The notes beneath the pieces were generated by a model. It had not been told where the DNA came from, ran no database searches, and saw only the letters and a program-made list of their open reading frames with translations. This document shows, piece after piece, positions 1 through 64,000 of a stretch of DNA of 64,000 bases; position 1 is the stretch's first letter; the number at the start of each line of letters is the position of its first letter. The position numbers were made by a program, and so were the translations under genes. This stretch comes from Onchidella celtica (Eukaryota > Mollusca > Gastropoda > Systellommatophora > Onchidiidae): positions 67,336,714 to 67,400,713 of the forward strand of contig OZ007570.1 in assembly GCA_963931925.1 (NCBI GenBank). The letters are read 5' to 3'.

Positions 1-628
1 ATGCTGGCCTATCCCCTGTGCTCACCGAGGTGGCTCTTTGGCCCGTCCCCGACACCTACAAGAATAACATTACATTGGTATAATACCCTACCATTTCTAT
101 TCACTCCACCTCTCCTTACAACCCATGAAGCGTACACACAATAGTTCACCTTTCACTCACCAAACATCTTACGGTAACACACCTCCATCGGAGTACACAC
201 TACTCACTCGCGCTACAAATCCATGAACTCAACTTTCATCTATCGCTCATGGCGCACATTGCTATATCCAATATCAAGGACTTCCACATTCCTCACATAT
301 ACTTATTTACATCATGGTAATAGACGAATATAATATAATACATCAATCATAATTATCAATCAACGTTCTACCTACCAGTCATCACTTGAAAAAACACTCT
401 CATCCGTCTTCCGACTGCTCCCCTTATGTTCGCCCGCTGGGCTCTTACTAGCGTCCGTTCTCTTTGGACTATCTCTGTGCAGTGAACTGGTAATACAGCG
501 CTCTCGCCTCCTTCAGACACCCCACAACTCACAACATGCACGCTTTAACTTACTTGTCTACGTGCGTTAATTTTACTCTCCTCCTTTTCCACCGTAATTA
601 TTAACTATCGCTCACTCCACTCGTGACA
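1..628 (-). repeat. 3' LTR of the Gmr1-like element (partial)
   Basis: Bases 1-628 match 7921-8548 with about two mismatches and no indels. The right edge ends in GTGACA, the inverted form of the TGTCAC that opens the full copy. The remaining 566 bp lie before the window. Confidence 0.95.
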
Positions 629-646
629 TCATCCCCCACCCCAAAA
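629..646 (-). other. Polypurine tract of the Gmr1-like element
   Basis: On the minus strand a G-rich purine run (GGGGTGGGGGATGA) abuts the inner edge of the 3' LTR. This is where plus-strand DNA synthesis is primed in LTR elements. The call rests on position and composition. Confidence 0.7.
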
Positions 647-979
647 AAATTAATGCAATTAATTTCAAATCGCATCAAGATGACTGTCAACGAGTGAGCG
701 TGAGCAATACCTACATTAAATGACCTACCAATGCCCCTAGCACATAAAATACTGGAATCAGGGGAAAATATGGGGATCAATATGCCCTGCACTATGCATA
801 TATGTATCCCATCATCAATAGCTAACTAAACACAATACCTAATACAGAATCAAAAACCAATCAACCTATCAACCATTCTTCATATCATATTTATAATGTC
901 AATATTTTAAAGTCGGCTCATTCACACAGATCCTGTCAATGTTCCTGTCCTCCGATGTATAAGCTCCTGAACTCTTCCC

Positions 980-3601
980 CTAGGCTCGACTAAGGTAGTC
1001 GGCGATATGATTGCTGGTTCCTGGAATTGGTTGAATAACGAAGGTATACGGCTGCAAAGCCAATGCCCATCTAGACAAGCGTGGGCTGGACGAACGATTC
1101 TTTGACAAAAACGTTAGTGGCTTGTGGTCTGTCTGGATACAGAATTCTCGTCCCATGAGATAACGTCCTAATTTCTGGACGGACCACACAATGGCAAGAC
1201 ACTCCCGCTCTATCACAGAATACTTTCTTTCTCTCTGCAATAACTTCCTACTGACATAACATACAGGATGGAGACATTCGTTCTTCTCCTGTAGAAGACA
1301 AGCGCCGACACCAGAGTCCGACGCATCCGTTCTGAGGATAAAATTAGATCGAAAATCGGGTAATATCAGAATGGGTGACGATGATAATGCTGTCACCAAA
1401 TTATCAAATGCTGTCTGACATTCAGACGTCCACTGGACCTTATCGGGTTGTCCCTTCTTAGTAAGGTCAGTAAGAGAAGATGACAAGGAGGAAAAATTTG
1501 GAATGAACTTTCTGTAATAATTTAAAATTCCCACTAAGCTTCTGACTTGTTTCTTTGTTTTAGGGATTTGCAACCCTACTAACTTGTCAATTTTTGTTAC
1601 TTCAGGTCTCTGAACACCTCTACCCACGATATGTCCTAAGAATATTATCTCTGGACATGCCAAATCCATCTTTGCGGGTTTAGCAGTTAACCCAAAATGA
1701 CGTAATCGTTGAAAAATTACTGTTAGTGTCTGAATATGATCAGACCATGTCGACGTATGACATGCTATATCGTCAAAGAATGACACGACATTAGGTATGT
1801 CCTTCAACACCAGTCTCATCAATCGTGCAAACGTTGCTGGCGCGTTTACCAACCCAAATGGCATGACCTTAAATTGGAATAATCCAATGGGCGTTTGGAA
1901 CGCCGTGTATTGTTTAGACTCCTCAGTAAGAGGGATTTCCCAATAATCTTTCGTTAAATCTATCTTGGAAAACCACGTGGACCCGGCCAATGAAGCTATT
2001 AATTCCTCCTGAAACGGAATAGGCTCCCTATCGCCTACCGTAATAGTGTTCAATCTTCGAAAATCAATACAGAACCGCACCGATCCATCAAGTTTTTTCA
2101 CGAGGACGATGGGTGATGAATACGGCGATGTTGATGGTTCTATCACATCTAACTTCAACATTGACTCAACTTCCTTTATAACTCTATCTCTCGAAGAGAA
2201 AGGCAGCGGATAAGGTCTAAGAAATACTGGCTTATCCGAAGTCAACTTTATTTGGTGCTGGATCACCGTAGTGCGACCCGGCAAATCCGTAATAACATCC
2301 GGGAATGACGCTAACAGGGTCTTAAGTTCCCTACTCCTTGAACTCGTAAGGTCAGGGTTAATTTTTACGTTCCTGTAACCTTGTGTCGGAGTTAACTCCG
2401 GCAATTGAATTTGTAACTCTTCCTGCGCCTCGGTGTCGCTTACGTCACAGTCCAACTTGTCTACGACCCCCGTACAAGCAATAGAGAAGACACTCTCCTC
2501 TGGTTTCGTCTGTGCACACAGATACTCTGGTCTCTCATAAAATCTCTGTAGCATATTAACATGGAAAACCTTACTCGATCCATCAATGTGGATAGCGTAA
2601 TCTACCTTTGAAACAACTCGCTCAATAACATAAGGACCTTTCCATGTCATCAATAACTTATTATGGTCCGTAGGTAACAACAATAGGACCTTGTCTCCTG
2701 GCTTAAAAATTCTCAGTTTGGAACCTCTATCTTTATAGGCTTTTGCTCTTTTCGAAGCGATACCAGAAGCTTCTTCTGCTATAGTGCGCGCTGAAGATAA
2801 TCTTTCTCTTAAATCAACAAGATACTGAAACACTGAAATCTGCTCATCGTCTCCCGATGATGGCGACGTCATCATGTCCCGAAGAACATCAGTTGGACCC
2901 CTAGGACTACGACCATACATCATTTCAAACGGCGAGAATCCCGTTGACTCCTGCCGTACCTCTCTGTACGCGAATAATACTGCAGGGATATATCTATCCC
3001 AATCTTTAGGGCGATCAGCAGCTACCTTACGCAGCATCGACTTTAGCGTCGAGTTCAATCTCTCGCACATGCCATTAGCCTGCGGATGATAAGGGGTGGT
3101 AGTGATGGGTTGTATGCTGAATAAGCGAAACAATTCCTTCATCATCTCCGAAGTAAATTGCGCGCCCCTATCAGACAAAATTTGTTCTGGTATTCCTACC
3201 CTAGCGAAAATTGCAAACAACGCTTCCGCGACTGCCTCAGACGTTATGGTCCGAAGAGGAACCGCCTCTGGCCATCTCGTAGCATTACATATGACCGTTA
3301 AGAAAAATCGATTCCCCCTATCGGTAGCTGGGTGAATGGGGCCAACAAGGTCTATCGAAACCTTTTTAAACGGTTCCGAAACCGTGGGGATCTTTTGAAG
3401 AGGAGCCTGGGGTGTACGACCCTTATGCGTCGTCTTTTGGCACGCACTGCATGTCTTACAATACACTTGTACATCCCTGTGGATGGATGGCCAGTAAAAA
3501 TTTTTAAGAACCCTTTCTTTGGTTCTAGCTATTCCCATATGACCCGCTAATGGGACATCATGTGCCAAATGCAATACTGTTGCGATCAGCAACGCTGGCA
3601 C
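980..3601 (-). CDS. pol: Gypsy pol ORF with integrase before reverse transcriptase/RNase H
   Basis: An 873-residue open frame. The N-terminal third is integrase: an HHCC zinc domain (CKTCSACQK), then a DD35E core with SIDLVGP, LSDRGAQFTS and a Glu within YHPQANGMCERLN. The C-terminal part is reverse transcriptase (VLVKKLDGSVRFCIDFRRLN, SKIDLTKDYW, MPFGLVNAPATF, FFDDIA), followed by an RNase H-like domain (LRTDASDSGVGACLLQ, ending at IADYLSRA). Most Gypsy elements carry RT-RH-INT. The INT-RT-RH order within one continuous frame marks a Gmr1-like element. The domain calls are certain from motifs; the clade name comes from family knowledge. Confidence 0.92.
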   Translation of the reverse strand: MPALLIATVLHLAHDVPLAGHMGIARTKERVLKNFYWPSIHRDVQVYCKTCSACQKTTHKGRTPQAPLQKIPTVSEPFKKVSIDLVGPIHPATDRGNRFFLTVICNATRWPEAVPLRTITSEAVAEALFAIFARVGIPEQILSDRGAQFTSEMMKELFRLFSIQPITTTPYHPQANGMCERLNSTLKSMLRKVAADRPKDWDRYIPAVLFAYREVRQESTGFSPFEMMYGRSPRGPTDVLRDMMTSPSSGDDEQISVFQYLVDLRERLSSARTIAEEASGIASKRAKAYKDRGSKLRIFKPGDKVLLLLPTDHNKLLMTWKGPYVIERVVSKVDYAIHIDGSSKVFHVNMLQRFYERPEYLCAQTKPEESVFSIACTGVVDKLDCDVSDTEAQEELQIQLPELTPTQGYRNVKINPDLTSSRSRELKTLLASFPDVITDLPGRTTVIQHQIKLTSDKPVFLRPYPLPFSSRDRVIKEVESMLKLDVIEPSTSPYSSPIVLVKKLDGSVRFCIDFRRLNTITVGDREPIPFQEELIASLAGSTWFSKIDLTKDYWEIPLTEESKQYTAFQTPIGLFQFKVMPFGLVNAPATFARLMRLVLKDIPNVVSFFDDIACHTSTWSDHIQTLTVIFQRLRHFGLTAKPAKMDLACPEIIFLGHIVGRGVQRPEVTKIDKLVGLQIPKTKKQVRSLVGILNYYRKFIPNFSSLSSSLTDLTKKGQPDKVQWTSECQTAFDNLVTALSSSPILILPDFRSNFILRTDASDSGVGACLLQEKNECLHPVCYVSRKLLQRERKYSVIERECLAIVWSVQKLGRYLMGREFCIQTDHKPLTFLSKNRSSSPRLSRWALALQPYTFVIQPIPGTSNHIADYLSRA

Positions 3602-3607
3602 AACGAC

Positions 3608-4145
3608 CTACTTTAAAATGGAGGCCACCGTTACATACTTACGGAACAGAATGCCCGCCTGAATAACAAAGGACGACCACCCGTTCTTATATTTCCTTGT
3701 TTTCTCCGTTCGCGCCTCGTCAAAACATGGACTCAATGATGGATCCTCCTTCTGTAATGTCGCCAAGCGCCCTGGTGTGATATCCAGGTTGACCGCTGGC
3801 GTTGCCAAAGGTCTAATTTTACCCTTATCACCTACCTGTCGACGTGTCTCGACTGCGGCACAAAAGTCAATACCTTTTGATTGTGGCCATGCCTGCACAT
3901 TCTCCTCGGAAGGGGAACCTACCCGAGATACATTACCAATGATGAGCTGGGCGCCTGGAAAGCAACCAACGACTGCTTCGACTTCCCCGCTAAGGAAAGG
4001 CGTATCTATCACTATCTTTGCCATGGGTAATTTTTCTATGGCCCCTGAAAATTGGATGCACGGGACAGTCTCACCTGTAAGCTGTGAATCCCGAATGCAG
4101 TCCCTATGCACTCCCACAACGGTAGATCCTGTATCTCGTAAAACC
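3608..4145 (-). pseudogene. Retropepsin-like aspartic protease region of the Gmr1-like element
   Basis: The segment between gag and integrase carries the retropepsin signature (DTGS) near its start and a hydrophobic stretch resembling the second half of the fold (AQLIIGNV). A protease between gag and integrase fits the inferred PR-INT-RT-RH order. The rest of the segment probably links protease to integrase. It belongs to a broken retroelement and is treated as a fossil part. Confidence 0.7.
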
Positions 4146-5572
4146 TAGACCGGTTCGTCCCCAACAAACCCCGGATAAACCCTAAGACCACCTCCTGTAT
4201 GACATGAATTTATAACGGGGATCTTTCTCCCACAAGGTAAAACACCGGAAGATAGTAACTTCTCACAACTGGGACACTTAGAATACTGTCCGCCCCCGTT
4301 GTCCGATGTAACACACGCAGCCGCATGATGAAATTTATTAGGGGAACATGGACTGGAGCTACTGTCCACGTTCGCCGCTATCCTACCTGCAGGGCCATTC
4401 ACGCTGATGTGATCTGCTCTTCCGCAGTTCCAACACTTCGCGACCCTACAATCGCGTGAAAAATGCCCCACGCGTCCGAAAGTCCAACATTCCGCTCCCT
4501 GTGCTCCGCTAGACCTGGGTCCCCGTGACCCATCGCGACCGGAACTAAAGTCCCTATGCCGTCGGTCATCGGCAAAGGTCACAAATCGCCCCCGGCCATT
4601 ACCGCGACCTAGCCCTCCTGCTCGGTCAAACTTACCGGATCCATATGCAGGTGATTGGTGATAGCCCCTACGCTGCCCCTGGGCTTGCCCACTATAGGCA
4701 CCACGCTGACGCGACCTGTCTTTATGTCCTGTCGGCGACCCCTCAACAACGGCGACGTACCCAGCATCCTGGACGTACGCCCTCGCCACTGGTTTGGACG
4801 GATGTGCCGTACGATATGCTTCCGCCAACTTAGACGCCTCCTGCACCGTCGCGGGTTCGTTTTCTTTCAGGAAAGCCACCAGATCTTTATGGCACGACGC
4901 GTACAGCTGGTCACGGATTATTAGGTCTTTTAATTTAGTAAAATCCGCGCCAACATGCGCCAAGTCTACCCAGTTCGCGAAATATTCCGTCAATCTCGCG
5001 ACGAAGGCAGCAAAGTCCTCCCTGGTATCCGCACGTGCTCGCCTAAACTGCTCCCGGAAATATTCCTCGGTACGCGCAAATCGGCGAAGCAGCAAAGCCT
5101 TCAGCTTATCGTAATCTTGCACGTCTTCGCGCTGTAGCTCTTTAAAGTAGGTTAACGCTCGCCCCTGCAATAGAGACGCCAGGTACGTGGACCATAATTC
5201 CTTATTTTCCCCCCATTGCAATTGTGCGTTCAGTTCGAACCTGTAAAGGAAGGCGTCTATGTCGTCCTTCCGGTCGTCGAACGTAGGCAGCTTAATTCTA
5301 ACACCACTTTTGTTTTGCCCCTGCCGCTCAACTGTTTCTGTTGGCGCCTTCTTCTTGATTTCCAACTCCGCGATTCTTACTCGCGTCTCTCTCTCCTGCT
5401 GCTCAGCTTCTAACTCCTTTAACTTTAACTCCCTCTCCTGCTCCTCTCGCTCTCTATCCTTAGCACGCTCATCGCGCAATTCTGCCTGCTGCTCTTTAAT
5501 CCAGCTGCGCAGCTCCTCTCCCTCAAGGCCAAGTTCCGTACCCAATTTCATGAGCTCACGGAGATCCGCCAT
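4145..5572 (-). CDS. gag: Gag of the Gmr1-like element
   Basis: A 475-residue ORF beginning MADLRELMKLGTELGLEGEE. Residues about 20-75 form a highly charged Glu/Arg/Lys coiled coil. Residues about 90-240 look like a capsid domain of the SCAN/retroviral type (KLPTFDDRKDDIDAFLYRF, then helices with LLQGRALTYFKEL and LLLRRF). The C-terminal third is Arg/Gly-rich with zinc-knuckle cysteines (AKCWNCGRADHIS). This build is common in large Gypsy-type gag proteins of invertebrates. The ATG at 5572 gives the full coiled coil. Confidence 0.85.
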   Translation of the reverse strand: MADLRELMKLGTELGLEGEELRSWIKEQQAELRDERAKDREREEQERELKLKELEAEQQERETRVRIAELEIKKKAPTETVERQGQNKSGVRIKLPTFDDRKDDIDAFLYRFELNAQLQWGENKELWSTYLASLLQGRALTYFKELQREDVQDYDKLKALLLRRFARTEEYFREQFRRARADTREDFAAFVARLTEYFANWVDLAHVGADFTKLKDLIIRDQLYASCHKDLVAFLKENEPATVQEASKLAEAYRTAHPSKPVARAYVQDAGYVAVVEGSPTGHKDRSRQRGAYSGQAQGQRRGYHQSPAYGSGKFDRAGGLGRGNGRGRFVTFADDRRHRDFSSGRDGSRGPRSSGAQGAECWTFGRVGHFSRDCRVAKCWNCGRADHISVNGPAGRIAANVDSSSSPCSPNKFHHAAACVTSDNGGGQYSKCPSCEKLLSSGVLPCGRKIPVINSCHTGGGLRVYPGFVGDEPV

Positions 5573-5764
5573 TTCACAGATTTATGGTTATGGTATGTAT
5601 TATGTAAAAGACTATCCTGTCGGTATGATTACTAACGACACGACTAGAGACCTGAGATCACACCAGATATAACAACAGCCAATTGGCTCAAATACAATTC
5701 AGAAACTTACCTACTGAACATTTTACAGCATACTCTCTCTAACTAATTCTATGTTTATAAAATG

Positions 5765-5776
5765 TATAGCACTATT
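5765..5776 (+). repeat. Target-site duplication of the LINE (left copy)
   Basis: TATAGCACTATT, repeated exactly at 6602-6613. Confidence 0.85.
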
Positions 5777-6601
5777 GCTCTCCTCTGGAGCAAGTGGGAA
5801 AATTCTGCTACCTAGGCTCAACCATCAGTGGTAGCACAGACATAACAACTGAAATAAATGCCAGAATAGGAAAGGCGGCCACAGCTTTTGGCAAACTCTC
5901 AAAAAGGGTGTGGAACAATAGCAAGCTGACCATCAAAACAAAGGTACTCGTGTACCAAACTTGCGTCCTAAGCACCCTGCTGTATGGCTCAGAGACATGG
6001 GCCACCTACTCCAAACATGAAAGATCCCTCAACTCCTTCCACCTGCGCTGCCTACGCAAAATTCTCAAGATCAAGTGGCAAGACAGGATCTCAAATATCG
6101 AAGTTCTGAGCCGAGCCAACATTCCATCAACTCAGGCTCTCCTAGGCAAAAAAAGACTGCGGTGGCTTGGACATCTCCACCGTATGGAAAATGATCGCAT
6201 CCCCAGACAAATTCTCTACGGGGAACTTGCTACTGGCAACCGACCCAGAGGTAGGCCACATCTGCGATTCAAAGACACTTGCAAGGTCACGATGAAAGCA
6301 TTCAACATCGACCCCAATGAATGGGAGAACCTTGCAAGTGATCGAAGCAGATGGAGACAAAAATTGCGCAGTGGCACGCTCGCAATAGACTTCAAGGCAA
6401 AAGAAACATACCTGACAAAACGACAGAGGCGGAATGAAAACACTCGCCAAAGTGAACCCAAAAGACTGACCTGCAATCACTGCCATCGCACTCTCGGGTC
6501 AAACATTGGTAGAATAAGCCACGAGAGAAGCTGTCAGTCAAAGTGAAAGTGAATATTCTAGCTGCTAAGACCGTCTGTAAAGACGCTAAAGGCCATATAT
6601 A
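5777..6601 (+). mobile_element. 5'-truncated LINE 3' end inserted in the Gypsy leader
   Basis: The insertion lies opposite to the host element. Its ORF at 5794-6546 (250 aa) holds the end of a reverse transcriptase: the thumb region (LGSTISGSTDITTEINARIG), the conserved LLYGSETW and FHLRCLRKILKIKWQDR blocks, and a terminal C2H2-like finger (CNHCHRTLGSNIGRISHERS). It is closely similar in layout to the C-terminus of the intact LINE ORF at 38149-41376, so it is the same broad group. It ends in an AT-dinucleotide tail. A 12-bp target-site duplication, TATAGCACTATT, lies at 5765-5776 and 6602-6613, so the insertion arose by LINE target-primed transposition. Confidence 0.9.
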
Positions 6602-6613
6602 TATAGCACTATT

Positions 6614-7340
6614 AATAACAAAAGAGAATAGAAAAGACAAAAATGAGGAAATTCAGAAGAAAGACCACAATGACATCAAGGACAACGAACCAGACTAGGA
6701 CAAAGACTTCTAAAAAAAAATATAATGGGAAAAAAATTGCAACCTAACTCCGCCGATTACACTACAAGGTACGAACAAGAACAGAGCCTGAAAAAAAGAA
6801 CGTATCTACAGATAGGTAAGAGAGGGACAAGAGAAACGTCTTCCTAAAACAACGAGGAAGATGGAACGCCACAATCTAAACAAAAATACAGGTCCCTACA
6901 GAACTGTTCACTGTGATGAACGAAGTTCCAAGTTTCCCACACCTTTTTTTTTAAAGGATAAACTAGGTTCAACACAGCAAACGAAAACAGCAAAAACAGA
7001 GAAAAAGACAGATTAAAGGAACAGCCCACAATCCAGGGCACAAAAATTTTGACTTTTACTTAACTTTCACTCAGCGTTTTATTTAACTTGACGTATGCCG
7101 GAGCTCTGGCTGCTTGTCTCCTCAGGCTGGCACACACACTCTCTGCAGAAATTTAAGTACACATTAATACCTATTCATAAAAATACATACATCAATACAT
7201 ATTCATAAATATACATAAATCATATCATCATGAAATTCCCATTCATCCCACGAACAAGGACAACAGCACGAATTCCTAGCACAACAGAAAAATAACAAGA
7301 TATAACGAATACACAATGTCAAAATGACCACAGGTAAACA
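6614..7340 (-). other. Leader of the Gmr1-like element
   Basis: AT-rich, with no convincing coding frame. It lies between the primer-binding site and the LINE insertion; the rest of the leader is 5573-5764. Short open frames here have no recognisable content. Confidence 0.6.
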
Positions 7341-7353
7341 GGACGAGCCCCCA
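7341..7353 (-). other. Primer-binding site, tRNA-Pro type
   Basis: On the minus strand this reads TGGGGGCTCGTCC, one base inside the LTR edge. The 13 bases equal the start of the proline-tRNA primer site known from murine gammaretroviruses. The match and its position fix the LTR boundary. Confidence 0.8.
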
Positions 7354-7354
7354 A

Positions 7355-8548
7355 TGTCACAAATCCCAGACTGGGAGATGTAATAAGTTATGACAGGACA
7401 ACAATCACGAACGAACAAGTTTAACACTTAACAGAACAACCCATCAGACTCACACATTTATTAAACATAATTATACAGATAATAGCGCAATTACATACAT
7501 TATATTATTGAAATTAACTGCCGTACAACGGCCTTATTCTCACATGCACTCTTCCTCGGATCCACAACCCGGTAGTTACTTCCTAAAGGCACTTCGGCCT
7601 CAGCCTCTCCCCTCAGGGTCTTAATAGCACATTAATAATTCACTGGCACCGCAGTCTCTCAATATCACCTTCCTTTTGTCATACACCTTAGCATTCCACT
7701 AGCACCTCAGCAGGGCAATAGCACATTATCGTTTCAATAGCCCATCAACATGGCAATAGTACATTATCATTTCAATAGCCCATCAACATGGCAATAGTAC
7801 ATTATCACATTCACGCTCATATCTACGTCCCTGTCCGTGGCCAGACTGCCACGACTTTATGTGCCTCTACTGTCCTGCACCGACAGCCTCACTCTTGGCC
7901 TATGTGTGGCCCCCGGCCCTATGCTGGCCTATCCCCTGTGCTCACCGAGGTGGCTCTTTGGCCCGTCCCCGACACCTACAAGAATAACATTACATTGGTA
8001 TAATACCCTACCATTTCTATTCACTCCACCTCTCCTTACAACCCATGAAGCGTACACACAATAGTTCACCTTTCACTCACCAAACATCTTACGGTAACAC
8101 ACCTCCATCGGAGTACACACTACTCACTCGCGCTACAAATCCATGAACTCAACTTTCATCTATCGCTCATGGCGCACATTGCTATATCCAATATCAAGGA
8201 CTTCCACATTCCTCACATATACTTATTTACATCATGGTAATAGACGAATATAATATAATACATCAATCATAATTATCAATCAACGTTCTACCTACCAGTC
8301 ATCACTTGAAAAAACACTCTCATCCGTCTTCCGACTGCTCCCCTTATGTTCGCCCGCTGGGCTCTTACTAGCGTCCGTTCTCTTTGGACTATCTCTGTGC
8401 AGTGAACTGGTAATACAGCGCTCTCGCCTCCTTCAGACACCCCACAACTCACAACATGCACGCTTTAACTTACTTGTCTACGTGCGTTAATTTTACTCTC
8501 CTCCTTTCCCCCCGTAATTATTAACTATCGCTCACTCCACTCGTGACA
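7355..8548 (-). repeat. 5' LTR of the Gmr1-like element, 1194 bp
   Basis: On the plus strand it opens with TGTCAC and closes with GTGACA, a perfect 6-bp terminal inverted repeat of TG...CA form. The last 628 bp equal the start of the window. A minus-strand AATAAA near 7457 could serve as a polyadenylation signal. Confidence 0.9.
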
Positions 8549-10904
8549 CAGACCCCTAACGAAAACTTCTTCAATGGTGGTATCTTCCCCATACGCGGTG
8601 GCCTATATTTTTTTTCTTTAATTTCTATGTTCATTGTTCTTCGTATTCTATTGCTGTTTCATTATTTATTTTGCCGTTCCATTGGTCGTAAAGGTCCGTT
8701 CCTGGTGTTCGTTGAGCTTTATTCTTTATCAACTTGTCAGTCTTGTTGGAAAATGTCCTTATGCATAGCTGTCAGAGCTTGTCGCATATTAATGTTAAAC
8801 AGAGAGAGAGAGCGGGGAGTGAGAGGGAGTAGAAGCGAGAGCAACAGAGAAAGAAAGAGAGAGAGAGTAAGGAGAAATTTGATGAAAACTGTGCGATAAA
8901 ATGTCCGAATGAAAGAGAAATGAGACAGTAAGACAATGTGAGAGATAAGTAGTTTGTCTTACATACAGCAACGAAGAAAGTTTGCAAGACGTCCGATCTG
9001 CATGAAGGAAACCCACAAAAGTTTGGTAAATCAAGCAGATTTAACCATTTATTTTTATTTCATTTCGCCTGTGTCTTCATAATACATTATAGAAAATAGG
9101 CGGTGCAGTCCGCTTGGGAGTGGATTTAGTTTGATTGGGATGTAGATGAGGGGTGGGGTGTGCGAGGTTTAAAGTGTTGATTGCGATGAAGGAGAAAATT
9201 AAATGATGAGATAGAGAGACAGAAATGATGGGATAGAGAGAACGTGTGAATGAAGCATTAAATTTACCCGTCAGAGAGTAAGAGCGGTCATGGAGAATCT
9301 GAAACTTGAGGAAGTTCCCAATTGAATAAAATGTATTAAAACCCAGCATGGCGTTACAAAAGTGTTTTTTCTTCAGTATGAGTTAAGTTACTTCACTGAA
9401 GTAGAATAACTTTGCTGTGTTGTTTCTGTGTTTATCCACACACTATTTTTGTTTGTTTGATTCTGTTTCCTCCTCTATTCCCATTTCTGATCACTTTATC
9501 ATTTGAAGTGTGCAGCTTTTTTTGGCAAATTTCTGTGGCTGAAAAAAAATGAAATATTCAGTGTCCTTCCACTGAGGGAAAACTTTTTTTAAACAGAAAA
9601 TCCATTTTTTTTCTATCATACTTGTGTTTTGTTTTTGTTTACTATTTTGTTTTATTACTTTGTTTTTATTTTGTCATCACAGAGACATAATTAATCATTG
9701 TAAAACACAGTGTCAATGTGACTATCAAGATCAATGTGTATTTGCCATTGCGGCGTGATCGTGATGTCAATTACACATTTAAAAACACCACAAAAGCATT
9801 GTCAGTTTGGCACTACGAGATTTATTTTAAAATGATCATTGTGAAATAAAAACAACAAATTTTGAAAAGTTAAGTTCAAAGAAATACGCCAAAACAAGGG
9901 CAGCATCAGTATTTTAACAATATCATGAGCTTATAAGAAGTGCGATATGCATGTATTTATATGACACAAAAATTATAATAGGGCACACCGAAGATTAGAA
10001 AAATTTACAAACTACGTTAAATTCAATGTTAAAGCAAGTTATTGTCGCCTGGGCACAAAGCCAAATAAGAGAAAATAGTTGTTGAGCTTTTCACTGTTCA
10101 GACAAAGCTCACTTGATAAAATGCAACGGTCCACTATCAACAGCCTATTGTTGATGATACTGTGGTGAAAAAAAAAATGAGCTCTTTCTTTAATATAGTG
10201 AGTAAACCACAATTAAAAAAAAACAATCTGAAAATTAATTTAAACTGACATGTCAATGACGTCTATTGTTCAACATAATGTAATTCAGTATTCCAAGACT
10301 GATTACCAAGTAAGGCCTATTGCCCTTGAGAGAGCTCGGGCCTACACTGGAGTTCATTGTGAGTTCAAGGTTAAAGAAATGACATGATAGAGATGAACTA
10401 ATGGTACTACATGTTTCAAAGTCCTTCTTTCCGAATTGAACAATATCTGATCTTGTTGACATCACAGATAATAAAACTCAAGAAATGTCAAAATGATTTT
10501 AGAGGAAATTGCTCGGCGGCTGTTTGAAAGTCTAAAATTACGTTCAAAAGACTTGCCTATGTCAGCTGGACAGCCTTGAAAACGCACGTTCAACTTACCA
10601 CAGAATATAAACAGAATTTTTTTTGTCACATGTGATTTGCAATGATACAATCTGAAACCCAAATGACATGCATAACTATACACTTTTATGTGGATGTTGT
10701 ATGAGAAAGTCTCATGACACAAATCGGTGTGGCAGATAAGGATCTATCATTGTTAGAGTATGTTACATGCACTGTTCCATTTTGCAGTTACTTATCACAC
10801 ACAGTTTTCTACTTACGTTAAGTAAAGATACATGAAAATATTGATGAGTCAAATTTTGCCAGTAAAGTGGATACATTCTTGGGGCCGGAATATATGTGAA
10901 AGAC
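8549..10904. other. AT-rich intergenic DNA, no gene recognised
   Basis: About 2.3 kb without a coding frame I recognise. A GA-rich simple repeat runs from about 8798 to 8870, and T/A-rich homopolymers are common near 9540-9660 and 10150-10215. Nothing else stands out. Confidence 0.6.
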
Positions 10905-11372
10905 GTGTGTAAAGGATATTTGTGGAAGACATGTGTAAAGGGTATTTGTGGAAGACATGTGTAAAGGGTATTTGTGGAAGACATGTGTAAAGGGTATTTG
11001 AGGAAGACATGTGTAAAGGATATTTGTGGAAGACGTGCATATTGTGTAAAGAATATTTGTAGAAAGCCTGTGTAAAGGATATTTGAGGAAGACATGTATA
11101 AATGGTATTTGTGGAGGACATGTGTAAAGGATATTTGTGGAAGACATGTGTAAAGGGTATTTGTGGAAGACATGCGTAAAGGATATTTGTGGAAGATATG
11201 TGTAAAGGATATTAGTGCAAGACATGTGTAAAGGATATTTGTGCAAGACATGTGAAAAGGATATTTGTGCAAGAAGTGTAAAGGATATTTGTGGGAGGCA
11301 TGTGTAAAGGATATTTGTGGAAGACATGTGTAAAGGATATTAATTTGTGGAAGACATGTGTAAACGATATTT
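10905..11372. repeat. 26-bp minisatellite, left block
   Basis: Tandem units of about 26 bp, with 24-bp variants, built around GTGTAAAGGATATTTGTGG followed by AAGACAT. The array breaks off at 11372, where a DNA transposon is inserted, and resumes at 14028 with the next bases of the unit. The minus strand of the unit has no stop triplet in any frame, so long meaningless ORFs appear here. Confidence 0.95.
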
Positions 11373-11822
11373 CGTCGCTTCCATGACGAACTATCTTATC
11401 GCTAAAAATAGAATTTTCGGGTTTTTGCAGAATTTTGATCTAAACATCAAGATCTCTGTGTCCTATAAAGGATTTTGTCGAATTCATGTTAGTTTTTGTA
11501 AAAATGAAAATGACCGTACTGTCCTATCGCAACGTTGGTTACCTTTGTTCCATGACGAACTGTCCTATCGAGATAAGACTCTTCGTCAGCGAGCCGCGCC
11601 CAGGTGGGCTGGTCATTCATTGTTTGACGAACCGTCTTATGATAATCGGACACTGACAATACGAGGCTAAACACTCATAGAACTTTTTGGGATCTCGGTG
11701 ATCTTCGCCAGCAAAGAAACTGGATTGCTCAGCATTCCCAGTGTGTCAGTTCTGAAGTTCACGGAGACGGAATTCCGCGAAAAAGGGAAAAAGCAATTGC
11801 TTACTTATTACCGCATGAAGGC

Positions 11823-12810
11823 AAGAATACTAAGGTGTGTCAGACAATGTTCCTAAACATCATTGGAGTCTCCACATCGTTTCTCAAGACAGTTATTAAG
11901 AAAATTAATGAGTATGGTGTATTGGAAAAGGGGAAAAGAGGTGGAAGGACAGAGAGCAATAAAGTCTGAGAGAAGAATCATCGATTCCATTTGCCCAAAA
12001 AAGACATTTGCGGTTTATGGGAAACAAAGTATAAAGACAATCCCCAAGACGAGGAATTCATTCAGCAGTACACAAAATATATCTGAGAAAGGGATGAAGT
12101 TCGAAAAATCTTAAAAGCTTGCACAAAAGAGTCTGAAAGAAATGCTAATGTAACATGGTTACTGCTGTTTTTGATTTAGAAAAAGTCCTCAATCTGCCCA
12201 TATCACAGAGGGTTACGTTTAGCTTCTTATAGCTTCACTATATTCGAGACGTCTAGCAAGCAAGGTCATTGCTATTTCTGACAGGAGGGTCAAGCTGGGC
12301 ATGGTGCCAAAGAAATTGCCAGGTGCGTGGAAACGTTTTTAAGAAGTCTCGATTCACGAGGCGTGACCATTTTATGTTGTTCTCGGACGGATGTGCTAGA
12401 CAAAATTAAATGGTATTCTGCCATCGATGTACAGAAACGACCTCAAGACGACAGCTTCCCTGCTACAAATATCACATCGTTTTTTTGAAAGCAGCTAAGG
12501 CCAAACCCCAGGTGGCTCAATGCATAGCGTGGTTGAAGGAGCAATGAAAAGGATTCCCGAAATTATGATGCCTGCAGAGCTAGCGAGCATCATCAGAATG
12601 TCAGCCAAAAAGTCACCCTACACAGTCACAGAACTTGCAACCATTGAAATCTCTGATCGGAAGACTGGCTGGAAATTCGGGAATTCTGCGCATCAGGATA
12701 TCAATGGGAACAGTACGAAGTGGACAAATTTTATGCAAATTGAGGTGAACCACATAAATTCCTTTTCAAAAACTCACACCTTGAACAAGATTGCGATTCC
12801 ATTACCTTAA
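11823..12810 (+). pseudogene. Decayed transposase-like gene of the DNA transposon
   Basis: One frame at 11823-11972 encodes KNTKVCQTMFLNIIGVSTSF followed by a run containing VIKKINEYGVLEKGKRGGR. A second open stretch at 12520-12810 encodes SMHSVVEGAMKRIPEIMMP and ASIIRMSAKKSPYTVTEL. From memory these blocks match a multicopy invertebrate protein family (CKxFFLNTL...GVLEKDxRGG, then GDSMHSxIE...KMAxKxxPY) that I regard as transposon-borne. Several stops and frameshifts lie between the two blocks, so the gene is dead. The family identity is from recall. Confidence 0.55.
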
Positions 12811-13199
12811 ATAAAAGGTTAACAAGCAATGAGCCGGGTACCTCTAATGCCTACAAGGAACAGCCAACGCTCTCAGCAGGGAAGCATGGAGATCTAATGA
12901 CTCTGTGTCAAGGTAGAACCCCAATGACTTGTAACCCAGATCATCAGGCATTTTATCAAAATCGGCCGCATTAGACATTAATTGTAAAACGTCCATTCTC
13001 CTATAAAGCTACAAAACGCGCGTACTTTTATAATGCTTTTCAGTGAGCTACTACTTCTAAGTATTCACCTTTATGGTAAACATTGTCATTGTATGTGTGT
13101 GCGTGTGAGTGTGTTTTTGTGAGTAAGTGAATGAGTGCGTGAGTGAGTAAGTGAATGTGGGAGTGGTGAGAGGACGACCAAAAAAAAAAAACAACCACA

Positions 13200-13213
13200 A
13201 CTGAGAAGATGAC

Positions 13214-13244
<31 letters not shown>

Positions 13245-13420
13245 AAGGGACAGGGTGATAAAGAGAGCAAGAATGAGTCAGAGAGAAAGAGAGAGGGGGG
13301 GAGAGAGAGAGAGAGAGAGATAGAGCGAGAATGAATGAGACTGAGAGACAGAGAGAAATTTTTCTTGATAAAAAGAAAGAAAATCTCTTAGATTTGTGTG
13401 TGTGTGTGTGTGTTTAGAAA
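13200..13420. repeat. GA-rich and GT-rich simple repeats
   Basis: Purine-rich (GA)n tracts at about 13217-13345 and (TG)n at about 13394-13412, inside the DNA transposon. Confidence 0.9.
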
Positions 13421-14027
13421 CTCTTTAATGTTCGAAGTTTTAATGTCAAATTTAAGATGAAAAATAAAAACCTTTTTCAATTAACATTATTCTTCCTGTA
13501 TTTCAATTTGATCCCTCTCTTAATATCACTCTGTAAACACAACATGATGCAACACGACTGATGGCGAACAACCAGGCTTAGTATTTAATAAAATTAATGA
13601 AAATAGATAATAATGAGTTGTAACAAAAAGCTTGTTCAAAGTCAATTTTATCATTGGTCAACCGCCATGGGAATGACTTAACCACTGTAGCGTGGCCACT
13701 TCTCTCCATGACGAACTGTCCTAACCCCGCACAGGTGTCTTATTGACCCAGTCCTGAGCGGTTTGTTTTATGACGAACTGTCCTGTCGGGGGGGTTGCCT
13801 TGAATTGACAACATTTGAGAAAAACTGCAAACACAATAAATATCAAACTTTGTAGCATTTCGTAGCAAGAGAATAAGCTTTACATCCATGTATATTACTG
13901 CGCATTTGTACGTTTAAATCGAGAGGTAGAGCGAGTTGAATTTTGCAGGTGACTCGACAGAAACTTTAAACCGCTCTAGATAGAAAGTAGGTTTTGCGCG
14001 ATAAGACAGTTCGTCATGGAAGCGACG

Positions 14028-16640
14028 ATTTGTGGAAGACATGTGTAAAGGATATTTGTGGAAGACGTGCATATTGTGTAAAGAATATTTGTAGAAAGCC
14101 TGTGTAAAGGCTATTTGTGGAAGACGTGTAAAGGCTATTTGTGGAAGACGTGTAAAGGACATTTGTGGAAGACAAGTGTAAATGGTATTTGTGAAAGACA
14201 AGTGTAAATGGTATTTGTGGAGGACATGTGTAAAGGATATTATTTTGTGGGAGACGTGTAAAGAATATTTGTGAAAAACACGTGTAAAGGGTATTTGTGG
14301 AAGACATGTGTAAAGGGTATTTGTGGAAGACATGTGTAACGGATATTTGTGGAAGACATGTGTAAAGGATATTTGTGGAAGACATGTGTAAAGGATATTT
14401 GTGGAAGACGTGTAAAGAATATTTGTGCAAGACATGTGTAAAGGATATTTGTGCAAGACATGTGCAAAGGATATCTGTGGGAGACATGTGTAAAGGATAT
14501 CTGTGGGAGACATGTGTAAAGGACATTTGTGCAAGACATGTGTAAAGGATATTAATTTGTGGAAGACATGTGTAAAGGATATTTGTGGAAGACATGTGTA
14601 AATGATATTTGTGGAAGACGTGCATATTGTGTAAATAATATTTGTAGAAAGCCTGTGTAAAGGCTATTTGTGGAAGACGTGTAAAGGATATTTGTGGAAG
14701 ACAAGTGTAAATGGTATTTGTGGAGGACATGTGTAAAGAATATTATTTTGTGGGAGACATGTGTAAAGGATATTTGTGGAAAACATGTCTAAAGTATATT
14801 TGTGGAAGACATGTGTAAAGGGTATTTGTGGAAGACGTGCATATTGTGTAAAGAATATTTGCAGAAAGCCTGTGTAAAGGCTATTTGTAGAAAGCCCGTG
14901 TAAAGGATATTTGTGGAAGACGTGTAAAGGATATTTGTGGAAGACAAGTGTAAAGGATATTTGTGGAGGACATGTGTAAAGAATATTATTTTGTGGGAGA
15001 CATGTGTAAAGGATATTTGTGGAAGACATGTGTAAAGGGTATTTGTGGAAGACGCGTAAAGGATATTTGTGGAAGACACGTGTAAAGGATATTTGTGGAA
15101 GACATGTGTAAAGGATATTAGTGCAAGACATGTCTAAAGGATATTTGCGCAAGACATGTGTAAAGGATATTAATCTGTGGAAGACACGTGTAAACGATAT
15201 TTATGGAAGACATGTGTAAAGGATATTTGTGCAAGACATGTGTAAAAGATATTTGTGCAAGACATGTGTAAAGGATATTTGTGGAAGACATGCCTAAAGG
15301 ATATTTGTGCACGACATGTGTAAAGGATATTAATTTGTGGAAGACACGTGTAAACGATATTTATGGAAGACACGTGTAAAGGATATTTGTGCAAGACATG
15401 TGTAAATGATATTTGTGCAAGACATGTGTAAAGGATATTTGTGGAAGACATGTCTAAAGGATATTTGTGCAAGACATGTGTAAAGGATATTAATTTGTGG
15501 AAGACACGTGTAAGCGATATTTATGGAAGACACGTGTAAAGGATATTTGTGCAAGACATGTGTAAATGATATTTGTGCAAGACATGTGTAAATGATATTT
15601 GTGCAAGACATATGTAAAGGATATTTGTGCAAGACGTGTAAAGGATATTTGTGGAAGACATGTGTAAATGATATTTGTGGAAGACATGTCTAAACGATAT
15701 TTGTGGAAGACAAGTGTAAAGGATATTTGTGGAAGACATGTGTAAACGATATTTGTGGAAGACGTGCATATTGTGTAAAGAATATTTGTAGAAACCCTGT
15801 GTAAAGGTTATTTGTGGAAGACGTGTAAAGGCTATTTGTGGAAGACGTGTAGAGGATATTTGTGGTAGACAAGTGTAAAGAATATTATTTTGTGGGAGAC
15901 ATGTGTAAAGGATATTTATGGAAAACATGTCCAAAGGGTATTTCTGGAAGACATGCGTAAAGGATATTAGTGCAAGGCATGTGTAAAGGATATTTGTGCA
16001 TGGTATGTGTAAAGGATATTTGTGCAAGACATGTGTAAACGATATTTGTGGAAGACATGTCTAAACGATATTTGTGGAAGACATGCGTAAAGTGTATTTG
16101 TAGAGGAACATGTGAAGGATATTTGTGGAAGACACGTGTGAATGATATTTATAGGAATATTGGTAAAATATATTCTTGGAAAATATTGATAAAGTATATT
16201 TATAGAAGATATTGGTAAAGGATATTTATGGGAGATATTAGTAAAATAATGCATTCACGGAAAGTATATCTACGGAATTGATTGGCAATTTGTAGAAGAT
16301 ATTGGTAAAATATATATTATTGGGAGACATTGGTAAATGATATTAATACTTTTACCAAGATATTGGTAGGACAATGATGAAAGATGTTGGTAAAGGACAT
16401 TTACGGAAAATATAATAACGGAAGACATTGGTCAGTGACAATAGTAAAAGGTAATGGATATTTATGGAAGATATTGTTCATGGATATTATTTTATGGAAG
16501 ATATTGATCATGGATATTTATGGAAGATATTGTTGAAGGGTAATGACGGAAGATATTGGGAATGGATATTTATGGAAGATATTGGTAATGGGTGTTTATG
16601 GAAGATATTGTTCATGGATATTTATGGAATGAGTGAGGAA
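14028..16640. repeat. 26-bp minisatellite, right block with higher-order structure
   Basis: The same unit as at 10905-11372. From about 15170 to 15640 three nearly identical 160-bp super-units begin at 15170, 15330 and 15490. A variant block with GACGTGCATATTGTGTAAA recurs near 11034, 14065, 14619, 14837 and 15762. Beyond about 16140 the units decay into a looser GGAAGATATTGGTAA-type repeat that fades by 16640. Confidence 0.93.
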
Positions 16641-18449
16641 AGTACTTTTTTCTGAAAGTTGTAAGTGGAGGTTGTGTTGAGGATTTCAGGGCAGCATGCG
16701 CCGAAAGGATGTGTATGTGTGTGTTTGGGGGGAGGAAGGTGGGGGCGGATTGAATGATCTGTGCACCGAGCCAATAATTACAACATCACATAATAAAGAG
16801 CAATTTATAACCATCTTGACGGATGTAAATCCGCATGCTGGAAATTACCAAAGTTAGAGTTCATGGCACTGGTAATCCAGGTCTTTCAGCTGCTCTTGAG
16901 CCGCTATTCACCACCATTCAAGCTAACGGACGGCTAAGCATCAACATTCTGTTCTTTAGATGGAACCTGTTGCTTCTCTGTTGACACATACAACATATCT
17001 CTAATTTACTTCCTGCACCTATCAGGAAAATCAGTCGCTTGTCATTCATACAGTACATTTAGAGCGTCTAGATAATAATACTTAAGCATGGCTTTGAGGA
17101 AATAAAACTGTTTTCCCCAAGTCTTATTTTGATTTCCTGATTTACTCATATAAACAACATTATGCTCTGGTCTTCTAAAGTCTGTGCCGCCCTAAAACCA
17201 GAGTCTGTGTCACACCCATTGAATTCCATTTATATAACTTTTCCTGGCAAAGTACAATAATTTTACCTTCATGCTTATTGCAAAGAATAAAAATGTCAGG
17301 AGAAAGAAGAAATGGTCCAGACATAAAATTTAGCCAAGGAAGGGAAAACTAGCGAAAAAGTAATATATTTGTTCTGAGTTTGTTTTGCTTTTTTCATCCG
17401 AGCTCATCATACTTTTTGGGATAAAACATTGGTGAGAGTGAGTTCAATATTTTAATTACGCTTAGCTAAGACTACTCATAATGTGTCATTCCACTGGCCG
17501 CCATTTTCTTTTAATTGCAGTTTGAAAACAGAGAGGAAGTATAATAATTAATATGTTTCTGCAAATTATGTCTGTTAATATTCTTCTTGTGCCTGGTCTA
17601 TACAGAACCTAAGGGTGGGCTCGTCCCATTTTGCCGCTTCATCAAAGAAGAGTCCGTTGTTTGTCCAGAAGCTACAACAATAAGGAAAGTCTAGAAACCC
17701 TAAAGTGGCTGTTTATGTTAGTTGTGTCCCTGCCCTGATCAATAACTGACTGATTAAGCAGAAAATGCAATGATGGTGAGGGGTCGTTCTGAGCTCATAA
17801 GGGATAATAATTATGTGACATCAAGGCGTGAAAGTTCGACGGGTACAAAATGGGGCTCTGTGGTCATGCTTCAAACACAATAGTAATAAGAGAAAAGCCC
17901 AGAAGGGCAACTGCGTGTTTTGTATTTTAATGTGTTGTAAGGACATCTTAAATGCCGGACCAGTGCGTAGTGCCCCTTTATCACTAGAGTTGATTCAGTA
18001 TACAGTAAAAGTATGGTGCTGAAAAGAAAAATAAATAAAATTCATTTTGCTGATCATGTTCATTACCTTTGCATTTGGAGACCTTTTTTCCGAGCTTTTG
18101 GATAAGTTCCTGTGGGAGTATAATAAAAGCAAAATTACAATATAATATGATTCACTTATTTCTCCTAAAACTTCGATTCTGAACATATTTGCGAATAGGA
18201 AAAAAAGTGTAAGGCTGCTGCTTTGTTTGCACCCTAAATAATAGAGCAATTTACAATCTGCAAATCGCGTTAGATAGATAGCAGTACAATCTTTATAAAA
18301 CAACTGTTGAAACAGATAAAATGAAACATTCCAGTATTTCAGGATGGACAGTTTCCTACAATCTTCTAGCCCAGTTCAAGATATGATACAATAGCAATCA
18401 TGTGGACAGAAAGAACAAAACTGGTAGAACGAGCCCCCCTCTATACCCA
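16641..18449. other. Intergenic DNA, no gene recognised
   Basis: About 1.8 kb of ordinary AT-rich sequence. I see no exon, RNA gene or repeat boundary that I can support. Confidence 0.5.
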
Positions 18450-18716
18450 GACAAGTTACTCGCCTCTCATTCCAAAGACACCGGGTTCGATTCCCGGTAG
18501 GCGAATGAATGTTGGAATTTTTAAATTTTTTGGGGGGGGGGGGGGGGACAAAATTTCTATCCCTGGCCATATGGTAGGTAGGATCGAGCACCTAGTCTTC
18601 CCGGATCAGGAGAAAAACTGGAAAGCCCTGTGTGCACGTAGCGCACTTTAAGGATACCTTGGCAGTTAAGAGACAAGAAGAGCAGGCCGAACAAGGTTGC
18701 TGCCAGGGCAAAATTC
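18450..18716 (+). mobile_element. tRNA-derived SINE, copy 1
   Basis: The head carries a perfect Pol III B-box-like core (GGTTCGATTCC at 18484-18494). The body shares long blocks with copies at 37422, 32850 and 60902, for example TACCTTGGCAGTT and AGAGCAGGCCGAA. A run of 16 G residues at 18532-18547 sits between head and body. Confidence 0.88.
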
Positions 18717-19199
18717 TAAAAACCCAATCCCTAGCACAAACAACACACAAGTTAATAATGAGATGAAGCTGAAGTGCAAGCTAATCCAGTCTATCCTCTT
18801 GGTAAATCAAATCATCTCGATAGGTATTCATGCTTTGATAATCAGTTTAATTCTGCTTGCATTTTCCACGTTTTTGGTAACGTTGGATAAATTAGGGATC
18901 ACATGAAATCCCTGACCAAAACGAAATTTTCACGAAATCACTCAGGGATTTCATGAAGGCATGAATGACTAGATGTGCCATTTGCACCTTCCAGAATACC
19001 TGTTTCTGTCATCCAATTTAGATTTAGTAAGCCACAAGGATACCGCTGGCGAAATCAGTCCACAGATTCCTGCGTGCAGCTCTCTGAACATCCGGACAAC
19101 AAAGTCCGTGTTTTAAGTTAGTGCACAATTCACAAATGCCACACACTTGTTCTCTGCAAGATAACAGTTTGTAAACTGCTTCAAGATGGCTAAAAGAGT

Positions 19200-19289
19200 T
19201 TATCCAAATTTTTTTCTTGTAACCTTGCCAGATAATCGTGCTGTACTGGATGGCTCCCTCTTTTCTTGAGGCAGCGCAGGTATCCGTGT
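19200..19289 (-). CDS. ARM-TIR exon 9 (last), C-terminal tail
   Basis: The acceptor TTTTTCAG precedes an in-phase frame of 29 codons and a TAA (TRIPALPQEKREPSSTARLS...). The tail is basic and Ser-rich and has no domain I know. It is accepted because phase and stop fit exactly, but a different last exon cannot be excluded. Confidence 0.6.
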   Translation of the reverse strand, partial: TRIPALPQEKREPSSTARLSGKVTRKKFG

Positions 19290-22200
19290 CTGAAAAATGA
19301 CTTAGACAAAATGAAAAAGTTTGTCTTTTAATTGTTCAAATGCGATTGTAGATCATAAATACTGGGCAGAAATCTGAACTCCCATTTACTCTAGACTTAA
19401 ATACAAAAAGTATAATTCCTTACCTTCATTTTGTCCTCAAAAGGATATTTGCCACTAAAGTCGTAATGATAGTGTGCTGAAAAATATAATTCCAACCATT
19501 TCTTGGGTTCAAAATTGACTTCAAGTTTTAGTGGAACCAGAGGTTTCTTCACTTTGAATGCAGCGCAGGCTTCTGTGAATAGGCAATCAAATACCTGTTC
19601 TCGATTTGAAAAAGACAAACTGAATGTGCGAGGTCTATTTTTCCGACCGTTGACTCAAGACTAGTAGGATGAAACCCATTCAAATAAAATGAGTAGTGTG
19701 AAATAATGGAGTTTAAAAAAGCAGAGCAAAATGAAAAGACGATAACTTCAATTCTAACAGCTACATGGCAAGACTCAGTGGGCAACGAGATTTTGTTCAA
19801 TGAACACATGCACGGCGTCCCGTCCGTAGCATGTCGTTTAAATTCCTTCACGAATTACCAATTCAAGTGGAATACCCATTTGTATGCCCGTATTTATAAA
19901 GCCTAATAAAAATATAAAAATAATATTGACGCACAAGCTAGTTCAGGTCTGGAGCTCACATAAGATAAGATATCACCATTTTATTAAAAACAATTTTTAT
20001 AATTTTTTTTCTTACTTTACTGTTCATTCTGTTTCAATTTTTGCCCTCTGGAAGTTCTTTTGACAAAGCGAGTTTGGTCTTTACTTTTCTGCTGCGTCTT
20101 ATTGTATGGTTTCTGAATTATTTATTGCCCGAGGCTTTGCAACTTACAACATTTCCTTTTTGCTCCTTTCTGACTTCAGACGTAGGGCCAGTTGAACTGA
20201 ATCCTATTTCACTTTCACTTACCAAATTTCAGAAAGATCCGTTCTGTGGTTTTGGAGTTGGTTAATAACTATGAGGTTTTCGTACTATTTGTGTACAATA
20301 TACAGAGGCTCATAAGTTCTGACGCTCCCTCCAAATCCGAAATTGTCGGGGCAGAAAAATTGGTGAATATAATTCAAAACATCTTTCAAGATCTCCTAGC
20401 GGTCGGCTCTACATGGATACCTATGTATTCTCCCAGGCCACATTAATGAAGGATAAATGACGTGTGACTGCTGAATATTGCTAAAACGTACCGTATTTAC
20501 ATACATGACTTTTATTGTACTTCTCAGAGCCACACATCAAAAACACCTTAGAGTTCTTTATGCCCTTCATCAATGTAGACGCTAATACGCCTTTCATCTC
20601 TTTTCTGTCAATCCAAATCTTGAAATCTGTCTTCTGCAAGGACCAAAACAAAAACAACAACAACGTTGTTAATCAGACATGTAGATGAACGAGAGTGTAG
20701 AACAGATTTCAAGGTGTCCTGTTTATTCCGGTTGTCTGCACAAGGGACTGTACTCTCAATTACAGACGAGTGCCTAAACATTGTGTAAGTGTCGCAAATT
20801 TATAAAATTATAAATAACATATTAACATCCTCTTTTCTCAGGATAAATAATTCTGTGAATTATGTGTAATGTGTAATATGTAATGAGTGTTGAAATGAAG
20901 AGTCGTTCACATCGTACTTTGATGAGATTAGTAAAAAAAAAAAAAAACAATAATGTAATTTAAATTAACACTAACACAGAACAAAAGTAAATTTGTCATT
21001 GCAGGTGGAAACTGTTATAGTTTTAGCGAACAAAGTCTTTCATCCAATTTGGTCTGAAGCGCTCCCTGGTTGACCTTCTAGGTTCCATTGCCATTGGGTT
21101 ATTTTCCGATGGTGTCTGTGTCACTGAGGGAGTATCATTTGATGTTCGGTCTGGGTTCGGTTCTGTGTACACCTCTGTTGGTACTTGGGGTGAGAATGGC
21201 GTTCTCTTGTGTCTGATGTGTACTGTTTCTCACAAAGTGTCCTCCATTTTCTCCAGTGATTTGGTATGATTTGGAACTGTCTTTTGGAGCTGCCGTTATT
21301 ATACCACTTTCCCACTTTTTCCTTTCGGGGTTTTGGTAGTACACTGGGGAGTTTGTGCAAATGGGTGGTAGCTCGTGAGCTCTTTTATTGAAACATTTCT
21401 TGATTGTCATTTTATGCTTCTGTAGTTCTTCGACAACGTCTGGGTTTATTCTGTTCTTTTCTTTGTTCTCTGCTATTGAGGGTATCATTGTCCTAATGTT
21501 TCTTCCCATTGGGATTCTTGCAGGGCTCATTGTGAAACCTTGACGTGGTGTGTTGCGAAGTTCCAGCAATGCCTCATACTGATCTGCTCCTTCTTCTACA
21601 GCCTTCCACATCATTTTCTTTATGATTTTTACTGATGCCTCTGCCTTCCCATTAGCTTGATGATGTCCAGGGTCGGATTTGATGTGTTGAAAACCCCATC
21701 TTTGTGCGAAATTACTGAACTCACGAGAGGAATATTGCGGTCCAGAATCCGTAACAACACATTTTGGTATTCCATATCTGGCAAAATGGCCTTTCAGTTT
21801 TGTGACTATCATGGAAGTTGTTGTGATGGGCAGGTAGTCTACCTCGATGAAATTGGAGAAATAGTCTGTGACTACTTGGTATACTCGCCCTTTGATTTCA
21901 AACAAATCTGTGGCAATTTTGGTCCATGGTTCACTTCCTTCTCTATGCTGTTGTAGGTTTTCCTTGCAGTTCGAAGGTTTAATTGCTTGGCAGCTTTCAC
22001 AGTTTTCGGCCATTTGCTTGATTTCAGAGTTCATGTTAGGCCAATAAATTGCATCTCTTGCCCTTCTTACCATACTATCATATGCCAGGTGAGCTGCATG
22101 AAGTCTGGTTTTCATTTCATGTCTCAAAGTAAAAGGGACAATTATTTGTTTGCCTTTGAGAATTAGATCATTTTCTACTGACAGACAGTCCTTTATTTGG

Positions 22201-25200
22201 AAATATGGGAGTATTTCGGAAGGAACTTCACTTTCTGACTCAGGCCATCCTTCAATGATGGCCGTTTTTAGTCTTTGCAATGTTCTATCTCGCTTGCTCT
22301 CTTCAGCAAATCTATCTAGCATGAGGTCAGAAATGGGCACTGTTATGAAAGAGATTGTGGCTATGTCATCATTTACATCCGCTTCATCAGTGTCATTTTT
22401 GAGGTAGTGTCGTGAGAGGAAATCTGCGAGGATGAGCTTTTCTCCCTGAAGCCATTGAAATTTGAAATGATATTTGTTGCTCCTCATAAGCAACCGTTGA
22501 AGTCGTGGCGGAGCTTGATTCAGTGGTTTGTCAATGATGGATAGCAATGGTTTGTGGTCATTTATTATTGTTACTTCTCTCCCATAAGTATATTGGTTGA
22601 AACGTTCCAGTCCAAATACCACAGCCAACATTTCTTTTTCAATTTGTGCCCACCTTTGTTCTGAGGTGGTGAGCGCTCTTGAGGCGAATTCGATTGGCTG
22701 TCCATTTTGCATTAATACACAGCCAAGACCGAATTTGCTACTGTCCACTTGAACTTGCAGTTCTTGTTTAGGGTCAAAATATTTCAGCACAGGTGTATCA
22801 ACTATCAGTTCTTTGACTTCATTGAACTCATCTTGACACTCTCCGCTCCAATGAAAGTCAGTATTTTTCTTCACCAAATTTCTTATTGGTGCCAGTTTCT
22901 CGGATAGGTTGGGCAGGAATCTTGCTAGGTATTGAATCATGCCGCAGAATCTGCGTACTTCCTGAGCATCTTTTGGGGGTGCCATATGTGTGATTGAAGA
23001 TACTTTCTGGGGGTCTGGTTTGATTCCATCTACACCAATGCGGTGTCCCATGAAAGTGATTTCCCCTTGCTTGATGTGGGATTTGCCTTCGTTAAGCACA
23101 ATGTTTTTCTCAGAGCACCTCTCTCTCAACCTGTGTAAATTTTCATCATGATCGACATTGGCCACTTCTTGTGTTGACCCTCTGCCAACAATGACTATGT
23201 CATCAGCAACATTTATGCAGCCAGGCAAGCCTTCCAGTGCTTGCATCAGTTTCTTTTGAAATATTTCTGTGGAAACATTTAATCCAAAAGGAAGCCGTGC
23301 CCACCTGAAACGTCCAAACGGGGTGATCATTGTAGTGAGCATGCTGGACTCATAATCTAGACACACATGCCAGAATGCATCTTTTACATCTAGCTTTGAG
23401 AAAACTTTTGCATTTTCAAAAAGAGGCAGAGTGTCCTCTAAAGTTGGTAGTTTGTAATGTTCTCTTTTGAGCGCCTTATTTAAAGGTTGTGGGTCAATGC
23501 AAATTCTGAGTTTCTTGTCTGCTTTTTCAACCACTACCATCTGATTGACTCAAGCACTGGGTTCCTCCACTGGAATGAGAATGTTTCTTTCCATTAATTG
23601 ATTTAGCTCTTCTTTGACTTTGTCCTTTAAAGCAAAAGGCACGTTTCTGCACGGCAGGGCGACAGGTTTGGCATCTTGGTCTACATGTAGTTTGGCATAG
23701 CCCAGGCTTCCCAACTTTGGTTTGTCTTTGGTTTGCAATTTTCTACTGGTTTGTTGAGGTGGGTGTGATTCGGTAACATTGATAAATCTATCTCTGTGCA
23801 CAGAAAGTATCTTGAATTCTTCACAAGCTTTTGTACCCAACAAACACATAAGATTGTTTTCTACCACAGTGAACTCTAGTTTCTTCTTTTGTCCTGTTCT
23901 GATGTTTTCAACTTCTAGTTCTGCTTTGCCCACTGGCAACAATTTTGTGTTGTTCCACATGACCAGAGTATGGTCTGTCTTCTCAATTTGTTCTTTTTTT
24001 TACAAATTTCTTGCAGATTATGTTCACATCTGCTCCGGTGTCGACAAGGAAACGAATGTTGTGGTTGTTAATCTTGAATTGAGCTGTTATCCTGTTGTTC
24101 TTTGATTTATCGTTGTCTACTGCAAAAATCCATGCTGTACTCGTAGACTCTTCTTCTTGTGTCTCCATTGTTTCTGTACTTGCACAGGTTTCTGAAAGGC
24201 ACAGATTTATTTTCATACATTTTGCTCGAAAATGATTTCTTCCTTTGCAGGCTGAGCACGTTTTTCCCCTTCGCTGGGCATAGTTCCTATTGTCTAGGGT
24301 GGCTTTTGCCACAATATCTGCAGTTTGCCAACATGATTGGTTTTTGCTTTGATGATGACTGTCTCGGTGGCTGGCTAACAGCCTCAATCTTCCTTTCTTG
24401 AGAGGTTGTGTTCATTTCCTGGACATGTAATGTTGATTCTTCTTCTTCTTCTTCTTTTATAGTTGGTTCGTCTATAACTATAAGACGATTCCCCAACTGC
24501 ACTATAGTATATGCGACTCAACGTCGCTCCTCTGAGGCTAAAAACAGGGTAAAATCTTACATAGATGTTAAGACCATTTAAAAATATATTAGTTGTATAA
24601 AGTCTTTTGTATATATAAGTCTGGTATAAATATCTCTTGGTTTCCAGATTGTGCACAGACATACAACCCGCACTTTAGTTACAATGGTAGCTGCAACGGA
24701 TAATAATGTTCTTAAATTCATTGTCGAAAGTCGTTGCAGACGATAGTGTTTGGACTTCTGCCGGGAGGTTGTTCCACATCCTGATGACATTAGGGTAAAA
24801 AGAATAAAGATGGCTGTTAACCCGTGAGCTTGGGATGTTATATTTTATATTATTCCTTCTGTTGCCTCTGGTATTAATGGTGAGGTGGTTCAGTGGGATA
24901 TGGATATTTCCTTCCCTGCCTTTATAAAATATTTTTACTTTGTTTTTTGCTCTCCTCTCTTCTAATGGTGTCCACTCAAGGTCTCTCATCATTTTATTTA
25001 CACTACTACTTCTAGTATAGTCATTTGTCACAAAGCGGGCAGCTCTCCTCTGGACCCTTTCCAGTTGGTCTATGTTTATTCGACAGTGGGGGTCCCAGAC
25101 ACTGCAGCCATACTCTAGGGAGGGCCTCACAAAGGTGTTATAGCATTTTTCTTTTACTTTCCTATCGCAGTTAGAGATGTTCCTTTTTAGAAATGCTAGT

Positions 25201-28200
25201 ATACCGTTTGCTTTGTTACATGTGTTATTAATGTGTTGGTTCCATGTAAGTTTTCTGTCCAATGTAACTCCCAAATATTTAGCCTCATGTGTTTCGCTCA
25301 ATTTTTCGTCGTGTATAAAGTAGTCTGAGGTGATGTTGTGTTTTTTATTTGAAATTCTCAGGACTTGGCATTTATTGGGGTGGAATTCCATACCCCAGTC
25401 CCTCTCCCATTTTTGTAGACTGTCTAGATCTTTCTGTAAAATTTCCGTATCTTCTTTTGAGTTTATTGTTCTATAGAGGAGGCTATCATCAGCAAACAGT
25501 CGTAATTTAGTGCCTGGAGAGATCTTACTTGGCATATCGTTAATATAAACTAGGAATAGTAAGGGGCCCATTACAGTACCCTGGGGTACTCCCGAGAGAA
25601 CAGCTGCAGGATTGGATGACTTTCCATCAACGACGACTATCTGTGTTCTATTTTCTAAGAAAGACTTAATCCACTTCAAAGTACTGTTTCTAACTCCATA
25701 ATGGTTTAGTTTAGACAAGAGACTAGCATGGTGCACTTTATCGAAGGCTTTACTGAAATCTAATAAGATGGTATCAGTCTGCCTGTTGTTATTCAAGTTA
25801 TTAACAAAATCATTGCAAGTTGTGACCAGCTGGGACTCACACGACCTGTTTTCTAAAACCATGCTGTACATGTGTTAAAACTGAGTGTTTCTCGAGATGC
25901 TTCATGATGCTGGTATGCAAGATATGCTCTAAAAGTTTACAAGATATTGATGTCAGGGAGACTGGTCTATAATTTTCAGGACTAGCTCTATTTCCTTTCT
26001 TAAAAATGGGTACTACATTTGCTTTTTGCAGTCTTCCGGTATTTTTCCTTGTTCAATTGAAGCTCTAAATAACAAAGTGTAAACAGGGGCAATTTCCTTG
26101 GCACAGAGTTTCAGTAATTTGGCGGGAATTCCATCAGGCCCTGTAGCTTTATTTTCGTTAAGGTTTTCCAAAAGTTTCAGTACTCCATTTTCTGTGACAA
26201 ATATTTCATCCATATCCGGCAGTTTGGCATCACTCAGCTCTCCCGAGAAGACTCCCCCTGGGTCGGAAAAGACCTTACAAAATTGAGTATTTAAGATATT
26301 GGCTCTTTTTTGGGCATCTTGCTGTGGGTGCCCTCTCATCGTTCAGTGCGGCTACTCCTAAGTTTTCTTTATTTTTACTTTTCACATATCTCCAAAGTTT
26401 TTTACTGTTATCAGATGAATCACTTATCATCTCATGGATATAATTATTATGAGCTTTCCGGCATTCTTTCTGTGTCAGTCTTTTAATTTCTAGATATTTA
26501 TTTTTCACTCGTTCGGAGTTGCACTGTTTCATTTTTTTGAACCATTTATATTTTTTCCGAACTAATCTTTTCGTTAAAGTATTTATCCAGGGTTGATGAA
26601 TTTTTGTGGATGACATTTTTGTTGGGACATTTTCCATGATCATGTTCAAATTTAACTTGATACAGTCCCAGAGTTTGTTTGCGTCAGTTTTTGAAGAGTG
26701 GTATTTCATGAAAAAAGTGCCAAAAGTTGCTGCCTCCCTTTTCAAATTATTTTCGTCTGTCTGATTCCATAGGTAAATCTGTCGCCTAATAGGTCTTTTC
26801 TTAAAGGGTTTCAGTTCTGAATCAATCTGGACTATGTCATGGTCCCCTAGTCCAGGAAGAATTTTGATCTCTCTTTGATTGCTCCACTGCTCGACAAATT
26901 TGAATTGTCTTGTTGAGGTCTAACTCTACTTCTCTTAAGAGGCGTTCCTGCAACTTTTTCTCAACAGTAAAAACTATTTTGTCTCTCAACATCCTGTCTT
27001 TGTCTTTCAAATTGCATGAGTTTGCTCGAGCTCTCAATTCTGTTACAAATGAATCAAATGGAACACTGATGGGAGTGTTCCAGAAACGATATGACTGTAG
27101 TACTTCATTTGTTTTGGGGTTACAGTATTCTTCTAACTTTTGGAGGATTTTCCCAGGATTTTGCCTGTCTTCTTCTTTCTCAAAAGGAAGTTGGTCGACG
27201 ACTTCAACAGCCGTAGGACCAGCAATATGAAGGATAGTTGCAGCTTTCCTTATGTCATCCTTTTCAGAAACACCTGAAGCTGTCATGTAAATGTCTAAAT
27301 GGCGTTTCCATTTACGAAAATTCTCGGCAACATTGCCTTCATTGATTTCTAAGGACGGAGGCAGACGAAAATTTGCCTCAGCCATGATGGTTGTTTCACT
27401 CCAAATTTAGTGAATGATGACGAACTGGTAACAGTGGCACTAACAGGGCCGACTGATTATTAGATTTGATCAAGAGGGCACTAGCGGGGCCGATTGACCA
27501 AGAGATTTGAGAAACAGTGGCACTAACAGTAACAGGGCCCAATGTGTGACTGTGAGTATGTTTCAGTTTTGTTGCTACGTTTTCAAACTTGTAGTGGTGG
27601 ATTGTTCATTGCGCGTTGTGTCAATTGCATTTTGCTGCGATTAGTTCGAGGTGATACAATTTTGTTGTTGCACATTTACTGGATCTTCATGAATGACAAC
27701 ACATGCTATGTTGCAATTAGTTTGAGGTTTTAACTTGGACTAGGTCACGCCAAGGGGGGTAAGAGTGGTTTGCTTGAGGGTTCTTGAATGTATTCTTGAG
27801 TTGTCTCCCTTCGATTGCTTTTTTGTGTTTGAGCGTGTGGCGTCCAGGAAAGTTCATTTCAGTTCCACATTCGCTCAATTTCATTCCGCGATGAGTTCGA
27901 ACTCGGGAGGTTGGGTTCAATCATTCATTCAGTGAATGTACTTAACTGACTGCCACCATGTTAATCAGACATGTAGATGAACGAGAGTGTAGAACAGATT
28001 TCAAGGTGTCCTGTTTATTCCGGTTGTCTGCACAAGGGACTGTACTCTCAATTACAGACGAGTGCCTAAACATTACGTAAGTGTCGCAAATTTATAAAAT
28101 TATAAATAACGTTATTTCCTGTATTATTTTACAACGTGAGGAAAGTTTATGGAAGTAAAAAAAAATGCCTTTCTGTCTTTAAATCAGTATATAAACCCCC

Positions 28201-31200
28201 TAAAGCGGGGTCATTGTAAAAAGTAAAAAATAAATAAATAAATAAAAAAATAAACCACTTGTGCCAAATTGGACATTACTATATTTTGAAATTGAATCTA
28301 TGTTATGAATTGTCCGACAAATATTACACAGCCCACTTATTACAGACTAGTTGTCAAACTCCCTCAGTCCACGTCAGATTCCACTCTAAAGACAAGCAGC
28401 AGCCGTAGATGTCATCATAATTTCAATTCATGGCATGGTTGTGCTTACATCTGCAATTGGCCAGAAGTCTAAAAAAATATACCCTTGAAATAAAAGTAAA
28501 TGACTTCAGTATACCCAAACAGATAAACTGAACCTAGACTAAACTGCAAATTGCTGTACATCTCTGTCTGAGTAAATCACGTCAGTTCAATAGGGCTATA
28601 TGCAGTGTGAAATTAAAGAACGTAAAACAGACATCACTGCTGTTGAATGGAACTTCAGATACACTGCGACTACACGCACCAATCTAATGGAGGTATAAAA
28701 AGCCTTTATATAATTACGTCCTCTGGCAATTGGTTCACACAGGAATGCAAGAACAGCCAAGAATTGGATAATTGTAAGAGAACACTGTTATACCAATAAA
28801 TGAGAACCGAAGGGATCGCTGAATCGAATTAGAAGACATGCCATTGTTGTACTTGTGATCTCAGTTCTCCTCTAAACTTTTGATTCTGACATTGAACTTT
28901 GTGCATTTTTTTATCGAGTTTACAAACCTAAGATCACAAAATCGTTCACTCATTCATTCATTCATTCATTCATTCATTCATTCATTCATTCATTCATTCA
29001 TTCATTCATTCATTCATTCATTCATTCATGCATTCATACATTCATTCATTCATTCATTCATTTATTCATGCATTCATTCATGCATGCATTCATTCATTAA
29101 TTCATTTACATAATTTATATAATTATTTGCTGGTAATTGCACCTTCTATGAACGGTGAAAGGAAAATAACAGTGTGAGAGGAATCAGGAAAACAGATAAT
29201 GTCCAGTTGGTACAGCTGCCGTGGTGGCTGAATTGAGTCATTCGGAAAGAAAACAAGAAGAGTTAGAATTATCTCTGTTTTTGTTGATTTCTTAACATTT
29301 AGTGGCACTTTAATGTTATTGACACTGCCGAAGTAAGACTGCCATTAAAATGCCATCACTACCTTTGATGTCTTCAATTTTCGCTATTTAAATGACGATG
29401 TAAAGTGAACGCTTGACTTTAGAAAATCTTCCTGTCGACTAAAATAAAGTAAATTGGTCCAGGTAATGGTACAGACATCCAACACACACCAAAGATATTG
29501 GATTCAATTTGACACTATGTATGACAACTCCTGCGTGTTACATTCATCAAAATGCAGTTTGCTGCACTCACTCAGTTATCAATGTCGATCTACAGCTGCG
29601 AGAAATTACAGGTTTGTATGTTTTAGCAATCCAATACTCACCTCCGTCAATTCATTGTAGATCTTAAACACAATTTCTTTATCCTTGGAGCAATAACTGA
29701 TGAAGATATCAAAGCTGTTCTTATCCGTATCCTTGTCCCTGTCCGTGTCCTGGGATAGTTTTGACATTTGATCTGAAACTAAAAAAAAATGAAAAAAGTA
29801 AGATCATCATCATATAATAATGGAGCTTGGGCCCAACTTTGCGACCGCAAAGGCTTTTTTACTACGCAACGTAGAGAAATGAAACTTGGCACATGTATGT
29901 AAAATTTATTAAGCCTGTACGTGTCGAGCTAATTTTTTCCCGAAACTCTTTACTTTTCCCAGAAATTCAGTTATAATTATCAGTTATCAATTCATGATTG
30001 CGAATACGACGTGATAATGTACTTCCGTCAATTTCGACATTTCCGCCTCTTACCGGAAATGTAAACTAGAGTTCACGATCCAGCCACGCCAAGAAAACTT
30101 TGATAGTGATACCGAGTATAATGTTATACAGATGAGGTGAGTGCCATTCATTCATACCAAGAAAACTGTGCGTAAATATTTAGATCACTTTTTTACGAAC
30201 ACATGAGCCCATGAAAAATGCTCGGTGCGCACTACTGTGCACTGTGTACTACTGTAATCCTATTCTATCTATCTATTGATCGCCGATTCTATGTGTATGA
30301 CCCAAAGTGTCTCGACATCAATGTCTTTGTGCTGATTCCTTTCGGTCTGGAGTGGTGAGCTTTGTTTTTTATCATTCGAAGAATGGGGCAGTTACTAGTT
30401 ATAATAAATGGTACTGGATGTAGTAAGCTCTGTATATAAAAATCCTTTTGTGTTCATTCTTAAAATGATACCCCACTGAATTTAGGACAGCTATTTCATG
30501 TGATAATTTGACAATTTAAATTTTAAAAATTATGCTTGTTCATGCGGACATTATCTCGTCATCTATTTTCCTTTGTTTAATTCAATTTCCGGAGTAAATG
30601 AGAAGAAAAAAAAAACAAACGACCCTGCTATCAAAAGCAAAAAGATCAGCAGAGACTCTTACATAGATAGTGTTGAACGAAGTAATTGAGATTTGATAAC
30701 CATGTAAGGATATTCTGCACTTTTCTGTTCTATTTCAAGGGATCTAGACTCTACATCAAATTTGTAATGCATGTGCTGTACACCAATTTCAAGGCTGTTT
30801 GGTGTTGCCATGTTTTTATGGACGTCGGGAAAAAAAAGTCCAGCAGAAAAAAAAGGCCAGCGAATTGATACACTCTATGGACTACTTTCTGATGATGTGT
30901 TCAAAATTCAGAACGAAAGCTTGGTGAGTCTCGTGCAATCAGTGGCGTATCTAAGGTATGGCAGGCATGACATTTGTCCTGGCGCCACTTACGTGGAGGA
31001 GCGGGGCGTCCCTGAGAATTTTCTATTAAAGTCAGACAAACCATCCTTGCATAGTTAAAACGTTTTTTTTTTCTTCACTTGTAAACAATGCGCAGTTATA
31101 ATTTTCATGTAGCGCTACCATTATTTATTAATTGGAAGATTAACGTGCTTGAATTATATATTATCATTGTGGTGATGGTATGGTAAAGTCTCGAAAAGAT

Positions 31201-34200
31201 AGGTTTCAGGTGTTTGGACAGGTGCACTTTCAGTGCATACCATAGTTTCTTCCGTAGCTACGCCCGTGCTTACAATCCCTGCAAATAATAATGACTGCAA
31301 GAACAAATTGGGGAATAATTGTCGAGCTCTAAACAGTCAGCCGTGAGAAATGACACCAAAGATACTGCATACGATTTTACGCTCTGTGTGACAACTCTTA
31401 CCATGTCACGTTAGACAAAACTGCAATGCCGTTGCAGATCACTCAGTTATCAATGTCGTATGAAACACTGGTGGAGTTGTACTTGAGATATGTGCACTAG
31501 GGGCATCCTTACAACATGTGTGCTGGAATTTGGCCATTTTTACATCCCCACCCAACCCCTACACACACACACACACATACCCTCACACTCTTCCCCTCTT
31601 TGTGCGCATTTCATACGTTTGGATTCATTCAACCCAAGGCCCGCGAACAAGCGAGCGGCTGGTATGATGTTGAATGTTCATAATCATTTTGAAGCTTTAA
31701 TTTCGGCATTTTGCACGAATTATTTGACTGTGTCTTTGGAAACATAGCCTGTATTTGATTTTTATAATACACTTCAATCACACAACTTTTTTGGTTGAAA
31801 AAAAAAAAGAATAAAATAAAACCAAACATTTTAATTCCTTACCATAACTGAAAAGCCCACTGTTTACTTTTCACATATGCCCCACAGACTCTCCCCGCTC
31901 CCCCTCCAAATACTATAGAAAAGCTCTTCATACACCAAGGACACTGTCCTTCTCCTCATGCCCCACCCGGGGGCATGTACTATATCAATGGCCCCTCAAA
32001 CTGACCCTGATCTGGTGGCGGATCATAGTTCTCTCCCATTGCCTGCAAAGCGCCGACCACATTTCTCTTCACATTCTGGTTCGGACTGTCCCTCAAGTTC
32101 TGCAATGCCGTGAGTAAGTTCGGGTGGTCACAAATTGTTTTCTTCATTTCGCTGTCTTGTACCAGATTCCAGATACACTGTGAAGTGTATTCTTGTTCTT
32201 TAGGATTCTCCCTTTGAAGCATTGTCACAAAACTTTTTAAAATCCTCTGGTCCATCAACTGTGAAAATGAGCAGGTTGGTCAGTAGCGTTGATTTCAAGA
32301 AAAGGCCAGAAATATTTTGGATTAATTTCTAATGATTCAAGAATTTTGCCTTTTAGATCCCTACAGAGGATTCATTAATTTTGTTTTACCTCCCAATCAA
32401 AATGAAAAATGAAAATAAACACCAACTTAACAATAGAATTTGCTCCAAATTATCATTTCTTCAAGGGCCTGCGGTACGTATATTTGGGTCAATCGAATGA
32501 GTTATTTAATGTATAGCATTTATATAGCGCATATCCATTTAAAATGCTCTATGCGCTTTACAGTAACAACATGTCAACCACAGAGCAGAATGGAGCTGCC
32601 TGCGAAGCGCTCAATACACTGCACTGCTTCTTTCTCTCTCCCTGTCTCGCTCACTCTCTCTCTCTATCTCAGAGCAAATTGTAACGCAGCCTGTTAGGCG
32701 CAGTTCACAACTCACAACTCAAATAATATTTGAATATTTATTAATAACAATATATATTTAATAATGAATAATAATAAATTTTGTTTGTTGCTGGTGGGGG
32801 AGGGGGGATGATATGGATAAATTTTAATCTATTAATTTCAATTTTCAATTTTGCCCGGGCAGCGGCCTTTCGGCCTGCTCTTTACGATTTCCAACTGCCA
32901 AGGTATCTTTAACCAGCGCAACGTGCACACGGGCCCTCCGAATTTTTTCGTCCTTATCCGAGAAGACTAGGTACTAGATCCTGCCCCCTATTAGGACCAG
33001 GGACTTGAAAATATGAGAAAAATCCAATTTCCAACATGCCTGCACTGCCCGGGTTTTGAACCCGGGACCCTTTGTATTTGTATACTATTTTAATCCCATT
33101 TGGGAAATTTACCTTTGTGTCATTGCATCCAGTTATACTGGAGCAGGCACGTCGTCGCCACAGTGCAGCGCCGGTCGGCGGGTGTTTATTTATTTTTTTT
33201 TTGGGGGGGGGATGAGGGGGGAGGGAAGGGAATGGATGAATGAGCTACAGCGAGCGGCTCAGAACAAGAAGTATGTACCCGTCTAAAGCTGTGTAATTCA
33301 CAAGTATGATACTTCTTCCTTTTTTTTTCTGCTTAGAATGAAAATTTAAATTTAAATCTAACTCTAATAAAATGTATCATCCACTGTCAGTGAGAAACAG
33401 TCTTTACATCTGATGCGGACCACTAAAACATGCCACTGTTTACAACATCTAGAATGGACAGTAGAGAAAATGTTTCTGCAGGTCACATTATAGGATAGTG
33501 TAAAATGTAACTGAAAGTTGGCTTCCAGTCCCCAGGAGGTGTGGTGTCAGTGGCGTCTCTTTGGTAATAAAGAACTCTGTGTGGCATATATCTGTGACGC
33601 CAACTATAATTTCACACGAAAAGGATGAGCAGTGAAGCAAAAGGAGGCGGGGAGAGGAGAATTCTAATTGTAAAGTTTTCTATGCAGCCGCATACTCACC
33701 TTGCTTTTGTTTGCATCATTGACTGCTAGATTAGCCAGCCCTTGCGTTAATTCCCAGGAACAGGTGCCTCTTCCAAAAATTTCATTTTCGAGATACATTG
33801 CTATGAACTCAATCGTGCCTGCAGAAAAAAATTGAGATTCAAAATTGAAAAGACAGAGTTAAGTAACAGTGTACAAAATTTCCCGAGAAACAAGAAGTTG
33901 CTTTCAGACAAACTCCCTTGGCAGCAAATGGATGTCGTTAAGCTCAGTTTACAAAGTAGCAAAACTAGCGAGAAAAAGAATGCAAGATCGTGTAAGTATA
34001 GACACAAAGTCAAAATATAGCAAAAAGGAAAAGCTGTGTGTAGCAAAGCCTCGAGTAAGAAATAATACACTATTTGATTCACTTCGAGCTCCCACACATT
34101 GGCGGACTAGGCGAGGCTTTGCTACATATAACTTTTTTTCTTTGGCATATTTTGACTTTGCTTCAAGCCTCGCTGTGGTCCCAAACTTTCTGTCGTTTTT

Positions 34201-37200
34201 ATATTTCGTCAGTATGGACACGTTGACGGTGAGAAAGATACAGAAAGAACTGGTGAGAAATTGGCAATAACAATGTCCTAATCGACTTCTTTTGGAACTA
34301 AAATTCCTCCAGTCTCCCCATCCATCAGCAACGCGAGTGATCTCACTTTGCCTTTTCTAAAATTAGCTGCTGCATTCAGTGTTAAAAATATCCAATATTA
34401 TAAATAGATTTTTTTTTTTCAAACCAATTAAGGATACGGAATCCCTTACAACCCGGGAGCTTCAATTTCAACAGCAAAACGAATGTGCAATTACCGACAT
34501 AGTAGTACTTTGTTTGGTCGCCCAACACATTCTGTGTCTCTGTGAATGAACAATAATATCTTTTTTTCAATCTGACAGAATATTTTTCAAAACAATAAAT
34601 TGAAAATCCAAAATATCTGAATTAATGGGGGCGGGGTAAGCATGGTGACAAACTTGAGTTTTTACTTTGTTACAATTATGTCAGTACCACATAGAGTATT
34701 TTTCTTCAGTTGCTGAGATAATTTCCAAATTTGGACCTCCATTATGAAGCAATCGTTGCCACGTTCATTAATCCTGATACTCACCATGGTCATCAGTCAG
34801 ATGTTTTTTACCTTCTTCGTCAATGATAGCGGCCAGGAGCAAAGTACAATAACATTTTTTCAAAGGATTATCGTTTTTTAACACTGTGAAGAGATTTCGC
34901 ACTACCTGGAGAAAACAAGAATGAACGAGTTTGTCAATAAAGCAACATTATTTTGTCTGGAGTACACGCATTTGGTTTTAAAGAAACTTTACGATAGGGC
35001 AATGTCGCTCTGTAATTTCTCTTGGACGAGTCTGCAAACTGAATTCTTCTGTGTGGGTATGAAAGTAGATTTCGGTGATATTTTTTTGATATTGGGCAAA
35101 GTTACGACAGTTTAAGGTGGGCAAAAGATAGGGCGGGGAAAGGGGGGGGGGATAAAGGCCAAACGGAAGAATGGTACTGCATAGTGATTCCTTCATGGTA
35201 CTGCATAGTGATTCCTTCATGGTACTGCATAGTGATTCCTTCATGGTACTGCATAGTGATTCCTTCATGGTACTGCATAGTGATTCCTTCATGGTACTGC
35301 ATAGTGATTCCTTCATGGTACTGCATAGTGATTCCTTCATGGTACTGCATAGTGATTCCTTCATGGTACTGCATAGTGATTCCTTCATGGTACTGCATAG
35401 TGATTCCTTCATGGTACTGCATAGTGATTCCTTCATGGTACTGCATAGTGATTCCTTCATGGTACTGCATAGTGATTCCTTCATGGTACTGCATAGTGAT
35501 TCCTTCATGATACTGCACAGTGATTCCTTCATGGTACTGCATAGTGATTCCTTCATGGTACTGCATAGTGATTCCTTCATGGGAGTCCACAATTATTTTA
35601 CATTTTGTTGCTCAATTTGCCCTGCTTGTGCCCTCAACGCTACTTCAGAAGCTGACATGCAACACAGCATTGACAAGTTTTCTGAAGCATGCACCAACTT
35701 CGGCCTCACCATCAGTACAAAGAAGACCGAAGTAATGCATTACCTGAAAATCGTACACTGAACCGAATATCCTTATCAAAGGTCGGAGAGTGCAGTGGAC
35801 AAGTTCACGAACCTTGGAAGCACACTGACCCGGTACGTTGTGATGGATGTCGAAATCAATTCTACGAATGTCAAAGCCAGTGCGACCTTCGGCAGGCTCC
35901 ACACCAAAATGTGGAACAAATGAGGCATCAGCCTATCTACAAAGCTCAAGGGAATCGTCTTCCCAACGCTGCTTTATGGCTGTGATACATGGAAAGTCTA
36001 CTAACTCCACCCCAAGAAACTGAACCATTTTCACACCACCTGCCTGAGATGAATCCTGGCCATCAAATGGCAAGGCAAGGTCCCGGACACCAAGATCCTT
36101 GTCCGAGCACACTTGCCCAGCATCCACACCATCATTATGCAATCTCAGCTCCCATTGGCAGGTCACTTAGCTCGCATGCCAGGCCCCCGGCTGCCCAAAA
36201 ATCGGTTTTACGGTGATCTGCTGCAGGTCAAACGTTCTTAAGGAGACCAGCGAAAAGACAACAGCGATACGCTGAAATCCTAATTGAAGGCCTTCAACCT
36301 GGACACCACATGCTGGGGGAGAGGCTGCCCAGGATAGAACCAACTGAGAAAGAGAGAGAGAGAGAGTGTGTGTGTGTCTGTTTGCGCCCCCATTGTTTCT
36401 TCCCTTTTATCCACTTTTTTCATGCATGTTTCTTGTGTACCTTCTTATCATTTGAATTGGCCGTTAAATGCACAATTGAGACCGTCAGTATTAGTGCTGC
36501 TTCTGACAGTATTGAAAACCTCGAGCTTTGCGAAAATTAAATTACATGCAGAAACTGCACGTGGCATTCACTACTCTATTTTGTCCTTGTGTTGGAGAGA
36601 TAGGACTGAGAAAGTAAGAGATTGTCTTGACTTTATTGGTCCCATCTAAAAAGTTGATAGGACCAATAAAGCCAAGTCAATTTCTTTCTTTCCCAGTCTT
36701 TTCTTTTAAAAATGATTCTTTTCCCTTGTCTTTCCACACTCCTGAGCATGATTTTGTCTTTCCCCGTGCACTCACAATCTCCCGCCTCATTCTCATAGCA
36801 ACCATTTGCATGTGAGGACTATTGGTGATATCTGTATCCCTTTACCCAGCCAGGAGGGAGTCCGGGATTATACAAATTGGCGTGGGCTTAAGATTTTGAG
36901 GAGGCTTACTTCCCCAGAATGGAAGCAAAAGAAGGTGGGGGGGGGGGGGCTTTGGAAAAGGAATACTGATGTTGTAAAGATGGTCAGGTGCTCTCTGTTA
37001 TGTTATTTCAAAGAAAAGTCATAAAACATGAATATACAGATATGCAAATATAATATTATAATGTGTGTGTCTCTTTTTAAAATCAAAGCAAAAACAAAAA
37101 ACAAATACAAAACTAAATGAACAATTTAAAATGGGGCTTAAATATGGTACTCCTCTCCTCACTTGTAAAAAAAACAGTTTCTGTGTGTGTTTTTCTGATA

Positions 37201-40200
37201 ACATGTTGGCAGGTAAACTCTCAGAGGAAGTTTCATTTTGGATTCATTCAAGCAGACGTTTTTTGTTTTTTTTTACACAATACACAGCGGTGGATTTGCA
37301 CAAAAATTAATTGATTAAAAATACTTAAAGAATGGGCATTTTCGGCGCCAGATTATGTGAATGAAGATTTTACCTTTCGTGTCAGGGACTTTTAAATAAA
37401 AATTGACAATCATTAATGACAAGGTGGTCTAGAGGCAAGGTGCTCGCCTCTCATGCCAAGGGTCCCGGGTTCTAAACCCGGGCAGTGCAGGCATGTTGGA
37501 AATTGGATTTTTCTCATATTTTCAAGTCCCTGGTCCTATTGGGGGGTAGGATCGAGTACCTAGTCTTCTCGGATAAGGACGAAAAAATTCGGAGGGCCCG
37601 TGTGCACGTGGCGCACGTTAAAGATACCTTGGCAGTTGGAAATCGTAAAGAGCAGGCCGAAAGGCCGTTGCCCGGGCAAAATTGAAAATTGAAATTAATA
37701 GATTAAAATTTATCCATATCATCCCCCCCACCCCCCGCCAGAATTTATTATTCATTATTAAATATATATTGTTATTAATAAATATTCAAATATTATTTGA
37801 GTTGTGTGTTGTGTGAACTGCTGTGAGTTGTGAACTGTTGTGAGTTGTGAACTGCGCCTAACAGGCTGCGTTACAATTTGCTCTGAGATAGAGAGAGAGA
37901 GAGTGAGCGAGACAGGGAGAGAGAAAGAAGCAGTGCAGTGTGTTGAGCGCTTCGCAGGCAGCTCCATTCTGCTCTGTGGTTGACATGTTGTTTCTGTAAA
38001 GCGCATAATAATAATAGTTCGTCCATCAGGTATGATGATGACCTTAACAACACCAGAGGAATAAAGAACAGAAATTGTTGAGAATTTCAACACATGGACA
38101 ATAAAGAGAACTAAAGGACACAGAGGACAGAATGGAAAGACTGTTCTTTCATGACTTATGGCTTCTCATGTGACTGATAAGTCCTATTTTTGCCCTGCAG
38201 ACCCTTCCGCATAAATGACAAGAGTGCTCCGTTGGTTCAGTACCACTGGGCCTTTTCTTGCGCCGTTCTCTTTTTTTGATAGCCTGCTGGACTCTGTCAG
38301 CTTCCCATGCTTTGCTGCCTCTGGTAAGGGCCGCCCTCCAATTTGCACGATCAAGCGAGAGCTTTTCCCACTCACTCACATCAATGGCAAAGGCCTTCAG
38401 TGATTGCTTGAGAGTGTCTTTGTAACGTCTCTTTGGGGCCCCAACATTCCTCGTTCCATTGGAGAGCTCAGAGAAGAAGATTTGCTTAGGGAGTCTGGAG
38501 TCGGGCATTCTGACAACATGTCCTGCCCAACGTAGCTGAATTTTTTTCAGGTGGCAGAAGGTGCTCAATTCCTTGGCACGATTGAGGACCTCAGTGTCTG
38601 GAATTTTATCCTGCCATTTGATCCTCAGGATCTTTCTAAGGCAGGCCAGATGAAAGTGCTTTAGCTTTCTGGCATGCGATTGGTACACTGTCCAGGTTTC
38701 AGCCCCATAGAGTAGGGTGGGAAGGACCACAGCATTGTACACTTTCAGCTTAGTGTCTGTGCGAATGCCGACGACATCCCATACTCTCTTTCGAAGCCTG
38801 CCAAATGCAGAGCTGGCTTTGCTGATTCTTGAGAGAATTTCAGTATCAACACGAGCCGCGGAAGACAGTGTACTGCCAAGATAGGTGAAGTTCTCCGACA
38901 CCTTCAGAAGACTGTCATGGACTTTGATATTTGGGGTCACAGGATACTTGTCGTCTGGAGTAGGCTGATGGAGCACTTCCGTCTTCTTTGTGCTTATTGT
39001 GAGGCCAAAGTTGTCACAGGCACTAGAGAACTTATCAACACAGTTTTGCATGCTATCCTCATCGTGTGCCAGAAGTGCACAATCATCAGCAAATAGTAGG
39101 TCACAGACTTGAGTACTTTTGGTTTTGGTTTTTGCCTGAAGTCTCCTGAGGTTGAATAGACTGCCATCAGTTCGGTACTTGATGCTTACCCCTTGAGGAG
39201 GAGAGCTAAAGGCTTCTTGTAGCATTGCAGAGAACATGATGCTGAACAGAGTTGGGGCTAAGACACAACCCTGTTTTACCCCATTTGTGACAGCAAAGGG
39301 CTCTGAAACAATGCTGTTGCTTTTGACTGCAGCTTGCATGCCATCATGAAACTGGCGCACTATTGTGATGAATTCGGGCGGACACCCAAACTTCGCCAAG
39401 ATTTTCCAGAGGCCTTCACGACACACTGTGTCAAATGCTTTTGTGAGGTCAACAAATGTGATATACAGCGCTTTATTTTGTTCCATGCATTTTTCCTGAA
39501 TCTGTCTGGCAGCAAAAATCATATCCGCCGTTCCCCTCTCTTTACGAAAGCCACATTGGCTCTCGGGAAGCAAGTCATTTGACGAGAGGTGATCAAGAAG
39601 GCGATTCAGAAGCATTCTTGCCAATATTTTGCCAGCAATTGAAAGTAGAGAGATTCCCCGATGGTTGTCACAGACTTGGCTGTCCCCTTTGTTTTTGTAC
39701 AGATGGATGATTGAAGCATCTTTGAAGTCCTGTGGCAGCTTCCCTGCTTTCAACATATGATTGAACAACTCGGTCAACCTTTCAATAAGCTTTTCTCCAC
39801 CGAAGGCATACACCTCAGCAGGAATTGAATCCACGCCTGGTGATTTGTTAAAGGACATCTGTTTTGTGGCAGTTCGGGTCTCATTTGCTGTGAATGGCTT
39901 GGCAAGAGCTGCATTAATAGGAGTCTGAGGGAGGCGGTCAATGGACTCAGTATTTATATTTGATGGCCGATTTAGCACACCTCCGAAATGTTCTGCCCAA
40001 CGCTGAATTATGGCATTCAATTCAACAATGCGTGTTGAACCATCTGACGCAAGAAGTGGCGTAGTGCCAGAGCAGGATGGTCCAAACACAGCTCGGAGGC
40101 TCTCAAAGAACTTTCTAGTGTTGTTTGTGTCGGCATATTTCTGAGTTTCTCTTACTCGCTCTTCAAGCCAGTCATTTTTCATTTTCCTCAGCTTCTTCTG

Positions 40201-43088
40201 GAGTACACCCTTACATGCACGCAGTGCATCAGCTTTTGCTGTGGAAGAGGGGTGACTGCAGTGAGCTTGGATGAGACTATTTTTTTCTTTGATGAGCACT
40301 TTGATTTCATTATCATTATCATTGAACCAGTCCTGGTGCTTGCGGACAGGAAAACCAACTGTGCTGCTGGCGCAAGAGTGTACAGTCGTATTTAGGTCAG
40401 TCCAGCTCTGTTCAATGTTCTCAGGGCCAAAAGTCACGCAATCCAATTTTGAGGAGAGTTCTGATGAGAGCTCGCTCTGTTTCTCAGCTGAGCAGAGTTT
40501 TGAAACATTTAGGCGTTTAGGTGGCGCTTTCCCTTGAGGGCGTCTATTGCGCCTCAATGTTAGTCTGAGCTTGCAAACAATGAGTCTGTGGTCAGTTCCA
40601 CACTCGGCACCACACATCGCCTTTGTTACAAGGACATCCTTTCTGTCAGTCTTCCTCACAATGACATAGTCTATGAGATGCCAATGCTTTGAGCGGGGAT
40701 GCATCCATGACGTTCTGTTTCTCACGGGGAGACTAAAATTTGTGTTAGTAATGAACAGGCCAAATTCAGCGCACAAAGTAAGTAACCGCAACCCATTGTT
40801 ATTGCATGAACCAACTCCATGAGGGCCCAAAACATTTGGCCACGCTGAGATTTCGGAGCCAACCCTAGCATTGAAGTCCCCCAAGAGAATCAGCCTATCA
40901 GCTGCCGGGACAGAGCATATGACAGACTCTAGATCAGAATAGAACTTGTCTTTGGCTTCATCTGGGTTTGTCATGGTGGGCGCATATGCGCTAATGAGGG
41001 TGGCTGACTGGCTTTTCCCAACTGGGATCCTGAGTGCCATTAGCCTGTCATTTATTTCAATTGGCATGGACTGCAAGTTTCTGACAAGGTCATTTTTAAT
41101 TGCAAACCCAACACCATGCTGTCTCGGTTCGACTGCACCCTTGCCTTTCCAGAAGAAGGTGTATCCACCACTGAGCTCTTTGAGTTGGCCACTATCAGGG
41201 AGTCTGGTCTCACTGAGTGCCACTATGTCCAGGTTGTACCTGCTGAGCTCAATGGCAATAAGTGCAGTGCGTCTTTCCGGGTTGTTTGAGTTGTCCTGTA
41301 GTGTGCGTATATTCCAGGCTCCTAGCCTGAGTAAGCTGAATTTCTTTTTGTTTCGACCGCAAAAAGGGATCCCCACTGGTCGCGGTATACCAGTCAGGGT
41401 GATGTGAAGTGGGCTTTCTTTAGGGCACCTTTTCTAGCCCCTTCCTCAGTTGAGGTGAGCAGTGCTATCCTTAAATAAGGCTGCTCAGCTACTGTGGGTG
41501 CTGCCTCCCCACGCCTCCACTTCAATCGACGATGAAGCGACCATAGCCCACAGCCACCAACGTGTAGGTCTGTGCTAACAGCTTCCAGTCTATCCAAACC
41601 TGCTGCCACCGCACTCGCCCATCGCCGTTGGAATTTTGAGAGGAAAGAAGACGAGACAAAGATGAAAGAAGACGAGGTGAGTGTTAAGACTGGCGCAAAG
41701 AATTTGTTTTTAGTGAGAAAGAGCTGCGCAAACATCAGACTCACTCTCTCGCCTGGACACAACTTATCCAAGTGGCAAGACAGGGTCAAGACGACTGGAA
41801 ATGTATCCAGGTGCAGGAGGATGCCAGAGGGACAGTCATATTGCCTGACCGGCTGCCTGTAGGCTACTCCACAGCCTCGCAGTCCCAACTGACTAGGGTG
41901 AAAGACCCAAACCAAAGAACACCAATACTGGTGGATGCTCTGTGTCACGATATCCAGGCCAGAGTGACGGTATATTGCCATCTGCCCTATCAATCAACCA
42001 CTGGCCTGCTGCCGCCAGCTTCGAAGCTGCGTCCGGGAAGTTTGCTCAATTCTTCGTCTGTGATTTAGGCAAACAAGCCTATGACCACACCGCAACCGGG
42101 TGGTCATAGGGCATAGAGCATTTTAAATGGATATGCGCTATATAAATGCTATACATTATTTAATGCTATACATTAATTTAAGTTTTTTTTTTTTTTTGGC
42201 TAAATATCAAATTTTACCCGATTTCAACATGATTTCGTTTTTCTGAGAGTAGTTCGCTTGAGACCGAACTGACTGCGTCCCAATGTAAAGTTCTAAAAAG
42301 TTGTCAAGAAATGTAACAAAATTAATAAATAATATGAGGTCGTTTTACCAATAATTTATTGCAGAAATATTGCTGGGTGGACATAGATATGAGGCCGATC
42401 TACGGCCGTATTGAATTAATGTATCTACGGCTGTTAATCCCTGAGGGAGTGCCCGAAACTAGATAGCAGTGACAACATAAATTCTGTAGCTCTTGAAAAC
42501 GCAACCGTGTATCGGGGGACAGTAAAATTTCTCTGTACCGCCATAATTGTAGTCTACGAAATCGGCTGTTAACCGACGTCTGTCTGTATAATTATATGTA
42601 TGTATATGTGTAGTTTGATTGTATCAATCTACTCCTTGATAGGTCTGAGATTAAATGTGTATAACCCATAAAATTAGCTTTCCCCTTTCCAGTTTTTTAC
42701 ATCCAGCCCTTACCTCGGCCTCCATTTTTTCCAGTTCCATTTCTGCACTCTGTCCTTTTTCACGGTAGACTGTGATTGTTTACTATAGACTACCAGCTCA
42801 TGTTATTGACTCCCTTCACTAATCTGAGAGCAAAGATGTAATGCATCAGATCTCTAGACTTGGGTCTAAGTACCGGTAGCGATAATGAAAAGCCAAAAGC
42901 ATTCAGGTAGTCAGGAAATGATTGTGTTTTGGAAGGCAGACTTGAATTGTTTCCTCGTAAGCTTGTGCGATACGTTGTTCAACGTCTTTAAATCATTTGT
43001 TTTTCCAGAACGGTATTCTCAGAATGTTCCTTTTAAGTAACTGTTGAGTTGCAGTCTTGTGCTTCAATCATCTTTTGAATAAAAGTGA

Positions 43089-43145
<57 letters not shown>

Positions 43146-43760
43146 GGTGTGTGGGTGTGTGGGTGGGTGTGTGTGTGTGTGTGCGCGCGCGCTCGCAAAA
43201 AAACCAAAAAAGCACTGGCTCATACAGCTATGATTTACGTGAAATTTTGAACATGCCTTCCTTTCGCCGTGAAAAAACTTCTTTGGTGACATTTGGATTT
43301 TCTTTTTTGCACTTGCATTGTGCCGCTAACTGCTCGCCTGCGATTCCTCTTTTCACAATCGCCCATGCCCGTGATGTCATCACTTCCTTCCTATGTGCTC
43401 ACTATTACATCACATTTGTTTGCTCTGTAAAAAAGAATGATTTTAATTTTAAAAAAACAAAACTTCTGGAAACCGACTTCGTGCAGTGTAAAGAAGGCCT
43501 GCTGAATAAACCAGGCTGGCGGAATAGGAAAACATTTTTTTAGCACTCTAATACCAGGTCGCAAAACTGACATCAAATACATCTGTAACTGTACAGGAAT
43601 GATACTTACTGTTTTCAGAGCTGAGCGAATCTGTGCTGACATGTGGATGGGAAGCTGTGGTGTTAATTTTTATATAATAATTTATATCGAAGTGTCTAGG
43701 CACACGACATATCGTGGAAAAGGCGTGGAGAGATTTTTTCACGACACGTTTTTCATCCAA
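19200..43760 (-). CDS. ARM-TIR protein gene, nine exons, about 403 residues
   Basis: Nine minus-strand exons join with matching phases: 43610-43760, 42714-42769, 34785-34905, 33700-33818, 32006-32258, 29642-29772, 20492-20633, 19424-19572, 19200-19289. Residues about 70-230 are armadillo-type helices (VVRNLFTVLKNDNPLKK, SWELTQGLANLAVND). Residues about 253-374 are a TIR domain (SFDIFISYCSKDK, FKIWIDRKEMKG, KVFLMCGSEKY, KKPLVPLKLE, YYDFSGKYPFE-like end). Glu325 (CKYEACAAF) occupies the place of the catalytic glutamate of NAD-cleaving TIR domains such as SARM1. No SAM domains, signal peptide or membrane segment are seen, so a cytosolic protein is likely. A role in immune signalling or NAD cleavage is inference. 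The start codon and first exon are the least certain part. Confidence 0.85.
19424..19572 (-). CDS. ARM-TIR exon 8, TIR C-terminal half
   Basis: 149 nt with acceptor TATTCACAG and donor GTAAGG. It encodes ACAAFKVKKPLVPLKLEV and HYHYDFSGKYPFEDKMK, the typical end of invertebrate TIR_2-type domains. The codon for the conserved Glu325 is split across the junction with exon 7. Confidence 0.9.
20492..20633 (-). CDS. ARM-TIR exon 7, TIR core
   Basis: 142 nt, phase 0 to 1, acceptor TTGGTCCTTGCAG and donor GTACGT. It encodes KTDFKIWIDRKEMKG and SKVFLMCGSEKYNKSHVCKY, the TIR box 2 region. A Gypsy LTR begins only 33 nt upstream of the acceptor. Confidence 0.92.
20667..20815 (-). repeat. 3' LTR of the Mag-like Gypsy element
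   Basis: 149 bp matching 27959-28107 with about two differences. It opens TGTTAATCAGAC on the plus strand. On the minus strand it holds AATAAA, the polyadenylation signal. A purine tract (GAGAAAAGAGGATG, minus strand) lies just inside near 20825-20841. The outer CA end is not canonical, so the edge may shift by about 3 nt. Confidence 0.88.
21135..23540 (-). CDS. pol: Gypsy pol ORF: reverse transcriptase, RNase H, integrase
   Basis: An 801-residue open frame. Reverse transcriptase: KLRICIDPQPLNKALKREHY, SKLDVKDAFWH, RLPFGLNVSTEIFQ and the ADD box in NVADDIVIVG. RNase H: QVDSSKFGLGCVLMQNG to ILADFLSRHY. Integrase: zinc domain (AENCESCQA), core with ATDLFEI, VVTDSGPQYSS and the Glu in HHQANGKAEASVK. 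The order is the ordinary Gypsy one. Wording such as HHQANGKAEA is typical of Mag/K02A2.6-like proteins. Confidence 0.92.
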   Translation of the reverse strand: MVVVEKADKKLRICIDPQPLNKALKREHYKLPTLEDTLPLFENAKVFSKLDVKDAFWHVCLDYESSMLTTMITPFGRFRWARLPFGLNVSTEIFQKKLMQALEGLPGCINVADDIVIVGRGSTQEVANVDHDENLHRLRERCSEKNIVLNEGKSHIKQGEITFMGHRIGVDGIKPDPQKVSSITHMAPPKDAQEVRRFCGMIQYLARFLPNLSEKLAPIRNLVKKNTDFHWSGECQDEFNEVKELIVDTPVLKYFDPKQELQVQVDSSKFGLGCVLMQNGQPIEFASRALTTSEQRWAQIEKEMLAVVFGLERFNQYTYGREVTIINDHKPLLSIIDKPLNQAPPRLQRLLMRSNKYHFKFQWLQGEKLILADFLSRHYLKNDTDEADVNDDIATISFITVPISDLMLDRFAEESKRDRTLQRLKTAIIEGWPESESEVPSEILPYFQIKDCLSVENDLILKGKQIIVPFTLRHEMKTRLHAAHLAYDSMVRRARDAIYWPNMNSEIKQMAENCESCQAIKPSNCKENLQQHREGSEPWTKIATDLFEIKGRVYQVVTDYFSNFIEVDYLPITTTSMIVTKLKGHFARYGIPKCVVTDSGPQYSSREFSNFAQRWGFQHIKSDPGHHQANGKAEASVKIIKKMMWKAVEEGADQYEALLELRNTPRQGFTMSPARIPMGRNIRTMIPSIAENKEKNRINPDVVEELQKHKMTIKKCFNKRAHELPPICTNSPVYYQNPERKKWESGIITAAPKDSSKSYQITGENGGHFVRNSTHQTQENAILTPSTNRGVHRTEPRPNIK
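23550..24502 (-). pseudogene. Gag C-terminus, zinc knuckles, protease and RT lead-in
   Basis: Several short open stretches hold the expected parts in order: zinc-knuckle cysteines (ANCRYCGKSHPRQ, TCSACKGRNHFRAKC), a retropepsin site (FLVDTGADVNII), then a linker and the start of the RT region. It is a fossil part of a broken element. Confidence 0.8.
24510..26857 (-). mobile_element. CR1/Jockey-type LINE, 5'-truncated, inserted in Gypsy gag
   Basis: The left edge is approximate. The copy starts near the end of its endonuclease (a GDHDIVQID-like stretch near 26840), continues through a linker (26275-26745), a pre-RT block with NENKATGPDGIPAKLLKLCA, NYRPVSLTSI near 25930, and a 398-residue RT ORF at 24675-25871 (LLDFSKAFDKVHH, SGVPQGTVMGPLLF, LFADDSLLY, AKYLGVTLDRKLTW). 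At least two frameshifts break the frame: one between the KATGPDGIP block and NYRPVSL (about 26013-26040), one just before the 398-residue ORF (about 25860-25880). A target duplication was not resolved. Confidence 0.85.
24675..25871 (-). pseudogene. LINE reverse transcriptase fragment
   Basis: 398 residues with RT motifs from the AFDKV box through FADD to the thumb region (SLEYGCSVWDPH, LERVQRRAARFV) and the terminal RMWNNLPAEV block, as in CR1/Jockey group ORF2 proteins. It lacks the endonuclease and fingers, which lie upstream in other frames. Confidence 0.88.
26837..27385 (-). CDS. gag: Gag N-terminal part of the Mag-like Gypsy element
   Basis: An open frame of 182 codons beginning MAEANFRLPPSLEINEG. 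It shows a retrotransposon gag helical domain (NFRKWKRHLDIYMTASG, DSFVTELRARANSCNLKDKD, LRDKIVFTVEKKLQERLLRE). The last few codons come from the inserted LINE. The rest of gag continues to the left of that LINE. Confidence 0.85.
   Translation of the reverse strand: MAEANFRLPPSLEINEGNVAENFRKWKRHLDIYMTASGVSEKDDIRKAATILHIAGPTAVEVVDQLPFEKEEDRQNPGKILQKLEEYCNPKTNEVLQSYRFWNTPISVPFDSFVTELRARANSCNLKDKDRMLRDKIVFTVEKKLQERLLREVELDLNKTIQICRAVEQSKRDQNSSWTRGP
27944..27958 (-). other. Primer-binding site of the Mag-like element
   Basis: On the minus strand TGGTGGCAGTCAGTT directly follows the 5' LTR end. The TGG start is what a tRNA 3' CCA end requires. The tRNA species was not identified. Confidence 0.6.
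27959..28107 (-). repeat. 5' LTR of the Mag-like Gypsy element
   Basis: The partner of 20667-20815. A TATAATTTTATAAAT-like stretch at the outer minus-strand start could act as the TATA region. Confidence 0.88.
28113..29641. other. ARM-TIR intron sequence
   Basis: Intronic DNA between the Gypsy element and exon 6. It contains a (CATT)n tract at 28949-29105 and no coding frame that I recognise. Confidence 0.6.
28949..29105. repeat. (CATT)n microsatellite
   Basis: About 155 bp of tetranucleotide CATT with a few CATG/CATA variants near the right end. Confidence 0.95.
29642..29772 (-). CDS. ARM-TIR exon 6, linker and TIR box 1
   Basis: 131 nt with acceptor TTTTAGTTTCAG and donor GTGAGTATTGG. 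An Asp/Lys-rich linker (DTDRDKDTDKN) leads into SFDIFISYCSKDKEIVFKIY, the first strand and helix of a TIR domain. Confidence 0.92.
30941..31268. mobile_element. Possible old MITE
   Basis: The left end CAGTGGCGTATCTAAGG and the reverse complement of the right end (GGGCGTAGCTACGG) are similar. GTGGCGTAGCTA is a common start of DNA-transposon repeats. The ends are diverged and no clean target duplication is seen. Confidence 0.35.
32006..32258 (-). CDS. ARM-TIR exon 5, armadillo-type helices
   Basis: 253 nt with acceptor CATTTTCACAG. It encodes LQRENPKEQEYTSQCIWNLV and VKRNVVGALQAMGEN, classic ARM-repeat wording. The donor that keeps phase is a weak GTCAGT at 32000-32005. If it is not used, the frame runs eight more codons to a TAG at 31980-31982. 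Confidence 0.85.
32501..33066 (-). mobile_element. SINE composite, copy with uninterrupted tail
   Basis: On the minus strand a truncated tRNA-like head with B-box (near 33050-33064) and the shared SINE body (to about 32850) run into a 340-bp tail. The tail matches 37690-38007 plus 42111-42160 in inverted orientation. It includes a CT-rich tract, GCAGCTCCATTCTGCTCTG and GTAAAGCGCATAGAGCATTT. Confidence 0.88.
33071..33190 (+). repeat. Short repeat module, copy 1
   Basis: About 110 bp starting near CCCATTTGGGAAA and ending GTCGTCGCCACAGTGCAGC. It is shared with 60708-60825 in the same direction. In both places it abuts a SINE and is followed by T- and G-rich runs. Confidence 0.75.
33700..33818 (-). 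CDS. ARM-TIR exon 4, armadillo-type helices
   Basis: 119 nt, acceptor TTTTTTTCTGCAG, donor GTGAGTATG. It encodes GTIEFIAMYLENEIFGRGT and WELTQGLANLAVNDANKSK. Phases match exons 3 and 5. Confidence 0.9.
34001..34163. repeat. Imperfect inverted repeat in intron 3
   Basis: Arms 34001-34053 and 34111-34163 are reverse complements at most positions (CAAAGTCAAAATAT and GTAGCAAAGCCTCG are exact), with about 57 bp between. A transcript would fold into a long hairpin. It may be a small MITE. Confidence 0.7.
34785..34905 (-). CDS. ARM-TIR exon 3, armadillo-type helices
   Basis: 121 nt, acceptor TTTTCTCCAG, donor GTGAGTATC. It encodes VVRNLFTVLKNDNPLKKCYC and LLLAAIIDEEGKKHLTDDH, an amphipathic helix pair of ARM/HEAT style. 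Confidence 0.9.
35171..35583. repeat. 24-bp minisatellite, about 17 units
   Basis: A near-perfect tandem array of a 24-bp unit (ATGGTACTGCATAGTGATTC plus CTTC) with one variant unit near 35507-35520. Because 24 is a multiple of three and the unit lacks stops in several frames, it gives artefactual repeat ORFs on both strands. Confidence 0.95.
35600..36330 (+). pseudogene. Decayed LINE fragment, RT C-terminal region
   Basis: The frame at about 35640-35740 encodes DKFSEACTNFGLTISTKKTE, nearly the same as the block after FADD in the intact LINE ORF (DKFSSACDNFGLTISTKKTE). The rest holds further homologous blocks in shifting frames down to about 36330. It is an old copy of the 38008-42110 type. 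Confidence 0.8.
36626..36676. repeat. Short hairpin-forming inverted repeat
   Basis: Arms CTTGACTTTATTGGTCC (36626-36642) and GGACCAATAAAGCCAAG (36660-36676) pair with one mismatch around a 17-nt loop. Confidence 0.8.
37422..38007 (+). mobile_element. SINE composite, left part, split by a LINE
   Basis: A full tRNA-like head with A-box-like GGTGGTCTAGAGGCAAGG and B-box GGGTTCTAAACCC at about 37430-37490, then the SINE body and 320 bp of tail. The tail stops at GTAAAGCGCATA (38007) and resumes at 42111. The LINE between them is therefore younger. Confidence 0.9.
38149..41376 (-). CDS. LINE ORF: endonuclease, reverse transcriptase, C2H2 finger
   Basis: 1075 residues. Residues about 15-270 are an APE-like endonuclease (LGAWNIRTLQD, VALSETRLPDSG, LLGDFNARVG, CGTDHRLIVCKLRL). 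The middle holds the reverse transcriptase (NHRGISLLSIAGKILARM, FRKERGTADMIF, VDLTKAFDTVCREGLW, NGVKQGCVLAPTLF, LLFADDCALLAHD). Thumb blocks follow (LYGAETWTVY, LACLRKILRIKWQDKIPDTE), and the end has a C2H2 finger (HSCHLCGRVCRAKIGLISHM). The enzyme would nick target DNA and reverse-transcribe its own RNA there. No separate ORF1 is seen upstream. The open frame is uninterrupted. Confidence 0.93.
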   Translation of the reverse strand: MGIPFCGRNKKKFSLLRLGAWNIRTLQDNSNNPERRTALIAIELSRYNLDIVALSETRLPDSGQLKELSGGYTFFWKGKGAVEPRQHGVGFAIKNDLVRNLQSMPIEINDRLMALRIPVGKSQSATLISAYAPTMTNPDEAKDKFYSDLESVICSVPAADRLILLGDFNARVGSEISAWPNVLGPHGVGSCNNNGLRLLTLCAEFGLFITNTNFSLPVRNRTSWMHPRSKHWHLIDYVIVRKTDRKDVLVTKAMCGAECGTDHRLIVCKLRLTLRRNRRPQGKAPPKRLNVSKLCSAEKQSELSSELSSKLDCVTFGPENIEQSWTDLNTTVHSCASSTVGFPVRKHQDWFNDNDNEIKVLIKEKNSLIQAHCSHPSSTAKADALRACKGVLQKKLRKMKNDWLEERVRETQKYADTNNTRKFFESLRAVFGPSCSGTTPLLASDGSTRIVELNAIIQRWAEHFGGVLNRPSNINTESIDRLPQTPINAALAKPFTANETRTATKQMSFNKSPGVDSIPAEVYAFGGEKLIERLTELFNHMLKAGKLPQDFKDASIIHLYKNKGDSQVCDNHRGISLLSIAGKILARMLLNRLLDHLSSNDLLPESQCGFRKERGTADMIFAARQIQEKCMEQNKALYITFVDLTKAFDTVCREGLWKILAKFGCPPEFITIVRQFHDGMQAAVKSNSIVSEPFAVTNGVKQGCVLAPTLFSIMFSAMLQEAFSSPPQGVSIKYRTDGSLFNLRRLQAKTKTKSTQVCDLLFADDCALLAHDEDSMQNCVDKFSSACDNFGLTISTKKTEVLHQPTPDDKYPVTPNIKVHDSLLKVSENFTYLGSTLSSAARVDTEILSRISKASSAFGRLRKRVWDVVGIRTDTKLKVYNAVVLPTLLYGAETWTVYQSHARKLKHFHLACLRKILRIKWQDKIPDTEVLNRAKELSTFCHLKKIQLRWAGHVVRMPDSRLPKQIFFSELSNGTRNVGAPKRRYKDTLKQSLKAFAIDVSEWEKLSLDRANWRAALTRGSKAWEADRVQQAIKKRERRKKRPSGTEPTEHSCHLCGRVCRAKIGLISHMRSHKS
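42078..42110. repeat. Perfect hairpin at the LINE 5' terminus
   Basis: CCTATGACCAC (42078-42088) and GTGGTCATAGG (42100-42110) are exact reverse complements around an 11-nt loop. The outer arm ends exactly at the target-site duplication. Confidence 0.85.
42111..42160 (+). mobile_element. SINE composite, right part
   Basis: The continuation of 37422-38007: GCATAGAGCATTTTAAATGG and onward, ending near TGCTATACATTA. It begins with the second copy of the LINE target duplication. Confidence 0.85.
42714..42769 (-). CDS. ARM-TIR exon 2 (short)
   Basis: 56 nt, acceptor AACAATCACAG, donor GTAAGGGC. It encodes YREKGQSAEMELEKMEAE, an acidic helical segment that joins in phase to exon 3. Its ATG at MELEK is an alternative start. 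Confidence 0.7.
43099..43190. repeat. (TG)n microsatellite
   Basis: About 90 bp of TG/GGGTG repeats ending in a short (CG)n stretch. It causes His/Thr- and Val/Cys-rich artefact ORFs. Confidence 0.95.
43610..43760 (-). CDS. ARM-TIR exon 1 (putative, start uncertain)
   Basis: An open frame from ATG at 43760 ends at a strong donor (GTAAGTATC) in the phase needed by exon 2: MDEKRVVKKSLHAFSTICRV and onward to STDSLSSEN. An AG at 43655-43656 could instead make this an internal exon of 45 nt. A CCAAT-like box overlaps the proposed ATG, which argues that transcription may start further left. Confidence 0.5.
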
Positions 43761-44002
43761 TCAGAGTTGATCGTTTTCTGACTCAAAATGGCGGCTCCCA
43801 CTGAGCGGGAGGTCGGAACCTGGAGGGCGTGAGGGTCTAGTCAGTTTGTGTCAATGGTCGGTAGCCAGATTGACTAATCAGGCAAAAAGGGGCTGGGGTA
43901 GCTGTAATAACTCGTGAAACGCCATAAAAAATTTCACCAAGGCCATTTTCATGACATGTCGTGGAAAACTTCACGGAGGCGATTTCCACGACGTGTCGTG
44001 AA
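43759..44002 (-). promoter_or_regulatory. Candidate promoter region of the ARM-TIR gene
   Basis: CCAATCAGAG (43759-43768) matches an NF-Y CCAAT box, and AAAATGGCGGC (43786-43796) matches the YY1 core-promoter motif. Upstream lie palindromes of the form CACGAC-N-TGTCGTG, for example CATGACATGTCGTG near 43951 and CCACGACGTGTCGTG near 43987. Motif matching alone is weak evidence, and the exact start site is open. Confidence 0.35.
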
Positions 44003-44009
44003 AATAGCC

Positions 44010-46990
44010 ACTTCCTAATTATATTCAATACATTTGGAACGGGGTAGGGAGGGGAGCGCATGAAGGGGATATATTATTCACCTTGGTAGGAGGGAAAAAC
44101 GAGGAGCCGGAGGGGGGGGGGGGGGGCTCTGTCTATCCTATAACATTTTGACCGGAGGAGGTCCGTCTTTCATACAGAAAGTTCGTTTTTTTAAAGAAAT
44201 CCAGGGTAGTCCGTTTTTCATAGAATTTTATTTGTATGATAATATTATAAACAGGGATTCAAAACCTAATAGAGTCCAAGTACAAAGCCACAACGGCACC
44301 ACCTTTTAACAGCCCAATAATATAAAGTGAAATTAAATTATGATAATAACTAATAATAAAATTAATCGTAGAAACTCTCTGTCTCCCTTTCTCTCTCCCT
44401 CTCTGACACACACAAACTCACTCACGTCCCCCCTCTCTCTCACTCTCTCCCTCTCTTTCTCTCTCCCTGATAGATTCTACAGGCTAACCTCCCGACATTT
44501 TCCTTACACTCGGGTGCCTTGATGGTTTGCGATTTCCATACATAATTGCCACATTAACCCCTTGAAACAGATTGTAAGCGTACTGTATAACTTTTCGACT
44601 GTTTGCAAGATATGAGTGATGATAGATGCAATAGTTTTGCAGAACATACACGCAGCTATGATATTGTGTCAGATCTAAAGCTTGTCAGATGAAGTTTTGT
44701 TCAAGTTCTCATAACCTTTTTAACATTCTGTTCCCCACCACTAATGGCAAAACAATGAATGAGGATACAAGCTTCCCAACAATGCTGCACCCTAGATTGT
44801 TTTTACTAGGAGGAACACTTTAACCTGTGCGGGATTGTGTATCATATATTGTAGTTTTTTTATATTTTTTTAGTCCTTTCTTCGAATTAGGCCCAAAATA
44901 TCATAATTAATGGAACTGAAGGTTTCAGAAATACTTCAAAACTTGTACAAGCACAAAATCTAAAATAATTAAAATTATAATGTCCAGCACATGTACTAGA
45001 GAGTTTCACATAATCGGCAGTTTTGCTACAGACCTCTTGTGCGACAGGGCACTATGCTCTTTGTGTCTTTGGCAGGGAAATCGCACCAGATTGAACTCGC
45101 ATTCAATATACTAGTAAATGTACTCGTTCTCCGAACGGTGAGTGGCAAACAAAACAAAAGAGATTGAGAGACTGCAAAGACAGGTTAGACAAAATAATGC
45201 TGAGTTTTTTAAACTATTCGCTTACCGGACAATCATGGTCACAAAACTTCGGGGGGAAGGTCTTCCCCCCGCCCGCGCCACTTACCAAAAAGTTAACAAA
45301 CACAATGTGATGACCTCCCCTAACCCGCGCTTTCGTTCTTTCTTTCCTCTTTCTTTGTCCCATACAAATACTAAACCCAAACATTTGATAAGCCCGCTCA
45401 AAAGTCCCCTCTTTAGTGTGTTTTATTGACTGGCGCGGACGGGCGGAGGACCTCCCCTTCAGGGTATAGCCTACACAACAGCGTCTGTGTAACATTGTCA
45501 GCATTGTCAGCATCAAGCTGAGCACATGACTTGTTTACTTTCAAGCAGGCCAGGCTCAAAGGAAATGGCATATTCGATACTCTGTATCGGTTTTGCTAGC
45601 GCCCAGTAAAGAGGTTGCGGAATCGCCATCCATAACAATCATATAAACATACATCACGGCATCTATTAGTAGGGGGGCCAAGCCGTCAAATGGCCGGGAA
45701 CCTTGCACAAAAATATATACTCCTGATTTTGCTACAAATGTTAGGAGACCCACTCTGGGCTACTGAAAATGCCCGATGTAATGAGATAAAGGGTGGCAAC
45801 GCTAAGAAATTCCTCAAAAACACCCCCTGCGTGACGTTACAGATTTGCGCTCTTTTCAGTCAAAATGACAGTAATAAAGTTGTACGCAGCCAAATATTAA
45901 AGAGATACCCATACTTAATATACATCAGATTAAAAAGAATTCAATTTCCTACCACATGAACGTTATTCGTACTGATTTGTGTTTATTACAAGAAATCTAT
46001 TGGACAAAATAAAAACTATACCCCTTATATCGCTGAACATTGCGAGTCCAATATTTTTAAAAATCTCATAAAATATACTGGGTGGCTAAGATTGAACTTT
46101 ACTGCCTATTATCACAGACAAGTACCCATAGAAGTTTTTGAAAAACATAATGTAACAATTTGAAGATCAAATTATTAATAATAGCAATTACAGTGATACG
46201 TCTATTTGGTGGATCCGCTCTGAACTGCTTCACATATTTAGAAATGTTAGTAATAGTACGTTACGTCTGTTGTTGATGCTGAGATATGTATACAATATTG
46301 CTAGCAAGAGTTAGTTGTTTCATTACTGCAGTTCAAGCCAGGTTCATTCATTTTGAATTATATCGGAATGTGCTGTGGAAACAATATGTTAGGGCTTGAG
46401 AAACAAGTCAAATAAACCCCTCTGTGCTGTCCAGTGCGATCTGCAGACAACCTCCAACAAACTATCAGTCTTAGCCTGGCCTAAGTATACCCTGTTTAGT
46501 AACTGAGTGTATATTGAAAGTTTCCTGCTGGTTTTGAATGGAAATTAAATTCCGGTTCTAGATCCGATCGATGCCACCTGTGAGAATTTGAACGTTATTC
46601 AATAAATGACGAACTCCAAGATAGCCGCCGCTGAAAAGGTCTGGTGCCCTTCACATTACAATTGAGAACAGCTTCCACAGTGGGTTTTTTTTTTACAGTT
46701 GGAAATAATCGAGTTTGTAAAAACAAACAGAAACATATCAAAATAGACATACACACATAGTGCCAATTGTTTAATCTTAATTCGAACAAAACCATTGTTG
46801 AATGGGTGAGGGGTGATGCAGATGCATTTAGTCTCCAAAGACACCTACAAACTGATCACCACCGTATCAATAGATGTGTAATTCAGGTCATTAATGATAT
46901 TCTTTCATGTCATCACTGTTTCACCAATACCCCATTACTTCAACCATAGTACCTTCAATGGGAGAATTCTCATTTTTAGGTGAGTCACAT
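44010..46990. other. Intergenic DNA, no gene recognised
   Basis: It holds a run of 15 G at 44112-44126, a CT-rich tract at 44378-44470 and a short G/C hairpin at 45250-45271. I see no supported exon. Confidence 0.5.
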
Positions 46991-46995
46991 CCAGT

Positions 46996-49178
46996 TCACC
47001 GATGAGGTAGGAAACTGGTTTTTAGTTGTCCTCGGATTCGTCTCAGCTGCCACATCCCTAACAGGATCGCTATAGAGGTTGTCTCCTTTCGTTTGCACAA
47101 CTGAATACAGGACAGTACATTAGCTTGTGCTGCAGCTCGTTTTGTAACTGCAGCTAAACAGGTTAAGAGCCTTTTTGGTGCTCTCAGCTGCATCTCCTCA
47201 GACCATGTAGTCACAGTGCAGAGGGTCGAAGTTTGGAAATGAGCCACCGGCAACTTTCCACGGTATGACCTGATGCTGAACGTCCAGACATTGTGTCTGA
47301 CTCTGATCATAGATGGTGAAACCTAAAGTGCTTTATTGTGACATACCTCTTGGCTGCAATTTTCATGCTGAAAAGATGCATTTTCCTCATGAATGTCCCC
47401 GGCGCCCGATGATGCAGCGAAGCTTTGAAGTGAAGCAGAATTCTATGATTTCTTCCTCTCTTTAATACGTGTTCCCAACTCTTGGAAGACAGAGGACATT
47501 ATATTTTTAACTTGGTAAGAACAGTAGTGTTTCCAGTGACAGCAAACGAGAAAACAGTGTCCCTCCTAGTGAGGACATGGATTGCAAAGATGTTCAGCAT
47601 GATGGCTTTGGGGATGCTGACAAACAATATTAACGGACATGACATTACTGGTTGGCAATAATACTTTCATGAAAGATACTATATTGACCAGACTTCTATG
47701 CATTTCTACCTGCGGGGTGTTAGCGAGATATGGCAGTACGTCTGTGTCGTCTGAGTTGACTTTAAGGTTATGATGCCCATCACTGATTTCCTGAATCATG
47801 TGATATACCACAATAACACCAGCCTTCTCGTGATTGATAGATGTGTGCTGAATTCCACCTCCCAATGGTACTGGTTGTAGGTCTGGGCCTATGTCAATGC
47901 GATGTGTATTAACTGAATGCTACAGAGACCTCACCTGGCTGATAGTCATCCGTCTGGTTTGTTCTCCGTACGTAACGACGGTGAGAACAAGGGTCTGCTG
48001 GGGATGCGACGGCTCTTCGTAGTGTTAATAAAAAAAGACAATTGAGTCCTCTCTGGATGGGGTGGGGGGGGGTATGCAGCAGGACTTTCTACTTAGTTTG
48101 AAACACTTGTCGAAAACCACATACAGAATACGAGCATTCTCATCACGAAGGATAAGTCCCTTCACCGCTGAAGTGATAAAGTCAGACACTTTGTTTGGGG
48201 AAACTTGTCGTGGCATGGGTCCACAGGCAACACGGATGTCGACATCTGAAACCCTATGGTGAAATTTTCAGTAGAAATCTTACACACTTTATTTCAACAC
48301 TGGCTTCCTGGTAGATTGCATTTCCACCATTTGACCAAAGAGAGATGACGACAGTGAGTGAGTTGTAATGGGAACAATGTCTCTGTTAGGTTACAAACGC
48401 GTGCACAGTTGAATCCAGGTTCAATATTTAGCTCAAGAGTGGAAGGTGTATCCCTGGCCCTACCGTGGATCGCACAATAATGTGTTCTCACAACTTCAGA
48501 TGACAACTCTCTTTTGCCCAATATTCTACACACTCTATGCAAAAATTTCATTTTTTTTTTTGTTTGTTCTACCGATGAAGGAAAAGTACAATCTTTGAAA
48601 TATTTGCTATTAAAAACGTAAGAAGGTAAGCAATGCATTTAAAGAAATTTGTTTTCTCCCTCTTGTAAATCTGTCCCTTGCACTTATGCAGTTTCATAAT
48701 AATATGCGGTCACATAACTTGGCCACCGATAGATTTATCAGTTTTCTGCTGAAGCCTTGGGAAACGGGGAGGGGGGGGGGGGCATTTAGGTCGTTTCAGT
48801 GAAAAGATCTGACCAAATGCTATGCCACACACCAATTTGCGATGCACGGGCATGTCTACTGGAAAGAAACCCCTTGACGAGGACAGGATGAATCCCTGTA
48901 CGAAAGGCAGGTAATACAGTCTGCAGTGTATGTAGCTGTTGTGATCTTCTGCGAAAAAATATGGCAGCAATCAAATGAAAAGGCCAGTCATCTTCCTCCC
49001 TTTCTCCCCCCCCCCTTTTTTTTTTCTGCCAGTACAAAAACAGCGATGATGGACAGTCACTGCGAAACCGTTTGTCCACGATTGCGTCGTTCGTTGACTT
49101 CACAGTTTCCTGTTCACGCATGTCTAGGGTCCACCATCTTGCGAATTTAGTGAATTTGGTGGTGAATGCTGATCTCAA
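46996..49178 (-). pseudogene. Decayed copy of an unnamed multicopy gene family
   Basis: Minus-strand open fragments in shifting frames carry, in order, LPYFFAEDHNSYIHCRLYYL and VWHSIWSDLFTETT (48790-48970), ILYVVFDKCFKLSRKS (near 48080-48130) and SDDTDVLPYLA (47722-47754). From memory these match blocks of a repeated invertebrate protein of uncertain nature (PYFFAxxHxNYARY, GLWNGIWSDMxIETT, VVFDRYxxxSIK, DDTDVLVLL). It is probably transposon-borne. The copy is dead. Family recognition is by recall only. Confidence 0.55.
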
Positions 49179-49179
49179 G

Positions 49180-52100
49180 AAGTCTTTGACGACTGATCTC
49201 AGTGCCCAGCTCGCCGCAGGCTGGTCAGTTAGTTTACTGCTCTCCTGTCAGCTGGAATTGTACCTCATTCAATATTTCACAAGATCGGACAGTATCGGGT
49301 GCAGGATCATCGATATTCGGCATCGATATTGTGACGTCACAGGATAGAACATCAAAGGATCGCTAGTGTTGCAGTACCGTGGGTACCTAGGATCGGTGCT
49401 TACGAAGGCATTGTTACTGATGATAGCGAAACATATTGGCCTCTCATAAACAAAAATCGACTGGCATCATTTGGCATCAAACTGAACCGAGATCAGTAAC
49501 TATCTGACAACCTACTTCAGCAATAAAATTTTCCATACGTCCAATCGCTAGGCTCAGATAGCCTTACATAGAAGCCACACTTGAACTATATTGCGACAGT
49601 TTGAGAACAATTTGTTGTTAAGAGGTAACAATAGCACAGAGAGCATCCAAAAGGAAAATTTTTGGTAACAGATTGGTAAAACTACAGAAATTTATCACAG
49701 TGGTATTGGTTGTTCTTAGTACTCAGAATGGCGGAGCAGGAGAAATGAGTGCTATAATTCTTGTATACAAAAAATTTTAGGACGTTTGGAAATTCTAAAT
49801 CTATATTTTTGGGGGATTAATGTTACAATTAGCAAATTAAAAAATGTTTGTAGCATCTTTCTAAGACATCTGTGGTAAAAACATTTAGATAGTACCATAT
49901 TAGTCACTATAAACATGGATCCGAAATGATTTATTCGAAATTTTCAGATTTTTTGGTGTGTACAGAGTTTTTGACCCATGATATGCAGAATAACGAACAA
50001 ATAATATATTTGAAGCTTTCAATTCCTGGCCTGTCTATCTGAGAGTAAGTGTGTCGAGTATCAAAGCTTTTGGTAGAAAACTGAGAAAGTAGTGAATATT
50101 TGCTTACGCCACCCCCGTTAAAATTGAGCTATATTATCTAAATAGAATTGGGAACAAAATCGCGTCTACCTACGTAATGCCACCCTTTAGCCAAATATAT
50201 CCGGCAGTTTCTTAAGCCCAGGGGATCACTTTAAATGAAAATACAACAAACAAGAGTATATATTTTAGTGCAAGGTTCAAGGCTTATTTGAAAAGATAGA
50301 GCAAGTTGGCCCCCCTACTACATGCAGCTCGACAGGATAAAAAACAGTAGGCCTGGGCCTAGATATAACAAACTTGTGAGTATCTCGCTTTAAAGGCCAT
50401 GAAATGCTTAGACGTCATGCAGAAGTTTGCGCAAAATGACAGCTTTCGATACTGAGTATCGATTGCTACACCCATACACAACACTCTAACAATAAAAAAA
50501 AAAAGTACACCAGGAATTTAGTCCGGGTTTAAACGCTAAGGCGTTTCACAGTTTTCAAAAAAATATAAGACGTAGTCAAATGCAAAAACTAAGCCAGCCA
50601 TGTAACTCGGCAGTATCAAAAACGGTAGTATGCAAACTTTCAAGTGTCTAGCTTGAATGGCCATGAAATGCATAAGCGTCACAGACAGTTTCCCCCCTGC
50701 TCTCATTATTATAAGATGCGTGTCTCCCAGGCGCACCAATGCTTTACGCACTACGCACTGCGTTCGGTATGGAAAAGTGCACAGAATCCAGCGCTTTTGA
50801 AAGGCAGTCCTAGATATCGGTGAAATGTAAATAACAACAACAAGATGTCTTTAAAAACAAACGGTTAATAACAAACTAACAGACACACGGACTAACAGAC
50901 AGATTGAGCCTCTGTTTGACGTCCGGTTTCAAATTATACCTTACGGACCAGCTTAGCCTTCTTAGGTCAGCGTTTTGTGTGTTTACAGACAACGGAAAAA
51001 GCATACAGACAGACACTGATTTTTACCAATATTAGAAGACAACAAGCGAATTATAATTGCCAAGACAAATAGGATGGCACAAAATGATCACAAATCTGGG
51101 TTGATGACACATTGTCAGATGTTGAGTCCTACTTTGCTTATTTCGTATTGGGTATCGTGTCCCAACTCGTCAGTTCAGAATGAGGTTAAACAGAACTGTG
51201 CATATCAGTGGAAACTAGATAAAAAGGGCTATCTATTTAGAGTAACACTATCCTTCTATCCTAACCAGCGCTGAGCAAGTTTGACTTGAAAGTGAGCCAT
51301 CTCATTGTATGAACAAGATTGTCCAAAGTTTTTTTTTTGTTTTTTACTTTTTTTTCGAAATGACTCAATTGTGACTTAATCCTGGTCTTGAGCTAACAGT
51401 TATTTTATCGATGTTCAGGTGACTAGCGACAACAGTATTTGCACTCGTATTTTTGCTAAATACTCAACCACAATAAATGTATGAATTTTGCTCGTATTCA
51501 AGTTGGTACATGAAGCAATCATGCGCAGAGTCATAGTCAACATCTTAATTCAAATACTTATGTTGTTTCATCAATGAAACTGATTGTGTACAGCGGATAA
51601 ATGGCTGCAATTATAGCGTGCTACACACTGGTACCCACACACTTTGGACAAATGCACGTTAGAAGCACCCGCGAACATCCATAAGCTTTTTCCATATACA
51701 TAAGAGAATTGAATAAACGTACTGTGTTATTGGACAATGGACACGTCAGTCGTGAGTAGTGTAGAAGCTAAATTGTAGAAGAAATCTCAGTCTAAAGTGC
51801 GGAAATCACAGGACATCACAAACACATGCGCTCAAAAATTGCATGGCCAGGCTCAACTGAGATATCTCTATGGCACCTTCCAAAGTCTTGTGTTGCTGCA
51901 GAAATATTAATTTTATTAAATTGTAAAGCACCCAGGTCCGAAATCCTATCTAGCCAAATGAGCGTTCGGCCTGGAATGCTTTTCGGCACTAGAAGTTTGT
52001 GGGATGGATTTTCTTTTACATTAAGATTACAAGAATGAACATGTTCCCTGAAAAAATTTTCTGTCTTGGACAGAAGTGCTGTGCGGGGTAGGATTTCCAT

Positions 52101-55100
52101 GACAAATCTCTTCCTAAAGAAGGAATTAGGCTTAAGTTTGCTACAACGCTCAAGAGTGTTGTCTCTAAGATATGTTTGTTTATTTGTTATTTGTTTTCAC
52201 TTTGCTAACAATTCAGTTTTTCTTTCAGCAAAGTTACGTTTTGTGGCTTCCGTTGTTGTGTCGCTCCTTTGGCTCGTCATGTTGTATGAAAACGTGATTA
52301 TTTCTCAAGTCACTGCATGTAGCTAGGAGGGTAAGTTAAGCAGAGATTCCATGGGACTATGAGATTGTTCCATTCTCATTATTCACACAAAAGAGTCATT
52401 TCCAATGGTAGTAAGTGGTCGTGGCGTAGATAGTATGGCAGCCAATGTACGGGAAACCTACACCAGGAGACCACATCCTTCATCTTCGTTCTGTATAGAT
52501 TATTTGATCGTGAATCTCCTCTCCAGTCTATTCATTTCAACGTGAGAGTCAGGATATTTTCTGCATTTATTATGGTAATGGTATTGTAAGGAGATTTATT
52601 TCGATTTTGGCTATCCACTTGTTTTTATCAGTATTAGCCTTAAACAGGTTTCGTTTTGACTAATTGTTTTCTAAATTAAACTTTTTTAAAATTAATTTTC
52701 TATCATTAACGGGAATTGGAACGAGTCTTTCGGTGACGTTTTTAATCGCCAGTATCTTGTTGTTCATATATCTGCCACCCCTTCGTCTCGTAACGATATG
52801 GATTACATGTATATATACAGATGAAGTACGTTTTAATTGGAACTAGCACGCGCTAAATCTTATATCTTGCCTTGATTCCACACTGGAACGCCAGGCAGTA
52901 AAAGTCTAACACTACAGGGAAGGTTCTGTTTTTTTAATTATTTTTTTTGCCCCTGTGATAGCGACATGGGCGGAAAGAAATACTAGATTTCTTTAGGTAC
53001 GTATGACGTATAGCAATGCCTGGTACTTCTTATCACTCTCATTCGTTCTGTCACTGACTGCGGCCCTGCAGTTTGGAATTCAATTCTGTCCTTGTGTCGT
53101 TTGTACTCTGATATGATGTAAATAGAAAAGGGTGTGGGTGGGTGGGTGGGTGGGTTTCAGGAATCGTATGTTTGTGCAATTTATAGAAACTTCCTGTGGT
53201 GGGGAAGAGGAAAGGGGTGCCTGCGTCTCAAAAAAAAAAAAAGTCTCAAAAACAGAGCTTGAAAAGTTGCATTCATGTCTGAACTGGGCAGTTCTCTGTC
53301 TATTAGTTGGTCTGAGTAGAAGTTCCGTACGTTTCCTGGACTCAATTTGTGATAGATTACGTCATTTGTGCTTCTACTTTAAATTTACCTGCACTCTTCT
53401 GGTACATGTTCACTCATGTAGAAGTCTATATAATATATATATATATAATTTTCTTCTCTGACCACTGTCTCTTTAATGGTCACAAATATGAATGAAAAAT
53501 ATTTTAAAACTACAGATTTCCAAAGGTGGAAATATAGTCATGACACTGTGATACATTATACATGTATTTTATTTTATATTAATTTTGTTTCAATTTATTT
53601 GTTACTGCTATTGTCATTTGTTGGTATCGCAGAGTGATGCAGCATGCAGTGATTTTTAAATATATATTTTTTTATTTGTTCTTCTTCTTCTTCTTTTAAA
53701 AAAATATTTTGTCAGTGATGATGCGGTGGCGATAAAGAATTTCATCTGTGTTAGTAAACTACTTGAACAAATGATGTACAAAAAAAAAAAAAAAACAACA
53801 AACGAACAACAAAATCAAAAACAAACAAACAAAAACAAAAAAAAAGAAACGGCAAAAATATAATATATGACTAGGTAGTTGTGACAGAGATTAATACTTC
53901 ACAGTTAATGAGTACAGCATCACATTCCCTGTACACAGCATTCTCATTGGGACAATATTAAAGCACACTTTTCTATTTTGTGCCAGCTATGCCAGTAAAG
54001 AGCTGACGATAAACGTTTTAAAAAGAGGATAATGTTGATGAGGACGAGCATTATATTGTTGATGATGATGATGGTGATGATGATAATAAGAAAATTATAG
54101 TAAACTTTTATTTGTCAAATGGTCACCCACAGTGTAACAAACGGATTTGCTATAGTTTGTGGTCAACTATTTGCCAACGACAACGCTTTACTTGTGAGAG
54201 TCCGATGTCCTTCAGCCCACAATGGTGGCATGAGGCCTGAAAGTAGAGGGGGAACAATAAAACAGGAAAGATACAACCGGTGCCGTTCAAGTCCGGGAAA
54301 ATTGGGACAATGTCGAAAAAGGAGGTGGGGGGGGGGAGGGGGTGGGGGGGATGTGTAGTGGTGAAGTTTTTTTAATGTTATGTTATAAACAGATCATTAC
54401 TTCTGGTGTTGCATGGTTTATAGGTACTAGAAAGTTCTAACAATGTCGCCAAAGCTACAATGCAAATTATTATTAGTTTTATTTCAGGATTAAGTAAAGC
54501 ATCTGAAGGAGCATTTCGGAATTTTATTACAGTTATTTCTCAATAGAACCATCCAAATCAGAGATTCTGATAAATACTGATTGGTCCGTTGACCAGTTTG
54601 GATCTGAATTGCCTTCATGGTGATGAATTCCAGCACTGAGCTTGATTGTCCTCTCTAAAATAATTTTGAACTGCACGCATGTAAAAAAAAAAATAAAAGC
54701 TTTCTATTTGATAGTATGACTGACAAAGTATACTATTATGGACAGTCTCTATTTATTGGGCCTGCAATTATATAGTAGTGCTATTGACATGAATTCGTTG
54801 TAAAGAAATTTCAAGGGAACAAAATACACATAGCTTTATGGGCGTACCACAGAATAGAGAACTACCAGAAGCAAAAGAAGCCCAGTTTTCGTGACTACAG
54901 GAAGTATGTCCACCGGCATTTTGGATGAACTGCAACTTCACTTGACTTGATCGAGGATAAACAATAACCGTTTGTGCATTTTCACGGGGCGTAAGAGCTT
55001 ACAAACGGCTCTAAATAGTTTCAATCAACCCAAAAATATGAACAAACCACACTAAAAAGCTTCGCGCACTGTCTTTGGTGAAGGCGGTCTCTTTCAGTTC

Positions 55101-56388
55101 TTGTTATCGCCGTGACCTGGTTTAGCGATTCGGCGGAAGCGAGATCTCTCTCTAAATATATACTGTCGTTATAATACATTAAAATTAATATCGTTGCGGG
55201 CGTGCCTAGTTACGAACAATTGTTCTCATCCAAAATGTCACAAGCTAGACAAAATTGATGACGAATTCCTGCATTGTGTATCTTCTGGCAGTATCTCTAT
55301 TCTGTGGGGCGTACTGACGCCGTCTTGCTAAGCCCAACAACGTTTGGGAAATCTCAGTGCCAAGATACAAAATAATAAGAAAAATAAAATATATTGTATT
55401 CATTCGAGTGTTTCATTCTTTCTGTTTTTGTTTCTGTCTTTTTATCTCCTTTGTGCCTCTTCGTCATCTCCGTCTCTTCTTCTTCTTTTTGCTATCATTC
55501 TTTCACCCTGTCTTTAAAAATTTTTTTATTTATAATAATATTTTTTTTCTTTATTTATTCTTAATGTGTTATTACCAAAGTTACTATCTAAATACTCTGA
55601 AAGAAACAAACAACAGAAATAGAAGCAAACAAAGAAACAGCAACAAGAACAAAGACTTCAAATGCTTAGTTGGCTATAAGTCCTGTTCATCTAATCCTGT
55701 AAACCATGATGCAACCATTGAAGGTCTTCACAGTGGGAATCAATGGAATGTTGCATCCCTGTCTGTAATTTCTTTATTGGTCGGGCATTTATGTTGTCTT
55801 TCACTGCAGACTTCTCTTCATATTATTTTGTCCATTTCCAGAGTAAACTTTGCAGTGTTACTTGCACAAAAACAACAACAACAACAACAACACAACAACA
55901 ACAACAACAAAAAACAACAACAATGGAATTTCCTTCTTCCTGGTGGGCTTAAAAAGATGGCGCCAGGCATTCATACAAGAACCACTCTTTAATAAGACGC
56001 AAAGAGAGCGCAACTCCTCTAGTCACTTGTTACAGGGTCTTTGGGTCAAACATTACTCATTTCTGACTGTAGTTTTAAGGAATTCATTTAAAGGTGAGGG
56101 TGGCGACGGGGCAGAGTGGGACGAGGTTGGAAACCTGATCTATAAGCTGTTCTAAAACTGCAAGAAAGACGGTTGGGGGAGGGGGAAAAGGAAGGGTGTG
56201 GGATAGAAAGCGGAAGCAGGTTAATCCCAGGATACACCGGGTATCTCATCTAGTGCTTGGGTGAAAAAATGATTTCCCACTGTAGTCGCCTTAAGCGACT
56301 CAGCACCAGACGCTAAGACATAAAATGTTACATGGATAAGACGGAGGATAAGTCACAGCTGAATCTGTGAGAATACGACAGTTAACAC
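49180..56388. other. Intergenic DNA, no gene recognised
   Basis: About 7 kb with many short, unconvincing frames. Visible: a weak duplication (50,310-50,440 against 50,590-50,700, sharing GGCCATGAAATGC), A- and T-rich homopolymers at 53,780-53,850, a G-rich tract at 54,327-54,352 and (CAA)n at 55,867-55,925. No splice-supported exon was found. Confidence 0.5.
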
Positions 56389-56483
56389 TTACTCCGCTTG
56401 ACAGACAAAACCTTTCTTTACATCACAGTCATTGTCGTTCCACTGATAGTTAAACTCACTGCGCATTGACAGGCAATCTTCTC
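56389..56483 (-). CDS. C-type lectin exon 5 (last)
   Basis: Acceptor CTGTCCTCAG. It encodes EDCLSMRSEFNYQWNDNDCD and VKKGFVCQAE, then TAA. It holds three of the six cysteines and the WND calcium motif. Confidence 0.93.
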
Positions 56484-59400
56484 CTGAGGACAGTTATAAT
56501 TATTTTGACTATTGTTGCACAAAAACACAAAACAACAAAATCGGCGAAATGATCAAAATAAAAAATAAAAAAATGAACATGGCTGGTTGCACATTGTTTT
56601 ACTGCTTGTTATGCTTGCTGGTTTTGTTTCGTTCTTTTCTTTCTATACAGAACCGTAACAGAACTGTCGAAACGCTCGCTTGAATGCTGATTCAAAATAG
56701 AAACTGAGAAAGTGAAGTTAGAATTGTGGAAAGAGAAACTGTTATTTAGTATATCTTAGTCAAGTTAGGTCGTTGAAACGGCGAGGCTGATTTTGTCTCA
56801 GTTCTAAAAAAAAAAAAAACAATAAAAAAAATTAGAACCGTGCACACACAGGTTAAGCAAGAAAATTTGCTACGCCATTGGTAAGAAAGCAGTTAGTGTA
56901 AAAATTTCTTCCGTAAAATTACTACTTCATTTGAATTTCTGGCATTTTAAAAAGAAAACATCTTTTTATGATGTCTTGATAATATTTCTCTTTAAAATTT
57001 CCAATTTTATAGGACAAGAGGGTATAAATGTTGATGTAGCCAGAATATGCCAACAAGAAATACGTGCACTGCAGTGCACATGTTCATGCATTCATAAATT
57101 CACTCGTAACAAGCGACAACGGAGACGACAGTCTAAAGCAGGGCGGGAAAAATGACATGGGAGAATTTTTAGTCAAAGGCCTTGTAACAATGTTACGAAG
57201 TGTCTCAGAATGGAACCAAAGAAACAAACTCAAACATTTCATGCACACGTTCAGTCAAGAAATCTCCCATGACACTTCTCCGAGACTCTCGCGTCAATGG
57301 AAAAAGAGCAGAAGTAACTGGGAAGTCTTTCGGGGCCGGAAATCTTAGCTAGTCCAGTGAAAACGTGGGTCTGGGTGGCGATTCAGAGCTAGATATTTGT
57401 AAGATGGGCTGTTTGTTGTCATGCCTCTCGGAAATCCCTCCCAATGGAAGTCGTGGCATAGACATGTGGCATCCAGTAAACGGGAAACAACAAAACACTC
57501 ATATATATATATATCAAAGTCATTTGACAATTCAACGGTTGCTTGCGGCGTCATCATTCGCAGAAAAAGTCATACTCTTTGTTATCCTCAAAACAGGTAA
57601 AATCTTTCTAATCTCTTGTGTTGGCTCTTCAAGAATATAGTTTAGTTCCTCCCTCTTTATTACGGGCATTTTTACATACTCTTACGACAGGCAGAACATT
57701 TTAACTAAAAAATCTATCTTGTTAATAAATTCATTATTAGCCTTATGAACCCTCATAAAATTTGATTGCATTGCTCTTTGTCAGTTGGGTAATAGTCATG
57801 GGGACAATCAAAGCAACAACATCTTTCCTTGTGTAAATTCTCAGCACTCACCGTGGTGATAATGATCTGGTTGCCCACGAGCCCAATCAGTGAAAGGTCC
57901 AATTGTCGCTTTGTCAGTGACCCATTCCCAGGTACCCTCATGGAAAACATCAGTGCCGCCTAACCAAGCAGTGGGAACTATACAGAAAGAGATCAGTTTG
58001 TTCCATTTAGTTATATTATGGCCAGTCGTTCTCATATAGGGCAAATTTAAACACTTATGAACTCAAACTCACAGCTATTTGCTATCCCATTGACGCGAAG
58101 CTCATAATATGAACATTGTTGAAGCAAATGATGTAAATGAGTAAACTGTTTCAAACTATTGAGGAACTGGTAACTCAAACCAAAGGAATGAAAGTAACAA
58201 CCAAATAATCCTCCTGATAACCAGACCTTCCTAAATGGCATTATTTGGAGGCAATGGTATTCAAGTGGAATGAATTAAATAGATTCTGTGAGCGAAATCT
58301 AAGTAGAAAAGTTTCATTATGAGTGATATTCTTCTGAATTAATACTGATCTAGACAGTGAGACTCCTGCAATAATGAGTCCGCCATGACCAGACACCTAT
58401 TCACTTTTTGTTGTGAACTGCGCACTTGGAAAGGTTTTCTCATTAAATAATAATCGCTGAGGTGAGGTGGAATGTTGAGTGACCAAGACAAATATGGCAA
58501 TGCTCGAGGGAATCTGAGAATTTGTCTTATTGCATAGAATTTAGGCGTAAAACTGTTTAGAGGAATAATGATTCAATGCAGAAAATACCACGACATTTGG
58601 AACATTGGCGCATACAGTGATGGCGATTTTTGTTTTGTTCCTACAATTTAAAACTGTTTCGGCATCTGCCTGTATTTTATTTATGAGTCATTGAGTGCCT
58701 CTCTCTATACCCTTCGTGTGTGAATTATCATTTTCCTCGTTCATCTCCCTTCTTCCACCCGTTACCACATCTCCAGGAGATATTACTTTGTTTGTTTCTC
58801 AGTTGTCCTTTCAGCCAAGAATTCAATGTTGAAGTTCTGGGTTCAGCCAGTGTCGCTCCGTAAACCTGACACATTATCTGTGGAAAGATCAGGGGACACG
58901 CCACTTTCCAAGATTATTTTTTTTTTAAACTGATAAACAAGCTTGGGAGTCGCGCTGCCCACGGACTTAAACGCTTGCTCATGCAGAGGGCAACTCAGAC
59001 CTTCGCCCCATATAACTAAGTTTTATGAATAATAAAAAAAAGAATTTTAATGGGTAAACAATTTATTGGAGTGAACAATAAAAGTTATACAAATTAACTA
59101 TCACAATCCAAATGAGATCATTGTAAGGGAGCAGAGTATTCCTGTATTCTAGTTTTAGCCACGAGCACGTCCATTAGTCTAAATCAGAAGGCAGGAATTG
59201 TTGACATCACCGGTCTTGTACTCGTGAAAAAAGGGATCGGAAGCAAGCAGTCAGCGACATATAGCAAACTTTAAAAAAATACTTCCGCACCGTTTGGTGC
59301 CTCTAAAGGTAAAAAAGAACCCTCTGCAGAACGAAAGGAAGGCATGTTCACAATTTCATGTCAAAAGTCCGAGCTGTATGAGCCAGTATTTTTGTGAACA

Positions 59401-62400
59401 CACAGTACAGACAAACACATATTCGCTTTTATTTATATTAATAAATGATATAATTTAAGTTTCATTACCACATGTCGCAGACGAGTAAACTTTGTTTTAT
59501 TCATAAAACGTCTTAAATAAAAGAAAAAAAATATTCTATATAGTATCTGACTGCTATTTTTCTCACTGTTTATCTGTGAGGCATAAAATGTTAGACAATG
59601 AAATTAAGAGCATCATTTCCTCTCCTTCGAAGAGTTTTTAATATTTTCCGAAAAAAAAAAAAAGCACCATCTCACCATTGCTTCTCCCCAGCTCTCAAGA
59701 TCTTGACCAAATCCAAAACACAGTCCATCGTACAAGAACCAGCCTGGATGGCACTGGTTTCCTCTGACTGAATGACAACAAGTTACAGAGAAACATGAGT
59801 GAGGCGATTGGAGACAATGTCGGCGACAATAAAAATTTAGTAATGTGTTTTCAGGATCATTAACGATAACGGTAATAGACAAAGAAAAACACAAAGATTA
59901 TAAAAAATTATAGCAAGTGAAAGACAGAAAACAAACAAACAAACAAAAAATCAAACCATCATTTAGATTTTTTTTTAGATTTCTATTCTGAAACATCTAA
60001 TCATCAGCACACATTTCTCAATCTATAGCCTACTGTGGCCTACACCAACGTGGACTTGGGAAACAGAAAGGTGCTTTGAGTGTCCAGGACAGAATCTACA
60101 GTATCCCAAACTTTGTCGTAACCCCAATTAACTTGGTTGCATTTGTGTTTCCAGGTTAGGTGTAGATCTAAACCTACTTGACTCAAAGAGGAATATTAAT
60201 AAGTACTTTTATTACCATATGTAAAAGAATACAATTTCAAGGAACAGAATAATTCAGCCACTTCATCTCCCCCGCCCCCTTAAAAAAAAAATGCTGATAT
60301 AAAATGAAGCACATAGATGCTTTACTACATGTCTAAGTAGACAGAACTTTCGCATAGTATAGAGCTGAATTTCCAAGCTAGATCTAATTGATTAGAAAGG
60401 AAAAATTCCTTCTTATGTACTTTTATTAGCCCTTGTTAGCCCCCAAAAGGGCTGTTTGGTCTGGCAGCCAAGAAAAAGAAGAAAAACAATAACAACACTG
60501 AAGTGTAGAAAGAAAAAGATGCAGGAGAAGAAGAATAAGCGAACATATTGCATAGGACAGCAAGAAACGAACAAAAGAAAAGAAAGGAAAGAAAGGACAA
60601 ATAAAAACAAGAAAAGCGAGATGTAAATGCTGACGGTAGCGATCCTCCTAAAACGCAGACCTCAGACATACAATTATGTACTTCTAAAACTTAACATCAC
60701 ATAATTTTCTATTTGCATACTTTTTTAGTCCCATTTGGGAACTTTGCTTTAGTGTCATTGAATCCCAGTTACAACTGGAGCAGATATGTCGTCGCCACAG
60801 TGCAGCACCTGTAGGCGGTTTTCCTCTGTGTGTGTGTGTGTGTGTGTGTGTATGGGGGGGGGGGGACGGGGAGTGGTAGTTATTTTTTAAAAAAAAGAAT
60901 TTGCCGGGCAGCGGCCTATTCGGCTTGCTCTTTTCTTTTCGATTTCCAACTGCCAAGTTATCTTTAACGTGCGCAACATGCATAAGGGCCCTCAGATTTT
61001 TTCGTCCTTATCCGAGAAGACTAGCTGCTCGATCCTACTTACCATAGGATCAGGGACAGGACAATATGAGAAAATCCCCAAAATTCCACCATGCCTGCAC
61101 CGACCGGGATTCGAATCCGGTACCTTCGCGCATGAGAGGCGAGCACCTTGTCTCTAGAGTCTAGACCAACATGTCCCAATACAATTTCTAGGAATAGAAT
61201 AATTCAGTTACGTCTTTTTCTTTTTTTTGAACCGCCAATCCATGCACATACATGATTTATCTCATGCCTAAGTAAACAAACTATCTTTTGGGTCATTGTT
61301 GAATTTTCCAGCTTAGTTTTACTTGATTAAAAGAAAAATCCATTTCCATGAACCTTTAAAGTATATATTACACAATACAATTTCCAGGACAAAAAAAAAA
61401 AGAAAAAAGCTGCGCCACTTTTCTCCATTTGAACTGCTGGATCCAAGCACATATCTAAGTAAACAAAACTATATTATGATCCTGAGTTGTTTTGGTACAG
61501 AACTTTTGTTGTTGTAGGGAAAAGCATGTCGGTGACGTTGCGTTGAAGAGGAGCAATGGATCTGTTGTCAACAATGTATTTTACCAGTTCAGTTTCGTTC
61601 ATTTCATCACCCTTCGGAACTGGCGATAGCATGGATTACCACTCTGATTCAAAGTTGAATTGGAGCAGAAAAACATTTACATGCACTACTTTGTTAAAAT
61701 TTATCATTATCACGTTTGTAACAATAATCTGTAGTTAGGATTTAAATGAAACTATTGTCACAAACTTGTAGCCAGATAAAATATATAAATTCCTCTTTTT
61801 CGCTTTTGTAATGCCTCAAGTACTCTTACCTGCTGGTCAAGAATTTGATTTGACAATTCACTCACGTCCCGAAAACGAAACAGCGCACTTGGATAAAATG
61901 CCAGATACAGGACACTTCTTAACTGAACTCCTATCCGAAAGTAGGCTAGAAATCACACCATCATTTTACTCAGATTTTTTTTTTTACTTTGAGATCCTAA
62001 TCAGGTTCACCGATTTCTTCCAAAATTTTAATACAGACTATGACCGGTTGTGGGGATCAGAAATAATATGCTTTTAATTGCCAGTTGCAATCAACAGTAC
62101 TGCAGACTCTATCGTAACCTCAATCATATTGGTTGTATTTGTACTTCCAAGATAGACCCAGATCTAGATCTACTATAGTCAGGGGCGAGGCGAGGCTTCC
62201 TCATAATCAAATAATCAGTGATTATCCTTCGAATATTAATTCTAGAATTACTACGCTTTTCAGATCGAGCCCAACTCCAAATCCATTTAGTCAGTTCAGC
62301 ATTCTATTCTACCTCGCTGTTTTTGGTTTGTTGTCATAGTCTAACACCCCTCATCGAAAAGCATCTTTGTAGAGACCTACACCATATGAACTGGTCCAAA

Positions 62401-63742
62401 ATCCAGTGATTAACAAAGACGAAGAAGACTTGACTACGCCCAGAAGCTAGTTTGAGCATAGCCTGTATTCGCCGAAGTGGCGCCGCAGACAGCAAAATAA
62501 TTTAAGAATAATTTACTCTATGCACAGCAACAGCTATCAAAGCATAATAATGTATAGTCTAGATCTAGATATAACTGTGATCAAAATCAGTATAACGTTC
62601 TAAGAACATCAATTCACTTGATAGGTCGCCCGAACCTATACCGCCACGGCAGATAGCCACTTCTTCGAGATCGCTGCACATTGCTGTGTCAAAGAGATGC
62701 AAGTTAAGACTTTCTGCCATTTAATATTAATGGGTCTTTTTCGAGAAACTTTATGAGATGGTAGAATAACCAAATCTCTGGCTATGAATATGACAATGAA
62801 AACTTGCCGTTCAAATTATATTTTAAAAAATGGATGAAAAATATGAGTCTATAAGTCTGTTAGTATGAATGAATGGTATTTTCAGATTAGTTTGGCTTGT
62901 AAATTGCTGCATTCCTGTCCTGTTGACAAGAAGAGTCCGCTCTTTAGATTTTGCAGCGCCTAGCACCCGTTTCATTGTTTTAGTCCATGCATTTATAATT
63001 ATGTAAATACGATGTAGCGATACGTCCTATTAATAGGATGTTACCAGCTTAAATTCTGATTACACTCTGCAGAGGGCCACGCTTCGCCCCTGACTATAGT
63101 TTATATGTTCCAGTTGAGCTTTGAATCAGAGTTGTGATGTTTGTTATTGCCATCCTTGAAAGGTAATAAGTGAAAGAAATTGGATTGGTAAAACACAACA
63201 TTGTGATATCGGGCTTTTGCGCAGGCACAGGATCCACCAGTTTCCTCCCGTCTCCGTCTTTTCTTCGTGTCAGGAATTGGTAAAGGGCCACAAATGTTCT
63301 TTATTTCCATGAAATATTAATATTGTTCATCTCTGGGGCGTCCCATCCGCCACCGACCCCAACAAGGCGACACAGTATTCTTGGATGTTTGGATCCCCAG
63401 AGCTGCGCCAGGGCTACTCCGAAGACAGCATCTTAGGCCTTGATCCTGCCAGAATTGACCCAATTCTCGAACTGCCAAGGATTCAAGGCGTAGCCGATTA
63501 GATGGGATGAGCCATATCACCCTCTTGTCTCGAGGGATGGCCGGTTTGAAGTGGTGTGTTGCTGGAGAGCAGTCCTCACACTCATCCACATCAACCACCA
63601 AAATCCTATTCTCCTCCATGGCAGGTCGACCCTCAAGGTTGTGCTCACACAGTGCGGAGTTCTGAGGTGGTTCTGCTGCTGCTAAGACGACAAAGGCACA
63701 GACGAAAGAGAAGCGGGACAGAAGACAAGCAAGAGAGGACAA
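56389..63742 (-). CDS. Secreted C-type lectin gene, five exons, 165 residues
   Basis: Minus-strand exons 63649-63742, 59676-59767, 58787-58877, 57852-57977 and 56389-56483 join in phase to 165 codons plus TAA. Residues 1-23 are a signal peptide (hydrophobic core FSFVCAFVVLAAA). One CTLD follows at about 37-165. Six cysteines at 37, 48, 65, 138, 154 and 162 fit the long-form pattern. The calcium/sugar site is QPD (128-130) with WND (149-151); QPD is the galactose-preferring type. Family markers WLGGTDVFHEGTWEWV and FTDWARGQPD are present. The length matches perlucin-like secreted lectins. It probably binds carbohydrates outside the cell in defence or biomineral matrix; that role is inference. 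Confidence 0.92.
57852..57977 (-). CDS. C-type lectin exon 4
   Basis: 126 nt, acceptor CTTTCTGTATAG, donor GTGAGTGCTG, phase 1 to 1. It encodes the CTLD core with WLGGTD, WEWVTD and the QPD site. Confidence 0.95.
58787..58877 (-). CDS. C-type lectin exon 3
   Basis: 91 nt, acceptor TCTTTCCACAG, donor GTAATA. It encodes IMCQVYGATLAEPRTSTLNS and WLKGQLRNKQ, the Cys-containing second helix of the fold. The donor is non-consensus at +4 to +6, but phase and homology support it. Confidence 0.88.
59676..59767 (-). CDS. C-type lectin exon 2
   Basis: 92 nt, acceptor TTGTTGTCATTCAG, donor GTGAGA. It encodes RGNQCHPGWFLYDGLCFGFG and SWGEAM, the N-terminal hairpin and first helix of a long-form CTLD. 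Confidence 0.92.
60708..60825 (+). repeat. Short repeat module, copy 2
   Basis: Shares CCCATTTGGGAAC and GTCGTCGCCACAGTGCAGC with 33071-33190. It is followed by (TG)n and a G-run at 60847-60858. Confidence 0.75.
60902..61165 (-). mobile_element. tRNA-derived SINE, copy 4
   Basis: On the minus strand a tRNA-like head (A-box region near 61130-61160, B-box GGATTCGAATCC near 61112) leads into the same body as the other copies, with shared blocks such as GATTTCCAACTGCCAAG and TCCGAGAAGACTAG on the plus strand. It lies in lectin intron 1. Confidence 0.88.
61590..61665 (+). repeat. Diverged inverted duplicate, left copy
   Basis: About 75 bp with CACTCTGATTCAAAGTTGAA resembles 63101-63178 on the opposite strand (ACTCTGATTCAAAG exact, the rest about 70 percent by eye). 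The two copies flank the hAT MITE. Confidence 0.6.
62180..63092. mobile_element. hAT-type MITE, 913 bp
   Basis: The ends are inverted repeats: CAGGGGCGAGGCGAGGC on the left and CAGGGGCGAAGCGTGGC on the reversed right end, two differences in 17. The flanks carry an exact 8-bp duplication, ACTATAGT, at 62172-62179 and 63093-63100. An 8-bp duplication and a CAGGG-type terminus indicate the hAT superfamily. No transposase frame is present inside. It lies in lectin intron 1. Confidence 0.85.
63649..63742 (-). CDS. C-type lectin exon 1, signal peptide
   Basis: ATG at 63742 opens MSSLACLLSRFSFVCAFVVL, with a likely cleavage after AAA at 21-23. The donor GTGAGC at 63643-63648 leaves phase 1, exactly what exon 2 needs. 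The frame stays open past the donor to 63317, but that extension has no recognisable domain. Confidence 0.8.
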
Positions 63743-64000
63743 TGGGTGTCACCCAAGGGCTGTCTTGAAGTGTCAGTCTCTCAGTGACAGCTCAGAGGGC
63801 TACAGATAATTTGAGACAAACTGGAAAAGCCTTGTGTGATATAATCTAAATTCAAAATGAAATTGCATGTACGGTGTTCTAAATTAAAGTGATTTTCCAC
63901 CAATAACTGCATATTGCACTATAATTAAAGATGGCAGTGGGAATACAAAATCTTGGTGAAAGTTTCACTTGACTTAAAACATTTAATAGATTTATCGTAA
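63743..64000 (-). promoter_or_regulatory. Upstream region of the lectin gene
   Basis: This 258-bp stretch precedes the lectin start codon. A TATA-like GATTATATCA (minus strand, 63838-63847) about 100 nt upstream of the ATG could place a start site near 63810. There is no other evidence. Confidence 0.3.

Follow-up and report, generated by a model that had tools for sequence, protein, structure and literature searches.

In SARM1, the enzyme is inhibited by contacts between the ARM and TIR domains, a balance tipped by NMN or NAD+, as stated in the section of PMC8635717 cited here. In molluscs, a combination of armadillo folds and a TIR domain has also been described. A table for Aplysia californica lists 11 ARM-TIR genes among putative signalling adapters, and a passage of its text gives 10 TIR proteins with armadillo folds and unknown function (PMC9334734). 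For Crassostrea gigas, ARM-TIR is a category in the legend of an immune-gene figure (PMC4346834). Excerpts from a 2026 preprint (PMC13142454) mention TIR clades, in molluscs as well as other animals, that are uncharacterised. An earlier sequence-only reading of the locus studied here had suggested a search for its architecture in other molluscs, and the Aplysia and oyster excerpts already name ARM-TIR as a class. Within the titles and abstracts of the open-access literature, which leaves subscription journals mostly outside, we recognised no NADase test of a SAM-less ARM-TIR protein.

We analysed a window of 64,000 nucleotides (C4:67336714-67400713) in the genome of Onchidella celtica, which comprises 1.14 Gb in 43 contigs. 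Its minus strand carries a real ARM-TIR gene, a divergent member of the already named molluscan kind. On present evidence, the gene is nothing unusual for a mollusc.

Exon chain and domain order

Frames between stop codons were scanned with our own scripts for exon and homology finding. Six internal exons on the minus strand, from 34905 to 19424 (positions without a contig name are those of the window), have compatible splice sites and phases. They encode about four armadillo-like repeats, a number taken from our own reading of the chain, followed by an acidic linker and one TIR domain. ARM exon 1 (VVRNLFTVLKND...DDH; 34785-34905; acceptor 9.1, donor 6.2) is, with its flanks, 95.5% identical in DNA to a second copy at C4:60947120-60947275. 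ARM exon 2 (TIEFIAMYL...NKSK; 33700-33818; acceptor 9.6, donor 8.2) is conserved in the same C4:60.95 Mb copy and resembles a frame of the paralogue on C18. ARM exon 3 (LMDQRILKSF...PPPDQ; 32006-32258; acceptor 3.7, donor 2.1) holds about two repeats, shows similarity to Vac8 and ARM_PUB and 37% to C18, and has no match in C4:60.927-60.967 Mb. It joins in phase 1 to the exon with the acidic linker (FDIFISYCSKDKE...; 29642-29772; acceptor 8.7, donor 7.3), in which TIR_2 starts. TIR_2 continues in the middle TIR exon (KTDFKIWIDRKEM...SHVCKY; 20492-20633; acceptor 6.1, donor 3.3), also conserved in the copy. The next TIR exon (EACAAFKVKKPLVPL...DFSGKYPFEDKMK; 19424-19572; acceptor 4.1, donor 7.4) contains DFSGKY, common to the window and most paralogues.

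Two candidates of the same phase compete for the C-terminal exon. The exon at 17984-18109 on the minus strand (ELIQKLGKKVSK...; acceptor 7.0, phase 0) fits the last TIR helix, and its DNA is 92% like the C4:60.95 Mb copy over 183 aligned columns, flanks included. The alternative at 19200-19289, also minus (TRIPALPQEK...KKFG*), was the end proposed in the sequence-only reading. We chose 18109-17984 by eye among the listed candidates, and it is the more likely last exon because its acceptor is stronger (7.0 against 3.1), its TIR_2 match is fuller (19289-19200 reaches 118 of 122) and the acceptor of 19289-19200 is lost in the sister copy, where AG has become GG and the frame is shifted. The gain in TIR_2 score is small, from 65.6 bits without a last exon to 66.0 with 19289-19200 and 68.1 with 18109-17984, and the 68.1-bit chain also contained the candidate first exon.

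That candidate first coding exon (MELEKMEAE; 42714-42740, minus strand) is open from its ATG to a donor of 6.5 and ends in phase 0; it is unproven. It ends in AE before VV like its counterpart in the C18 paralogue, with no homology otherwise. Apart from this possible nine-codon start exon at 42740, nothing was added 5' of 34905, and ARM exons there were not found in the window, including counterparts of the two N-terminal ARM exons of C18. The nine exons first proposed thus reduce to seven supported ones, all open and with GT/AG splice sites, and one candidate; no exon reaching the proposed limit of 43760 is supported. Just 5' of the first supported ARM exon, a 24-bp tandem repeat (35102-35592) is open in several frames (TMKESLCS). 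At 38152-41433 (minus strand), a 1094-residue frame of a non-LTR element with endonuclease and reverse transcriptase matches is open. Further 5' of the gene are C-type lectin-like exons (about 56393-59763, minus strand); their joined pieces match Lectin_C at E 1.2e-4, and another piece has no match. An ARM-like peptide at 63330-63413 (E 3.8) was rejected as chance, the lectin-like exons lying between it and the ARM-TIR gene.

The model chain with the candidate start exon has 355 residues. Pfam matched TIR_2 over 1-122 of 122 (E 1.3e-18) and ARM_PUB (E 3.8e-8; 33.6 bits against a cut-off of 33), and a PDB search with the ARM part found Vac8 at about 3e-10. The order first read from the sequence, armadillo-like helices and then one TIR domain, is borne out by these matches on same-strand, in-phase exons, which place ARM-type repeats and TIR in one gene in a chain assembled from genomic DNA, not transcripts. 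Its SAM-less plan also holds: a Pfam search of the assembled chain, from which exons may be missing, matched neither SAM nor Death at E 0.1 or below. In place of the tandem SAM domains between ARM and TIR in SARM1, exon 32006-32258 joins 29642-29772 directly in phase.

The second copy lies 6.4 Mb from the window gene. The two have exons and introns in common from C4:60947145 to 60956107, mostly at 90-94% DNA identity, and the broken segmental copy extends over C4:60947145-60956346. Its TIR is interrupted by a stop, one acceptor is lost, and no matching 5' part occurs within the 20 kb examined. Over 220 shared codons from ARM and TIR exons, with one stop codon dropped, we counted 13.5 replacement and 11.5 silent changes, giving Ka 0.026, Ks 0.091 and Ka/Ks 0.29 for the five shared exons. 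A ratio of 0.29 between the window gene and a broken copy indicates that the exon chain has been coding, and the ARM and TIR exons were both protein-constrained during part of the pair's history.

Six more ARM-TIR loci are present in the same genome, at C18:35.586-35.597 Mb, C1:62.24 Mb and C13 at 10.48, 11.13, 11.18 and 11.24 Mb. They are known from ARM-like frames and TIR exons, and at all six the ARM-like frames precede the TIR exons in the same orientation. Apart from C18, each locus has its best ARM frame at E 1.7e-5 to 0.003, with single frames reaching about 0.9, so the call at these loci is based on frame order and recurrence. The chain in the window is not a chance assembly, because the copy keeps five exons at this Ka/Ks and the order ARM before TIR recurs at six loci. 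A 12-row tree splits the window and ARM-TIR TIRs from five Toll-like TIRs at 100/99 support. Within it, the window falls outside a cluster that holds the other four ARM-TIR rows along with two C1 TIRs, the latter with no ARM frame in the 10-14 kb searched; the window gene is a long-diverged member. TIRs of another type (CRREV or CNREV) occur as two units on opposite strands at each of C1:89.38 Mb and C1:58.76-58.77 Mb.

The glutamate and the function of the TIR domain

The sequence-only reading placed a catalytic-type glutamate, Glu325, in the motif CKYEACAAF. The motif does appear upon exon joining, with the Glu codon split between G at 20492 and AA at 19572-19571. The number was not reproduced: the residue is 265 in the 355-residue model, or 256 when numbering starts at the first supported exon. 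An intron interrupts the codon at the same position in C18, C1 and two of the four C13 loci, where both junction sides were seen; the split was taken from DNA at C18 and from translated frames elsewhere. An intronless relic at C3:20193860-20194024 covers 53 TIR residues across the KY|E junction, lacks the Glu and is possibly an old processed copy. We dropped this relic as transcript evidence, the 53-residue match being too weak.

The proposed alignment of this Glu with the catalytic residue of SARM1 depends on the query. In a PDB search, the window TIR alone placed its Glu on that of AbTIR, a named NAD hydrolase (E 0.0084), and SARM1 was not among its 20 matches (E up to 10). With a seven-sequence family profile, the Glu column falls on the catalytic Glu of SARM1, E642. 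The best solved-structure matches of this profile after Cat1 are SARM1 TIRs, a result that speaks of similarity, not activity. The Glu is present at all seven ARM-TIR loci examined, window included, and its column is invariant in seven aligned TIRs (five from ARM-TIR loci and two others) while many neighbouring positions vary. The same Glu is found in five of five aligned Toll-like TIRs from this genome; a further locus, L037, whose TIR frame is long, did not align at the cut-off and is outside this count.

Four residues before the Glu, the window has Val, the paralogues have Asn and the five aligned Toll-like TIRs have Trp. The SARM1 Trp at this spacing, W638, lies in a DWVH segment that falls opposite a four-residue gap in the family profile and has no counterpart there. 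The AbTIR Trp aligns without gaps with the window Val. At this position the window is therefore less like AbTIR and SARM1 than Toll-like TIRs do. However, the Trp is a weak mark of an enzyme, because five Toll-like TIRs have it at the same spacing. A pattern search found no SARM1-like TIR signatures in the loci that it covered. The window TIR has also changed motifs that the paralogues keep, from GWLG to KWLE, MGG to MKG and EAEYA to EACAA.

We tentatively favour, with close to an even chance of being correct, a divergent but probably working SAM-less molluscan ARM-TIR protein in which the ARM part holds the TIR, and released TIRs assemble and cleave NAD+. By analogy with SARM1, a short ARM solenoid would bind a ligand or partner and keep the TIR domains apart, and release of this hold would let them assemble; we infer ARM control of the TIR from this analogy. 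Assembly would proceed through ARM and TIR contacts or a partner protein in place of SAM domains. In the least certain step, the assembled TIRs would cleave NAD+ through the kept Glu and set off a cell-death or immune response. This putative NAD cleavage is possible.

A scaffold or adaptor is the strongest alternative, with somewhat less than an even chance. In that case, the TIR would bind TIRs of Toll-like receptors or MyD88-like proteins without cleaving NAD, the ARM part would recruit partners, and the Glu would serve the fold or assembly. The Glu is not specific to enzymes, because Toll-like TIRs carry it here and, in the passage of PMC7075850 cited, it occurs in over 70% of TIR domains, some Toll-like receptors among them. 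The residue is too widespread among TIR domains to mark this protein as an enzyme. The shared Glu, the loss of motifs kept by its kin and the missing SARM1 match for the window TIR alone all argue against the enzyme. The tabulation of Aplysia ARM-TIR among putative signalling adapters and the immune-gene legend for the oyster, as far as these excerpts go (PMC9334734, PMC4346834), also fit a scaffold. On the other side, a Glu column that stays invariant while many neighbours vary is less expected of a scaffold, and so are SARM1 TIRs as the best solved matches after Cat1, although similarity is not activity. We regard the choice between enzyme and scaffold as about even.

Retrotransposon insertion and possible decay

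The intron before the middle TIR exon contains an LTR retrotransposon (20667-28110, minus strand; about 7.4 kb) whose two 152-nt direct repeats are 99% identical. It has matches to RT, RNase H and integrase, and another reverse transcriptase frame lies inside it at 24678-25874. The element has no counterpart between C4:60954810 and 60954817 and is thus absent from the sister copy; the insertion is recent and the element very young. Only 33 nt separate the element from the acceptor at 20633, a distance inside the usual branch-point range. This acceptor keeps its polypyrimidine tract and AG, and the LTR now provides a TTAAC about 36 nt upstream. Splicing of this allele may be harmed or unharmed.

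Decay of a former ARM-TIR gene, now without its first ARM exons and key TIR residues, carrying a fresh retrotransposon and making no proper protein, would fit the missing counterparts of the two C18 exons, the lost family motifs, the tree position outside its kin, the closeness of the LTR to the acceptor and the already broken sister copy, but it is distinctly unlikely in view of seven open exons with GT/AG splice sites, the Ka/Ks of the pair and an acceptor tract that keeps its AG with a TTAAC at hand.

Comparison with known systems

The favoured reading, an ARM-held TIR enzyme, has a broader form. SAM-less molluscan ARM-TIRs could form, next to SARM1, another branch of animal TIR NADases gated by ARM, one that works with a different ligand and no SAM rings, and the window gene could be a small active member; we consider this unlikely. 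Should SAM-less ARM-TIRs cleave NAD as well, regulation of TIR enzymes by ARM would be an immune device of wider use among animals, one that could do without the ring-forming SAM part. The paralogue set, which keeps the Glu at every locus examined, is material for testing SAM-less NAD cleavage.

SARM1, an ARM-SAM-SAM-TIR NADase, is like the window gene in having ARM before TIR and, by the profile, a Glu in the same column. The window gene differs in the absence of SAM, in about four ARM-like repeats and in having no Trp at the place of SARM1's, and its NADase role is putative. The ecTIR-DC proteins, as excerpted from PMC6321704, are likewise invertebrate TIR proteins; they are absent from vertebrates and proposed to be adaptors or regulators. 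The ARM-TIR class of Aplysia and oyster, compared here by the descriptions in the cited excerpts, combines an armadillo-type fold with TIR as the window gene does and is listed apart from SARM, whereas the window gene is divergent in its TIR and short in its ARM part.
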